The notes beneath the pieces were generated by a model. That model saw only the letters and a program-made list of their open reading frames with translations, had not been told where the DNA came from and did no database searches. From contig JAEBUN010000012.1 in assembly GCA_023014365.1 (NCBI GenBank), positions 868,001 to 932,000 on the forward strand: DNA of 64,000 nucleotides, written 5' to 3'. Below, in pieces: positions 1 through 64,000 of this stretch; within the stretch, counting starts at the first letter, position 1; each line of letters starts with the position of its first letter. This stretch comes from Lepiota brunneoincarnata (Eukaryota; Basidiomycota; Agaricomycetes; Agaricales; Agaricaceae). The position numbers and the translations under genes are program-made.

Positions 1-1116
1 CAATTCATTCTCAAAGCAGAGAAGGGTCCAAAGTCACCAGCAGTAGTCTCAAACCGAGAGCTAGTTGAGTTATTTACAAGCACACTGGACTCTGTGTTCC
101 AGAATGTACTCAATGCAAGATTAGCAATCACCAGGGCACATAGAACCACAAGTGATGGGCCAGCACTGACTGCAAAGGATTTACATGAAGAGGACCCCTA
201 CAATTGGCAGATCGTGGTGGATAAAGCTGTCAAAATTTTGATTGGTAAAACACTGATGCAATCCCTTCATCAGGATTCGAGGCTGGTGAACTCAGCATCG
301 ATGAGCCATCCACCTGCGACATCCAGAACAGGAACTTATGACCCTGTAGTAAAGCAGGAGCTGCAAAGCTTAAAGCAGAAATTTCAGGATGAAGTCTTGC
401 AAATGGCAGGTGGTCTTACTGAGCTTAAGGACCTCATGAATATCCAGGGGCATACTTTAAAATCATACTTAGAGAGTTTGGCAAAGGATGGACATAACCA
501 TGCTGGCTATAATCACATGCAGAGGAACACTGGGAGCAGGCCAGCAGGGTTGCTTTCTGATTGCAAGTGTTTCTACTGTTGGTTATTGGGGCATAGTTGG
601 TTATTCTGCCCAGACATGGAGGTGAATAAACAAGCCAGCCAAATTAGGGTCAAAGGGAACAAAATATATATGGGGGACAGCTTGAGTACCCCTTGGGGAG
701 AAGTGCCTATTAAAGAGAAAGTGGCAAAGTACTATGCAACAAAGGGACAACTCTTCATTCAGATACCAGAACTGCCAGAGGTTGAGCCTGAGTTACTGCA
801 AGTACCAGCACCAGCGGTGTTTGCACAGAAAGCATTCCCAAGGTCAGAAAACCAAAGGTCACCAGCGGAAGAAGAAATCCACTGTCTGAAGCAGCACATG
901 GAAATGTTGGAATCAGCTGCCATCCACACTGGGAGTGCCCCAAAGGTTAAGCTTATGACCAGAAAGGATGATAATGTTGAGATACAGTCTTTGGCCTAGC
1001 AATTGGCCCAGATACAGGCTAAGCTTAGTGGTTTGACAGATGGTACACCCTTGGCAAGCCAGTATTTGGACACTAGGAGTGGTATGAAGACTTGGAACTC
1101 GGAGTTGGGTTTCTAA
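1..1116 (+). pseudogene. gag: gag remnant of the old family T copy
   Basis: Encodes the C-terminal three quarters of the family T nucleocapsid-type Gag. The CCHC zinc knuckle (pattern CX2CX4HX4C, residues CFYCWLLGHSWLFC) is still readable near 568-610. A TAG at 997-999 breaks the frame shortly before the normal gag end. The slippery heptamer GGGTTTC (1107-1113) directly before the gag stop TAA (1114-1116) is conserved with the young copies. No function is expected. Confidence 0.85.
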
Positions 1117-2229
1117 AGGGTTTGAGGAAGGAGCCAGCTCTGAAGAAGAAGGTTGCCTTCACCAGAGGACAGACTCCTGAGGATGCGTCGGATTCTGAGT
1201 GATCAGAAGAATCAGAAAATGAGGAAATAGGGCAGACAACAGAGAAACCAATGCATGCAGCAGCAGGAGAATTACCATATAGGAATGTGAAACCACTGCA
1301 CCTGGTCATTGAGGTACCACCACTGCCAGTCAGAAGGATGGAACCATCCAGGAAGGAGCTTGCCTATAAGCACCAGACCCCTATAGAGAGGAATGTTGAT
1401 GTTGAGGAAGTACTCAGCAGGGTATTGAAGCGAGAAGCTTCAGTATTGCATGGAGAACTCCTGGCATTGTCACCGATATACAGGAATGCTTATAGAGAGC
1501 AAATTATGAGAAAACAGGTACTCATGAATCAAAGCTTAATAACAGGAGTTGGGCCCTTGGATGATGATACAAAAGAGTTAGAGATTAATAGTGGGCCAGT
1601 GCAAGTCATGATAATGGAGCTAGCAGACTGCTCTCGGAAGTATGTATTATACAGTGCTCCGAGAAGGCTCAGCAACCCAAGCCTGGGTAGCTCAGGATCC
1701 AATCATGCAGTACTGGGAGTCACTTCCCAGAAAGGACAGGGGATGGCAAGTGTTTATTGCTAAAGAATGCAAACCATTGAGAGTAGTGCCAACTCTGATA
1801 AATGGGATTTGGCAGGAAGAGGCCTTGCTAGATAGTGGGTCACAGATCATACCCATGAGTCAGGAAGTGGCGATTGCATGTCAAGTTTCTTGGGACCCAG
1901 ACACTACGATTAATTTGCAGAGTGCAAATGGGCAGGTTGAAAAGACTTGTGGATTGGCAAAGAATGTAGGCTTTACCTGCGGGGGAGTCACAATCTATTT
2001 GCAAGTTCACATAGTTTGCAACCCCGCATATCAAGTACTGCTGGGATGACCATTTGATGTAATAACTGCTAGCAAAGTCAGGAATAGCACCAGTGGCGAG
2101 CAAACCTTGGTTATTACAGACCCAAATACCAGAGAAAGGGCTGTGTTACCAACTTATGCTCAAGGAGAGTGTAATCCTCTTAAGCTTAGAGACAACAGTC
2201 AAAATTTTCAAGAAACCTCAATGAGTTAA
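1092..2229 (+). pseudogene. pro: Retropepsin (pro) remnant of the old family T copy
   Basis: Same order and content as the pro frame at 24022-25155. The catalytic DSGS motif (about 1830-1843) is intact here, but the frame is broken by a CGA-to-TGA type stop near 1200 and by an insertion around 1640-1650. The end (ATG AGT TAA near 2221) matches the short stop context seen in the young copies, and the AAATTTT slippery heptamer upstream is preserved. Confidence 0.8.
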
Positions 2230-3362
2230 CTAAGGGACAGGGAGAGGTGGCTTGTATAATAGACTATGATGATGAGAAGGGCCCTGTTGTCACACAAACA
2301 CTAAGCTTAGTGAAAGGAAGCTTCTCAGAGGCCAAGCTACAGCTAATGTTCATTGATGGGCCTTAAGAATTTGCTGCATGTGGTACCACCACCTACCGCC
2401 CACTACCGCCACCTTACATTAATATTATAGACTTTATATACTTATAATCAATGTTAACACCTGCTAATAAACACCTATTGTTACTCCAATACCATGGTTT
2501 AATGGCCTGCCATATATTATTATACATAACTGCCAGGAATACTGTATCCTACCCCCACACTACTGCCACACTACAGCCAGGGTTATGGCATGCTACTGTG
2601 ACACTACTGTATACTGCTGCCACACTGCTGCCAGGGTACAGTACACTACTGCCAGGGTTTCTGACCTGAAAGGGTAACAGGTGAGGTGTTTGGGGGTTCA
2701 GGTATGCAAGCATCAAAATATCTGTCTGTTGTTGAGGCTTCTACCCAGTTTATGTAGGTATAGTAGTGAAAATACGACGAAATTGAGCAATTTAATAAAA
2801 ACTGCTCAACACATGGACTTGAGACAACTTGTAATGATAAAGGGGTGTCATATGAGTGACTTCCAATGCCTGGGATTCATCATGCCCATTCATTGACTGA
2901 GTCATACATGATGAGGACTGTCCACAAGAAGATAAAGCAACAGCATTATTGTGCCTAGGACACATAGCCAACATGCAGGGCACCAAGGACCAGGGAATAA
3001 CTGTCCTCAAAACCGAAGAAGATGACAAAGATATAGTACAATGCCTAGCTGGGAAGAAATATAAACCAGTTGCCTTAAAAGTAAGGCCAGTGTTGGGTGA
3101 TTTACCAGAGAAATTCAGGATAAAACAAGAAATAAAAGGGGACCTGCTGGCAGAAATGCCTGAGCTTAGCATGCATCCTCCAGCATTTGCCCTGACAGGC
3201 TGATATACTAAGGAGCATAAGCTTAAGCTGGACAAAGCCCATGCAGGGAATTTCTTGTGACCAGAGGAAAGAAAGCTGATGCACCATGTCATGATACTTC
3301 AAGAGAAAGCATCTGCATGGACAGATGAGGAGAGGGGATGTTTTAGGGAGGATTTCTTCCCA
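2230..3362 (+). pseudogene. pol: pol N-terminal remnant, interrupted
   Basis: Aligns with the first 200 codons of family T pol (before the polymerase core), split by the insertion at 2357-2888. It ends where the young copy continues into the region preceding the RT palm, so no catalytic motif is present. Stops occur at 3202-3204 and elsewhere. The 3' junction at about 3362 has no duplication I can see, so the loss of the rest was probably a deletion or a later insertion. Confidence 0.8.
2357..2888. mobile_element. Non-autonomous hAT-like element (532 bp) with 8-bp target duplication
   Basis: Comparison with the uninterrupted pol copy at 25280 defines a clean insertion. TTCATTGA is duplicated on both sides (2349-2356 and 2889-2896), and the insert begins TGGGC and ends GCCCA, a 5-bp inverted terminal repeat. 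Eight-bp duplications and short TIRs are characteristic of hAT elements. The interior has no long ORF but contains short CTACCGCC/CTGCCACACTACTGCC-like subrepeats. Assignment to hAT rests on duplication length and TIRs only; a hAT transposase relic lies at the far end of the window but I cannot show that the two are related. Confidence 0.75.
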
Positions 3363-4730
3363 CTGAAAAGGTAATTGGTTTTTTGTCCCCAGGTATGGTT
3401 ACAGGTGCACTCAATACACTCAAGCTAGTGAGAAGGAGTGTACACCCTTCGTGAATGCTAAGTTCATGGGGCTTGGAAAGTTATCAAACTCAGAGAGTGA
3501 TGGTGCAAAAGTCGAGTTCTGTTATATTGTCACTTGACAATAATAGTACTCAACAAGTTGTGAACTAGTGAACAAGTAACTTTACTTGTTAATAGTTCAA
3601 GGATAGAGAGTTCATTAACTTAGAGACCTAACTTGTTTCACAGATGGCTCTCAAGTCAACAAGGATAGTGCACAAATAACTTTACTCATAGCTAACCCAA
3701 AAGTTTGAACAAGTTGCAATTAGGAGCCTAATGTATTAAGACAATGGTCCTCAATCACTAGTTAAGTCTACCACTTAGAATCCTAAGCATCCCCTGGATG
3801 GATGGTTCTCAAGCTGGCAGGCTAGCTAAGAAGGAATGACTACCACTTAGGATCCTAGACATCCCCAAGATGAGTGGTCCTCAAGCTAGTATTCAATCTC
3901 TGAATTTAATCACCACTTAGGATCCTAGACATCACCAAGATGAGTGGTCCTCAAGCTAGCAATCAATCTCAGGTGTTCATGAACATCTTAGCTAGGAAGC
4001 AATCACTCCACAGACAAACAGGCATGTTCAGATGATCAAATGAGACATTAAACACCGTATTTGATGGGGGGAAAGAATCCCAGCAGAATGCTTGCCCTGC
4101 CCCCCCCTCGATGGCCTTATTTTATACTACTATAACATGCAGTGCTTAATACATATTTAGGAATAGCTTATGCATCCTTTTCCTTTTTAGCTTTTCCATT
4201 CTAAGTGATATCATATAGCTGATGTGTCCTCCTACTTGCCCCATCAGCAGTTCTCCCTATGTTTCACGATTGGAGCCTGTGTCCCAACTAAGTTATCTGA
4301 TGTTTTGGCACCATAATTGGGTTGGCTCCTTCCTTTAGAGTCTCCTGGAGTTCCCTGAATCTCCTCCAGAGATCTAAACTTTAGTGAATAATTCAGGCAG
4401 CCTTGTCCCTTCTCCAGATGACCCCTCAGATCATAAACTGTTGAGTTTCACTCTATTTTCCCTTGATTTGTGGCTTCAGACAAACATAGCTAGGAACATT
4501 TGTATACCCATGATGTACCATTAATCATTAATTATCCCTCTGCCAATGGATTGACATATTAGGGCCTTGGGTCATGTCCTAGGTATTTCCTTGCCTGGCC
4601 AGCAACTTGGGACTCATTCTGGCCCTCTTATTCCCTATAGCTAAGGGTTATTGAAAGGTTCTGCCTCAATTCCAAGGGTATAAGTCAAATAAATTCGATT
4701 TTTCGGGTATATTCGAAATTTTGGTGTATT
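3363..4730. other. Unassigned non-coding sequence between old elements
   Basis: No ORF of note and no similarity to the other parts of the window that I can see. It contains an imperfect tandem repeat (listed separately), a C7 run near 4100 followed by AT-rich sequence with a TATA-like stretch, and ends at the duplication GTATT before the solo LTR at 4731. The length and mixed composition would fit a degenerate LTR or another old repeat, but I see no matching partner. Confidence 0.5.
3767..3965. repeat. Imperfect tandem repeat, about 65-70 bp unit, three copies
   Basis: Three successive units share CACTTAG-ATCCTA-CATC and GAT-GTGGTCCTCAAGCTAG-type blocks, starting near 3771, 3842 and 3911. 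The second and third are almost identical in the core; the first is more diverged. No coding potential. Confidence 0.75.
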
Positions 4731-5432
4731 TGTTATGATCCATGCTCCTTCTGTATCTGAGGATAACTGGAGATGGCCTTCAATCACTCTACAAGGTGTC
4801 CAAGACAGTTGGCCTTGCAGAGCTTAGTGGATCGCGCTCAATGAGATAACAAGGGAACATGCCAAGTTAAGGCAGAGAGGGTTAACGACCGCTGTTAACA
4901 AGATTAAAGCTTAGGGCTTTAATCTCGACTTGTACAGGCCTTATATACCTATGAGACACTATATACTCGTTATAGGTAGTTGGGCTGTTCTACTGGTCGT
5001 CTGCAGTCTTGACCATGATGCACATCCTAGCTGATGGCATCCTAGTGTTATTTATATTACAATGAGTCAGTGTCCTTGTTCTCACTGCTGTGCAATGTTC
5101 CATCGCTTTCCTCTGACTCATAATTTCCTTCTCCCGATTCTATCTCCATGGAATCTCCTCCATTCTCGCTCTCCACTCTCTCAGTGCTTCCATCCATATC
5201 AGAGGTTGGATCAGTTGATCCATGGCTGTCTTCTTCATCCTTGGGGTATTCCAGAATATCCTCCAGAGTTATCTCCATTCCTGCTTCTCTTGCCAGGTCC
5301 TGCATGGTGTTGTAATATTCCCCTTCTTTGTCTTCATACTCCTGCGCTCGTAACTGGTCTGTGGTTTCCTGTACCCATCTTGTAAAGTCAAATAGTTGTT
5401 CCTGTTCTTCTTGATCCAGACTATTCATAACA
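4731..5432 (-). mobile_element. Solo LTR of family S (702 bp)
   Basis: Begins TGTTATGA and ends TCATAACA, flanked by the 5-bp duplication GTATT (4726-4730 and 5433-5437), so it is a bona fide solo LTR left by recombination between the two LTRs of a complete element. Sense orientation, defined by the complete element at 19791-57593, is the minus strand. It still carries the acidic 3' reading frame tail typical of this LTR (minus strand, about 5057-5430). Confidence 0.93.
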
Positions 5433-5437
5433 GTATT

Positions 5438-5921
5438 ACCAGGACCCACAAAGCACTTGTTTATTATGAGTCTTTGGTATTTCTAGGGTTTTTGGGCATC
5501 AGGTGTCACCTCCCAAATGTTGGATGTTCCATTCTATGGTCTGGTCATCATTATTGGGCTTGCTATAGGCATGATACACCTGCAACAGCCACTATGTACA
5601 TTCTTTTGGGTTCAAACAAATCTGAGTTCATCAGAAAACTGCTTGTAAGGTCCCTTGATGTGACTGGAGTATACTCAATAGGCTATGTAGAGTCCTGAAT
5701 CCCTCCAGAGAGCATTCTGATAGCTTGGTTCACTAAGCTTAGTGATAATGAACTGGTTTGAACACTTCCAAGGCTCAAATATCCTCAATTTGGTTGAACT
5801 GGCTACTACAGGACATAGTACCAATCCTCTATAGAGTTCTTTAATGATATAGCCAATGATTCTATGTAGAGAATCATTCCAGAGTACAGAATTCAGGTAT
5901 AGGTGTGAAATCAGCATATCA
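5438..5921 (-). mobile_element. Truncated 3' LTR of family T
   Basis: Reverse complement of the first about 485 bp of the 1301-bp LTR; its outer 5' edge (TGAT...) lies at 5921. The rest of the LTR is missing at the junction with the solo S LTR duplication. Confidence 0.88.
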
Positions 5922-6247
5922 TCTCCCCCTAACCAATTGCTGACTGTCCTCAGTCATTATCTCCTTCAAATTCACAGTATCTGAGTCTCTCTGATGCACT
6001 CTATGTTCTAGAACATTCACCAGCTTCAAGGGTAGCATACTTTTGCTAAGCTTATTCCAAAATGATGTCATGTCACTGAATATAAATGTATAGATCAACT
6101 TCTTGTTGCTATAGTTTAAATTTTTATCTCATTATGGGGTCTTTTAAAAGTCCCAAGATCTCATTTTCGCTTTTTCACTTGCTCTCTCCCTGTCTACCCT
6201 GCCTATCCTGCTCACATATCACTCTCCAATGCCCTCTTTTATCTGCA

Positions 6248-8283
6248 ATGGACAGAAACACACACAGCAGCAAATGTGCCCAATACAAAGCAGATATGGA
6301 CTCCTCCTCTGGTGAGTAGAGCTTGTATTACAGTTATCTTTGTTTTTCTAACACTGTTTTCAGACTATGCTGGGCCAAGCAACATCTCACAGGTCCTTCA
6401 AAACACATCATTTCCCTCAATTGCACAATGTAAGTTGCATTTTCTCACATTGCTTCGTCCTGACTCATGTTTTCCGCTGGCTTAGGTCTAACCATTCACC
6501 TACCAGCACATCGCAACTGCCTACCCCCACTGCCAGTACTAGCACCACATGTTAGGAGGGCTAGGGGAGGGTGAGTAGGGTGAGGAGCTTGCAGAAATCG
6601 TCAGGTAGGTGTGCCAAGAACACCTCCACCACCTTATTTGCCACCACAAAGCCCAACCCCTTGGCCTTCCACCCCAATGCCTGCACTGGCTTCAAGACAC
6701 ATTATCTCAATCGTGTCACTGTGCAATCCAACTGATGAGAGTTCTGCCAGATTTTCCACAGACCATTCATCAGGTATCCCTGTTGGCAGGCCCTCTGGTG
6801 GATTATCCACAGGGGCTTCATCCAGTTCAATGTTGCTGCCCCCTCTCACCATCTCTCTGCACACCCTGGATGGGGAAGACTCACTGGTACTCCCTCCCCT
6901 GGGTATTGCATCAGGTTCAGAGGTGCTGGGCCCTTCAACAACCTGCCCCTCCTCCCCCATACTCTCTTCGGCTACCTCAACATGTAAGCTTAGCATTTAT
7001 CTGAGGTATATTTGTCCTTTCTGCTGACTTCTGCTTTAGCGTGTATCCCAGCTGCCCTTAAAGGCAAACAGAAGGCGAAACCATTGATGCCACCCCCTAC
7101 GCCTCTGTTCTTGGCAAATTCAAACTTGCCCTCACATTCATTAGGTCCTGAGGTCTCCCAAGATGACCTCTACCAACTGTTTAAGTGGTCTTCAACTCTT
7201 GAAGGGCAACATGCACTGGCTTTACCCAGATGCCCCACACCATTGCCACCTCCAATTCCTTGTGCCCCTGCTGAGGCCCCTTCCTATGTCACAGAGGTTT
7301 CGCCCTCTCCAGACTTGGAATTACTGCTTGAGCCCTCACCTGCCCCTCAAGGACCAACTTTTGTTTTTCAAGACATGCTCTTAGCTTCTCCAACCCCCCA
7401 TTCCCTCTTGTGTGCCAAGCCTGGTGGTCCCAGAAATATCCCAATCCTTGCCTCCTCAAGCAGGACCTTCAGGGTCATGTCACCAGTGCATAAAGCTGCC
7501 AAATAGAAGCTCCAACACGTGCCCAAAGAAATATGCTCCTCATGCTTGCATCTGACATTCTGAAGCCAAAATAATCCAGGATCATGGATACCAGCACCCA
7601 GTCCCGCTCTTTTGTGAGGACTTTTCTAGGCTGCTGGCAGCTAGCCAGCTTTTGGTATGTTCCCCAAGTTTTCTCATGTTTTCTTACTGATGGTTTTGCA
7701 CCCACACTAGTACGTGCCACCTTGGTCTTGGTGCCCTACTTGTGCCACTCGTAAATTGGAGTGCAAGCCTCTGGGCAAGGGTAAAAAGTGTCACAGCTGC
7801 AACTTATATAATTATCCTTGTACCTTCATGGACCATCTGCGGGTCTTGGCTGGTGTTGCAAATGCCCTAGTCATATCCTCACTGACTAGTGAATCCCGTA
7901 AGTTTCTCTGTTCACTATTTTTCTCTTTTATTCACTTTTTTTTTCACAGATCTTGCTGCATTCGCACGTGTTGTGTCCTCCAGCTTGGTTAGTCTGGAGA
8001 CCAATTGTGTTGCCTACAAGGCATCAGTGTTTCATCATTGATGGGTCGTTTATCAATTTGTCCAGGAGATGCAGGCCACTCAGACTGCAATGGAAGGTAA
8101 CAACACAGTGTTCATTGAAATGGGAATGGCCGACTCTCTCGAAGACATCCAGGTGTTCTTCAAGTTCACTGACAACTTTCTGGGGGTCCTGACATATGAG
8201 GAGTTTGAGGAGCTCAAGTCACTTCTCTTCCTCACTTTCCTGATGACTCAGGATCCTGAGGCCATCCTGGAAGACTTGGACTA
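6248..8283 (+). pseudogene. Decayed copy of family T antisense gene 1 (Zn2Cys6-like protein)
   Basis: Same exon order as the gene at 49868-47838, beginning with the MDRNTHSSK start. Intron positions are conserved (donors near 6311 and 6430, a GTAAGC donor inside the motif at 6985). The six cysteines of the zinc cluster all survive (CPTC...C...C.SC......C near 7735-7830), although neighbouring residues have changed. Start and stop codons remain but several exons carry substitutions from CpG loss. It lies on the strand opposite to the element's pol. Confidence 0.8.
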
Positions 8284-8292
8284 GTGCCTGCC

Positions 8293-9003
8293 TGTTATAA
8301 ACAGTCTAGGATTGAGAGGAACAAGAACAATTATTCAACTTTACAAGATGGGTACAGGAAACCACAGACCAGTTGTGAGCACAGGAGTATGAAGATGAAG
8401 AAGGGGAATATTATAATGCCATGCAGGACCTGGCAAGAGAAGCAGGAATGGAGATAACTCTGGAGGATATTCTGGAATACCCTGAGGATGAAGAAGATAG
8501 CCATGGATCAACCGATCCAACCTCTAATACAGATGGAAGCACCAAGAGAGTGGAGACCAAGAATGGAGGAGAATCCATGGAGATAGAATCGGGAGAAGAG
8601 AATTATGAGTCAGAGGAAAGCAATGGAACATCGCACAGCAGTGGAATGGAGAACGAGGACACTGACTCATTGTAATATATAAATAACAATAGGATGCCAT
8701 CAGCTAGGATGCACATCATGGTCAAGACTGCACAGGACAAGTAGAACAGCCCAATAACCTATAACAAGTATATAGTGTCTCATAGGTATATAAGGCCTGT
8801 ACAAGTAGAGATTAAAGCCTCAAGCTTTAATCTTGTTAACAGCGGTCATTAACCCTCTCTGCCTTAACTTGGCGTGTTCCCTTGTTATCTCATTGAGCAC
8901 AATCCACTGAGCTCTGCAAGGCCAACCGTCTTGGACACCTTGTAGAGTGATTGAAGGCTGTCTCCAGTTATCCTTGGATACAGAAGGAGCACGGATCATA
9001 ACA
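8293..9003 (+). mobile_element. Solo LTR of family S (711 bp)
   Basis: TGTTATAAAC...GATCATAACA with duplication CTGCC (8288-8292 and 9004-9008). Sense strand plus. It retains an open tail of the S 3' reading frame (8421-8675, ending DTDSL) and a TATA-like element near 8790. It is inserted immediately 3' of the antisense gene 1 stop codon of the old T copy. Confidence 0.93.
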
Positions 9004-9651
9004 CTGCCTCCCTTTTCTCTCTTGAATGTAATATATCCTCTTGTCCTGTATATAGTTACATTCTGCTTAAAGATTCTTGTCTCTTGGTATCTTTTTGAGT
9101 TAAGCTTAAGGCCTTCTGAAGACCCTGAGCTAAGCTAAGGCTTCCAGCTGCTTATACACTCATCAGATATTTCTCTGATACTTCTATGATGTCTATTGAC
9201 ACCTCAATGCACTGTGATCCACAATGCATAGCGACCCAGCTCATCTGCTCTGGTTTACTTACAAGCCTGAACCAGCTTGTCCATGATGTTCAAAAAGACC
9301 CTTTGTGAAAAAGCTTGCATCAAACTGAACATCAAACTGAAATGCCCCTTGGGACCCATCTCCCCCTAGCCAAATTGAAATTGGTGCCCTCACCATTCCA
9401 TCAGAATCCCTGTGCACACTGATAACCACGAGACCCTGGTGACATGTTACCTAATAAGGCAACTGTGGTTCAGCAAGTCTGTCAAAGGCTGGCTACTCAA
9501 GATTACTGGTTTCCTAGGCATCTCAGGTCATAAGCTTAGGGTGGAGGGTACATTTTATCCACTTGCTATGATTTGTTATCACTGCCAACAGCCTTTTCTT
9601 ATAAAAGCAAGGGAGCAACAGCTCATTCTAGCAGACACTCTTTGCAAGAAA
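9004..9651. other. Intergenic part of the old family T copy (upstream of antisense gene 2)
   Basis: Homologous to 30326-31010 of the young copy. No gene of its own; an apparent ORF reading into it from gene 2 (start at 9412) is the 5' flank read through. Contains the TAAGCTTA at 9531. Confidence 0.6.
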
Positions 9652-11707
9652 ATGGCTTCTTCTATCCCCCATCTCCAGGTCAAGCTCAATGATCTCATTA
9701 GTAATGCCAAAGGTCATCTCCAGCACCTGCAAAATGGTCAAGTCACTTGTCCCCTTGTTGAGAAGGCCCTCCTTGTGTTCAACACTCCTGGGGTATGTTT
9801 ATTTATTCTTATGTCTCCCTCGTCATTGCTCAATTGCTTTCTAGTCTGCTTATATTGAAGCATTATCGGAGGACACTGAGGCTATCAAGCTTCATGCCAA
9901 CCAGGACTATGTCTTCCATATTTGCAAGCTCTACAAAATTTACCAACACAACTACCATTCATCTTATGAGATGCCCATGATCTATAAGGTGCTCTCTGAA
10001 TGCTGTAGCTGCATTAATTACATCTGCTCTGAGAAATCCCACAAAATCAGGACTGAAGAGGCTCAGAACCCATCATCCACAACTGGCTCTACTTCCTCTA
10101 ATGCTGCTGAAGGCTCTGTTGTCCCCAAACACATAAGCTTAGCATTCTTTTGGCTCCAATCATCTTCTCATGTATAAGCTTAGCCTCGCAAGGGTCATAA
10201 GGCCCCTGTCTCTGCTGCTGTTGTAGTAGACACTGATACCAAGCCCACTGAGAGTATGACCAGCGCTTCCAACTCCCGAGCAACCAGTGCTGACATGGTA
10301 ATCTAGCTACTTCTCAACCTATTACATTGGCTGAGATCATTGCTCACCTTCAGGACATGATGGGTGACAAGGAGGTCTCTCAAGCTATCATCAAAGAGGT
10401 TTGTGTAGTTCTGCCTTATCGCAAGCATTGTTTGTCTACCTCCGACATGGTGGGCCAGCTCCACTCCCCCTAACCACTGATTCTGACTTCCTCCCTCTTT
10501 AGGAGACCATCAAAAAGTCCTCATTGTCTAAAGGCACTGTCTATCTTCTTCCCTATTGTCAAGTTCCCAATATGAACACTAAACACTGCTGTTATGCCCG
10601 GGCTGAACAGGTTCTAGCCAAAGCCAATGCGAATACTGCCAAGCACACCTGTACCAAGTCTGCTTCTGTTATGATCTGTGCTCCTTCTGTATCCAAGGAT
10701 AACTGGAGACGGCCTTCAATCACTCTACAAGGTGTCCAAGATGGTTGGCCTTGCAGAGCTTAGTGGATCATGCTCAATGAGATAACGAGGGAACACGCCA
10801 AGTTAAGGCAGAGAGGATTAACAACCACTGTTAACAAGATTAAAGCTTAAGGCTTTAATCTCTACTTGTACAGGCCTTATATACCTATGAGACACTATAT
10901 ACTTGTTATAGGTAGTTGGGCTGTTCTACTTGTTGTCCACAGTCTTAACCATGATGTGCATCCTGGCTGATGGCATCCTAGTGTTATTTATATTACAATG
11001 AGTCAGTGTCCTCATTCTTACTGCTGTGCGATGTTCCATCGCTTTCCTCTGACTCATAATTTCCTTCTCCCGATTCTATCTCCATGGACTCTTCTCCATT
11101 CTCGCTCTCCATTCTCTCAGTGTTTCCATCCATATCGGAGGTTGGATCGGTTGATCCATGGCTATCTTCTTTGTCCTTGGGGTATTCCAAAATATCCTCT
11201 AGAGTTATCTCCATTCCTGCTTCTCTTGCCAAGTCCTGCATGGCATTGTAATACTCCCCTTCTTTGTCTTCATATTCCTGGGCTCACAACTGATCTGTGG
11301 TCTCCTGTACCCATCTTGTAAAGTCAAATAGTTGCTCTTGTTCCTCTCGGTCCGGACTATTCATAACAGCTTCCAATGAGTGCACCTTTGCAGGCTTATC
11401 TGGTGGGCATTTTTTCACTTCCATTCGCTAAGCTTAACAATTCTGACACTTATCCCAGCCAGCTTGTTTGCTCCAGGAACTCCAAAATCTCCTGTCTCAC
11501 TCTCACAACAAGTATGAGTCCGAATCTTGCAGCAACAATGCTCAGTCAGTCAAATGCAACCTTAAGTTGCTCAGCCAGGACTTCATTGAGGCTATTCCCT
11601 CGCTTGAAGCCAACTTAAAGAGGTTCCAATTCCTCATTCAAGAGCACATCCATCTCAAAAACCTTCTGTGCAACCTCTCTGACTTGGACAAGCCCTCCCC
11701 CACTTAA
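9652..11707 (+). pseudogene. Decayed copy of family T antisense gene 2, split by a solo LTR
   Basis: Starts MASSIPHLQ as in the young copies and ends with the leucine-rich C-terminal exon finishing at 11705-11707 inside the TAAGCTTA palindrome. Exons 1, 2 and 4 to 6 are recognisable; the solo S LTR at 10667-11368 sits in exon 5 (duplication GCTTC). A second intron bordered by two TAAGCTTA motifs (10134 and 10175) is conserved with the young copies. Confidence 0.78.
10667..11368 (-). mobile_element. Solo LTR of family S (702 bp)
   Basis: TGTTATGATC...TTCATAACA with duplication GCTTC (10662-10666 and 11369-11373). Sense strand minus. It carries the open 82-codon tail of the S 3' frame (minus strand, 10993-11241). 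Confidence 0.93.
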
Positions 11708-11799
11708 GCTTAATGCTTTGACAGTTCCTAGGATAGTTTTCCTTTGATAAGTAGATAGTTCTATCCACAATATCAGGTTTTTTCTATCCTCCCAACTCT

Positions 11800-14161
11800 T
11801 CTGGCTCCCATCTGTCACTAGGCTCATCCTCAGTAGTCTTCTCCAGGGTCTTCAGTCCCTCTGGCAACAGGTCTGTCAATTCTTGTAACTCCAGTGGTCA
11901 TAGCATATGTTTTTTGGCTAAGTAGGGAATTACTCTGAATGCCGCCACTTTATTCTGTCATACAGAACCATCCAACTCTGCCAGGATATAAGATCCTCCT
12001 TTTGATCTAGATATGACCACCATGGGTCCTAGATACCTGGGTTTCATCTTCCTGTCTGCTGAGCTCTCCATAGCCATATTTCTCACTAACACTAAATCTC
12101 CCAGGCCAAAGTGATAATCTCTTATCTTATGTGCTGCTTGTCATTCCATCTCCCAAGCCTTGCTAAGCTTAGTGGCTGAAACACGCTGACACATCTCCTC
12201 AACATGCCAAACATGTTTTGCCAAAGCCTGAGCTTGATATCCTATCAAATCGGCTGTGGTTAAGTACTTATTCAGTAGTTGTACTAGCCAAGTGGCCTCT
12301 TTGACATCCAGAGGTAGCATTGGGTGTGCTCCAGTTACCAGAAAGTACAGGGAACACCCCATTCCTTTTCTAAGGGTTATCCAATCTGCCCACATAATGT
12401 GCAGTAGGTGCCAATAGCAGTTTTTGACATCTCCATCTGTAGCTTTGTATGTACAACATTTGCCACACATCCCAGTGGGGCCTCTCAATAATCCCATTTG
12501 CCTTGGAATTGTAAGGAGATATTGTTACTCCCTTTATCCCATATTTTTCTTCCAACCATTGAACAGCTTTCTTAAATGGAGAACCATTGTCCATGACAAT
12601 CTTCACTATACAGCCCCATTGGCAAATGATATCTTCAAATAACCACTGCACAATCAAACTAGCATTCTCTTTTCTCAAAGCTTTTGCCTCCATCCAGGAT
12701 GACAGCCCACACCTTCCATGCACAATGTAACTACACCCATTAGAACTTGGTGTCATATGTAGCATGTCCATATGTAGCACTTGGAATATCGACAGCATGG
12801 GTGTTACTATTGGTAGGCATCTCGATTATCACCTTTTGCCATTGCTGGCATAGATGGCACGATTGCACATACCAAGCTATGTCTCCTTCCACTTCCAGCC
12901 ACCAGACCCTCTGCGTTATAAGCTTAGTGGTTGTGTATATCCCTCTGTGTCCTAGGAAGTCATGGCTAGCTTGCAACATATACATACGCTGCTCCTTATC
13001 CACTACTAGCTGATGCTGACTGCTAGGACTCATCCTATACAGTCTCCCCTCTTCATCCAAGAAGAAATGCTCCACCATATGTTTAAGCTTATGCAGACCC
13101 AGCTCATCCAAGCCTTCAGCTATACTACTGCCCCCTGTTTTCAGATATTCCCTGACTTTGGGTATTCTCTCATCTTGTATTTGCACTGTATCTGTCCTGC
13201 ATGACTTGTCATATGCTTCCTCTATCTCGGTCAACTTTTCCTCTTCAAATTCTAGCACTAGCCTGATATCCATCATTAAGCTTAGTACTTGTCAATGGTT
13301 TTCTGGACAGGCTGGGTCTTCTATAACCCTAAGCTTAGCCTGTTGTTCATCCAAGTACTCTTCCTGAGCTTGATCCAGCTCATACTCAAAATCATATACA
13401 TCACGCACCAGACCCTGGTTGAAGCCAGACCGACTGTTGATCTCACCACAGAAGGCTTCCAAGGGTAACGGATCTGCAGCCCCTGGATCTTCTTTGATCA
13501 ACTCAAACTCCTCTCCCTCATCCTCTGATCCATTGTTGAAGCAATGGGCTGTCTCATCACCAGGATAGTAGCATCGCCTGGACAGCCCATCCAGCCCAAA
13601 TGTCTTCCCTTCCTTGTGTACTAGCATGAAGTGGAATGACCTAATGAAGTCCACCCAACAGTTTACAGTAGCATTCAGGAGCTTCCCTGGGTTGTTTAAC
13701 ATCCCAAAGAGAAACTTCGCATCTGTTTCAACCACTAGGTTTCTTGATCCCCACAGTAAATATTTCTCTTGTTCCAGTGCCATTCTTAAGCTGCATAGCT
13801 CTCACTTGGGCTGAGAATACCTCTGCTGTCTCTCATCCAATAATATTGACCCAAACTTCACATAATGTATAAGCTTAGTGTCTTCTTCATCTCTCTGATA
13901 TATATAGTATCCCACTGCCCTCCATGAGGTATCCACAGCTACTACTATGGGTTGTTTACTTGGAAATTCAGGGTTCCTGGTCAGGAAACAGCGCTGAATC
14001 GCATCTTTCAGCTCCTGCTGTGCTTTCCATTTGTTTTCTCCCCATTCACACTCTTGTCCCTTCTTAAGCTTTTCATATAGAGGTGCAGCAATGGCTATAA
14101 ACTTGGGGATATGATTCCTGCAGTGCATAGCTGTTCCTAGAAAACCCCTTACACTTGAGAC
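11800..14161 (-). pseudogene. pol: pol C-terminal half, decayed (RT connection, RNase H, integrase)
   Basis: Minus-strand homologue of the last two thirds of family T pol. Readable are the RNase H-like part ([15 protein letters not shown] near 13930), the linker with [12 protein letters not shown] (13700), the integrase zinc-binding motif (HDFLGH...CHLC, 12960-12840) and the DDE core with [10 protein letters not shown] (about 12590) and IIERPHWD (about 12470). Stops and frameshifts divide it into at least five frames, and several Arg codons (CGN) have become Trp, Cys, His or stop, the expected outcome of CpG transitions. Confidence 0.85.
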
Positions 14162-14259
14162 CTATGGGAATGCAGGATGCCTGCACAGGGTGCCATAAAT
14201 ATCCCTGTTTATTCAAAACGCACTGACGAATGGACGGGCCTCACGTGTTAAGTCACTTA

Positions 14260-14472
14260 CAGTGACACACAAAACTGTTCCAATGTTTTGTACTTTTGAC
14301 TTAAAGTAGTCATAGCTCAGTGAATAAAATGGATAGATTTTTGAATATATTTCTAAACATAGCCAAACATGTCATATCTGACCCTGCAAATTCGCGTTAT
14401 GTAATACTTCCAAATGAGTCAATTATGAATTTTGTAAGCATTTTAAGTCATTGAAACAGTTTTGTCAATAGT
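14260..14472. repeat. Left terminal inverted repeat of the Tc1/mariner element
   Basis: About 213 bp, complementary to 15630-15842. Tc1/mariner TIRs are often under 100 bp, so this belongs to the long-TIR type. Confidence 0.88.
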
Positions 14473-14649
14473 AATTTTTGATACTAATTCAAGCAATTAC
14501 ATGACTCTGTTGATTGTAAATCCACAAGATCATGTGACTATGTGTCTTTGACATATAAATAGATGTGCTAACAGCCATGTCCTATCATTCTCAACCCCCC
14601 CACTTACCATAAAACCATTATCTTCTATTCTAAAGAAAACCATCCTCTC

Positions 14650-15601
14650 TATACTAAAATTGAGGCAATTGCTGGTGTTGGGCACAGTACCATATCCAGG
14701 CTAGCCTCTAAAAATTGTTCCAGCCTTACCAAATCACTTGGAGGACATCCTTCAATACTCTCTACTACCAATATCTAGTGTACTATCTATCTTATCTCTG
14801 CTGGCAAGGCTGAAACTGCTGTAGATATAGCCAAATCTCTTGTTCCCATCATTGGAACATCAGTCTCTTCACAGATTGTGTTAAGGCATCTCAAACAGGC
14901 AGGAATGAAGGCTATAGTCAAGCAAAAAAAGCCTTTACCCTTTGACAAGCATAGGAGAGCTAGGCTGGATTTTGCTCTGACACACCAGCTTTGGACTGTG
15001 GAAGACTGGAAGCTGGTTGTATGGTCTGATGAGACCAAAATCAATTGTTTGGGGTCAGATGGGAGGAAGTGGGGATGGAAAAAGAAGGGAGAGGGGCTCA
15101 GTGAAAGACTAGTTCAGGAAACTCTGAAGTATAGAGGAGCATCAGTGATAGTTTGGGGTTGTATACTGTGGGATAGCCCAGGCTATGCAGTGAGGATTGA
15201 TAGAAGGATGGATGCAGAGTTGTTTGTGCAAATTTTGGAGAAGGATTTGAAGAAGAGTCTCCAGTGGTACAAGCTTAAACCCCAAGATATCATCTTCCAG
15301 CAAGATAATGATTCCAAACACAAGAGTGTATTGGCCCCAGAATGGTTTCAAAAATATCATTTTAGGCTGCTAATCTGGCCAGCACATCACCTGACCTCAA
15401 TCCCATTGACCACTTATGGGATTATGTGAAGAGAATGCTGGGAGAGTATGAATCTCCTCTCAAGGGTATAAAGGAGTTGTAGTAGGAGGTAGAGAAGGAG
15501 TGGGATGCTATTTCAGCTTTTGAGTATCAGAAGTTAATTGAAAGTATGCCTAGGAGAGTAGCAGCTGTTCTCAAAGCCAAAGGGAGCCATTCTAAGTACT
15601 A
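14650..15601 (+). pseudogene. Tc1/mariner transposase, inactivated
   Basis: Translated pieces show a helix-turn-helix N-terminus (GVGHSTISR near 14675), the first catalytic block WSDETKIN (about 15024-15047), the second block IIFQQDNDSKH (15290-15322), and then a frameshift near 15380, after which SPDLNPIDHLWDY-type sequence (third acidic residue region) is in another frame. Stops occur at 14776 and near 15480. The longest open part is 183 codons from 14878. The DDE/D catalytic residues can be located but not in one frame, so it cannot make a working enzyme. Confidence 0.88.
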
Positions 15602-15629
15602 GAAATAATGCAATGGCCTGGTATAATAT

Positions 15630-15842
15630 GTCATTGACAAAACTGTTCCAATGACTCAACATGCTTACAAAATTCATAATTGCCCAATTTGGAAGTATTC
15701 CATAACGCGACTTTGCAGGGTCAGATATGACATGTTTGGCTATGTTTATAAATATATTCACAAATTTAGTCATTTTATCCATTGAGCTATCACTACTTTA
15801 AGTCAAAAGTATACAACATTGGAACAGTTTTGTGGGTCACTG
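15630..15842. repeat. Right terminal inverted repeat of the Tc1/mariner element
   Basis: Inverted partner of 14260-14472, ending GTCACTG followed by TA. Confidence 0.88.
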
Positions 15843-15844
15843 TA

Positions 15845-16390
15845 TATGAAAAACAACAATACATTTATTGTTTCTGTTTAGATATTTTGTAGAGTCTATA
15901 TATATGTGGCACATTATTTTAGACTATTTTAATTGTGTCTCTGGGTGTCATTTATCTGTTTGTGGAATTAGAAACCGTGACTGGATAGGAGGTGATCGTA
16001 GAGAGATATATTTAGTTTGACAAAAGTAGCTGAATGCATTCTCCCGCATACAGTAAATTGGTCGGTCTCTCACAGTTGGCATGTGAGTTTCCTGTAGATT
16101 CAGTCTAAGTAATCAAATATATGGGACAGTATGCAGGCGCCATTGAGTGCTCTATATTTTTGGAAAGTGTGACTCTCTTTTGTTGAGCGGCCCATGAGTG
16201 GGTGTGGGAGCAGGCCACTCAGATAAATGTGGTCTGTCACTGACCCCATTGCAACTGTCTGATAGAAGTGATTGTCTGGAAGTGTGCCAGATTGATATGT
16301 TGGGCCCATGAGAATATAGCATCAATTCAGGTAGTCATTAGTTTTGGCATGATATTCCGAATTTTATGCAGTACTCTACTCCAGTCTCAA
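15845..16390. other. AT-rich sequence without a clear gene
   Basis: No ORF with recognisable content on either strand; short minus-strand ORFs (for example 16100-16309) may be the decayed downstream part of the transporter-like remnant described next. No repeat seen. Confidence 0.4.
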
Positions 16391-17030
16391 AGGTGCTTGT
16401 TCCATGACATCTCATTCATCCTTCAACATTCTCCTAAAGCACTTGATGGTATCCTTGCAGAACCAGAGGAAAGTGTGTACAAAAACGGATGGGAAGCCAG
16501 TGAACGAAATGCTGTACACCATGATGAGAGTTACAGACATGAAGAGGGGAGAGTACTGAGAGTGCTTGGCTGGGTCAATCAACTCATAAAAACATTTGTG
16601 CAACATGGTAATGCTCCTCACTTACCAATTTGGAAGTGCAGCATCAACTAGACAAGCTTAATAACTCGTGTCCTCACCATCACCACTCCAAATAACAGTC
16701 AGGAAAATGCAAACTAGTGAGTATTCATATGTGCACTGGTGAAGTAGAAAACACCTTCACCTTCTCTTTTGTCTAGAAATCCTTCAGTCACACATCATGC
16801 CATTGCGTACAACTCAATGCTGGGTCAGAGGGAGAGTAGATGGGGGTATTGGGGATAATAGCCATCATGAAAATGCCCATGACCCAGAGGAAGGGGGTAA
16901 TCTGAGCAGCGGTAGGAACGAAGGACTTGGAGAACACTTGGAGGGGCAAGAAATTGGTGGTAGCGACAATGAAAATGAATGGAAGGGAGGTAGTGACAAG
17001 GGGGGCACAGGAGATTGCAACCACAAAGGA
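16390..17030 (-). pseudogene. Possible oligopeptide-transporter (OPT)-like gene remnant
   Basis: The minus strand encodes two hydrophobic blocks. The segment read from about 16580 to 16412 (HSQYSPLFMSVTLIMVYSIS, then a hydrophobic run and VHTFLWFCKDTIK) resembles the YSPLFL..TFALSYGLSF...HT.L block of fungal OPT family transporters. The upstream part (17024-16788) has two further potential membrane segments. A plausible intron (GTAAGTGAGG donor near 16625, acceptor near 16580) separates them. No complete gene can be assembled: the rest of a 12- to 16-helix transporter is missing. The family call rests on one motif and could be wrong. Confidence 0.35.
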
Positions 17031-17160
17031 GAAGATGGGGGTGACAGGGACAGTGACGTTGACGATGATGAGTATGAGGTGGATAATGATGGTGGCAGGG
17101 ACAATGGTGATGTTGATGATGATGGATATGAGGCGGATGATGAAAGTGACATCTCCAGGC
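16850..17160. repeat. Low-complexity GAT/GGT-rich stretch
   Basis: Purine-rich simple sequence; on the plus strand it reads as an Asp/Glu/Gly-rich peptide (DVDDDEYEVDNDGG and similar) and on the minus strand as Ser/Pro-rich. Either could be a disordered protein segment, but composition alone explains the open frames. Confidence 0.55.
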
Positions 17161-17169
17161 AGTCTTGAG

Positions 17170-17880
17170 AATTTTGCGTCACGATGTAATGAGAGTACAG
17201 GTTGTCAGAGTGTTTATGGCAAATTCATTTGTGAGAAGGGTGATAGGAGCTTCGGAAGAAGCTGAAGAACTTTGGATCATAGAGGAGATTGAGAACAACC
17301 ATAGCATAAGGCAAATGATAGGTGTACCATCAATAGCTGAGTGCTTGCCCCAAAGTTTTGCATAGGCATCTCCTTTAATGCCATAACCCCTTACTCAGTA
17401 AATCAGTGCTGAACCAGGGGCCACATATTCCAGACTACACTCTGCCTAACTATCTCATCTGCTATAGATTATTGAATTCAAAGCTAAACACAGGAAATGA
17501 AGTGTTGCAGTGGATATAACATATTGAGAACTCCATAAAACATGATAGAAACAGTGGTGATACAAGAGAGAGATTGATTTGCAAATTGGACTTGCAACAT
17601 ACCAAATACAGTGCTGAGGATACCTACAATGATACAAGTTCAGGACATGGGGTATAGGACTAGGAATTGAGTAATACCACTAGACCAATATGCTGGGAGC
17701 CCAGACATTTTATTCCCCCACAACATCAGGGAGGGATGGGTTGTCCCTCAAACTCTTGAGGTGGAGCATTATAATTGCCTTTGTGGCCCAATTATCCTTA
17801 TAGTCACACAGAATTGCATGTTTGCTGTTGGCCTAGGATATTTGTGTTAGCCTGCTTTATCAATTGATTGTAAGCCTATA
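17170..17880. other. No confident gene
   Basis: Short ORFs only (such as 17165-17365 plus and 17455-17637 minus), none with a recognisable domain. A trace of the hypothetical minus-strand gene at 17880-18337 may continue here beyond an intron donor near 17880. Confidence 0.35.
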
Positions 17881-18337
17881 CCTGAGAGTAGATGTAGGAT
17901 ATGTCAGCTTTCTTCTGCTTCGAAAATGATGCGGCCAGTGACAATCTCCCAGCCATGAGATCACGAATGGTACTCTTCAGATATGCCGGGATGAGCTATA
18001 CACAAGAGGGGGCATAAGTATCACATATGGAAATGGGTGTATACTTGTTCTTGCTGATCCCCATGCTTTCACATATCTCAAGACTCGATTTTGGGACCTT
18101 ATGAGGCTGTAGCACGATGGGTTGAGCAGAATGTATAGCCGAAGTGGAAGATATGGAGGATGGGGAGGATATGTGGTCTGGAGGTTTGTGATGATGAGGA
18201 CTTGAGTCTTGGAGGGGAAGTTTGCGGTGAAGGACACAAGGTGGTGGGGTTAACAAATGTTCAGGGAGGAAGGCAGACTGGAGGGTAATGGGCGAATAAT
18301 GGCGTTGAATACGATGGACAGGATGGATAGGGGGCAT
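17880..18337 (-). pseudogene. Hypothetical Pro/Ser/His-rich reading frame, partial
   Basis: Starts with ATG at 18337 and stays open for 113 codons (MPPIHPVHRIQ...SLEICESMGISK...), then a TAG; beyond it, in a neighbouring frame, PAYLKSTIRDLMAGRL...KADISYIYSQ continues to a GTATAG site at about 17880. The composition and continued coding-like sequence suggest a decayed or spliced gene. I do not recognise the family. Confidence 0.35.
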
Positions 18338-18466
18338 GACGGGGTATTGGGAGGATGGGGTCTGGTATATAACTAATACACTGTATTGTTTAATCCGATA
18401 TTCCCATGATGGCTGGTTGTGCAGTCTGGGTAAGGGCAGATATGTGAATCATTGTTTTCTACCATT

Positions 18467-18992
18467 ATGCCTAAAGTTGCTGTCATAGCAAAACTCACCA
18501 AGGCAAGACTTCAAAAGTATAGCAAGGACCAGCTGGCAGAGCTCTGCAAAGAGTACAGGGTACCAGTCCAGTCTTCTGGGAAGAAACCTAGTAACAGAAC
18601 CCTGAGGAGCGATTACCTCAATGCACTCCATCAAGTATAAGATCCTACTTACTGTCCAGTCACCAAACTTACATGGCTGCATAGTTCCAGAGGTACAGAG
18701 CAAATGAAAGCCAGGGCATGCCAATTGAGAGCTCAGACCAACAGACATGAGATGGGGCTGAACGCTCTGCAGACTCTGATGAAAGAGCCTGCAGCACTGC
18801 TACCCCCATGCAGGGGTGACCTGCAGTTGTGCAGGGCGATTTGGACATTGAAATGCAGGAGTCCCCTCCTGTTGTTGGCCAGGGTCATCTGGACACCAAA
18901 ATGCAGGTGTTATGTCATGATGCTGGAACAAAAGAACTGTTGGAGATCTATGAAACGTATGTCGAGGGCATTGGCAGGACAGCTGACTAATG
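18467..18992 (+). pseudogene. SAP-domain-like protein gene, decayed
   Basis: ATG at 18467 opens a short exon (MPKVAVIAKLTKARLQKYSK, then DQLAELCKEYRVPVQSSGKK) with the spacing of a SAP DNA-binding helix-extended-loop-helix: Leu at the helix, LC..Y..P, Lys after the loop. A GTATAAG donor near 18637 and an acceptor near 18690 would join a second exon that reads coherently (FQRYRANESQG, and later IEMQESPPVVGQGH) but contains two TGA codons, both explicable as CGA-to-TGA or GGA-to-TGA changes. SAP-like proteins of this short type are frequent in repeat-rich agaric genomes. Function unknown. Confidence 0.5.
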
Positions 18993-19660
18993 TTATTTTT
19001 TTACACACAGACAATGTCATGCAAGCACAGACAAGATCCTTGTCCAACTGTTTGTGAATCCAAAGGACTGGGGTCATGCTGGGGAGGTCTATTGTGATCT
19101 TGAGCCTTGTGGGGGTGTCAACCTAGTTCATATCAAATGTTTGTTCAGGGTGGAGGGGGAGATCCAGGTGAGTCCAACAGTGGTCATGTCACAAAGTCAA
19201 TAAGTTTGCAAAACATACCAGGTGATAGCACCTTGCTCGTTTCGCCCATTTTGCACATTTTCCAACAGCATTTTGGAGGGTGGAGACTTGGAATTGGTAC
19301 TTCATGATGGTTGTCTGCATGTCGTGATAGCATCCAATTAGTGGAATGATTACATGTACTTCTCCTATTTCGAGTAAAGCAACGTCCATTTCACATAAAA
19401 CACTTAGTGATGTTCATAGCAACTGAGCGGGTCTATTTGTTAGAGGCAGTAATTTGAGAGCGATGGTGCTTACGATGACAGGAAAATGAACACCCGCTCA
19501 CTCATTGCAGGAGAATGTTGATATACTGGGACAGAAGGTCCATGATTGGTAATTGACAGCAACAAAAACCAAGGAGAAGGGGCACAATGAGCAATAAAAT
19601 GATAATTGTGCTGCGATAAAAATGCCTGGGTACAATGAGATGGGTGAAAATTGAGCAAGG
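18993..19660. other. Upstream flank of the interrupted gene; no separate gene seen
   Basis: Carries a third possible exon of the SAP-like remnant (after an acceptor TACACACAG near 19010) and then about 500 bp without coding potential that lead to a clear core promoter at 19667. Confidence 0.45.
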
Positions 19661-19666
19661 TGGAAC

Positions 19667-19674
19667 TATATAAG
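19667..19674 (+). promoter_or_regulatory. TATA box of the interrupted small gene
   Basis: TATATAAG lies 75 bp upstream of the ATG at 19742, in an otherwise mixed-composition flank; spacing suits a fungal core promoter with a short 5' leader. Confidence 0.55.
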
Positions 19675-19741
19675 GGGTTAGAAAAAAAGTCTACATTCCC
19701 CATCACATCAACTCAACATGTACTGTTTACTTCTCAGTTTG

Positions 19742-19790
19742 CCATGCCTAGGCAATCTGTCCTCCTTGGCTGCCACTGCTACAGGGATAG
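19742..19790 (+). pseudogene. First coding segment of a small gene interrupted by the 37.8-kb nest
   Basis: ATG at 19742 follows the TATA box and encodes MPRQSVLLGCHCYRDS up to the insertion. The family S element begins at 19791 and duplicates GATAG, so the same frame resumes at 57599 (see that entry). I do not recognise the protein family. The gene is disrupted after 15 to 16 codons and cannot be expressed intact. Confidence 0.6.
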
Positions 19791-20488
19791 TGTTATGATC
19801 CGTGCTCCTTCTGTATCTGAGGATAACTGGAGATGGCCTTCAATCACTCTGCAAGGTGTCTGAGACGGTTGGCCTTGTAGAGCTTAGTGGATCGTGCTCA
19901 ATGAGATAACGAGGGAACACACCAAGTTAAGGCAGAGAGGGTTAACGACCACTGTTAACAAGATTAAAGCTTAGGGCTTTAATACTTGTACAGGCCTTAT
20001 ATACCTATGAGATGCTATATACTTGTTATAGGTAATTGGGCTGTTCTACTAGTCATCCGCAGTCTTGACCATGATGCGCATCCTGGCTGATGGCATCCTA
20101 CTGTTATTTATATTACAATGAGTCAGTATCCTTGTTCTTACTGCTGTGCAATGTTCCATCGCTTTCCTCTGACTCATAATCTCCTTCTCCCGATTCTATC
20201 TCCATGGAGTCTCCTCCATTCTCGCTCTCCACTCTCTTGGTACTTCCATCTACATCGGAGGTTGGATTGGTTGATCCATGGCTGTCCTCCTTGTCCTCGG
20301 GGTATTCCAGAATATCCTCCAGAGTTATCTCCATTCCCACTTCTCTTGCCAGGTCCTGCATGGCATTATAATATTCCCCTTCTTTGTCTTCATACTCCTG
20401 TGCTTGTAGCTGGTCTGTGGTCTCATGTACCCATCTTGTAAAGTTGAATAGTTGTTCCTGTTCCTCTCGATCTGGACTATTCATAACA
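19791..20488 (-). mobile_element. 3' LTR of the family S element
   Basis: TG...CA ends, TATA-like TATATAAGG on the minus strand near 20010, and the R-region segment complementary to the priming site. On the minus strand the first 370 bp encode the C-terminus of the element's 3' reading frame, terminating at 20113. Confidence 0.92.
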
Positions 20489-20696
20489 TTATCCCCTTCA
20501 TAAGGTCTGATGTCCTCATCAGACATATCCTCAGTATAGTCTGACAGGCTCTCCTGTGATGTTTGATTCGGCGATGGGATCCCAGTCATAGTAAGGGTCA
20601 GGTTCTGGAGAGTCGCTTCGATAGCTTTATGGTCTGGGGATGGCAGGTCTTGGGTGAGGTCGATGATGAGGGGTTCTCTGGAGCAAGTGGTGACGG
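20113..20696 (-). CDS. C-terminal part of the family S 3' reading frame, extending into the LTR
   Basis: The minus-strand frame is open from the T insertion site (20696) through the polypurine tract and into the LTR, stopping at 20113. The first ATG is at 20589; 158 codons follow. The protein is acidic and Ser/Glu-rich (DYTEDMSDEDIRPYEGDN before the LTR; then MQDLAREAGMEITLEDILEY and a Ser/Glu tail ending DTDSL inside it). No known domain. It is the tail of the frame following integrase and chromodomain, so it may be a C-terminal extension of the polyprotein or a separate accessory protein. The T element at 20697 cuts it from its N-terminal part at 35014-35645. Confidence 0.6.
20489..20499 (-). 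promoter_or_regulatory. Polypurine tract of the family S element
   Basis: On the minus strand GAAGGGGATAA directly precedes the 3' LTR; it is conserved before the 3' LTR of the plus-strand copy (61982-61992). Confidence 0.7.
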
Positions 20697-21475
20697 TGAT
20701 ACGCCGATTTCACGCCTATACATGAATTCCGTACTCCGGAACGATTCTCTACATAGAATCATTGGCTATATCATTAAAGAACTCTATAGAGGATTGGTAC
20801 TATATCCCGTAGTAGCCAGTTCGACCAAACTGAGGATATTCGAGCCTCGGAAGTGTTCAAACCAGCTCATTATCACTAAGCTTAGTGAACCAAGCTATCA
20901 GAACGCTCTCCGGAGGGATTCAGGACTCTACATAGCCTATCAAGTATACCCCGGTCGCATCCAGGGACCTTACGAGCAGTTTTCTGATGAACCCGAATGC
21001 GTTTGAACATAAAAGAATGTACCTAGCGGCTGTCGCAGGCGTATTACGTCTATAGCGAGTTCAATAATGATGACCGGACCACGGAACGGAACGTCCAACG
21101 TTCGGGAGGCAATACCCGATGCCCAAAACCCTAGAAACATCAAAGACTCCTAATTAACGAGTGCTTTGTGGGTCCCGGCACTTCGGCATTCTGCTTAACT
21201 GAGATTAATTACAACGGATCAAGGGATTGTCCATCCGCTATACATTCCGATCATAATTGATCCGGAAACTTAATGTGCTCGCGTGGACGCAGAATAATGC
21301 AGCCGAGCACGGAGCACGTCTGGCTGGATTGCCATTCGTTAATCAGAGAAAAACCCATAACCCAGGGTGAGGTAGAAATGCTGCCGAACCTTCCAAAATG
21401 TTCTACAGTGCCTGTAACAATTAAGCTTATTGTTTTCTATTTCATATTTACTATCTCTCGTATGTATCTAAACAA

Positions 21476-21483
21476 TATAAATA
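21476..21483 (+). promoter_or_regulatory. TATA box in the family T LTR
   Basis: TATAAATA, conserved at the equivalent place in the LTRs at 33713, 37526 and 50196; the solo LTR at 35646 also keeps it. It would set the U3/R boundary about 780-820 bp into the LTR. Confidence 0.6.
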
Positions 21484-21626
21484 CGGTCGCACTTGTTCGT
21501 GGAGAGGAGAGAGGTCTCACCCCTGCTTCCACACGCAAGTCTGCGAGCCGTGATCAAGAACGGTTTCAGAGGGCTATTTAGTGTGCGTCGTTAAGTGTGA
21601 TTTCTTCGGTTGTCGACCAACCCAGG

Positions 21627-21732
21627 GACAGAGACAGAGACCAGAGTTCAGAGTTTAGAGTTCCAGAGTGCTAGAGACAGAGACAGAGACAGAGACCAGA
21701 GTTCAGAGACCAGAGACCAGAGACCAGAGACC
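21627..21732 (+). repeat. AGACAG/AGACCAGAG minisatellite in the LTR
   Basis: Purine-rich short tandem units (GACAGA, CAGAGAC, CAGAGTT). The copy in the solo LTR at 35646-36891 has lost part of this block, which explains its 1246-bp length. Confidence 0.85.
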
Positions 21733-21997
21733 CAGCACTTTGAATTGACAGGGATTGTCCTTTCATTGTTGCACCGTACGGCTAAGATAACTTCAACGGC
21801 TGTTCGTTAACCTCTAAAAACACTACTCTCTTGAATTTCGCTGTCAGAACGCACCCCCAGAACACCCTAAAAGACGAAACTGTTCATTATCTATCTCATT
21901 CCACTCGTATTAGCTTAAGCTTATTGAATAGCGGCTAAGCTTAGTGAAAACGAGCCCCCTATCTATATTAAAACCTACGAAAGTTTCTACCTTTTCA

Positions 21998-22563
21998 TCT
22001 GGAGCCCACCACGAGGGGGGTTTTCAGTTGAATTTCACGAGCCAAACACCAAAAAGACTTGGACACTGGCCCGCCTTTCACCTGCAAAGCAGAAAAAGGT
22101 TCAAGCAAAGACCGTAAAGTCACCCAAAACGTCCTTCGAGAACAGTCTCAGGAAGGTCGACCCCCCAAAACAGAGAACTACTTGGAATTCCAATCGTCCA
22201 GAAGGTTCTGAAGGCCTCATCGCCGCTAGTACCTCTCGAAAGCGAAAAGATCCCGTTAACTCTCTAGCTGCGAACACAGCGAGTGGTTCAGCAGTTGCAG
22301 TATCGAGAGAAGTCGCACAGCCGACCTCTACTGCTCCCAGAATTACACTAAGGCTTCCAGCCTCAGCTCGCAACATAGCGCATATTCTGCGCACCGAAAG
22401 CCAGGACGGCCAGACCGTTCCTACGCTAAGCTTAGCGGTTACAAACCAAAACTCGTTTCATACGAACCCTCCTGGTGCCTCTACGGTACCACAGATATCA
22501 CAGTCAACTCCGACTGTACAGACAAACCAAACTACGCCGTCTACGACGACTACAGCTAGAAAA
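21998..22563 (+). other. Leader between the 5' LTR and the gag ATG, open in the gag frame
   Basis: No stop in the gag frame over this stretch: it reads as a basic, Ser/Thr-rich peptide with APRITLRLPAS before joining MGHERM. Copy 2 differs by a 1-nt indel near 38879, so the first part is not conserved as a frame, but the portion from about 22060 onward is open in both. Either Gag starts upstream of 22564 (non-AUG or spliced leader) or this is chance. One TAAGCTTA at 22427. Confidence 0.45.
22000..22017 (+). promoter_or_regulatory. Putative tRNA primer-binding site
   Basis: TGGAGCCCACCACGAGGG starts 2 nt after the LTR end; the initial TGG would pair with a tRNA CCA end. Copy 2 has TGGAGCCCACTGCGAGGG at the same place (38829). 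I cannot identify the tRNA from sequence alone. Confidence 0.55.
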
Positions 22564-24046
22564 ATGGGACACGAGCGTATGCCAATTCCCTTTAGCAATA
22601 ATGCTCCCAGATGGGATGCATCAAAACCACAGACATTGAGAAATTATCTCTGGACGCTTGAACGGCTCTTCACGATAACGAAGACGACGGACGATGCAGA
22701 AAGGATAAATTGGGCAGTGTCATATGTGGACCAGGATATCCGTGAAGAGTGGATGAGTTTTGCGGAGTTCCCAGCAGGAAGCTGGACAGGCTTCGTAGAG
22801 AGATTGAAGAAAGAGTATCCCGAGACTGTGGCAGCCTGAGCAGGGCTCAGTGCGACGATTGAGGGAACTCTGCACAGAGAGTAGAGGCATTGCAATGAAT
22901 GAGGAGCATAGAGTCTTAGACTTCAAAAGGCGATTCATCCTAGAAGCAGAGAAGTGCCTGAAGTCGCCGGCGGTAGTCTCGAACCGAGAGCTAGTCGAGT
23001 TATTTACGAGCGCACTGGACTCCGTGTTCCAGGACGTACTCAATGCGAGATTAGCGATCACCGGGGCGCGTAGAACCGCGAGCGATGGGTCGGCACTAAC
23101 TGCGAAGGATTTACGCGAAGAGGACCCCTATGATTGGAGGATCGTCGTGGATAAAGCCGTCGAAATTTCGATTGGCAAAACACTTATGCGATCCCTTCAT
23201 CAGGATTCAAGGCCGGTGAACTCGGCATCAATGAGCCATCCACCTGCGACGTCCGGAACAGGGACTTATGACCCTGTAGTAAAGCGAGAGCTGCAAAGCT
23301 TAAAACAGAAGTTTCAGGATGAAGTCTCGCAGATGGCAGGCGGTCTCGCTGAGCTTAAGGACCTCATGAATATCCAGGGGCATACCTTAAAATCATACTT
23401 AGAGAGTTTGGCGAAAGAAGGACATAATCATGCCGGTTATAATCACGCTCAGAGGAATACCGGAAGTGGGTCGGCAGGGTTGCTTTCCGATCGCAAGTGT
23501 TTCTACTGCTGGTTATTAGGGCATAGTTGGTTATTCTGCCCGGACATGGAGGCGGATAAACAAGCTGGCCGAATTAGAGTCGAAGGGAACAAAATATATA
23601 TGGGAGATGGCTCGAGTATCCCTCGAGGAGAAGGGCCTATTAAAGAGAAAGTGGCAAAGTACTATGCGACAAAGGGACAACTCTTCGTTCAGATACCAGA
23701 ACTGCCGGAGGTTGAGCCTGAGTTACCGCAAGTGCCAACGTCAGCGGTGTTTGCACAGAGAGCGTTCCCGAGGTCAGAAAACCAAAGGTCACCAGCGGAA
23801 GAAGAAGTCCGCCGTCTGAAGCAGCGCATGGAAATGTTAGAGACAGTTGCCATCCACGCCGGGAGTGCCCCAAAGGTTAAGCTTATGACCAGAAAGGATG
23901 ATAATGTTGAGATACAGTCTTTGGCCGAGCAATTGGCCCAGATACAGGCTAAGCTTAGTGGTTTGACGGATGGTACGCCCTCGGCAAGCCAGTATTTGGA
24001 CACCAGGAGTGGCGCGAAGACTTGGAACTCAGAGTCGGGTTTCTAA
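22564..24046 (+). pseudogene. gag: gag, family T copy 1 (1-bp frameshift)
   Basis: Structural protein of the retrotransposon particle. ATG at 22564; the N-terminal part (WDASKPQTLRNYLWTLERLF) is a capsid-like domain of the fungal Gypsy Gag type; a CCHC zinc knuckle CFYCWLLGHSWLFC lies at 23498-23539, for RNA binding; the C-terminus is predicted helical (RRLKQRMEMLE). An extra C near 22836 shifts the frame after about 91 codons and creates a TGA at 22837-22839; the rest is open from 22850 to the stop TAA at 24044-24046. Copy 2 lacks this insertion. The slippery heptamer sits immediately before the stop. Confidence 0.9.
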
Positions 24047-25155
24047 AGGGTTCGAGGAAGGAGCCGGCTCTGAAGAAGAAGGTCGCCTTCGCCAGAGGAC
24101 AGACTCCTGAGGACGCGTCGGATTCCGAGCGATCAGAAGAATCAGAAAATGAGGAAATAGGGCAGACAACGGAGAAACCAATGCGTGCCGCAGCAGGAGA
24201 ATTACCATATAGAAATGTGAAACCACTGCGCCTGGTCGTTGAGGTACCACCACTACCTGTCAGAAGGATGGAACCATCCAAGAAGGAGCCTGCGTATAAG
24301 CACCAGGCCCCTATAGAGAGGAATGTCGATGTTGAGGAAGTACTCAGCAGGGTATTGAAGCGAGAAGCCTCAGTATCGCATGGAGAACTCTTGGCCTTGT
24401 CACCGATATACAGGAATGCTTATAGAGAGCGCATTATGAGAAAACGGGTACCCACGAGTCAAAGCTTAATAGCAGGAGTAGGGCCCGGGGACGATAATAC
24501 AGAAGATATAGAGATTAATAGTGGGCCAGTACAAGTCATGATAACGGAGTTGGCAGATGGCTCTCGGAAGTATGATACGGTGCTCCGAGAAGGCTCGGCA
24601 ACCCAAGCCTGGGTAGCTCAGGATCCAATCATGCAGTACTTGGAGTCACTGCCCCGAAGAGACAGGGGACGGCAAGTGTTTATTGCGAAAGAATGCGAGT
24701 CGTTGAGAGTAGTGCCAACTCTGATAAATGGGATTCGGCAGGAAGAGGCCTTGCTAGATAGCGGGTCACAGATCGTCTCCATGAGTCAGGAAGCGGCGAT
24801 TGCATGTCAAGTTTCTTGGGACCCAGATACTACGATAAATTTGCAGAGTGCGAATGGGCAGGTTGAAAAGACTTGTGGATTGGCAAAGAACGTAGGCTTT
24901 ACCTGCAGGGGAGTCACAATCTATTTGCAAGTTCACATCGTTCGTAGCCCCGCGTATCGAGTACTCCTGGGACGACCCTTTGATGTAATGACGGCTAGCG
25001 AAGTCAGGAATAGCGCCAGTGGCGAGCAAACCTTGGTTATTACGGACCCAAATACCAGAGAAAGGGCTGTGTTACCAACTTATGCTCGAGGAGAGTGTAA
25101 TCCTCCTAAGCTTAGGGAAAACAGTCAAAATTTTCAAGAAACCTCAATGAGTTGA
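24022..25155 (+). CDS. pro: Aspartic protease (retropepsin) domain protein, family T copy 1
   Basis: Processes the polyprotein. The frame is in -1 relative to gag and overlaps its end; it has no ATG at its beginning, so expression by frameshifting at 24037 is the natural reading. The first 190 codons are acidic/basic linker; the active-site block LLDSGSQIV follows at 24751-24777 with catalytic Asp codon 24757-24759, and LGRPFD near 24970 fits the C-terminal hydrophobic-Gly block of retropepsins. It ends ATG AGT TGA at 25155, overlapping pol. No internal stops. Confidence 0.85.
   Translation: MELRVGFLKGSRKEPALKKKVAFARGQTPEDASDSERSEESENEEIGQTTEKPMRAAAGELPYRNVKPLRLVVEVPPLPVRRMEPSKKEPAYKHQAPIERNVDVEEVLSRVLKREASVSHGELLALSPIYRNAYRERIMRKRVPTSQSLIAGVGPGDDNTEDIEINSGPVQVMITELADGSRKYDTVLREGSATQAWVAQDPIMQYLESLPRRDRGRQVFIAKECESLRVVPTLINGIRQEEALLDSGSQIVSMSQEAAIACQVSWDPDTTINLQSANGQVEKTCGLAKNVGFTCRGVTIYLQVHIVRSPAYRVLLGRPFDVMTASEVRNSASGEQTLVITDPNTRERAVLPTYARGECNPPKLRENSQNFQETSMS
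24037..24043 (+). promoter_or_regulatory. Predicted -1 frameshift site gag/pro (GGGTTTC)
   Basis: In the gag frame the heptamer reads G GGT TTC and is followed at once by the gag stop TAA. A -1 slip leads directly into the pro frame (Gly-Phe-Leu-Lys-Gly). Same sequence at 40864-40870 and at 1107-1113. Downstream structure not evaluated. Confidence 0.7.
25128..25134 (+). promoter_or_regulatory. Predicted -1 frameshift site pro/pol (AAATTTT)
   Basis: In the pro frame the heptamer reads A AAT TTT, 21 nt before the end of pro; slipping by -1 enters the pol frame (next codon TCA at 25134) with no stop before pol. Conserved at 41955-41961 and in the old copy near 2200-2206. Confidence 0.68.
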
Positions 25156-28100
25156 CTGAGGGACAAGGAGAGGTGGCTTGTATAATAGACTATGATGATG
25201 AGAAGGGCCCTGTCGTCGCACAAACACTAAGCTTAGCAAAAGGAAGCTTCTCAGAGGCCGAGCTACAGCTAATGTTCATTGACCGAGTCATACGCGATGA
25301 GGACTGCCCACAGGAAGATAAAGCAACGGCGTTATTGTGCCTAGGATGCATAGCCAACGCGCAGGGCACAGAGGACCAGGGAATAACTGTCTTCGAAACA
25401 GAAGAAGATGACAAAGATACGGTACAATGCCTGGCTGGGAAGAAATATAAACCAGTAGCCTTAAAAGTGAGGCCAGTGTTGGGTGATCTACTGGAGAGAT
25501 TCAGGATAAAACGAGAAATAAAAGGGGACCCACTGGCAGAAATGCCTGAGCTTAGCGTGCATCCTCCAGAGTTTGTCCCGACAGGCAGATATACGGAGGA
25601 GTGTAAGCTTAAGCTGGACGAAGCCCATGCAGGGGATTTCTTGTGGCCAGAGGAAAGAAAGCTGATGCACCACATCATGATGCTTCAAGAAAAGGCATTC
25701 GCCTGGACAGATGAGGAAAAGGGATGTTTTAGGGAAGATTTCTTCCCGCCGATCGAGATACCGACAGTAGAACATACTCCGTGGGTTGAGAAACCCATTC
25801 CGATTCCACCAGCGATCTATGATGAAGTTTGTGCCATTATAAAGAGAAAGATTAGTGCTGGTGTATACGAGCCGTCGAACTCATCCTATAGATCCAGATG
25901 GTTCTGTGTGGTGAAGAAAGATGGGAAAAGTTTGAGACTGGTACACAGCTTGGAACCGCTGAACAAAGTGACGATAGCGCATTCAGGACTGCCGCCAGCA
26001 ATGGAAGATTTGGCAATGCACTTCGCAGGCAGAGCTTGCGGAGGCATTCTGGATCTATATGTTGGCTATGACGAACGACTGTTAGCTGAGTCGTCTCGGG
26101 ACTTAACAACGTTCCAGACACCTTTTGGAGCGCTACGCTTAGTGACGTTACCCATGGGATGGACCAATTCAGTGCCTATATTTCATGAGGATGTAACAGC
26201 GATCCTAACCAGTGAGATACCAGAATACACGATGCCGTACATAGATGATGTACCTATCAGAGGACCCAAAACCAGATATGAGTTGCCAGATGGCATGGAA
26301 GAGACGCTGAAAGAAAACCCAGGGATCCGACGATTTGTATGGGAACACATGCAGACGGTCAATAGGATTCTACAGAGGATGAAATACGTAGGAGGAACCT
26401 TCTCTGGGCCCAAGACGACTATCTGCGCTGATGAAATCACCGTAGTGGGTTTTGAATGCTCTTATAAAGGACGGTTGCCTGCCACAGACACCATTGGGAA
26501 GATATTAAGATGGGGGGATTGCGAGAATGTCTCCGAGCTAAGGGGTTTTCTAGGAACAGCTATGCGCTGCAGGAATCATATCCCGAAGTTCATAGCCATT
26601 GCTGCACCTCTATACGAAAAGCTTAAGAAAGGGCAAGAGTTTGAATGGGGAGAAAATGAACAGAAAGCACAGCAGGAGCTGAAAGATGCGATTCAACGCT
26701 GTTTCCCGACCAGGAACCCCGAATTCCCGAGTAAACAACCCATAGTAGTAGCCATGGATACCTCATGGAGGGCGGTGGGATACTACATATATCAGCGAGA
26801 TGGAGAAGACGCTAAGCTTATACATTATGCGAAGTTTGGGTCAATATTGTTGGACGAGAGACAGCAGAGGTATTCTCAGCCCAAGCGAGAGCTATGCGGC
26901 TTAAGAATGGTGCTGGAACAGGAGAAATATTTGTTGTGGGGATCGAGAAATCTAGTAGTGGAAACAGACGCGAAGTTTCTCTTTGGGATGTTAAACAACC
27001 CAGGAAAACTCCCGAACGCTACTGTAAACCGTTGGGTGGACTTCATTAGATTGTTCCACTTCACGCTAGTACACAAAGAAGGAAAGACATTTGGGCCGGA
27101 TGGACTGTCCAGACGACGTTACTATCCCGGTGATGAGACAGCCCGTCGTTTCGACGACGGATCCGAGGACGAGGGAGAGGAGTTCGAGTTGATCAAAGGA
27201 GATCCGGGGGCTGCAGATCCGTTACCCTTGGAAGCCTTCTGTGATGAGATCGACAGTCGCTCTGGCTTCTACCAGGGTCTGGCACGTGATGTGTATGATT
27301 TTGAGTATGAGCTGGATCAAGCTCGGGAAGAGTACTTGGATGAACAACAGGCTAAGCTTAGGGTTATAGAAAACCCAGCGTGCCCAGAAAACCACTGACA
27401 AGTACTAAGCTTAATGACGGATGTCAGGCTAATGCCAGATTTCGAAGAGGAAAAGTTGACCGAGATAGAGGAAGCGTATGATGAATCGCGTAGGACAGAT
27501 ACAGCGCGAATACAAGACGGAAGAATACCCAAAGTCAGGGAATACCTGAAAACAGGGGGCAGTAGCGCAGCTGAAGGCTTGGATGAGCCGGATCTGCGTA
27601 AGCTTAAGCATATGGTGGGGCATTTCTTCTTGGACGAAGAGGGGAGACTGTATAGGATGAGCCCTAGCGGTCAGCATCAGCTAGTAGTGGATAAGGAGCA
27701 ACGTATGTATATGTTGCGAGCCAGCCACGACTTCCTAGGACACAGGGGAATATACGCAACCACTAAGCTTATAACGCAGAGGTTCTGGTGGCCGGAAGTT
27801 GAAGGAGACGTAACTTGGTATGTGCAATCGTGCCATCTATGCCAGCAACGACAAAAGGCGATCATCGAGACGCCGCCAATAGTAACGCCCACGCCGTCGA
27901 TATTCCAAGTGCTACATGTGGACACACTACATATGACGCCAAGTTCTAATGGGTGTAGTTATATTGTGCATGGAAGGTGTGGACTGTCGTCCTGGATGGA
28001 GGCAAAAGCTTTGAGAAAAGAGAATGCTAGTTCGATTGCGCAGTGGTTATTTGAAGATATCATTTGCAGATGGGGCTGTATAGTGAAGATTGTCACGGAC

Positions 28101-28856
28101 AACGGTTCTCCATTTAAGAAAGCTGTTCGATGGCTGGAAGAAAAATATGGGATAAAAGGAGTAACGATATCTCCTTACAATTCCAAAGCGAACGGGATTA
28201 TTGAAAGAGCCCACTGGGATGTGCGGCAAATGTTGTACAAAGCTACAGATGGAGATGTCAAAAAGTGGTATTGGCACCTACCGCACGTTATGTGGGCAGA
28301 TCGGATAACCATTAGAAAAGGAATGGGGTGTTCCCCGTACTTTCTGGTAACCGGAGCGCACCCGACGCTACCTCTGGATGTCAAAGAGGCCACTTGGCTA
28401 GTACAACTACCAAATAAGTACTTAACCACGGCTGAGTTAATAGGATACCGAGCTCAGGCTTTGGCAAAACATGTTCGGCATGTTGAGGAGGTGCGTCAGC
28501 GTGTTTCAGACACTAAGCTTAGCAAGGCTTGGGAGATGGAACGACAAGCAGCGCATAAGATAAAAGATTATCGCTTCGGCCCGGGAGATTTAGTATTAGT
28601 GAGAAACACAGCTATAGAGAGCTCAGCAGACAGGAAGATGAAACCCAGGTATCTAGGACCCATGGTGGTCATATCTAGATCGAAGGGAGGATCATATATC
28701 CTGGCAGAGTTGGATGGCTCTGTATGGCAGAATAAAGTGGCGGCGTTCAGAGTAATTCCCTACTTAGCCAGAAAACATATGCCGTTGCCGCTGGAGCTTA
28801 CAAGAGTTGTTAGATCTGTCGCCAGAGGGACTGAAGACCCTGGAGGAGACTACTGA
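25152..28856 (+). pseudogene. pol: pol (RT, RNase H, integrase), family T copy 1, with one nonsense and one frameshift
   Basis: Reverse transcriptase, RNase H and integrase polyprotein. [20 protein letters not shown] finger block at about 25918, catalytic YIDD at 26238-26249. RNase H: VVAMDTSWRAVGYY (26748) and [11 protein letters not shown] (26960). Integrase: HDFLGH...CHLCQQ zinc-binding motif (27727-27846), DDE core with HVDTLH (27915), TDNGSPF (28092) and IIERAH (28198), and a C-terminal GPY-like block (YLGPMVV, 28645). A TGA at 27396-27398 (CGA in copy 2) divides pol, and an extra T near 28799 replaces the C-terminus. No ATG opens the frame. Confidence 0.9.
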
Positions 28857-28978
28857 GGATGAGCCTAGTGACAGATGGGAGCCAGTAGAGTTGGAGGGAT
28901 AGAAAAAACCTGATATTGTGGACAGAACTATCTACTTATCGAAGGAAAACTATCCTGGGGACTGTAAAAGCGTTAAGC

Positions 28979-30325
28979 TTAAGCGGGGGAGGACTTGTCC
29001 AAGTCGGAAAGGTTGCGCAAAAGGCTTTTGAGACGGATGCGCTCTTGAATGAGGAATTGGAACCTCTTTAAGTTGGCTTCGAGCGAGGGAATAGCATCGA
29101 TGAAGTCCCGGCTGAGCGAATTGAGGTCGCATTTGACTGACCGAGCGTCGTCACTGCGAGATTCGGATTCGTACTCGTCGCGAGAGTGAGACAGGAGGTT
29201 TTGGAGTTCCTGGAGCAAACGAGCTGCCCGGGAGAAGTGTCAGTACCGTTAAGCTTAGCGAAGAGAAGTGAGAAATTGCCCACCAGATAAGCCCGCAAAG
29301 GTGCGCTCATCGGAAGCGGACTCGGTACGGGCGCGCTTGGCAGTATTGGCGCTGGCTTTGGCTAGAACCTGTTCAGCCCGGACATAACAGCAGTGTTTAG
29401 TGTTCATATTGGGAACTTGACAATAGGAAAGAAGACGGACGGTGCCTTTAGACGATGAGGACTTTTTGACGGTCTCCTAAAGAGGGAGGAAGTCAGAATC
29501 AGTGGTTGGGGGGAGTGGAGCTGGCGCACCACGTCGGAGGTAGACAAACGACGCTTGCGATAAGGCGAGACTACACGAACCTCTTCGACGATAGCTTGAG
29601 AGACCTCCTCATCGACCATCATGTCCTGGAGGCGAGCGATTATCTCAGCCAATGTAATAGGTTGAGAAGCAGCTATATTACTGTGTCAGCACCAGTTGCT
29701 CGGGAGTTGGAAGCACTGGGCATACTCTCAGCAAGCTCGGTATCGGTGTCTACCACAACAGCAGCAGAGACAGGGGCCTTGCGACCTTTGCGAGGCTAAG
29801 CTTATACATGAGGAGACGATTGGAGCCAAAAGAACGCTAAGCTTACGCGTTTGGGGACAGCAGAGCCTTCGGCAACGTTGGAGGAAGTAGAGCCAGTCGT
29901 GGACGATGGGTTCTGAGCCTCTTCAGTCCTGGATTTGTGGGATTCTTCGGAACGAACGCGATTAATGCGGCTACAGCATTCAGAGAGCGCCTTATAGATT
30001 GCGGGCATCTCATAAGACGAATGGTAGTTGTTTTGGTAAATTTCGTAGAGCTTGCGGATACGGAAGACGTAGTCCTGGTTGACATGAAGCTTGATAGCCT
30101 CATTATCCTCCGATAACGCTTCAATATAAGCAGACTAGAAATGATTTGGAAACGGCGAGAGAAGCATGGAAAGAGTAGACATACCCCAGGGGCGTCGAAC
30201 GCAAGGAGAGCCTTCTCGACGAGGGGACGAGCGACTTGGCCGTTTTGCAGGCACTGAAGACGACCTTTGGCGTTGCTGATGAGATCGTCGAGCTCAACCT
30301 GGAGATGGGGGATAGAAGAAGCCAT
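28979..30325 (-). CDS. Family T antisense gene 2, copy 1: spliced, about 358 aa, helical C-terminus
   Basis: Transcribed toward pol. Start ATG 30325; six exons deduced from GT...AG introns of 50-60 nt: 30325-30185, 30134-29847, 29795-29726, 29672-29533 (or 29530), 29476-29284, 29223-28979; the lengths sum to a multiple of three. The product begins MASSIPHLQ, has a helical central part (IRKLYEIYQNN, SECCSRINRVR), a basic segment with a Cys pair (NTKHCCYVRAEQ) and a leucine-rich C-terminus (LLQELQNLLSHSRDEYESES, later LIQERIRLKSLLRNLSD) likely to form a coiled coil. Intron 2 starts and ends within TAAGCTTA palindromes (29838 and 29797), and the stop codon lies in another (28974-28981). I do not recognise the family; particle-associated, regulatory and captured-host origins are all open. 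Confidence 0.72.
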
Positions 30326-31010
30326 TTTCTTGCGAAGGGTGTCTGCTAGAATGAGACGTCGCTCCCTCGCTTTTATAAGAAAAGGCCGTAGGCAGTGATG
30401 ACGAATCATAACGAGTGGATGAAGAGCACCCTCCACCCTAAGCTTATGACCTGAGGGGCCTAGGAAACCTGTAATCTTGAGTAGCCAGCCTTCGACAGAC
30501 TTGCTGAACCACAGTTGCCTTATTAGGTAACATGTCGCCAGGGTCTCGCGGTTATCAGTGTGCACAGGGATTCTGATGGAACGGTGAGGGCACCGATTTC
30601 AATTTGGCTAGGGGGAGATGGGTCCCAAGGGGCGCTTCAGTTTGACAGTTTGACGCGAGCTTTTTCGCGAGGAGCTTTTTCGAACAGCGTGGACAGGCTG
30701 GTTCGGGCTTGTAAGTAAACCGGAGCGGATGAGCCGGGTCGCTATGCGTTGCGGGTCACGGCGTGCTGAGATGTCAATAAACATCACTGATAGATCAGAG
30801 AGGCATATAATGAGTATATAAGTGACTGGCAACCTAAACTAGCTTAGGAGTCTCCCAGGAGGTCTTTAGCTTAGCTTTAGGAGATGACAAGAAAGTCAAA
30901 AACAGTTTAGCTTAACTCAGTAGGAGACAAGGAACAACAAGATGACTATTGGGATGTATATACATGACAAGATTATATACTACATCCAAGAAGTAAACTA
31001 GGCGCAGAGA
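30326..31010. other. Intergenic region between the two antisense genes
   Basis: No gene. Likely holds the promoter of antisense gene 2: on the minus strand TATATACTCATTATATG lies near 30800-30820, and an AT-rich block occurs at 30960-31000. One TAAGCTTA at 30439. Confidence 0.5.
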
Positions 31011-33385
31011 TCACTCAAGGTCTTCTAGAACAGACTCCGGATCCTGAGTCATCGGGAAAGCGAGGAAGAGAAGCGATTTGAGCTCCTCGAATTCCTCGTA
31101 TGTCGGGACCCCCGGAAAGTTGTTGGCGAACTCAAAGAACGCCCGAACGTCTTCAAGGGAGTCGGCCATACCCATCTCTACAAAAGCCACGTCGTTACCG
31201 TCCAAGGCAGTCCTGGTAGCTTGCATCTCCTGGACGAATTGATAAACTACACGGCGGTGGTGAAATGCCGAAGCCTCGTAAGCGACGCGGTTCGCCTCCA
31301 GGCTGACCAAGCTAGAGGACACAACACGCGCGAACGCGGCCAGATCTAGAAAAATAAAGAGAATAAGAAAAGGGAAAAATAGTGAACAGAGAAACTTACG
31401 GTATTCACTGGTCAGTGAGGATGTGACCAGGGCGTTCGCAACGCCGGCCGAAACCCGGGGATGGTCCACGAAGGTACAAGGGTAGTTGTACAAGTCGCAG
31501 CTGCGACACTTCTTACCCTTGCCCAGAGGCTCGCACTCCAACTTACGAGCAGCGCAAGAAGGACACCGAGACCGAGGTGGCACGTACTGGAGCAGATGTC
31601 AAAGCCGTCAGTAAGGAACCACGAGAAAACTTGGAGAACGTACCGAAAGCTGGCTAGCTGCCAGCAGCCTAGGAAAGTCCTCACAAAAGAGCGGGACTGG
31701 GTGCCGGTATCCATGGTCCCGAATAATTTCGGCCTCAGAGCGCCGAACGCGAGCCCGGGGAACGTATTTCTTCGTCCGCGTGTTGGAACTCTTCTTGGAC
31801 GAAAGGACGCGTTGTTGACGCGACGGGCCAGCATGAGGGGACTCTTGAGGGATCTCCGGAACCACCGGGCTAGGCAAACGAGAAAGGACGGGGGTCGGAG
31901 AAGCTAAGAACGCGTCTTGAAAAACAAAAGTCGGTTCTTGAGGGGCAGGCGAAGGCTCCAGAAGGAGCTCCAAATCTGGAGAAGGAGAAATTGTAAGGGG
32001 ACTGGCGCCATGTGCTTCGCATTGCGCCCCCCCTTACGCAAGGTACTTCTAGGGACCTGTGGTTGGACGTCCGGGCTCGGCCTTCTTAGCTGATGCCCGA
32101 TGCCCGAGCCCGGTCTCGGCCTTCGGCCACCCCCATCCCCGAGCCCGATCTGCGGGCGACTTCTATTATTAGTTGCTTGTCTATTGTTTGCGTACGTTAT
32201 TACTGGTAGCTATCGTAGTGTCTGGTTACCCGGTCTGTGCGCAGACCACTATGTATATATATAGCGTGGGTGGCGATTGTAATCGCCACCTGAATATCAA
32301 CTTGGTTCCGGTGCCTTACTTCCCCTAACAGAAATCTCCACGGTGCTTGCGGGAGACGCGACTGGAGCGCCAGCTAAGTGAGGTGGTGATGGTGTTGGGC
32401 ACCTAGGCGAAGCCAGCACCTGTTGCCCATCCAGAGAAGAGGACCAGCTAAAGATTTTGAAGAGGTTGGCTTGAGAGATCTCAGGGACTGGAGAACGCGA
32501 TGACGAGTTAGAACCCGCCAGGAATAAGGGGAGAGGGGGCGGCGTCGATGATTTCGCCCTCTGTTTGCCTTTAAAGGCAGCTGGTATACGCGCTAAAGCA
32601 GAAGTCAGCGGAAAGAACAAATATATCGTGAAAAACGACTAAGCTTACGCGTTGAAGTAGCAGAAGAGAGTACGGGGGAAGAAGGCCGGTTTGTTGAAGG
32701 GCCCGGCACCTCCGAACCTGATGCAATACCCAAGGGAGGGAGCACCAGCGAGTCTTCCTCGTCCAGGGTGCGCAGAGAGACGGCGAGAGGGGGCAGCGAC
32801 ATTGAACTGGACAAAGCCTCTGTGGATAATCCACCAGAGGGCCCGCCAACGGGGATACCTGACGAGGGTTCTGCGGAAAATCCGGCAGAGCGCTCGTTGG
32901 TTGGATTGCACAACGACGCGATGGAAATCACGCGTCTTGGCACTGGAGCGTACAAAGGAGAGGCCGGCGGAGGAGTTGGTTCGCGGGGCGGAGAGTATGG
33001 TGGAGGAGGGGTCCTTGCCACACCCACCTGACGATTTCCGCAAGCTCCTCGAGCTCCTCGCCCTCCTCTAGCCCTCCTAGTACGCGGTGCTGGTGGTTCC
33101 CATTGAGGTAGGAGGTTGCGACGTGCCGGGAGGCGAATAGTGAGACCTAAAAGTAGAGAAAACATAAGTAAAGACAACGAGAACAGGGGAAAACGCGACT
33201 TACGTTGCGCGATCGATGATGAAGGCGCGCCTTGGGAAGCCATTGAGGCGTTGCTCGGCCCAGGGTAGCCTGAAAACAGTGTTAAGAAAACAGACAAAAC
33301 TGTAACTCGAACTCTACTTACTGGAAGAAGAGTCCGAGTCCTCCTCGTAGCGAGCACGTTTGCTGCTGTGCGTGTTTCTGTCCAT
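31011..33385 (-). pseudogene. Family T antisense gene 1, copy 1: Zn2Cys6-like protein, disrupted by a solo LTR
   Basis: Six exons: 33385-33322, 33269-33204, 33146-32649, 32592-31644, 31586-31400, 31345-31011. Without the 344 bp added by the LTR insertion in exon 4 they total 1755 nt, i.e. 584 aa plus stop. The protein has a Ser/acidic N-terminus with a basic patch (SSKRARYEED), an Arg/Gly segment, long Pro/Ser-rich stretches, and a cysteine cluster CX2CX6CX8CX2CX6C at residues 419, 422, 429, 438, 441 and 448, which matches the fungal Zn2Cys6 pattern; a helical acidic C-terminus follows. The third intron donor is inside TAAGCTTA (32640). The insertion adds 344 nt, shifts the frame and separates the zinc cluster from the N-terminus; copy 2 is uninterrupted. 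Confidence 0.8.
31992..32330. mobile_element. Solo LTR of a short, unrelated LTR element (339 bp)
   Basis: TGTAAGGGGA...TCCCCTAACA with duplication GAAAT (31987-31991 and 32331-32335); absent from copy 2 at the same position, which proves a recent insertion. Contains a TATA-like TATATATATAG near 32251 and is rich in GCCCGA/CCCGAGCC palindromes. No internal domain remains, so Copia-type or a small non-autonomous element are both possible. Confidence 0.88.
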
Positions 33386-33712
33386 TGTTGATAGAAGTGA
33401 GCGTTGAAAAGTGAATATGCGAGCACAATAGACGAGTAAGAAGTGAGAGGGAGAACGAAGGAGATGAAACGAGACCTTGGGACATTTAAAAGACCCAATA
33501 AAGAGATAAAAATTTAAGCTATAGCGACAAGAAGTTGATCTATACATTTAAACTCGGTGACATGACATCATTCTGAAATAAGCTTAGCGAAAGTGCGCTA
33601 CCCTCGAAGCTGGTGAACGTTCTAGACCATAGAGCGCGTCAGAGAGACTCAGATACTGCGAATTTGAAGGAGATAATGACTGAGGACAGTCAGCAATTTG
33701 GTTAGGGGGAGA
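33386..33712. other. Upstream region of antisense gene 1 and polypurine tract
   Basis: Carries the presumed promoter of antisense gene 1 on the minus strand (TTTTAAATG and TTTATTGGG-like elements about 90-110 bp upstream of its ATG) and, at 33704-33712, the purine run AGGGGGAGA that ends directly at the 3' LTR and is the likely plus-strand primer. One TAAGCTTA at 33579. Confidence 0.55.
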
Positions 33713-35013
33713 TGATACGCCGATTTCACGCCTATACATGAATTCCGTACTCCGGAACGATTCTCTACATAGAATCATTGGCTATATCATTAAAGAACTC
33801 TATAGAGGATTGGTACTATATCCCGTAGTAGCCAGTTCGACCAAACTGAGGATATTCGAGCCTCGGAAGTGTTCAAACCAGCTCATTATCACTAAGCTTA
33901 GTGAACCAAGCTATCAGAACACTCTCCGGAGGGATTCAGGACTCTACGTAGCCTATCGAGTATACCCCGGTCGCATCAAGGGACCTTACGAGCAGTTTTC
34001 TGATGAACCCAAATGCGTTTGAACATAAAAGAATGTACCTAGCGGCTGTCGCAGGCGTATTACGTCTATAGCGAGTTCAATAATGATGACCGGACCACGG
34101 AACGGAACGTCCAACGTTCAGGAGGCAATACCCGATGCCCAAAACCCTAGAAACATCAAAGACTCCTAATTAACGAGTGCTTTGTGGGTCCCGGCACTTC
34201 GGCATTCTGCTTAACTGAGATTAATTACAACGGATCAAGGGATTGTCCATCCGCTATACATTCCGATCATAATTGATCCGGAAACTTAACGCGCTCGCGT
34301 GGACGCAGAATAATGCAGCCGAGCACGGAGCACGTCTGGCTGGATTGCCATTCATTAATCAGAGAAAAACCCATAACCCAGGGTGAGGTAGAAATGCTGC
34401 CGAACCTTCCAAAATGTTCTACAGTGCCTGTAACAATTAAGCTTATTGTTTTCTATTTCATATTTACTATCTCTCGTATGTATCTAAACAATATAAATAC
34501 GGTCGCACTTGTTCGTGGAGAGGAGAGAGGTCTCACCCCCGCTTCCACACGCAAGTCTGCGAGCCGTGATCAAGAACGGTTTCAGAGGGCTATTTAGTGT
34601 GCGTCGTTAAGTGTGATTTCTTCGGTCGTCGACCAACCCAGGGACAGAGACAGAGACCAGAGTTCAGAGTTTAGAGTTCCAGAGTGCTAGAGACAGAGAC
34701 AGAGACAGAGACCAGAGTTCAGAGACCAGAGACCAGAGACCAGAGACCCAGCGCTTTGAATTGACAGGGATTGTCCTTTCATTGTTGCACCGTACGGCTA
34801 AGATAACTTCAACGGCTGTTCGTTAACCTCTAAAAACACTACTCTCTTGAATTTCACTGTCAGAACGCACCCCCAGAACACCCTAAAAGATGAAACTGTT
34901 CATTATCTATCTCATTCCACTTGTATTAGCTTAAGCTTATCGAATAGCGGCTAAGCTTAGTGAAAACGAGCCCCCTATCTATATTAAAACCTACGAAAGT
35001 TTCTACCTTTTCA
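33713..35013 (+). mobile_element. 3' LTR of family T copy 1
   Basis: 1301 bp, about 98.8 percent identical to 20697-21997 by my count, with TAAGCTTA at 33893, 34438, 34932 and 34952. Followed by duplication ACGG. Confidence 0.95.
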
Positions 35014-35645
35014 ACGGGTGTGTTGAATGACCTGATTCAGGAAGTTGGTGGCTTCTACCAGTAGATGTGGTGGTGGCATTGGTGGCCGGAATGATGACGG
35101 GGGCACCTTGAATTCGGGTGCGGAGGGGTCTGGCTGAGGCGGGGCACTGCTCAGTGTTTGCAATAATGTGTCAAATATTGTTGTTTGTGGTTTCGTGTGT
35201 GAGGGATCGAGCTCTGCTTGGTATTCCTCATGGGCAGCAATACAGGCCAGGTACCATACTTGCAGGTTGATGTTGGTAAGGGTTTCTTTTGCAGTGCTTC
35301 TCATAATGGCCAGGGGCAATCTTTTGACAATATCGACATTGGTAGTGTAGGCATCCTGCCTTGATATGGCCATATCGACGGCAGCAATTGCAGCAAGTTC
35401 TGGTGTTGGGTAGGTGGTTGGTGGTAGTCCCAGTGGGGGCATCATTAGAAGCAGATATAACTTGTATAGCACTTGGTGGTTGGTTATTCGTATCCACCAT
35501 GGGAGGGTTGGAAGGTTGGGTGGCAGTCCCAATAGGTAGGACAGGGCGGTCCTGACTTCCACTTCCATTGCTTGTGCTTGGGATCGTACTCTCGAACAGG
35601 AATTTGGTGAGAGCGGTTGATAGCATGGCAGAAATGGTAGTGCAG
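35014..35645 (-). pseudogene. Middle part of the family S 3' reading frame, with zinc knuckles
   Basis: Minus strand, between two family T insertions. One frame has a CCHC knuckle (CNCCRRYGHIKAGC, CX2CX4HX4C when started at the preceding Cys) followed by a second Cys/His group (CRYCQKIAPGHYEKHC), a combination resembling a nucleic-acid-binding protein. Another frame is open for 185 codons and may be overlapping chance. The segment joins 36892-37172 upstream and 20696 downstream once the insertions are removed. Frame breaks are present. Confidence 0.6.
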
Positions 35646-36891
35646 TGATACGCCAATTTCACACCTATACATGAATTCTGTACTCTGGAACAATTCTCTA
35701 CATAGAATCATTGGCTATATCATTAAAGAACCCTATAGAGGATTGGTACTATGTCCCGTAGTAGCCAGTTCGACTGAACTGAGGATATTCGAGCCTTGGA
35801 AGTGTTCAAACCAGTTCATTATCACTAAGCTTAGTGAACCAAGCTATCAGAACACTCTCTGGAGGGATTCCAGACTTTACATAGCCTATCAAGTATACTC
35901 CAGTCGCATCAAGGGACCTTACAAGCAGTTTTCTGATGAACTCGGATTTGTTGGAACCTAAAGAATGTACATAGTGGCTGTCGCAGGGGTATTACGCCCA
36001 TAGCGAGCCCAATAATGATGACCAGACCACGGAACGGAACATCCAACGTTTGGGAGGCAACATCTGATGCCCAAAACCCTAGACATATCAAAGACTCATA
36101 ATTAACGAGTGCTTTGTGGGTCCCGGCACCTCAGCATACTGCCTGACTGAGATTAATTACAATGGATCAAGGGATTGTACATATGCCATACATTCCGATC
36201 ATAATTGATCCGGAGGCTTAACATGTTCACGTGGACGCAGAATAATGCAGATGAGCACAGAACACGTCTGGCTGGATTGCCATTCGTCAATCAGAGAAAA
36301 ACCCATAACCCAGGGCAAGGTAGAAATGCTGCTGAACCTTCCAAAATATTCTGCAGTACCTGTAACAATTAAGCTTATTGTTTTCTATTTCATATTTACT
36401 ATCTCTCACATGTATCTAAACAATATAAATATGGTCGCGCTTGTTCATGGAGAAGGAAGAGGTCTCACCCCCGCTTCCACATGCAAGTCTGCAAGCCTGT
36501 GATCAAGAATGGTTTCAGAGGACTATTTAGTGTGCGTTGTTAAGTGTGATTTCTTCAGTCATCGACCAACCCAGAGACAGAGACAGAGAACAGAGTTCAG
36601 AGGCCAGAGACCAGAGACTAGAGACCCCGTGCTTTGAATTGACAGGGATTGTCCTTTCACTGTTGCACCGTACGGCTAAGATAACTTCAACAGCTGTTCA
36701 TTAACCTCTAAAAACACTATTCTCTTGAATTTTGCTGTCAGAACGCACCCCCAGAATACCCTAAAAGACAAAACTGTTCATTATCTATCTCATACTACTT
36801 GTATTAACTTAAGCTTTTCGAATTTTGACTAAGCTTAGTGAGAACAAGCCATTTATCTATATAAAAACCCACAAACGTTTCCACCTTTTCA
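35646..36891 (+). mobile_element. Solo LTR of family T (1246 bp)
   Basis: Complete LTR ends (TGATACGCC...CTTTTCA) with a 4-bp duplication GCAG/GCGG (35642-35645 and 36892-36895; one CpG transition). It is more diverged than the other LTRs and lacks part of the AGACAG block. Three of four TAAGCTTA sites remain (35826, 36370, 36830). Confidence 0.9.
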
Positions 36892-37172
36892 GCGGTCCTG
36901 TTCCTCTGTTGCGCTAGAAAGAATAGTGGTGCATAGTTCTTGGAATTCTGTTGTTCGGTCGTAGACGAGACGCTTGTGATACAGAAGAGCAGTAAATGTC
37001 TTCCAGCAGGTGTCGACCAGGGGTACCATCGCTGGACTGTGTTTAAGACAGGTTCTGGTAATATGAAAGGGAACTTCATGTAAAAGGATGGATCATATTT
37101 TGGGTTGATTGGAGGGAAGGAAGGTATGCTGGATGATATAAGGACTGTTGGTCCTGTCTGGTTGGTTGTCAA
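36892..37172 (-). pseudogene. Start of the family S 3' reading frame after the chromodomain
   Basis: Minus-strand open frame (MTTNQTGPTVLISSS...) following the chromodomain frame stop at 37199; it runs into the T solo LTR and would continue at 35645. No domain recognised in this part. Confidence 0.5.
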
Positions 37173-37198
37173 CAGTATCAGCAGCAGGGCCAGGTTGG

Positions 37199-37525
37199 CT
37201 ATTTCCTGTGATGCGGTTCACCAGGGATATGATTCTTTCCCAGATGAGAAGGCGTCCATCGTTGTCTGGCTCTGGGAGGTCTGGAGTGGTTGCTCAAGTA
37301 TTGGGTGGTTGGGTCATTGGTGGGGTTGTCTAGTTTGTGGGCCCTTTTATATTCTTCAATGATTTCCTTGGCATTCTCCAGGTTTGCTTCTGGCTCCCAG
37401 GAGTCCTTGGTGGGAAGGTATCCTTTCCATCTGACTAGGAATTGGTATTTGTTCTGGAATCTTCTGTGGCGCAGTATTGACTCGACCTCATATTCTTCTT
37501 CTCCATTGACAAGGTCGGGGGGCGG
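37199..37525 (-). pseudogene. Chromodomain of the family S integrase
   Basis: Minus strand: EEEYEVESIL then KYQFLVRWKGYLPTKDSWEP and EIIEEYKR, a classical chromodomain with the aromatic positions Tyr, Trp and Trp in place. In chromoviruses this domain binds methylated histone H3 and steers integration toward heterochromatin. The T element at 37526 separates it from the integrase core at 51497 onward. Confidence 0.88.
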
Positions 37526-38826
37526 TGATACGCCGATTTCACGCCTATACATGAATTCTGTACTCCGGAACAATTCTCTACATAGAATCATTGGCTATAT
37601 CATTAAAGAACTCTATAGAGGATTGGTACTATATCCCGTAGTAGCCAGTTCGACCAAACTGAGGATATTCGAGCCTCGGAAGTGTTCAAACCAGCTCATT
37701 ATCACTAAGCTTAGTGAACCAAGCTATCAGAACACTCTCCGGAGGGATTCAGGACTCTACATAGCCTATCGAGTATACCCCGGTCGCATCAAGGGACCTT
37801 ACGAGCAGTTTTCTGATGAACCCGAATGCGTTTGAACATAAAAGAATGTACCTAGCGGCTGTCGCAGGCGTATTACGTCTATAGCAAGTTCAATAATGAT
37901 GACCAGACCACGGAACGGAACGTCCAATGTTCGGGAGGCAATACCCGATGCCCAAAACCCTAGAAATATCAAAGACTCCTAATTAACGAGTGCTTTGGGG
38001 GTCCCAGCACTTCGGCATACTACTTAACTGAGATTAATTACAACGGATCAAGGAATTGTCCATCCGCTATACATTCCGATCATAATTGATCCGGAAACTT
38101 AACGCGCTCGTGTGGACGCAGAATAATGCAGACGAGCACGGAACACGTCTGGCTGGATTGCCATTCATTAATCAGAGAAAAACCCATAACCCAGGGTGAG
38201 GTAGAAATGCTGCCGAACCTTCCAAAATGTTCTACAGTGCCTGTAACAATTAAGCTTATTGTTTTCTATTTCATATTTACTATCTCTCGTATGTATCCAA
38301 ACAATATAAATACGGTCGCACTTGTTCGTGGAGAAGCAAGAGGTCTCACCCCCGCTTCCACACGCAAGTCTGCGAGCCGTGATCAAGAACAGTTTCAGAG
38401 GGCTATTTAGTGTGCATCGTTAAGTGTGATTTCTTCGGTTGTTGACCAACCCAGAGACAGAGACAGAGACCAGAGTTCAGAGTTTAGAGTTCCAGAGTGC
38501 TAGAGACAGAGACAGAGACAGAGACCAGAGTTCAGAGACCAGAGACCAGAGACCAGAGACCCAGCACTTTGAATTGACAGGGATTGTCCTTTCATTGTTG
38601 CACCGTACGGCTAAGATAACTTCAACGGCTGTTTGTTAACCTCTAAAAACACTACTCTCTTGAATTTCGCTGTCAGAACGCACCCCCAGAACACCCTAAA
38701 AGACGAAACTGTTCATTATCTATCTCATTCCACTTGTATTAGCTTAAGCTTATCGAATTGCGGCTAAGCTTAGTGAAAACAAGCCCACTATCTATATTAA
38801 AACCTACGAAAGTTTCTACCTTTTCA
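37526..38826 (+). mobile_element. 5' LTR of family T copy 2
   Basis: 1301 bp; about 17 differences from its partner at 50196-51496 by my count, most at CpG. TAAGCTTA at 37706, 38251, 38745 and 38765. A putative primer-binding site follows at 38829. Confidence 0.95.
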
Positions 38827-39391
38827 TCTGGAGCCCACTGCGAGGGGGGTTTTCAGTTGAATTTCACGAGACAAACACCAAAAGACTTGGACACTGGCCT
38901 GCCTTTCACCTGCGAAGCAGAAAAAGGTTCAAGCAAAGACCATAAAATCACCCAAAACGTCCTTCGAGAACAGTCTCAGGAAGGTCAACCCCCCAAAACA
39001 GAGAACTACTCGGAATTCCAATCGTCCAGAAGGTTCTGAAGGCCTCATCGCCACTAGTACCTCTCGAAAGCGAAAAGATCCCGTTAACTCTTTAGCTGCG
39101 AACACAGCGAGTGGTTCAGCAGTTGCAGTATCGAGAGAAGTCGCACCGCCGACCTCTACTGCTCCCAGAATTACTATAAGGCTTCCAGCCTCAGCTCACA
39201 ACATAGCGCATATTCTGCACACTGAAAGCCAGGATGGTCAGACCGTTCCTACACTAAGCTTAGCATTTACAAACCAAAACTCGTTTCATACGAACCCTCC
39301 TGGTGCCTCTACGGTACCACAGATATCACAGTCAACTCCGACTGTACAGACAAACCAAACTACGCCGTCTACGACGACTACAGCTAGAAAA
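38827..39391 (+). other. Leader of family T copy 2
   Basis: Priming site at 38829-38846, then the stretch that is open in the gag frame from about 38885 to the ATG at 39392. TAAGCTTA at 39255. Confidence 0.5.
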
Positions 39392-40873
39392 ATGGGACAC
39401 GAGCGTATGCCAATTCCCTTTAGCAATAATGCTCCCAGATGGGATGCATCAAAACCACAGACATTGAGAAATTATCTCTGGACGCTTGAACGGCTCTTCA
39501 CGATAACAAAGACGACGGACGATGCAGAAAGGATAAATTGGGCAGTGTCATATGTGGACCAGGATATCCGTGAAGAGTGGATGAGTTTTGCAGAGTTCCC
39601 AGCAGGAAGCTGGACAGGCTTCGTAGAGAGATTGAAGAAAGAGTATCCCGAGACTGTGGCAGCTGAGCAGGGCTCAGTGCGACGATTGAGGGAACTCTGC
39701 ACAGAGAGTAGAGGCATTGCGATGAATGAGGAGCATAGAGTCTTGGACTTCAAAAGGTGATTCATTCTAGAAGCAGAGAAGTGCCTGAAGTCGCCGGCGG
39801 TAGTCTCGAACCGAGAGCTAGTCGAGTTATTTATGAGCGCACTGGACTCCATGTTCCAGGACGTACTCAATGCGAGATTAGCGATCACTGGGGCGTATAG
39901 AACCGCGAGCGATGGGTCGGCACTAACTGCGAAGGATTTACGCGAAGAGGACCCCTATGATTGGAGGATCGTCGTGGATAAAGCCATCGAAATTTCGATT
40001 GGCAAAACACTTATGCGATCCCTTCATCAGGATTCAAGGCTGGTGAACTCGGCATCAATGAGCCATCCACCTGCGACGTCCGGAACAGGGACTTATGACC
40101 CTGTAGTAAAGCGAGAGCTGCAAAGCTTAAAACAGAAGTTTCAGGATGAAGTCTCGCAGATGGCAGGCGGTCTCACTGAGCTTAAGGACCTCATGAATAT
40201 CCAAGGGCATACTTTAAAATCATACTTAGAGAGTTTGGCGAAAGAAGGACATAATTATGCCGGTTATAATCACGCTCAGAGGAATACCGGAAGTGGGTTG
40301 GGAGGGTCGCTTTCCAACTGCAAGTGTTTCTACTGCTGGTTATTAGGGCATAGTTGGTTATTCTGCCCGGACATGGAGGCAGATAAACAAGCTGGCCGAA
40401 TTAGAGTCGAAGGGAACAAAATATATATGGGAGATGGCTCGAGTATCCCTCGAGGAGAAGGGCCTATTAAAGAGAAAGTGGCAAAGTACTATGCGACAAA
40501 GGGACAACTCTTCGTTCAGATACCAGAACTGCTGGAGGTTGAGCCTGAGTTACCGCAAGTGCCAATGTCAGCGGTGTTTGCACAGAGAGCGTTCCCGAGG
40601 TCAGAAAACCAAAGGTCACCAGCAGAAGAAGAAGTCCGCTGTCTGAAGCAGCGCATGGAAATGTTGGAGACAGTTGCCATCCACGCCGGGAGTGCCCCAA
40701 AGGTTAAGCTTATGACCAGAAAGGATGATAATGTTGAGATACAGTCTTTGGCCGAGCAATTGGCCCAGATACAGGCTAAGCTTAGTGGTTTGACGGATGG
40801 TACGCCCTCGGCAAGCCAGTATTTGGACACCAGGAGTGGCGCGAAGACTTGGAACTCAGAGTCGGGTTTCTAA
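39392..40873 (+). pseudogene. gag: gag, family T copy 2 (one nonsense codon)
   Basis: Same protein as the copy 1 gag without its frameshift. A CGA codon has become TGA at 39758-39760, ending the product after 122 residues; the remainder is open to TAA at 40871-40873 and includes the zinc knuckle CFYCWLLGHSWLFC (about 40327-40368). The slippery GGGTTTC at 40864-40870 is intact. Confidence 0.9.
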
Positions 40874-41982
40874 AGGGTTCGAGGAAGGAGCCGGCTCTGA
40901 AGAAGAAGGTCGCCTTCGCCAGAGGACAGACTCCTGAGGACGCGTCGGATTCCGAGCGATCAGAAGAATCAGAAAATGAGGAAATAGGGCAGACAACGGA
41001 GAAACCAATGCGTGCTGCAGCAGGAGAATTACCATATAGAAATGTGAAACCACTGCGCCTGGTCGTTGAGGTACCACCACTGCCTGTCAGAAGGATGGAA
41101 CCATCCAAGAAGGAGCCTGCGTATAAGCACCAGGCCCCTATAGAGAGGAATGTCGATGTTGAGGAAGTACTCAGCAGGGTATTGAAGCGAGAAGCCTCAG
41201 TATCACATGGAGAACTCTTGGCATTGTCACCGATATACAGGAATGCTTATAGAGAGCGCATTATGAGAAAACGGGTACCCACGAGTCAAAGCTTAATAGC
41301 AGGAGTAGGGCCCGGGGATGATGATACAGAAGATATAGAGATTAATAGTGGGCCAGTACAAGTCATGATAACGGAGTTGGCAGACGGCTCTCGGAAGTAT
41401 GATACGGTGCTCCGAGAAGGCTCGGCAACCCAAGCCTGGGTAGCTCAGGATCCAATCATGCAGTACTTGGAGTCACTGCCCCAAAGAGACAGGGGACGGC
41501 AAGTGTTTATTGCGAAAGAATGCGAGCCGTTGAGAGTAGTGCCAACTCTGATAAATGGGATTCGGCAGGAAGAGGCCTTGCTAGATAGCAGGTCACAGAT
41601 CGTCTCCATGAGTCAGGAAGCAGCGATTGCATGTCAAGTTTCTTGGGACCCAGATACTACGATAAATTTGCAGAGTGCGAATGGGCAGGTTGAAAAGACT
41701 TGTGGATTGGCAAAGAACGTAGGCTTTACCTGCAGGGGAGTCACAATCTATTTGCAAGTTCACATCGTTCGTAGCCCCGCGTATCGAGTACTCCTGGGAC
41801 GACCCTTTGATGTAATGATGGCTAGCAAAGTCAGGAATAGCACCAGTGGCAAGCAAACCTTGGTTATTACGGACCCAAATACCAGAGAAAGGGCTGTTTT
41901 ACCAACTTATGCTCGAGGAGAGTGTAATCCTCCTAAGCTTAGGGAAAACAGTCAAAATTTTCAAGAAACCTCGATGAGTTGA
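40849..41982 (+). CDS. pro: Retropepsin frame of family T copy 2, catalytic motif DSG changed to DSR
   Basis: Open for 377 codons in -1 relative to gag. The active-site Asp codon (41584-41586) and Ser remain, but the next codon is AGG (41590-41592) instead of GGG: Gly to Arg through a CpG-to-CpA change. The Gly of D-[ST]-G is required in retropepsins, so the enzyme is very probably dead although the frame is open. The AAATTTT heptamer at 41955-41961 precedes the pol overlap. Confidence 0.85.
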   Translation: MELRVGFLKGSRKEPALKKKVAFARGQTPEDASDSERSEESENEEIGQTTEKPMRAAAGELPYRNVKPLRLVVEVPPLPVRRMEPSKKEPAYKHQAPIERNVDVEEVLSRVLKREASVSHGELLALSPIYRNAYRERIMRKRVPTSQSLIAGVGPGDDDTEDIEINSGPVQVMITELADGSRKYDTVLREGSATQAWVAQDPIMQYLESLPQRDRGRQVFIAKECEPLRVVPTLINGIRQEEALLDSRSQIVSMSQEAAIACQVSWDPDTTINLQSANGQVEKTCGLAKNVGFTCRGVTIYLQVHIVRSPAYRVLLGRPFDVMMASKVRNSTSGKQTLVITDPNTRERAVLPTYARGECNPPKLRENSQNFQETSMS

Positions 41983-44900
41983 CTGAGGGACAAGGAGAGG
42001 TGGCTTGTATAATAGACTATGATGATGAGAAGGGCCTTGTCATCGCACAAACACTAAGCTTAGCAAAAGGAAGCTTCTCAGAGGCCGAGCTACAGCTAAT
42101 GTTCATTGACCGAGTTATACGCGATGAGGACTGCCCATAGGAAGATAAAGCAACGGTGTTATTGTGCCTAGGACGCATAGCCAACGCGCAGGGCACAAAG
42201 GACCAGGGAATAACTGTCTTCGAAACAGAAGAAGATGACAAAGATACGGTACAATGCCTGGCTGGGAAGAAATATAAACCAGTAGCCTTAAAAGTGAGGC
42301 CAGTGTTGGGTGATCTACTGGAGAGATTCAGGATAAAACGAGAAATAAAAGGGGACCCACTGGCAGAAATGCCTGAGCTTAGCATGCATCCTCCAGAGTT
42401 TGTCCCGACAGGCAGATATACGGAGGAGCGTAAGCTTAAGCTGGACGAAGCCCATGCAGGGGATTTCTTGTGGCCAGAGGAAAGAAAGCTGATGCACCAC
42501 ATCATGATGCTTCAAGAAAAGGCATTCGCCTGGACAGATGAGGAAAAGGGATGTTTTAGGGAAGATTTCTTCCCACCGATTGAGATACCAACAGTAGAAC
42601 ATACTCCGTGGGTTGAGAAGCCCATTCCAATTCCACCAGCGATCTATGATGAAGTTTGTGCCATTATAAAGAGAAAGATTAGTGCTGGTGTATACGAGCC
42701 GTCGAACTCATCCTATAGATCCAGATGGTTCTGTGTGGTGAAGAAAGATGGGAAAAGTTTGAGACTGGTACACAGCTTGGAACCGCTGAACAAAGTGACG
42801 ATAGCGCATTCAGGACTGCCGCCAGCAACGGAAGATTTGGCAATGCACTTCGCAGGCAGAGCTTGCGGAGGCATTCTGGATCTATATGTTGGCTATGACG
42901 AACGACTGTTAGCTGAGTCGTCTCGGGACTTAACAACGTTCCAGACGCCTTTTGGAGCGCTACGCTTAGTGACGTTACCCATGGGATGGACCAATTCAGT
43001 GCCTATATTTCATGAGGATGTAACAGCGATCCTGGCCAGTGAGATACCAGAATACACGATGCCGTACATAGATGATGTACCTATCAGAGGACCCAAAACT
43101 AGATATGAGTTGCCAGATGGCACGGAAGAGATGCTGAAAGAAAACCCAGGGATCCGACGATTTGTATGGGAACACATGCAGACGGTCAATAGGATTCTAC
43201 AGAGGATGAAATACGTAGGAGGAACCTTCTCTGGGCCCAAGACGACTATCTGCGCTGATGAAATCACCGTAGTGGGTTTTGAATGCTCTTATAAAGGACG
43301 GTTGCCTGCCACAGACACCATTGGGAAGATATTAAGATGGGGGGATTGCGAGAATGTCTCCGAGCTAAGGGGTTTTCTAGGAACAGCTATGCGCTGCAGG
43401 AATCATATCCCGAAGTTCATAGCCATTGCTGCACCTCTATACGAAAAGCTTAAGAAAGGGCAAGAGTTTGAATGGGGAGAAAATGAACGGAAAGCACAGC
43501 AGGAGCTGAAAGATGTGATTCAACGCTGTTTCCCGACCAGGAACCCCGAATTCCCGAGTAAACAACCCATAGTAGTAGCCGTGGATACCTCATGGAGGGT
43601 GGTGGGATACTACATATATCAGCGAGATGGAGAAGACGCTAAGCTTATACATTATGCGAAGTTTGGGTCAATATTATTGGACGAGAGACAGCAGAGGTAT
43701 TCTCAGCCCAAGCGAGAGCTATGTGGCTTAAGAATGGTGCTGGAACAGGAGAAATATTTGTTGTGGGGATCGAGAAATCTAGTAGTGGAAACAGACGCGA
43801 AGTTTCTCTTTGGGATGTTAAACAACCCAGGAAAACTCCCGAACGCTACTGTAAACCGTTGGGTGGACTTCATTAGATTGTTCCACTTCACGCTAGTACA
43901 CAAAGAAGGAAAGACATTTGGGCCGGATGGACTGTCCAGACGACGTTACTATCCCGGTGATGAGACAGCCCGTCGTTTCAACGACGGATCCGAGGACGAG
44001 GGAGAGGAGTTCGAGTTGATCAAAGAAGATCCGGGGGCTGCAGATCCGTTACCCTTGGAAGCCTTCTGTGATGAGATCGACAGTTGCTCTGGCTTCTACC
44101 AGGGTCTGGTGCGTGATGTGTATGATTTTGAGTATGAGCTGGATCAAGCTCGGGAAGAGTACTTGGATGAACAACAGGCTAAGCTTAGGGTTATAGAAGA
44201 CCCAGCCTGTCCAGAAAACCATCGACAAGTACTAAGCTTAATGACGGATGTCAGGCTAGTGCCAGATTTTGAAGAGGAAAAGTCGACCGAGATAGAGGAA
44301 GCATATGATGAGTCGCGCAGGACAGATACAGTGCGAATACAGGACAAAAGAATACCCAAAGTCAGGGAATACCTGAAAACAGGGGGCAGTAGCGCAGCTG
44401 AAGGCTTGGATGAGCTGGATTGGCGTAAGCTTAAGCATATGGTGGAGCATTTCTTCTTGGACGAAGAGGGGAGACTGTATAGGATGAGCCCTAGCGGTCA
44501 GCATCAGCTAGTAGTGGATAAGGAGCAACGTATGTATATGTTGCGAGCCAGCCACGACTTCCTAGGACACAGGGGAATATACGCAACCACTAAGCTTATA
44601 ACGCAGAGGTTCTGGTGGCCGGAAGTTGAAGGAGACGTAACTTGGTATGTGCAATCGTGCCATCTATGCCAGCAACGGCAAAAGGCGATCATCGAGACGC
44701 CGCCAATAGTAACGCCCATGCCGTCGATATTCCAAGTGCTACATGTGGACACACTACATATGACGCCAAGTTCTAATGGGTGTAGTTATATTGTGCATGG
44801 AAGGTGTGGACTGTCATCCTGGATGGAGGCAAAAGCTTTGAGAAAAGAGAATGCTAGTTCGATTGCGCAGTGGTTATTTGAAGATATCATTTGCCGATGG

Positions 44901-45728
44901 GGCTGTATAGTGAAGATTGTCACGGACAACGGTTCTCCATTTAAGAAAGCTGTTCGATGGCTGGAAGAAAAATATGGGATAAAAGGAGTAACGATATCTC
45001 CTTACAATTCCAAAGCGAACAGGATTATTGAAAGAGCCCACTGGGATGTGCGGCAAATGTTGTACAAAGCTACAGATGGAGATGTCAAAAAGTGGTATTG
45101 GCACCTACCGCACGTTATGTGGGCAGATCGGATAACCATTAGAAAAGGAATGGGGTGTTCCCCGTACTTTCTGGTAACCGGAGCGCACCCGACGCTACCT
45201 CTGGATGTCAAAGAGGCCACTTGGCTAGTACAACTACCAAATAAGTACTTAACCACGGCCGAGTTGATAGGATACCGAGCTCAGGCTTTGGCAAAACATG
45301 TTCAGCATGTTGAGGAGGTGCGTCAGCGTGTTTCAGACACTAAGCTTAGCAAGGCTTGGGAGATGGAACGACAAGCAGCGCATAAGATAAAAGATTATCG
45401 CTTTGGCCCGGGAGATTTAGTATTAGTGAGAAACACAGCTATAGAGAGCTCAGCAGACAGGAAGATGAAACCCAGGTATCTAGGACCCATGGTGGTCATA
45501 TCTAGATCGAAGGGAGGATCATATATCCTGGCAGAGTTGGATGGCTCTGTATGGCAGAATAAAGTGGCGGCGTTCAGAGTAATTCCCTACTTAGCCAGAA
45601 AACATATGCCGTTGCCGCTGGAGCTACAAGAGTTGTTAGATCTGTCGCCAGAGGGACTGAAGACCCTGGAGGAGACTACTGAGGATGAGCCTAGTGACAG
45701 ATGGGAGCCAGTAGAGTTGGAGGGATAG
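41979..45728 (+). pseudogene. pol: pol (RT, RNase H, integrase), family T copy 2, one early nonsense codon
   Basis: Apart from TAG at 42138-42140 (CAG in copy 1) the frame is open for 1190 codons from an internal ATG at 42156. RT YIDD at 43065-43076; RNase H block [14 protein letters not shown] near 43575; integrase HDFLGH...CHLC (44550-44670), HVDTLH (44742), TDNGSPF (44920), IIERAH (45026); GPY-like C-terminus and an acidic tail ending WEPVELEG. Gly beside the integrase Glu motif is Arg in this copy (KANR for KANG). The stop precedes all catalytic domains, so initiation at the internal ATG could still in principle make the whole RT-IN part. Confidence 0.9.
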
Positions 45729-45804
45729 AAAAAACCTGATATTGTGGACAGAACTATCTACTTATCGAAGGAAAACTATCCTGGGGACTGTAAAAGCGTT
45801 AAGC

Positions 45805-47151
45805 TTAAGCGGGGGAGGACTTGTCCAAGTCGGAAAGGTTGCGCAAAAGGCTTTTGAGACGGATGCGCTCTTGAATGAGGAATTGGAACCTCTTTAAGTT
45901 GGCTTCGAGCGAGGGAATAGCATCGATGAAGTCCCGGCTGAGCGAATTGAGGTCGCATTTGACTGACCGAGCGTCGTCACCGCGAGATTCGGATTCGTAC
46001 TCGTCGCGAGAGTGAGACAGGAGGTTTTGGAGTTCCTGGAGCAAACGAGCTGCCCGGGAGAAGTGTCAGTACCATTAAGCTTAGCGAAGAGAAGTGAGAA
46101 ATTGCCCACCAGATAAGCCCGCAAAGGTGCGCTCATTGGAAGCAGACTCGGTACGGGCGCGCTTGGCAGTATTGGCGCTGGCTTTGGCTAGAACCTGTTC
46201 AGCCCGGACATAACAGCAGTGTTTAGTGTTCATATTGGGAACTTGACAATAGGAAAGAAGACGGACGGTGCCTTTATATGATGAGGACTTTTTGACGGTC
46301 TCCTAAAGAGGGAGGAAGTCAGAATCAGCGGTTGGGGGGAGTGGAGCTGGCGCACCACGTCGGAGGTAGACAAACGACGCTTGCGATAAGGCGAGACTAC
46401 ACGAACCTCTTCGACGATAGCTTGAGAGACCTCCTCATCAACCATCATGTCCTGGAGACGAGCGATTATCTCAGCCAATGTAATAGGTTGAGAAGCAGCT
46501 ATATTACCGTGTCAGCACCGGTTGCTCGGGAGTTGGAAGCACTGGTCATACTCTCAGCAAGCTCGGTATCGGTGTCTACCACAACAGCAGCAGAGACAGG
46601 GGCCTTGCGACCTTTGCGAGGCTAAGCTTATACATGAGGAGACGATTGGAGCCAAAAGAACGCTAAGCTTACGCGTTTGGGGACAGCAGAGCCTTCGGCA
46701 ACGTTGGAGGAAGTAGAGCCAGTCGTGGACGATGGGTTCTGAGCCTCTTCGGTCCTGGATTTGTGGGATTCTTCAGAACGAACGCGATTAATGCGGCTAC
46801 AGCATTCAGAGAGCGCCTTATAGATCGCGGGCATCTCATAAGACGAATGGTAGTTGTTTTGGTAAATTTCGTAGAGCTTGCGGATACGGAAGACGTAGTC
46901 CTGGTTGACATGAAGCTTGATAGCCTCATTATCCTCCGATAACGCTTCAATATAAGCAGACTAGAAATGATTTAGAAACGGCGAGAGAAGCATGGAAAGA
47001 GTAGACATACCCCAGGGGCGTCGAACGCAAGGAGAGCCTTCTCGACGAGGGGACGAGCGACTTGGCCGTTTTGCAGGCGCTGAAGACGACCTTTGGCGTT
47101 GCTGATGAGATCGTCGAGCTCGACCTGGAGATGGGGGATAGAAGAAGCCAT
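45805..47151 (-). CDS. Family T antisense gene 2, copy 2: spliced, about 358 aa
   Basis: Same exon structure as copy 1 at a constant offset of 16826 bp (exons about 47151-47011, 46960-46673, 46621-46552, 46498-46359, 46302-46110, 46049-45805). I see no stop or frameshift in the exons. Intron 2 is again bordered by TAAGCTTA at 46664 and 46623; the stop is inside the one at 45800. It ends only 77 bp from the pol stop, so the two transcripts converge tail to tail and may overlap. The protein is unknown, with a helical, Leu-rich C-terminus. Confidence 0.72.
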
Positions 47152-47837
47152 TTTCTTGCGAAGGGTGTCTGCTAGAATGAGGCGTCGCTCCCTCGCTTTT
47201 ATAAGAAAAGGCCATAGGCAGTGATGACGAATCATAATGAGTGGATGAAGAGCACCATCCACCCTAAGCTTATGACCTGAGGGGCCTAGGAAACCTGTAA
47301 TCTTGAGTAGCCAGCCTTCAACAGACTTGCTGAACCACAGTTGCCCTATTAGGTAACATGTCGCCAGGGTCTCGCGGTTATCAGTGTGCACAGGGATTCT
47401 GATGGAACGGTGAGGGCACCGATTTCAATTTGGCTAGGGGGAGATGGGCCCCAAGTGGCGCAAGTGGCGCTTCAGTTTTGTTTGACGCAACCTTTTTCGC
47501 GGCGAACACCGTGTACAGGCTAGTTCAGGTCCGGGCTTGTAAGAAAACCAGAACGGATGACTGGGTCACTACGCGTTGCGGGTCACGGCACGCTGAGATG
47601 TCAATAAACATCACTGATAGATCAGAGAGGCATATAATGAGTATATAAGTGACTGGCAACCTAAACTAGCTTAGGAGTCTCCCAGGAGGTCTTTAGCTTA
47701 GCTTTAGGAGATGACAAGAAAGTCAGAAACAGTTTAGCTTAACTCAGTAGGAGACAAGGAACAACAAGATGACTATTGGGATGTATATACATGACAAGAT
47801 TATATACTACATCCAAGAAGTAAACTAGGCGCAGAGA
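47152..47837. other. Intergenic region between antisense genes, copy 2
   Basis: Counterpart of 30326-31010; no gene. TAAGCTTA at 47265; AT-rich promoter-like sequence near 47630-47650 on the minus strand. Confidence 0.5.
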
Positions 47838-49868
47838 TCACTCAAGGTCTTCTAGAACAGACTCCGGATCCTGAGTCATCGGGAAAGCGAGGAAGAGAAG
47901 CGATTTGAGCTCCTCGAATTCCTCGTATGTCGGGACCCCCGGAAAGTTGTTGGCAAACTCAAAGAATGCCCGGACGTCTTCAAGGGAGTCGGCCATACCC
48001 ATCTCTACAAAAGCCACGTCGTTACCATCCAAGGCAGTCCTGGTAGCTTGCATCTCCTGGACGAATTGGTAAACTACACGGCAGTGGTGAAACGCTGAAG
48101 CCTCGTAAGCGACGTGGTTCGCCTCCAGGCTGACCAAGCTAGAGGACACAACACGCGCGAACGCGGCCAGATCTAGAAAAATAAAGAGAATAAAAAAAGG
48201 GAAAAATAGTGAACAGAGAAACTTACGGTATTCACTGGTCAGTGAGGATGTGACCAGGGCATTCGCAACGCTGGCCGAAACCTGGGGATGGTCCGCGAAG
48301 GTACAAGGGTAGTTGTACAAGTCGCAGCTGCGACACTTCTTACCCTTGCCCAGAGGCTCGCACTCCAACTTACGAGCAGCGCAAGAAGGACACCGAGACC
48401 GAGGTGGCACGTACTGGAGCAGATGTCAAAGCCGTCAGTAAGGAACCACGAGAAAACTTGGAGAACGTACCGAAAGCTGGCTAGCTGCCAGCAGCCTAGG
48501 AAAGTCCTCACAAAAGAGCGGGACTGGGTGCCGGTATCCATGGTCCCGAATAATTTCGGCCTCAGAGCGCCGAACACGAGCCCGGGGAATGTATTTCTTC
48601 ATCCGCGTGTTGGAACTCTTCTTGGACAAAAGGACGCGTTGTTGACGCGACGGGCCAGCATGAGGGGACTCTTGAGGGATCTCCGGAACCACCGGGCTAG
48701 GCAAACGAGAAAGGACGGGGGTCGGAGAAGCTAAGAACGCATCTTGAAAAACAAAAGTCGGTTCTTGAGGGGCAGGCGAAGGCTTCAGAAGGAGCTCCAA
48801 ATCTGGAGAAGGAGAAATCTCCACAGCGCTTGTGGGAGACTCGACTGGAGCGCCAGCTAAGTGAGGTGGTGATGGTGTTGGGCACCTAGGTGAAGCCAGC
48901 ACCTGTTGCCCATCCAGAGAAGAGGACCAGCTAAAGATTTTGAAGAGGTCAACTTGAGAGACCTCAGGGACTGGAGAATGCGATGACAAGTTAGAACCCG
49001 CCAGGAATAAGGGGAGAGGGGGCGGCGTCGATGATTTTGCCCTCTGTTTGCCTTTAAGGGCAGCTGGTATACGCGCTAAAACAGAAGTCAGCAGAAAGAA
49101 CAAATATATCGTGAAAAATGACTAAGCTTACGCGTTGAAGTAGCAGAAGAGAGTACGGGGGAAGAAGGCCGGTTTGTTGAAGGGCCCGGCACCTCCAAAC
49201 CTGATGCAATACCCAAGGGAGGGAGCACCAGCGAGTCTTCCTCGTCCAGGGTGCACAGAGAGACGGCGAGAGGGGGCAGCGACATTGAACTGGACAAAGC
49301 CTCTGTGGATAATCCACCAGAGGGCCCGCCAACGGGGATACCTGACGAGGGTTCTGCGGAAAATCCGGCAGAGTGCTCGTCGGTTGGATTGCACAACGAC
49401 GCGATGGAAATCACGCGTCTTGGCACTGGAGCGTACAAGGGAGAGGCTGGCGGAGGAGTTGGTTCACGGGGCGGAGAGTATGGTGGAGGAGGGGTCCTTG
49501 CCACACCCACCTGACGATTTCTGCAAGCTCCTTGAGCTCCTCGCCCTCCTCTAGCCCTCCTAGTATGCGGTGCTGGTGGTTCCCATTGAGGTAGGAGGTT
49601 GCGACGCGCCGGGAGGCAAATAGTGAGACCTAAAAGTAGAGAAAACATAAGTAAAGACAACGAGAACAGGGGAAAATGCGACTTACGTTGCACGATCGAT
49701 GATGAAGGCGCGCCTTGGGAAGCCATTGAGGCGTTGCTCGGCCCAGGGTAGCCTGAAAACAGTGTTAAGAAAACAGACAAAACTGTAACTCGAACTCTAC
49801 TTACTGGAAGAAGAGTCTGAGTCCTCCTCGTAGCAAGCACGTTTGCTGCTGCATGTGTTTCTGTCCAT
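47838..49868 (-). CDS. Family T antisense gene 1, copy 2: 584-aa Zn2Cys6-like protein, apparently intact
   Basis: ATG at 49868, TGA at 47838-47840. Exons by homology: 49868-49805, 49752-49687, 49629-49132, 49075-48471, 48413-48227, 48172-47838, every intron with GT...AG and 50-60 nt long. The cysteine cluster (CPSC...C...CRSC......C, CX2CX6CX8CX2CX6C) lies in exon 5, and its spacing equals the binuclear zinc cluster of fungal transcription factors, with basic residues between Cys 2 and Cys 4 (ARK, GKGKK). Most of the rest is Pro/Ser-rich and probably disordered; the C-terminus (MADSLEDVRAFFEF, TYEEFEELKSLLFLAF) is acidic and helical, as in an interaction or activation domain. A role as a DNA-binding regulator is inferred, not shown; the cluster is internal rather than N-terminal, which is unusual. 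Confidence 0.78.
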
Positions 49869-50195
49869 TGTTGATAGAAGTGGGCGTTGAAAAGTGAATA
49901 TGCGAGCAGGATAGACGAGTAAGAAGCGAGAGGGAGAACGAAAGAGATGAAACGAGACCTTGGGACATTTAAAAGACCCAATAACAAGATAAAAATTTAA
50001 GCTATAGCGACAAGAAGTTGATCTATACATTTAAACTCGGTGACATGACATCATTCTGAAATAAGCTTAGCGAAAGTGTGCTACCCTCGAAGCTGGTGAA
50101 CGTTCTAGACCATAGAGCGCGTCAGAGAGACTCAGATACTGCGAATTTGAAGGAGATAATGACTGAGGACAGTCAGCAATTTGGTTAGGGGGAGA
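49869..50195. other. Upstream region of antisense gene 1 and polypurine tract, copy 2
   Basis: Counterpart of 33386-33712. TAAGCTTA at 50062; AGGGGGAGA at 50187-50195 directly precedes the 3' LTR. Confidence 0.55.
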
Positions 50196-51496
50196 TGATA
50201 CGCCGATTTCACGCCTATACATGAATTCCGTACTCCGGAACGATTCTCTACATAGAATCATTGGCTATATCATTAAAGAACTCTATAGAGGATTGGTACT
50301 ATATCCCGTAGTAGCCAGTTCGACCAAACTGAGGATATTCGAGCCTCGGAAGTGTTCAAACCAGCTCATTATCACTAAGCTTAGTGAACCAAGCTATCAG
50401 AACACTCTCCGGAGGGATTCAGGACTCTACGTAGCCTATCGAGTATACCCCGGTCGCATCAAGGGACCTTACGAGCAGTTTTCTGATGAACCCAAATGCG
50501 TTTGAACATAAAAGAATGTACCTAGCGGCTGTCGCAGGCGTATTACGTCTATAGCAAGTTCAATAATGATGACCGGACCACGGAACGGAACATCCAACGT
50601 TCGGGAGGCAATACCCGATGCCCAAAACCCTAGAAATATCAAAGACTCCTAATTAACGAGTGCTTTGGGGGTCCCGGCACTTCGGCATACTACTTAACTG
50701 AGATTAATTACAACGGATCAAGGAATTGTCCATCCGCTATACATTCCGATCATAATTGATCCGGAAACTTAACGCGCTCGCGTGGATGCAGAATAATGCA
50801 GACGAGCACGGAACACGTCTGGCTGGATTGCCATTCATTAATCAGAGAAAAACCCATAACCCAGGGTGAGGTAGAAATGCTGCCGAACCTTCCAAAATGT
50901 TCTACAGTGCCTGTAACAATTAAGCTTATTGTTTTCTATTTCATATTTACTATCTCTCGTATGTATCCAAAGAATATAAATACGGTCGCACTTGTTCGTG
51001 GAGAAGCAAGAGGTCTCACCCCCACTTCCACACGCAAGTCTGCGAGCCGTGATCAAGAACAGTTTCAGAGGGCTATTTAGTGTGCGTCGTTAAGTGTGAT
51101 TTCTTCGGTTGTTGACCAACCCAGAGACAGAGACAGAGACCAGAGTTCAGAGTTTAGAGTTCCAGAGTGCTAGAGACAGAGACAGAGACAGAGACCAGAG
51201 TTCAGAGACCAGAGACCAGAGACCAGAGACCCAGCACTTTGAATTGACAGGGATTGTCCTTTCATTGTTGCACCGTATGGCTAAGATAACTTCAACAGCT
51301 GTTCGTTAACCTCTAAAAACACTACTCTCTTGAATTTCGCTGTCAGAACACACCCCCAGAACACCCTAAAAGACGAAACTGTTCATTATCTATCTCATTC
51401 CACTTGTATTAGCTTAAGCTTATCGAATTGCGGCTAAGCTTAGTGAAAACAAGCCCACTATCTATATTAAAACCTACGAAAGTTTCTACCTTTTCA
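50196..51496 (+). mobile_element. 3' LTR of family T copy 2
   Basis: 1301 bp; TAAGCTTA at 50376, 50921, 51415 and 51435; followed by duplication GCGG. Confidence 0.95.
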
Positions 51497-51500
51497 GCGG

Positions 51501-52660
51501 GGCTGTGTTGTATTCCCTATGTGTGTCATTCTCTTCTGCAGGCATTAGGAGGCTTGCATGAAACTTGTTGTGGATCTTCCATTTGATGGGTAATTTTAGT
51601 TCATAAGTAACAGGTCCGAGTTTTCTTGTTATGGTGAAGGGACCTTCTTGGCGTTGGGCCAGTTTCTTCAAGGTGTACTGAATTGGGAGGTTGCGGTTGT
51701 CTAGCCAAACCTTTTGTCCAACTTTCAGATTGATATCTGGCTGGTTATATCTTGCAGCCATTTTTAGTCTGGCTTGTTCATGTGCAGCTTGTGCTTCTTG
51801 GCGTATCTTGGCGAGGTATTTAAACTTTTCTCCTATTGCTGGAATGTTTGTTGGCTCCTTGGAGGTTGGAAATCCTTTGGGGGTTGATCCATAGAGGAGT
51901 TCAAATGGGGTATGTTGGTGTTCGGCATGTGTCTTTGAGTTGTGAACATATCCTAGGAGTGGAAGTGCCTTTACCCATTTGTTCAGGTTTGATGAGCAAT
52001 AGATGCCAAGGTATAGTTCTATTTCTTGGTTGAATCACTCTGTTTGTCCATCTGTCTGCAGGTGGTGGGCGGTAGAGAGTGCTTGTTTGATTCCAAGTTG
52101 TTTGTAGAATTCTTTCATGGATTTGGTGGCGAATCTGGGGTCGTGATCGCTGAGAACCTTTTCAGGGAGGCCAAATCTAGAGAATAGCTGTTTGATAAGA
52201 ATTTCGGCAATCTTGTCCATGTTGGCAGTTTTTGCGGTAGGTTCTAGAATTATCCCCTTCATAAGCTGGTCGACCACAACCAGTATAGAATCATGGGGTC
52301 TGTCCAGGGGTAGGTCTGTGATGAGATCCATCGAGATGTTCGAGAATGGATGGGTAGAGTGGGGTCCAGGGATAGGTTGAAGCAGTGGCTTCAGGGGGTG
52401 GTGATTGATCTTGTATTGTTGGCAAGCACCACATCCTCGGACATAGTTCTTGACAAATGATTGCATCCTGGGCCAATAGGCATACTCCTGGAGTTTTCTA
52501 GTGGTTTCTGCAATTCCAGGGTGTCCTGCGGTTGGTGAGTCATGTACTCTTTGCAGTAGGCAGTGTCTGAGATGTAGATCTTGAGGTATGAATAGCTTTC
52601 CATGGACACGTGGGTGCCCTGAGTCATCTTCTTGAGCGATGTTGGTTTGTTTCTTCTTCT
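51501..52660 (-). pseudogene. Integrase of the family S element
   Basis: Minus strand. The HHCC zinc-binding part is seen around 52470-52420 (CGACQQYK), the DDE core as MDLITDLP (52340), LSDHDPRF (52155) and TDGQTE (52040), and the GPY/F module as EGPFTITRKLGPVTYELKLP near 51640. A TGA follows TDGQTE (52035-52037). The chromodomain that completes it is at 37525-37199, beyond the T insertion. The closest relative in the window is the plus-strand copy at 60140-60950. Confidence 0.88.
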
Positions 52661-52699
52661 TCCACAGCTCCTTTATTTCCTGTTTGGTAGTTTCGTCAA

Positions 52700-54050
52700 T
52701 AATATGGATGTGCTGTGGTCATTCTGGGGTGAAGAATTTATTGGGTAGGGCAACAATTTGTTTGTTGTCTTTTATCTTGGATTCATGATCGGGTCATCTT
52801 GAGAGGGCATCCGCTGGTCCATTTTTCTTTCCAGGGATGTGCCGGATTTTGATGTCAAATCGTTGCATGTAGGCGATCCATTGAGCTTGTCTTCTACTGA
52901 GATCCTCGGGTTTCCTCCAGCGGTGAAGGTTGTCATGATCTGACCATACAATGGTCTTGTGAGATGATCCTTCTATGTGATGGCGCCATTCCTTGAGTGC
53001 TTGGATTATGGCGAAGAGTTCTTGTTTGGAGCAATGGTAGTTGCGTTTGGCTGGTGAAAATCCTTTTGAGAAGTATGTGACCAGGTGTTTAACTCCATTA
53101 TTGTTGCGTTGAAGGAGGACTGCTCCTGATGCAAATAGTGATGCATTGCATTCAATTTCGAAAGGTTTGTCTCAGTCTGGTACCATTAGTACCAGTTTGC
53201 TTTGAAATTTTCTTTTGAGGGTGTCAAAGGCATCTTGGCATTCTTCTGTCCATTCGAATTTCTTGGTTTTGGACATTAGAGCGTTGAGGGGTTTAGCCCA
53301 TGTGGCATATTGATGTATAAACTTCTGGTAGAAGTTGCAAAATCCTATGAATTTGCATACATCATGCAGGGTAGTCAGTGTTGGCCATTTGGCAATGCCT
53401 TTAAGCTTTGCTGGGTCCATTGAGACTGAGTCCGGAGTGATAATTACTCCTAGATATTCGAGTCATTGGCATTCAAATTTGCATTTCTTGGTCTTGAGGT
53501 ATAGATTGTTGTCTTTGAGTATCTTGAGTACCTCTCTTGTAAGACGTCAGAGTTCTTGTTTTGTTTTTGCATGGATGAGGATGTTGTCCATGTAAACAAT
53601 TACTCCTCCATTATCGATGAGTTTTTGGAATAGTGAGTCCATCATGGTTTGGAAGGTTGCTGGGGAGTTGCACATTCTGAAAAACATGACCGTAGGTTCA
53701 AATAGTCCTCAGGGTGTTCTGAATGCTCCTTTCCATTCATCTCCTTTGTGTATACGGATGTTATTATATCCTGCTCGTATGTCAAGTTTGGTAAAGTATC
53801 TTGATCCTCAGAGTTTGTCGAGAATATGTGAGATGAGGGGAAGATTGTATGCGTTCTTGACAGTGTGTTCGTTAAGGTACCTGTAATCTTGACAGGGGCA
53901 TAGTTTTCCATCTTTCTTCCCTACAAAGAAGAAAGGTGAGGCCATTGGCAACTCAGATGGTTGAATGTATCCTTTCTGAAGATTTTCTTCAAGAAACATG
54001 TCAAGTTCCTTTTCTTCGTTAAGGGAAAGTTGGTAGGATTTCATAGTGAT
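52700..54050 (-). pseudogene. Reverse transcriptase and RNase H of the family S element
   Basis: Minus strand. [22 protein letters not shown] (53930), catalytic block YMDNILIHA (53591-53565) in which the second Asp of YMDD is Asn (codon at 53583-53585, explicable by CpG loss), and the thumb region LEYLGVIITPDSVSMDP (53470). RNase H: NASLFASGAVL (53140), SKQELFAI (53020) and WSDHDNLHRW (52940); the first acidic residue of RNase H is also Asn. Several TGA codons interrupt the frame. It is catalytically dead. Confidence 0.88.
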
Positions 54051-54760
54051 TGGTTTGAATGATTCCTTGAGTTCAATCTTGTGATCCCATGGTCATTGTG
54101 GGGGGAATTGTTTGGCTTGTTTCTTGCTGAATACTGGGAGGTATTCGTGGAATTCTGCAGGTACAACTTTTCTTGGGTTGTCGTTCTTCTTTTCTCCATG
54201 TTGTACAGCAAGGAATTGCGATGCTGAGGCTTTGAAGTTGATTTCTTCAAAGCTAGTGGGCTCGAGGGTGGAGATGTGGTTGAGTTGGTTGTTATAGATC
54301 CAATCAGGTTCCATGGATTGGATGAGTTCTCGGTAGATAGTGTTGTCCCAATGTTTGTTTCTCCAGCGTAGTTGTTTGGTGTCCCAGTTGATGTCTGGGT
54401 TGTGTTCTGCAAGCCAAGGGAATCCAAGGATGAGTCTTGGACTTCCAAGGGAGACTACTTTTGGTTTGATCTCCATATCCTTTCCTGTTAACCATTAGGT
54501 TAAGAATTGTGTAATGGGTGGCTGTCCCATTTTCGTTAATGGATCTGTTGGCATTTCATACCTTGATGGGTCGGTCAAGGGGTATTGTCTTGAATGAATG
54601 TTGTCTGACCATTCCAGGGTCGATGAAGTTTCCTGCTGCTCCTGAGTCAAGTAGGGTGAGTAGTTCCACGCTTTCGGGTCCTTCCTTAGTGATTTTGTGT
54701 TTTCAGATTCAGCAGGGTAGATGTATTACGCGTGCTGACAATTCCTGTAGTTTTACGACA
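54051..54760 (-). pseudogene. Aspartic protease region of the family S element
   Basis: Minus strand: LLDSGAAGNFID with the retropepsin DSGA motif near 54650-54630, and LILGFPWLAEHNPDINW (ILG..W block) near 54440-54390. Frames are interrupted by stops around 54495. Confidence 0.8.
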
Positions 54761-54830
54761 TTAATATCATTATGTGGATAGTGAAAGGAAGGGGGTCTTT
54801 GTGGAGGGCTAGACGTGGTGGCTAGTCTCC

Positions 54831-56705
54831 TTAGGCAAAATCCTTAACCAGAGGGGCATCTGGGTGGTTGGATTCATTTGCAAAGTGTTTGTAGATGTCC
54901 TCGACTTCTTTGTCGGTTACATCTTCTAGTATGTTGTATAGGGAGTTCTTTTTCCTATAACTTGCTTGTCTTCTTCTGGATATTGCATTTGACTGGTTTC
55001 TGGCATCCAAGTTGCAGGGTAATTTGGACTGGCAATATATGGTTTTCTTGGTGGGGCATTCATGGGCGAAGTGTCCAGTCTTGCGGCAGTTGAAGCATCT
55101 CTTCTCCTTGAGATCCCTTCTCTGGGCATCTGTGAGGATTGCATTGAGGGCTTCGCGGGTGCGCTCTTGTACCAACTGGTGGAGTCTGTCTTCTTCAGTT
55201 TCCTTGTCTTCATCAGCTTCCTCGGTGATTAGATCTGGCTCTTCCTCAAAGTCAAGGTTGTAGACCACTTCGGCGAGTTGGTCAATATCCATTGCGTTAG
55301 GGTCTGTCACTTGATAGGGGAGTGGGACATGGTGCATAAAAGCATTTCTTTTCCCTTTAAATGAGCGAGGGCGCAAAGTCGTTGGAAACGAGGGAGTTCC
55401 TCAAGTTTGCATATAGTCACGTTGAGTTTGTAATATTTGATATGCTGTTCGAGCTTGCTTGAACCAGTCGCTGAGTTTGTTTCCCAGATTGAGGCTAATT
55501 GTCTTGATTGTGATGGGGTGATCCAGCCTGTTCTTGAAATAGTTGACTGCCACCACTCCATCTCCAAGGTTGGCCTGATAGGCAAGTATCTGGAACTGGG
55601 ATATGTAATCGTCGATATATCATCCATTCTGTTTGAGGTGGCAGATTCTGTCCATTGCGTCTGCAGGGACATTATTTGGGGCAAAGGATGTGTCGAGTCC
55701 TTCCAGGAATTTCTTCCATGTTGGAAGGGTCTGGCTTCCGTCAAGTTCCTTGTTTGATTCCAAGAATGCTCCTCTCCATGTTGCGGCGGGGCCGGTGGAC
55801 ATGTATGAAAGGGCAAATTGTATCTTGGTCTTGTCATCGGAAAAGGCACCAGGCTTTGCATTGATGTATAGTTAGTTGTACAGCGTCCTTCCAGAGGCAG
55901 TAGTAGTCGGTCTCTCCATTAAAGGTTGGGGGTGTATTGATCTTTGTGGAGGAGGCCATATTGTTAGTGTCAGAGGTTGTGGATTCCTTGTTGGAAGTGT
56001 GAATAGACCCGGTAGTGGGGCTAACTTCAGGTGGTTTGGATTGTACAAGGGAACTGGATCGAGGCAGTGAGTGTACCAGTGATCCAAGTGGTGATATGAG
56101 GGATGAAGATGTTCTTGGGGGTTCCTGTTGTGAAGTGTTGTTGTGAGGTCTTGTACTTGTTGAGGGTTGAGGACCGGAGGATGGGGCAGGTGTTCTATGA
56201 ATCGGCTCCCCGAACTTTGAGTGGGTAGAGGTGGCAGTTCTTTCAGGTGGTGGTTGTTTAGGTAGGGATTGAAGAACTGATGCTGGGGGTGCTGGGTATC
56301 CTGGGTCTTCTGTTCAACGTTGAACTCTCTCGGTAGGTTGTGTGGGGTATGGTGTGGAACCAGAGGGTGAATGAGTGAGGGGTATAGGTTTTGTTTTCTT
56401 TTTATGGTCCGTGGTGGAGGGGGTGTGAAGTCGGGTTTGGGGTTGGTTGTTGACCAGTCAGAACTGTTAGATTCTTCATAGTTGGTGGCAAGGGGGTCGT
56501 TTTGGTTTGTAGACAGGGTGTAGAGGGAAGAAGTCGAAGGTGAAGGTGGGGGTGAAGGTGAATAAACAATGCTTGTGGGTGCGTTATCCCAATCGATGCT
56601 TGAAGGTGCAGATGACCTATATACAATGCTTACAGGTGCGTTATCCCAATCAACACTTAAAGGTGTGGATGACCTATATACAACGCTTTTGGTGCGTCTG
56701 ACCAA
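54831..56705 (-). pseudogene. gag of the family S element, frame-broken
   Basis: Minus strand from ATG 56705. The N-terminus has a duplicated unit (VYRSS-P-S-DWDNAP-SIVY) twice in tandem, then a long Pro/Ser/His-rich segment; a capsid-like part lies in 55860-55310 and a CCHC knuckle CFNCRKTGHFAHEC near 55100-55060. At least two frameshifts separate 56705-55872, 55861-55307 and 55376-54831. CpG transitions are frequent. Confidence 0.8.
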
Positions 56706-56895
56706 GGGTGTAGAGGGTATGGTGGCCTGCTCTACAGGGGTGTATCACTGGACAGTGACAAGGCGTGTCATCAGATACGGTTGGCACTCAGATAGCGATA
56801 AAGCATATTGTCTGCCAGTGTGGAAGGGTAGCGACAAGGCGTACCGATACCACGGGGTGTACGATGGAGGTTGTCCAAAGGAAGCTTTAATCTAA
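56706..56895 (-). promoter_or_regulatory. Leader and self-priming site of the family S element
   Basis: On the minus strand, 2 nt after the 5' LTR, AGATTAAAGCTT (56893-56882) is exactly complementary to AAGCTTTAATCT in the LTR itself (minus strand of 57066-57077), about 40 nt downstream of the LTR TATA box. No tRNA-like TGG site adjoins the LTR. This is the arrangement of Tf1/sushi elements, which prime reverse transcription with the folded 5' end of their own RNA. Confidence 0.65.
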
Positions 56896-57593
56896 TGTTA
56901 TGATCCATGCTCCTTCTGTATCTGAGGATAACTGGAGATGGCCTTCAATCACTCTGCAAGGTGTCCGAGACGGTTGGCCTTGTAGAGCTTAGTGGATTGT
57001 GCTCAATGAGATAACGAGGGAACACGCCAAGTTAAGGCAGAGAGGGTTAATGACCGCTGTTAACAAGATTAAAGCTTAGGGCTTTAATACTTGTACAGGC
57101 CTTATATACCTATGAGATGCTATATACTTGTTATAGGTAATTAGGCTGTTCTACTAGTCATCCGCAGTCTTGACTATGATGCACATCCTGGCTGATGGCA
57201 TCCTACTGTTATTTATATTACAATGAGTCAGTGTCCTTGTTCTTACTGCTGTGCGATGTTCCATCGCTTTCCTCTGACTCATAATCTCCTTCTCCCGATT
57301 CTATCTCCATGGAGTCTCCTCCATTCTCGCTCTCCACTCTCTCGGTACTTCCATCTACATCGGAGGTTGGATTGGTTGATCCATGGCTGTCCTCCTTGTC
57401 CTCGGGGTATTCCAGAATATCCTCCAGAGTTATCTCCATTCCCGCTTCTCTTGCCAGGTCCTGCATGGCGTTATAATATTCCCCTGCTTCATCTTCATAC
57501 TCCTGTGCTTGTAGCTGGTCTGTGGTCTCATGTACCCATTTTGTAAAGTCGAATAGTTGTTCCTGTTCCTCTCAATCTGGACTATTCATAACA
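56896..57593 (-). mobile_element. 5' LTR of the family S element
   Basis: 698 bp, same length and orientation as 19791-20488. TATATAAGG-like TATA on the minus strand near 57110. The U3 tail frame (82 codons, 57218-57466) is still open. Confidence 0.92.
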
Positions 57594-57598
57594 GATAG

Positions 57599-57715
57599 CA
57601 AAGGAGGTAAGTGGCTTCCAATAATGACTCCATCACGGTTGCACACTGATCCTACAGGGCCTGGGAGTTATGAAACGTATCTTGATGGTGCCAGAGACTA
57701 CCATCAAACATAAAA
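57599..57715 (+). pseudogene. Continuation of the small gene interrupted at 19790
   Basis: After removal of 19791-57598 the frame started at 19742 continues without a break: 16 codons before the insertion, then KGGKWLPIMTPSRLHTDPTG and on to a TAA at about 57713-57715. Alternatively GTAAGTGG near 57608 is an intron donor with acceptor CTACAG near 57655. No family recognised. Confidence 0.55.
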
Positions 57716-57882
57716 GAGAAGAGAAACATGAGGAGTCACACTGGCTGCAGGCTCAAAAGAAACAGAAGCTTGTCAGCAGCAGGTCCAAAATGGAAAGCTG
57801 AGACTTACGGAGTTTACAGGAAATCAGTCCAGCCAACAGTGGTAATCTGGGCATTGATTCAGACAGAGGCGTCTTTGCTGTA
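57716..57882 (+). other. Flanking sequence of the interrupted gene
   Basis: No clear gene; short coding-like phrases before the F-box remnant suggest exon/intron sequence of the same or the next gene. Confidence 0.35.
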
Positions 57883-58071
57883 GTGCATAACCTGTTTCAC
57901 ATTAGCAAAGAAGGTTCCATTCTGACCACGAAATTGCAGCACACCTTACAGCTGGATATAGGATCATGTCCTCTGGAGATTCAGTTGGAGATTTTCAACT
58001 ATATTGATGATCCAGACCTCATTGCATTGGCATTGGCATTCATGCATGATAAGAGCCTGACTGTTACCTGA
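57883..58071 (+). pseudogene. F-box-like motif remnant
   Basis: Encodes CPLEIQLEIFNYIDDPDLIA followed by LALAF, which fits the start of a fungal F-box (P.E...EIF.YL.DP.DL.ALAL). F-box proteins recruit substrates to SCF ubiquitin ligases. Only 62 codons remain; the frame ends at 58071 close to an abrupt change in sequence, so the gene is truncated. Confidence 0.55.
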
Positions 58072-58419
58072 GTTAGGGGTTCACTCTTGAGTAGCATGGA
58101 GTTCGACACAGGATGTCTATACAGACTTGGTCCTGTCCTACTATGCATGACTTGGAGACGACGGAGCACTATAAGTCCAGCCTGTTATGGCAAAGAGGTA
58201 TAGGAGGCAAGAACTTTATAACACTAAGATAAGGATACAAGGTATTGTACTGTATCCTTATATACTTCTAAGTGTGGCTATACTCCTACTATAATAGTCT
58301 GGACCAGAGTAACTATGAGTCAGAGATAAGAGACATGAGGCATATGGTAAGAATAGTCCTTCTGATGTACACTACTGATGGTTTCAGAGTGACATGGGAA
58401 TATAAGCTAAAAATAACCA
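58072..58419. other. Unassigned sequence before the second chromovirus copy
   Basis: Begins with TGTTACCTGAG near 58063 and has a TATA-like TCCTTATATACTTC near 58255; this could be a fragment of another LTR, but I find no partner and no duplication. No gene. Confidence 0.35.
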
Positions 58420-58801
58420 TCCTTCTGATAAGACTTCTGATAACACTTAGAGACAATGATTTATATCTCAAGACTGAGAAATATGAATTCAAATGTCAAC
58501 AACTCGAATACCTAGGAGTTATCATCACTCCAGACTCAGTCTCAATGGACCCAGCAAAGCTCAAAGGCATTGCTGAATGGCCAACACCAACTACCCCACA
58601 TGATGTATGCAAATTCATAGGATTTTGCAACTTCTATCAGAAGTTTATACATCAATATGCCACATGGGCCAAGCCCCTCAATGCTCTAATATCCAAAACC
58701 AAGAAATGTGAATGGACAGAAGAATGCCAAAACACCTTCAATACCCTTAAAAGGAAATTCCAAAGCAAACCAGTACTAATAGTTCCAGACCAAGACAAAC
58801 C

Positions 58802-59302
58802 TGTAAGGGGAACTTCAGGTTACTGCTCACAACCTCAAATTTGGAAATCCAATTCCCTACCTCTCTATGTTCAGAAACCTAATCCCCAGCTTCTCTATGC
58901 TCAGAAATCTGATTCCCTGCCTTCCTGCATTCAGAAATCTCATCCCCAGCCCCCTTCGGCCCAGAATTTGGTCCTCCAGCACTCCAGTGCTTGGAGTTCC
59001 TTCCTATGCCCCTCCAATGCAGATGCAAACCCTCACTGGTGCATGCAACCCTGTCCCAAGCCCATTCCTGACCATACCCACTTTAGACATCCCTGACACC
59101 TCACAACCCTTTATGTAGAGTAGATTGCTTAACTTGGACTTACAGCAAGTAGTATAAGTAGTGTAGGTGAGCTTGGAAAAACCTTACTTTATTCTCTAAG
59201 GTTTCCCCTTGCTCAGGTATGTACTTGGATAGAGGTCTGGGAATGACACTAAGGTTTCCCCCTGCTCAGTCAACATGATGTGACAACCAGGTTGCCCTTA
59301 CA
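58802..59302. mobile_element. Solo LTR (501 bp) of an unassigned LTR family
   Basis: TGTAAGGGGA...GCCCTTACA with duplication AAACC (58797-58801 and 59303-59307), verified against the uninterrupted minus-strand copy near 53165. Contains four 30-bp tandem units at 58855-58974. The ends resemble those of the 339-bp LTR at 31992 but the interior differs. Confidence 0.88.
58855..58974. repeat. Four tandem 30-bp units in the solo LTR
   Basis: Units share CCC-GC-TCTCTATG-TCAGAAA-CT; the third and fourth are more diverged. Exact 30-bp spacing keeps a reading frame open, so the apparent ORF here is a by-product. Confidence 0.8.
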
Positions 59303-59830
59303 AAACCTTTCAAAATCAAATGCAATGCATCACTATTTGCATCAGGAGCAGTCCTACTTCAATGTGACAATAATGGAGTTAAACACCCAGTCACTTACTT
59401 CTCAAAAGGATTCTCACCAGCTGAATGCAACTATCATTGCTCAGAACAAGAATTCTTCACCATAATCTGAGCACTCAAAGAATGGCACCACCATATAGAA
59501 GGATCCTCTCACAAGACCATTGTATGGTCAGATCATGACACCCTTTGCTGCTGGAGAAAACCCAAAGACCTCAGCAGAAGACAAGCCCAATGGATTGCAT
59601 ACATGCAATGATTTGACATCAAAATCCAACACATCCCTGGAAAGAAAAATGGATCAGCAGATGCTCTCTCAAGATGACCTGATCATGAACCCAAGACAAA
59701 AGACAACAAACAAGTTGTTGCACTACCTGATAAGTTCTTCACCCCAGAACAACCCCAGCACATCGATATTATTAACAAAAATACCAAACAAGAAATAAAA
59801 GAGCTGTGGAAGAAAAAGAAACAAGTTGAC

Positions 59831-60960
59831 ATTGCACAAGAAGATGACTCAGAACACCCACATGTTCATGGAAAGCTATTTATACCTCAAGATCTACATC
59901 TCAGATGCCACTTACTGCAAAGAGTACATGACTCACCAAATGCAGGACACCCTGGAATTGCAGAAACTACCAGAAAACTCCAGGAGTATGCCTGTTGGCC
60001 CAGGATGTGATCATTTGTCAAAAATTATGTCTGAGGATGTGGCACTTGCCAACAATACAAAATCAATCACCACCCCCTGAAGCCACCGCTTCAACCTATC
60101 CCTGGACCCCACTCTACCCATCCATTCTCAAACATCTCAATGGATCTCATTACAGACCTACCCCCAGATGGACCCCATGATTCTATACTGGTCATAGTCA
60201 ACCAGCTTATGAAGGGGATCATTCTAGAACCTACTGTGAAAACTGCCAACATGGACAAGATCACTGAATTCTTATCAAATGGCTGTTTTCTAGATTTGGC
60301 CTTCCTGAAAAAGTTCTCAGTGATTGTGATCCCAGATTTGCTGCCAAATCCATGAAAGAATTCTACAAACAGCTCAGAATTGAACAAGCACTCTCTACCA
60401 CCTACCACCCACAGACAGATGGACAAACAGAGCAATTCAATCAAGAAATAGAACTATACCTTGGCATCTATTGCTCATCAAACCCAAACAAATGGGCAAA
60501 AGCACTTCCACTTCTGGAATATATCCACAACTCGAAGATGCATGCTGAACACCAGCATATCCCATTTGAACTCCTCTATGGATCAAGCCCCAAAGGATTT
60601 CTGACCTCCAAGGAGCCAACAAACATTCCAGCAATAGGAGAGAAGTTTAAATATCTCACCAAGATATGCCAAGAAGCACATGAACAGGCCAGACTAAAAA
60701 TGGCTACAAGATATAACTGGCCAGATATCAATCTAAAAGTTGGACAAAAGGTTTGGCTAGACAACCGCAACCTCCCAATTCAGTACACCTCAAAGAAACT
60801 GGCCCAATGCTGAGAAGGTCCCTTTGCCATAACAAGGAAACTTGGACCTATTACCTACAAGCTAAAATTACCCATCAAATGGAAGATCCACAACAATTTT
60901 CATGCAAGCCTCCTAATGCCTGCAGAAGAGAACAACACGCATGGGGAATACAACACAGCC
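59831..60960 (+). pseudogene. Integrase, plus-strand family S copy
   Basis: Zinc-binding part in broken frames (59870-60070), DDE core MDLITDLP (60140), a shifted segment around 60270-60350, then TDGQTEQFNQEIELYL (60415) and the GPY/F-like region KLGPITYKLKLP in another frame (60838). A TGA at 60810-60812 precedes GPY/F. Confidence 0.82.
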
Positions 60961-61236
60961 CTGCCACCCAACCTTGTAAATGGAGAAGAAGAATATGAGG
61001 TTGAGTCAATACTGCACCACAGAAAGATCTGGAACAAGTATCAGTTCCTAGTCAGATGGAAAGGATACCTTCCCACCAAGGACTCCTGGGAGCCAGAAGC
61101 AAACCTCAAAAATACCAAGGAAGTCATTGAAGAATATAAAAGGGCCCACAAACTAGACAACCCCACCAATGACCCAACCACCCAACACTTGAGCAACCAC
61201 TCCAAACCTCCCAGAGCCAGACAATGATGGACATCT
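60961..61236 (+). pseudogene. Chromodomain, plus-strand family S copy
   Basis: GEEEYEVESILHHRKIWNKY then FLVRWKGYLPTKDSWEPEA, an intact-looking chromodomain in the open frame 60916-61227. The codon after PPRARQ is TGA (CGA in the minus-strand copy), and the sequence is cut by the solo LTR at 61237. Confidence 0.85.
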
Positions 61237-61946
61237 TGTTATGATCTGTGCTCCTTCTGTATCCGAGGATAACTGGAGACAGTCTTCAATCACTCTACAA
61301 GGTGTCCAAGATGGTTGGCCTTGCAGAGCTTAGTGGATCGCGCTCAATGAGATGACAAGGGAACATGCCAAGTTAAGGCAGAGAGGGTTAACGACCACTG
61401 TTAACAAGATTAAAGCTTAAGGCTTTAATCTCTACTTGTACAGGCCTTATATACCTATGAGATACTGTATACTCATTATAGGTTATTGGGCTGTTCTACT
61501 TGTCCTGCATAGTCTTGACCATGATGCGCATCCTAGCTGATGGCATCCTACTGTTATTTATATATTACAATGAGTCAGTGTCCTCATTCTCCATTCCACT
61601 GCTGTGCAATGTTCCATTGCTTTCCTCTGGCTCATAATTCTCTTCTCCTGATTCTATCTCCATGGATTCTCCTCCATTCTCGGTCTCCACTCTCTTGGTG
61701 CTTCCATCCGTATCAGAGGTTGGATTGGTTGATCCATGGCTATCTTCTTCATCCTCAGGGTATTCCAAAATATCCTCCAGAGTTATCTCCATTCCTGCTT
61801 CTCTCGCCAGGTCCTGCATGGCATTATAATATTCCCCTTCTTTGTCTTCATACTCCTGTGCTTGCAACTGGTCTGTGGTTTCCTGTAACCATCTTGTAAA
61901 GTTGAATAGTTGTTCTTGTTCCTCCCAGTCCAGGCTGTTCATAACA
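61237..61946 (-). mobile_element. LTR of family S inserted antisense in the plus-strand copy
   Basis: 710 bp, TGTTATGATC...TTCATAACA. Flanks CATCT (left) and GGATA (right) do not match, so either one side was deleted after insertion or the junction is a rearrangement; about 0.8 kb of the host copy's 3' frame is missing here. Confidence 0.85.
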
Positions 61947-61992
61947 GGATACATATGTCTGATGAGGACATCAGACCTTATGAAGGGGATAA

Positions 61993-62704
61993 TGTTATGA
62001 ACAGTCCAGACAGAGAGGAACTGGAACAAGTATTTGACTTTACAAGATGGGTACAGGTGACCACAGACCAGCTGCAAGCACAGGAATATGAAGATGAAGA
62101 GGAGGAGCACTATAACACCATGCAGGACCTGGCAAGAGATGCAGGAATGGAGATCACCTTGGAGGATATTCTGGAATACCCCAAGGAATAAGGAGATAGT
62201 TATGGATTGACTGATCCAACCTCTGGCACAGATGGAAGCACTGAGAGAGTGGAGAGCAAGAATGAAGAAGAATCCATGGAGATAGGATCAGGAGAAGAGG
62301 AATATGAGTCAGAGGAAAGTGATGGAACATCACACAGCAGTAGAATAGAGAACAAGGACAGTGACTCAATGTAAGATATGAATAGCAGTAGGATGCCATC
62401 AGCTAGGATGTGCATCATGGTCAAGGCTGCACAGGACAAGTAGAATAGCCCAATAACCTATAATGAGTATATGGTATCTCATAGGTATATAAAGGCTTGT
62501 ACAAGTAGAGATTAAAGCCTTAAGCTTTAATCTTGTTAACAGCAGTTGTTAACCTCTCTCTGCCTTAACTTGGCATGTTTCCTCATTATCTCATTGAGCG
62601 CAACCCACTAAGCTCTACAAGGCCAACCATCTTGGACACCTTGTTGAGTGATTGAAGGCCTTCTCCAGTTATCTTCAGATACAGAAGGAGCAAGGATCAT
62701 AACA
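61993..62704 (+). mobile_element. 3' LTR of the plus-strand family S copy
   Basis: 712 bp, preceded by the conserved polypurine tract (GAAGGGGATAA at 61982-61992). The 3' frame reads MSDEDIRPYEGDN into it and stops at 62189-62191 (truncated relative to other copies). Together with 61237-61946 it forms an imperfect inverted pair separated by 46 bp. Confidence 0.88.
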
Positions 62705-64000
62705 CCATACCCTTAAATCCCAGTATGTGTGATGGTAATTCTTGTGCAAGCCAATCACAGTTGCTTGCATTATCCATGCACAAACTAAACAACTAACAAT
62801 GAAATAAGTAATAAATATACCAAAAACAATATTATAATAACTTACCAATTTTCCCAGACCAAATTGGTTGATACAATCTACAACAGTATGTGCCAAATAC
62901 TCTCCATCATGCTTTTGGATAAGTCTAATATTATATTTGAGTATGATATTATAAAACTCAAAAATTCTAAATATATACTTACTGGATGAATTCCAAAACC
63001 ATACAATGAATACTTCCATCTGTGCACCATACAACTACAATACCAAGATAGAACACTGTAATTGGAGCAGTCCAACCATCCAGGACCAAATGAATGGTTG
63101 AGTTGAGATCCTATAACTATAATTAGATAACTTATACTTTAATTAATATAATATAATAAAAAAACCTGAAAGTATTGCTTAATATCAATAGATAAGTACT
63201 GATACAAGCACTGGACATCCCGGCTAACAGTTTGAGGTGATGGGAGTTTAGTTCCAGGATGGAGCATATCAATTTCAGCTTTGTACTTGGGATCATTGAC
63301 AATATTGAAGGGTCATTTGTTATGAGCACATCAAATAGTGATCAGAGCACAATGGGCAGCCTCTGAGTAAGGGATAAAGGGTGTAGAGGATACCTCTGAT
63401 ATAGCCACAGTTTTTCCCTGATGTGCAAGACACTGGGTAACTCCACTTTGCAAATTGCTGGTTCCTTCACCACTACTCCTATGGGGCTGGGACTGCGATG
63501 TGTGATCTGCATTAGTTTTGCAAGTGAAAATATAAATGATACAATAGGGAGTGTTGTCCAGATGGTGTTCACAAGCAAGAGAAACATCAAAGTGGTCATA
63601 CACAGTTGACCTCCATGACATAAGTGATGCCTCTAGAAAACAAATACTATTAGTTATTGTCTAACCAACATAATATAGTCATATACCAATAATCTCCTCA
63701 TCTGGCATATCCCATACCTCCAGATCAGTCATACGGACAATATTGTTTGTAGCCCAACATTGCTTGCACTTAACTGGAGAGACCAATACAGCTGGAGTAC
63801 TGGATTGATGAGCAAGATCACTCATAGCTGCCAAATTGGTGTCATCATCAGACCCAGATATACTAGTATGGCTCCCAGAGCCCTGAGAAACCAGAAAGAC
63901 CCTAGGATTTCATGCAGGTGTAGAAGGTGGAAGCTCAGGAGTGCCAGGGGTAGCTGTATAGGCACCAGTCAATGGTGCAGGGTCCTGGCCAGTTGGAGGT
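62705..64000 (-). pseudogene. hAT-family transposase gene, 3'-truncated and decayed
   Basis: Minus strand, extending beyond the window edge. Probable exons: 64000-63687, 63632-63176, 63110-62993, 62911-62846, 62784-62705, with GT...AG introns. Exon 2 has a BED-type zinc-finger arrangement (VYDHFDVS, then CIIYIFTCK...GEGTSNLQ...TQCLAHQG) and DPKYKAEIDMLHPGTKLPS; exon 3 reads VLDGWTAPITVFYLGIVVVW and exons 4-5 KHDGEYLAHTVVDC and MDNASNCDWLAQEL, the hallmark DGWT and DNASN blocks of hAT transposases. Stops occur in exon 1 (TGA near 63909) and exon 2 (near 63333 and 63313). The C-terminal dimerisation region is gone: the gene is cut at 62705 by the family S LTR. Confidence 0.85.

Follow-up and report, generated by a model that had tools for sequence, protein, structure and literature searches.

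Structure of the Family T Elements

The window, meaning the entire 64-kb stretch of DNA analyzed here, contains copies of a Gypsy LTR retrotransposon termed family T. The first, T1 (20697..35013, forward strand; 14,317 bp), is bounded by LTRs (20697-21997 and 33713-35013, forward strand) that are 98.8% identical to each other, and has a 4-bp target duplication, ACGG; the second, T2 (37526..51496, forward strand), is 97.3-97.7% identical to T1 and has the target duplication GCGG. They are accompanied by old fragment A (1..3362, forward strand; 89-90% identical), old fragment B or old copy B (5438..14161, reverse strand; 79-91% identical, split by 700-bp repeats), and a solo LTR (35646..36891, forward strand). 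The LTRs, the short target duplication and the order protease, RT-RNase H, integrase are those of Ty3/Gypsy elements; the pol relatives among the matches listed (120 of 1832) are 52-71% identical and include one from Agaricus bisporus, and no relative turned up when viral and bacterial/archaeal contig collections were scanned with the pol alignment. The observed/expected CpG ratio is 0.14-0.17 in the old copies vs. 0.91 in T1; this depletion is consistent with the expected trace of transposon cytosine methylation or of RIP-like mutation.

On the forward strand, T1 carries reading frames for gag (22808-24045), protease (23959-25152), pol RT/RNase H (25116-27395) and pol integrase (27399-28853). 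Two predicted genes follow on the reverse strand. Antisense gene 1 (28979..30325) would encode 338 or 359 amino acids depending on the splice model, the top-scoring model being the best of 852 by an ad hoc splice score and predicted from sequence alone; antisense gene 2 (31014..33385; six predicted exons) is broken in T1 by an insert of ~340 bp at about 31992-32329, and its T2 counterpart (47838-49868, reverse strand) encodes 584 amino acids.

A Dispersed, Family-Specific Palindrome

The window contains 77 exact matches to the palindrome TAAGCTTA, every one inside a family T copy: five in old fragment A (5/5 of the T1 sites covered), 15 in old fragment B (14/14 covered sites and one additional), 27 in T1, three in the solo LTR and 27 in T2, at places corresponding to those of T1. 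The first T1 site (20877..20884, an exact match, unstranded) is followed by sites starting at 21422, 21916, 21936, 22427, 23878, 23950, 25107, 25228, 25604, 26813, 27353, 27406, 27599, 27764, 28514, 28974, 29250, 29797, 29838, 30439, 32640, 33579, 33893, 34438, 34932, and 34952. The sequence-only reading had counted 27 sites in each long copy and three of four expected in the solo LTR, and had found none in the remainder of the window; the recount agrees on these points and moves the total from 76 to 77, with 20 sites instead of 19 in the old fragments.

TAAGCTTA ranks first among the 8-mers of the window, and also of T1 and T2. Counting one LTR only, a T unit (13,016 bp) has 23 sites; a third-order Markov model fitted to that unit predicts 0.5. 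The 24 one-mismatch words sum to 11 occurrences in T1, less than 0.5 apiece, and are thus without enrichment; a palindrome scan of T1 found no rival that approaches TAAGCTTA. In the whole genome (55.6 Mb), TAAGCTTA was counted 5370 times irrespective of family, compared to 419, 675, and 842 occurrences of the same-composition control words TTAGCTAA, AATCGATT, and ATTCGAAT, the latter two of which include CpG. Eight genomic loci were pulled by pattern; six (L003-L008) match T and two (L001, L002) do not, so that isolated TAAGCTTA sites also exist outside T in the genome.

Different sites within one T unit have unlike flanks. Reading outward from the 23 sites, position +1 is G in 25/46 arms (10/23 and 15/23) and position +3 is T in only 2/46 (0/23 and 2/23); position +4 is asymmetric, with A in 12/23 right arms and T in 12/23 left arms. 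The exactness of the palindrome points to a homodimer bound to double-stranded DNA, and the +1 and +3 biases on both arms are consistent with a dimer whose footprint exceeds 8 bp.

In the sister Gypsy family U, gene 2 is present in diverged form and TAAGCTTA occurs once in 15.5 kb, which bears out the proposed family specificity of the motif. U is without a dispersed palindrome of comparable strength; a search for exact gapped palindromes with at least five copies found none. The word WGTTAACW was considered as a U motif (eight sites in 14.5 kb) and rejected, as it was chosen post hoc and its genome-wide count of 2971 is below that of its control, 3335. Since U has gene 2 but no strong palindrome, the pairing of gene 2 with a motif is drawn from one family. 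In the same genome, a chromovirus-like element carries a different dispersed motif of CGG type; by analogy, the putative T self-address may be one of several such systems.

The Motif in Coding Sequence and Its Retention

The gag and protease frames (22808..25152) contain three TAAGCTTA sites, each read as xxT AAG CTT Axx (Lys-Leu); pol (25116..28853) contains eight, six of them read as Lys-Leu and two as Ser-Leu. The resulting 11 gag-pol sites, of 23 per unit, compare to 0.1 in synonymous-codon shuffles, in line with the earlier argument that protein coding cannot explain the motif. Residues encoded by the motif agree with those of relatives at 0.34 vs. an average of 0.56 (P 0.013); at site 25604, T encodes Cys where 61/61 other alignment rows have Arg. 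As judged from this alignment, T-specific residues follow the motif in gag-pol. In all 13 copies of subfamily C, TAAGCTTA is lost at 25604 and gained 57 bp away at 25547 (25547..25554 in T1, unstranded, where T1 reads TGAGCTTA). The antisense genes are involved as well: the gene 1 stop codon TAA falls inside the site at 28974; in the top-scoring gene 1 model, intron 2 has its donor on site 29838 and its acceptor on site 29797, and intron 5 contains site 29250; the predicted donor of gene 2 intron 3, GTAAGC, coincides with site 32640.

Retention in diverged copies was compared, by binomial P, between TAAGCTTA sites and CpG-free control 8-mers. Copy B1 retains 26/26 sites vs. 65% of controls (P 1.5e-5; both LTRs counted), and old copy B retains 14/14 vs. 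48% (P 3.3e-5); per base, the motif has changed at 0/208 positions in B1 and 0/112 in old copy B, vs. 3.6% and 7.7% in the controls. The sequence-only reading had cautioned that decay is CpG-biased and the motif has no CpG; this caveat is answered for B1 and old copy B, and retention is not significant in T2 (27/27, P 0.13), L029 (11/11, P 0.61), L030 (10/11, P 0.12), L038 (9/11, P 0.35), old fragment A (5/5, P 0.15), and the solo LTR (3/4, P 0.23). The younger copies are uninformative in this respect. B2, the C16 element, retains 20/22 projected sites (P 0.004; the raw string holds 19); it was excluded from the totals because a nested younger T LTR has its sites projected onto the 5′ LTR. Private substitutions after insertion fall on 0/1464 and 1/1128 motif cells, at control rates of 0.0013 and 0.0003 that give this comparison no power. 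By these comparisons, TAAGCTTA appears to be kept by selection in family T and is maintained beyond codon needs.

The Antisense Proteins as Candidate Binders

Gene 2 encodes a cysteine cluster, C-x2-C-x6-C-x8-C-x2-C-x6-C, in one exon (31401..31586, reverse strand). The Zn2Cys6 consensus is C-x2-C-x6-C-x(5-12)-C-x2-C-x(6-8)-C; the gene 2 spacing falls within this pattern, and the cysteines are conserved in the T, B, and C60/C35 sequences. The dN/dS of the cluster exon is 0.09 against B1, 0.12 against B2, and 0.17 against old copy B (0.98 against T2, on four changes); for the same three copies it is 0.09-0.14 in the C-terminal exon and 0.17-0.29 in part of exon 4, and exon 3 is near neutral (0.81, 1.10, and 0.37, respectively). 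With dN/dS of 0.09-0.17 against B1, B2, and old copy B, purifying selection is strong on both the cluster exon and the C-terminal exon. Antisense frames are thus under purifying selection across copies, as in LTR elements with a conserved antisense gene.

Pfam matches of gene 2 are sub-threshold, with 18.1 bits for zf-ChsH2 (cut-off 23.2) and 12.0 for Zn_clus (cut-off 21); a homolog on contig C60 reaches 15.2 bits for Zn_clus (PF00172; gathering score 21). The AlphaFold model of the 62-residue cluster exon (pLDDT 53.7) is too poor for fold support, and a PDB sequence search returned only two hemoglobin matches (E about 0.3). Searches within the genome, which scored 150/224 and 12/12 candidates, found gene 2 in T copies, U copies, the C60/C35 pair, and two distant sequences among the matches listed; protein searches beyond this genome had no match among 2623 candidates (E 0.001) or among 378 (E 0.01). 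On C60 and C35, the homolog lies in an array of repeated segments, with no T gag/pol match within 20 kb and no TAAGCTTA in the surrounding 20 kb.

The gene 2 product is the best candidate binder of TAAGCTTA on sequence grounds. It is preferred over the gene 1 product, previously favored for this role, which has no Pfam domain above cut-off and segment dN/dS values of 0.15-1.04 (vs. B1, B2, and old copy B).

Proposed Function and Alternatives

TAAGCTTA is a putative target of a protein that would bind DNA sequence-specifically as a homodimer and be needed by T. The binder is most likely element-encoded, namely the cysteine-cluster product of gene 2, perhaps acting together with that of gene 1; bound to ~23 sites per unit over LTR, coding and antisense regions, it could mark or coat the entire element. 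Its most likely role, comparable to that of VANC in VANDAL elements, would be to block host silencing by cytosine methylation, or else to activate T chromatin. We infer binding, dimer state, identity of the binder, and the anti-silencing role together, and assign the joint reading of homodimer site, gene 2 product and anti-silencing or chromatin activation a probability of roughly 0.45; confidence in this reading is lowered by the +4 flank asymmetry and the near-neutral exon 3.

The foremost alternative, in itself unlikely, is a host transcription-factor site by which T would recruit a dimeric host activator (enhancer hijacking), the antisense proteins serving otherwise. TAAGCTTA is denser in the LTRs (four in 1.3 kb each) than between them (19 in 11.7 kb), and the C60 and C35 homologs without nearby T gag/pol make a host-encoded binder of this class possible; yet an ordinary promoter would have no need of sites at such distance from the 5′ LTR, across gag, pol, integrase and the antisense genes, and the surroundings of these homologs are devoid of the motif. 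Somewhat less probable again is another use of the element's own protein, in nuclear import or tethering of cDNA or in autoregulation: sites along the entire element would allow any cDNA piece to be bound, and the gene 1 translation has basic stretches (by eye); nothing specific speaks against this use, but host CpG decay provides a direct reason for anti-silencing. A motif acting in RNA, through dimerization, packaging or an RNA-binding protein, is improbable; the palindrome can self-pair, many sites lie in transcribed regions and the +4 bias is asymmetric, but the half-site AGCTTA is not in excess (46/58 per unit lie within the 23 palindromes, leaving 12 vs. 13.7 expected from a model trained on the same unit), and the strongest flank biases are similar on both arms. 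A functionless by-product of ancestral repeat expansion or of codon or mutation bias could account for sites merely inherited by young copies, individually non-significant in retention, but is the most improbable explanation given the unlike flanks, the codon shuffles, the retention in B1 and old copy B, and the site swap of subfamily C.

Comparison With Known Systems

The anti-silencing reading has its closest parallel in VANDAL21/VANC21 and VANDAL6/VANC6 of Arabidopsis, MULE-type DNA transposons that, in the available text of the sources, share with T a dense, family-specific short motif rare in other families, and a rationale for targeting only their own copies (PMC5735166, PMC10398659). 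The VANC21 motif YAGTATTAY, as the available text describes it, differs from its own reverse complement and occurs mainly in non-coding DNA; its copies share one orientation and frequently form part of tandem repeats (PMC5735166). In contrast, the T sites are exact palindromes, dispersed singly and present also in predicted splice sites and coding sequence (11/23 per unit in gag-pol frames); T is an LTR retrotransposon and no MULE, and both of its antisense proteins are below Pfam cut-offs. The VANC parallel drawn from the sequence therefore stands as a functional likeness and not for carrier type, motif symmetry or arrangement: by analogy, T resembles VANDAL/VANC in working but is no member, and its motif-protein link is putative.

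Retand, RIRE2, and Grande, plant Gypsy elements, likewise have ORFs in antisense orientation, placed between pol and the 3′ LTR; for Retand, the available text predicts DNA binding by the TRP28 protein, whose function is not known, and describes tandem arrays and no dispersed target site (PMC11963269, PMC7264820). T differs in being of fungal type and in having a cysteine cluster instead of TRP28. The Boty-like elements of Botrytis are not known to have a dispersed motif. These elements are also fungal LTR retrotransposons with an additional antisense gene, brtn, according to a title cited in PMC7264820. Fungal Zn2Cys6 (GAL4-type) factors share the six-cysteine spacing of gene 2, which also has a weak sub-threshold Pfam match to them. 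Targets of Zn2Cys6 factors usually contain CGG triplets; TAAGCTTA has none, and gene 2 differs from these factors in its below-cut-off score and its antisense position in a retrotransposon.

Implications

At somewhat less than even odds, T has rewritten gag-pol residues, splice sites, and a stop codon to carry an exact palindromic self-address, 23 per unit, that would be read by its own antisense zinc-cluster protein; this element-wide self-recognition and anti-silencing would have arisen by point mutation, independently of VANC. The available text of earlier accounts leaves the function of antisense ORFs in LTR retrotransposons undefined (PMC7264820, PMC11963269); in T, a conserved antisense cysteine-cluster gene occurs together with a family-specific DNA site of dimer type that appears to be selected. 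If this reading is true, retrotransposons would have joined DNA transposons in evolving sequence-specific self-recognition, and its targets would have been fitted into coding sequence.

Distribution of the palindrome

The 8-bp palindrome TAAGCTTA occurs 77 times in the window, every time in a copy of the Ty3/Gypsy LTR retrotransposon family T (old fragment A, 5; old fragment B, 15; T1, 27; solo LTR, 3; T2, 27); the dispersed, T-restricted distribution proposed in the sequence-only reading thus holds for 77/77 sites. A T unit counted with a single LTR contains 23 sites against 0.5 expected under a third-order Markov model, and all 24 one-mismatch words together sum to 11 in T1. Genome-wide, the palindrome was counted 5370 times in 55.6 Mb, and the comparison words TTAGCTAA, AATCGATT and ATTCGAAT 419, 675 and 842 times. 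Clusters with the spacing of the T LTR appear among the first 100 genomic places listed, all on contig C1; T was matched by six of eight palindrome loci fetched, the exceptions being L001 and L002.

T1 (20697-35013) and T2 (37526-51496; 97.3-97.7% identity to T1) are near-full Gypsy elements, accompanied in these 64 kb (C6:868001-932000) by the two old fragments (A, 1-3362; B, 5438-14161) and the solo LTR (35646-36891). The pol relatives of T show 52-71% identity among 120 listed of 1832, with Agaricus bisporus named for one, which suggests that the host is a basidiomycete. The target duplications, ACGG for T1 (20693-20696, 35014-35017) and GCGG for T2 (37522-37525, 51497-51500), share the 3' end CGG. 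A tandem array of the 7-bp unit CAGAGAC lies in five T LTRs (21629-21732, 34645-34748, 38451-38561, 51121-51231, 36571-36626), with ~15-16 units in those of T1 and T2 and 8 in the solo LTR. A 700-bp repeat occurs seven times in the window (4731-5433, 8291-9003, 10667-11369, 19788-20488, 56893-57593, 61237-61947, 61989-62705), twice inside old fragment B and once adjoining it; none of these seven copies contains TAAGCTTA.

Sites in coding frames and at predicted splice sites

The gag, pro, pol and integrase frames hold 11/23 sites of one T unit (numbered here by T1 start position). A coding by-product as the origin of the palindrome is rejected, since 5000 synonymous-codon shuffles per reading frame yield 0.105 sites in total (0.025+0.004+0.039+0.037) against the 11 seen; the enrichment therefore persists under a codon-preserving control of the kind that the sequence-only reading had proposed. 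The coding sites read Lys-Leu in nine cases and Ser-Leu in two, and 6/11 Lys-Leu pairs in pol and integrase are spelled by the palindrome. In a comparison of 61 rows (the sister Gypsy family U and 60 database relatives over 1100 aa, drawn from 120 listed), the motif's 16 core residues were matched in 0.34 of rows versus 0.56 over all positions (P 0.013); at site 25604 the residue before Lys-Leu is Cys in T and Arg in 61/61 rows, and the Leu of T is present in 0/61. At these positions the T protein thus seems to have given way to the motif. In the predicted splice models of the two antisense genes 3' of pol (gene 1, 28979-30325, minus strand, the model ranked highest among 852 by ad hoc scoring; gene 2, 31014-33385, minus strand), the palindrome coincides with the intron 3 donor of gene 2 (32640) and with donor and acceptor of gene 1 intron 2 (29838, 29797), and the predicted gene 1 stop TAA falls within the site at 28974.

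Retention and turnover

Projection onto T1 covered 34 copies. Of these, 28 are 5.3-kb segments of pol, which were selected as the best matches to T1 pol and are therefore biased to young copies; the others are T2, old fragments A and B, the solo LTR, and the diverged copies B1 and B2 (contigs C69 and C16). With B2 left out for its nested LTR, 363/378 covered sites are intact, and 13/15 losses represent a single shared event at 25604 in subfamily C, all 13 copies of which have a new TAAGCTTA at 25547. B1 and old A retain 25604 and lack 25547, which places both the loss and the gain in the subfamily C lineage; old B has one additional site, 30866.

That retention in old copies could merely reflect CpG-biased decay had been raised as a caveat; the control 8-mers from T1, chosen to be free of CpG, TpG and CpA both internally and at their edges, answer it for B1 and old B. 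Under tests that assume independent sites, B1 (both LTRs included) retains 26/26 palindromes versus 0.652 of control 8-mers and old B 14/14 versus 0.478; outside CpG context, no motif base has changed in B1 (0/208 vs. 3.6% in the control, P 0.0005) or old B (0/112 vs. 7.7%, P 0.00015), whereas the per-base test gave P 0.21 for L030, 0.21 for old A and 0.53 for the solo LTR. Retention did not differ significantly in T2 (27/27 vs. 0.926), L029 (11/11 vs. 0.956), L030 (10/11 vs. 0.705), L038 (9/11 vs. 0.714), old A (5/5 vs. 0.682) and the solo LTR (3/4 vs. 0.440).

Candidate readers and their relatives

Outward of TAAGCTTA, both arms tend alike to G at +1 (25/46 arms) and away from T at +3 (2/46); at +4 the arms differ in raw counts (A in 12/23 right, T in 12/23 left), and half-sites show no excess. 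The flank bias, the exact palindrome and the lack of half-site excess together point to a predicted reader that would bind duplex DNA as a homodimer, although the flanks are symmetrical only in part. The gene 2 product (584 aa in T2) carries the cysteine cluster C-x2-C-x6-C-x8-C-x2-C-x6-C, the spacing of Zn2Cys6 clusters; its Pfam matches were all under cut-off. For B1, B2 and old B, respectively, dN/dS is 0.09, 0.12 and 0.17 in the cluster exon, 0.10, 0.14 and 0.09 in the C-terminal exon, 0.29, 0.17 and 0.25 in part of exon 4, and 0.81, 1.10 and 0.37 in exon 3. Segments of gene 1 range from 0.15 to 1.04, and a Pfam search of gene 1 found no domain over cut-off. An insert of ~340 bp (31992-32329) splits gene 2 in T1 and not in T2; by eye, a stretch near L049:4957 resembles it in translation.

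A family U element (C17:772501-788000; LTRs 99.4% identical, pol 64% identity to T) has a single TAAGCTTA in 15.5 kb and a diverged gene 2 in its antisense region, with 34% identity to T in the C-terminal exon (E 2e-6 in a single comparison; equally good shuffles 0/1000) and, by eye, only five readable cysteines in the cluster. The genome search for gene 2 returned 10 U-type copies and two at 33-34%. A scan of U found no palindrome enriched comparably to TAAGCTTA in T; a gene 2 thus occurs with no comparable palindrome, which argues against a simple one-to-one pairing between a gene 2 and a dispersed palindrome.

Outside T, a gene 2 homolog lies on contigs C60 and C35 (L039:7771-9133, L041:6806-8168), within an array of repeated segments; the contigs are ~97-99% alike and are perhaps two haplotypes. 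It is stop-free in the three exons read, with 55-67% identity in the C-terminal half and 37% further up; no match to T gag or pol was found within 20 kb, and no TAAGCTTA in either 20 kb of surroundings. It may be related to the captured gene, or may instead be a domesticated copy. A third, very distant relative with a cysteine cluster (L049:6568-7526, minus strand) aligns to U (shuffles as good, 0/1000) and not to T (126/1000).

The latter lies beside a chromovirus-like Gypsy element (L049:7691-9905; G000:C6:111.7-113.9 kb) that has a dispersed motif of its own, the oriented, CGG-type CTCCGNNTCGGNCCCGA, a pattern derived from five exact sites and one with one mismatch in 2.2 kb. Its core, at ≤1 mismatch, occurs genome-wide 973 times forward and 855 reverse, where the reversed control gives 138 and 152. 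Judging from the places listed, each LTR seems to carry four and the internal part two. In the window, CTCCGNNTCGGNCCCGA is no more frequent than chance.

Possible function

CpG observed/expected is 0.14-0.17 in old copies versus 0.91 in T1, and 80-84% of the T1 CpGs that old copies cover are now TG or CA, as expected if transposons undergo cytosine methylation (or RIP-like mutation). In the open-licence literature, including work on antisense ORFs of LTR retrotransposons (PMC11963269, PMC7264820), no report of a system like that of T appeared among the matches listed for antisense genes in retrotransposons, for dispersed palindromes or for TAAGCTTA. Transcriptional autoregulation and cDNA handling are both live alternatives for the palindrome's use. 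In the self-opening mechanism proposed here, a protein encoded by the element and bound along its length would keep T open, with host genes little affected; T would then share the own-copy-only logic of VANC (PMC5735166, PMC10398659).
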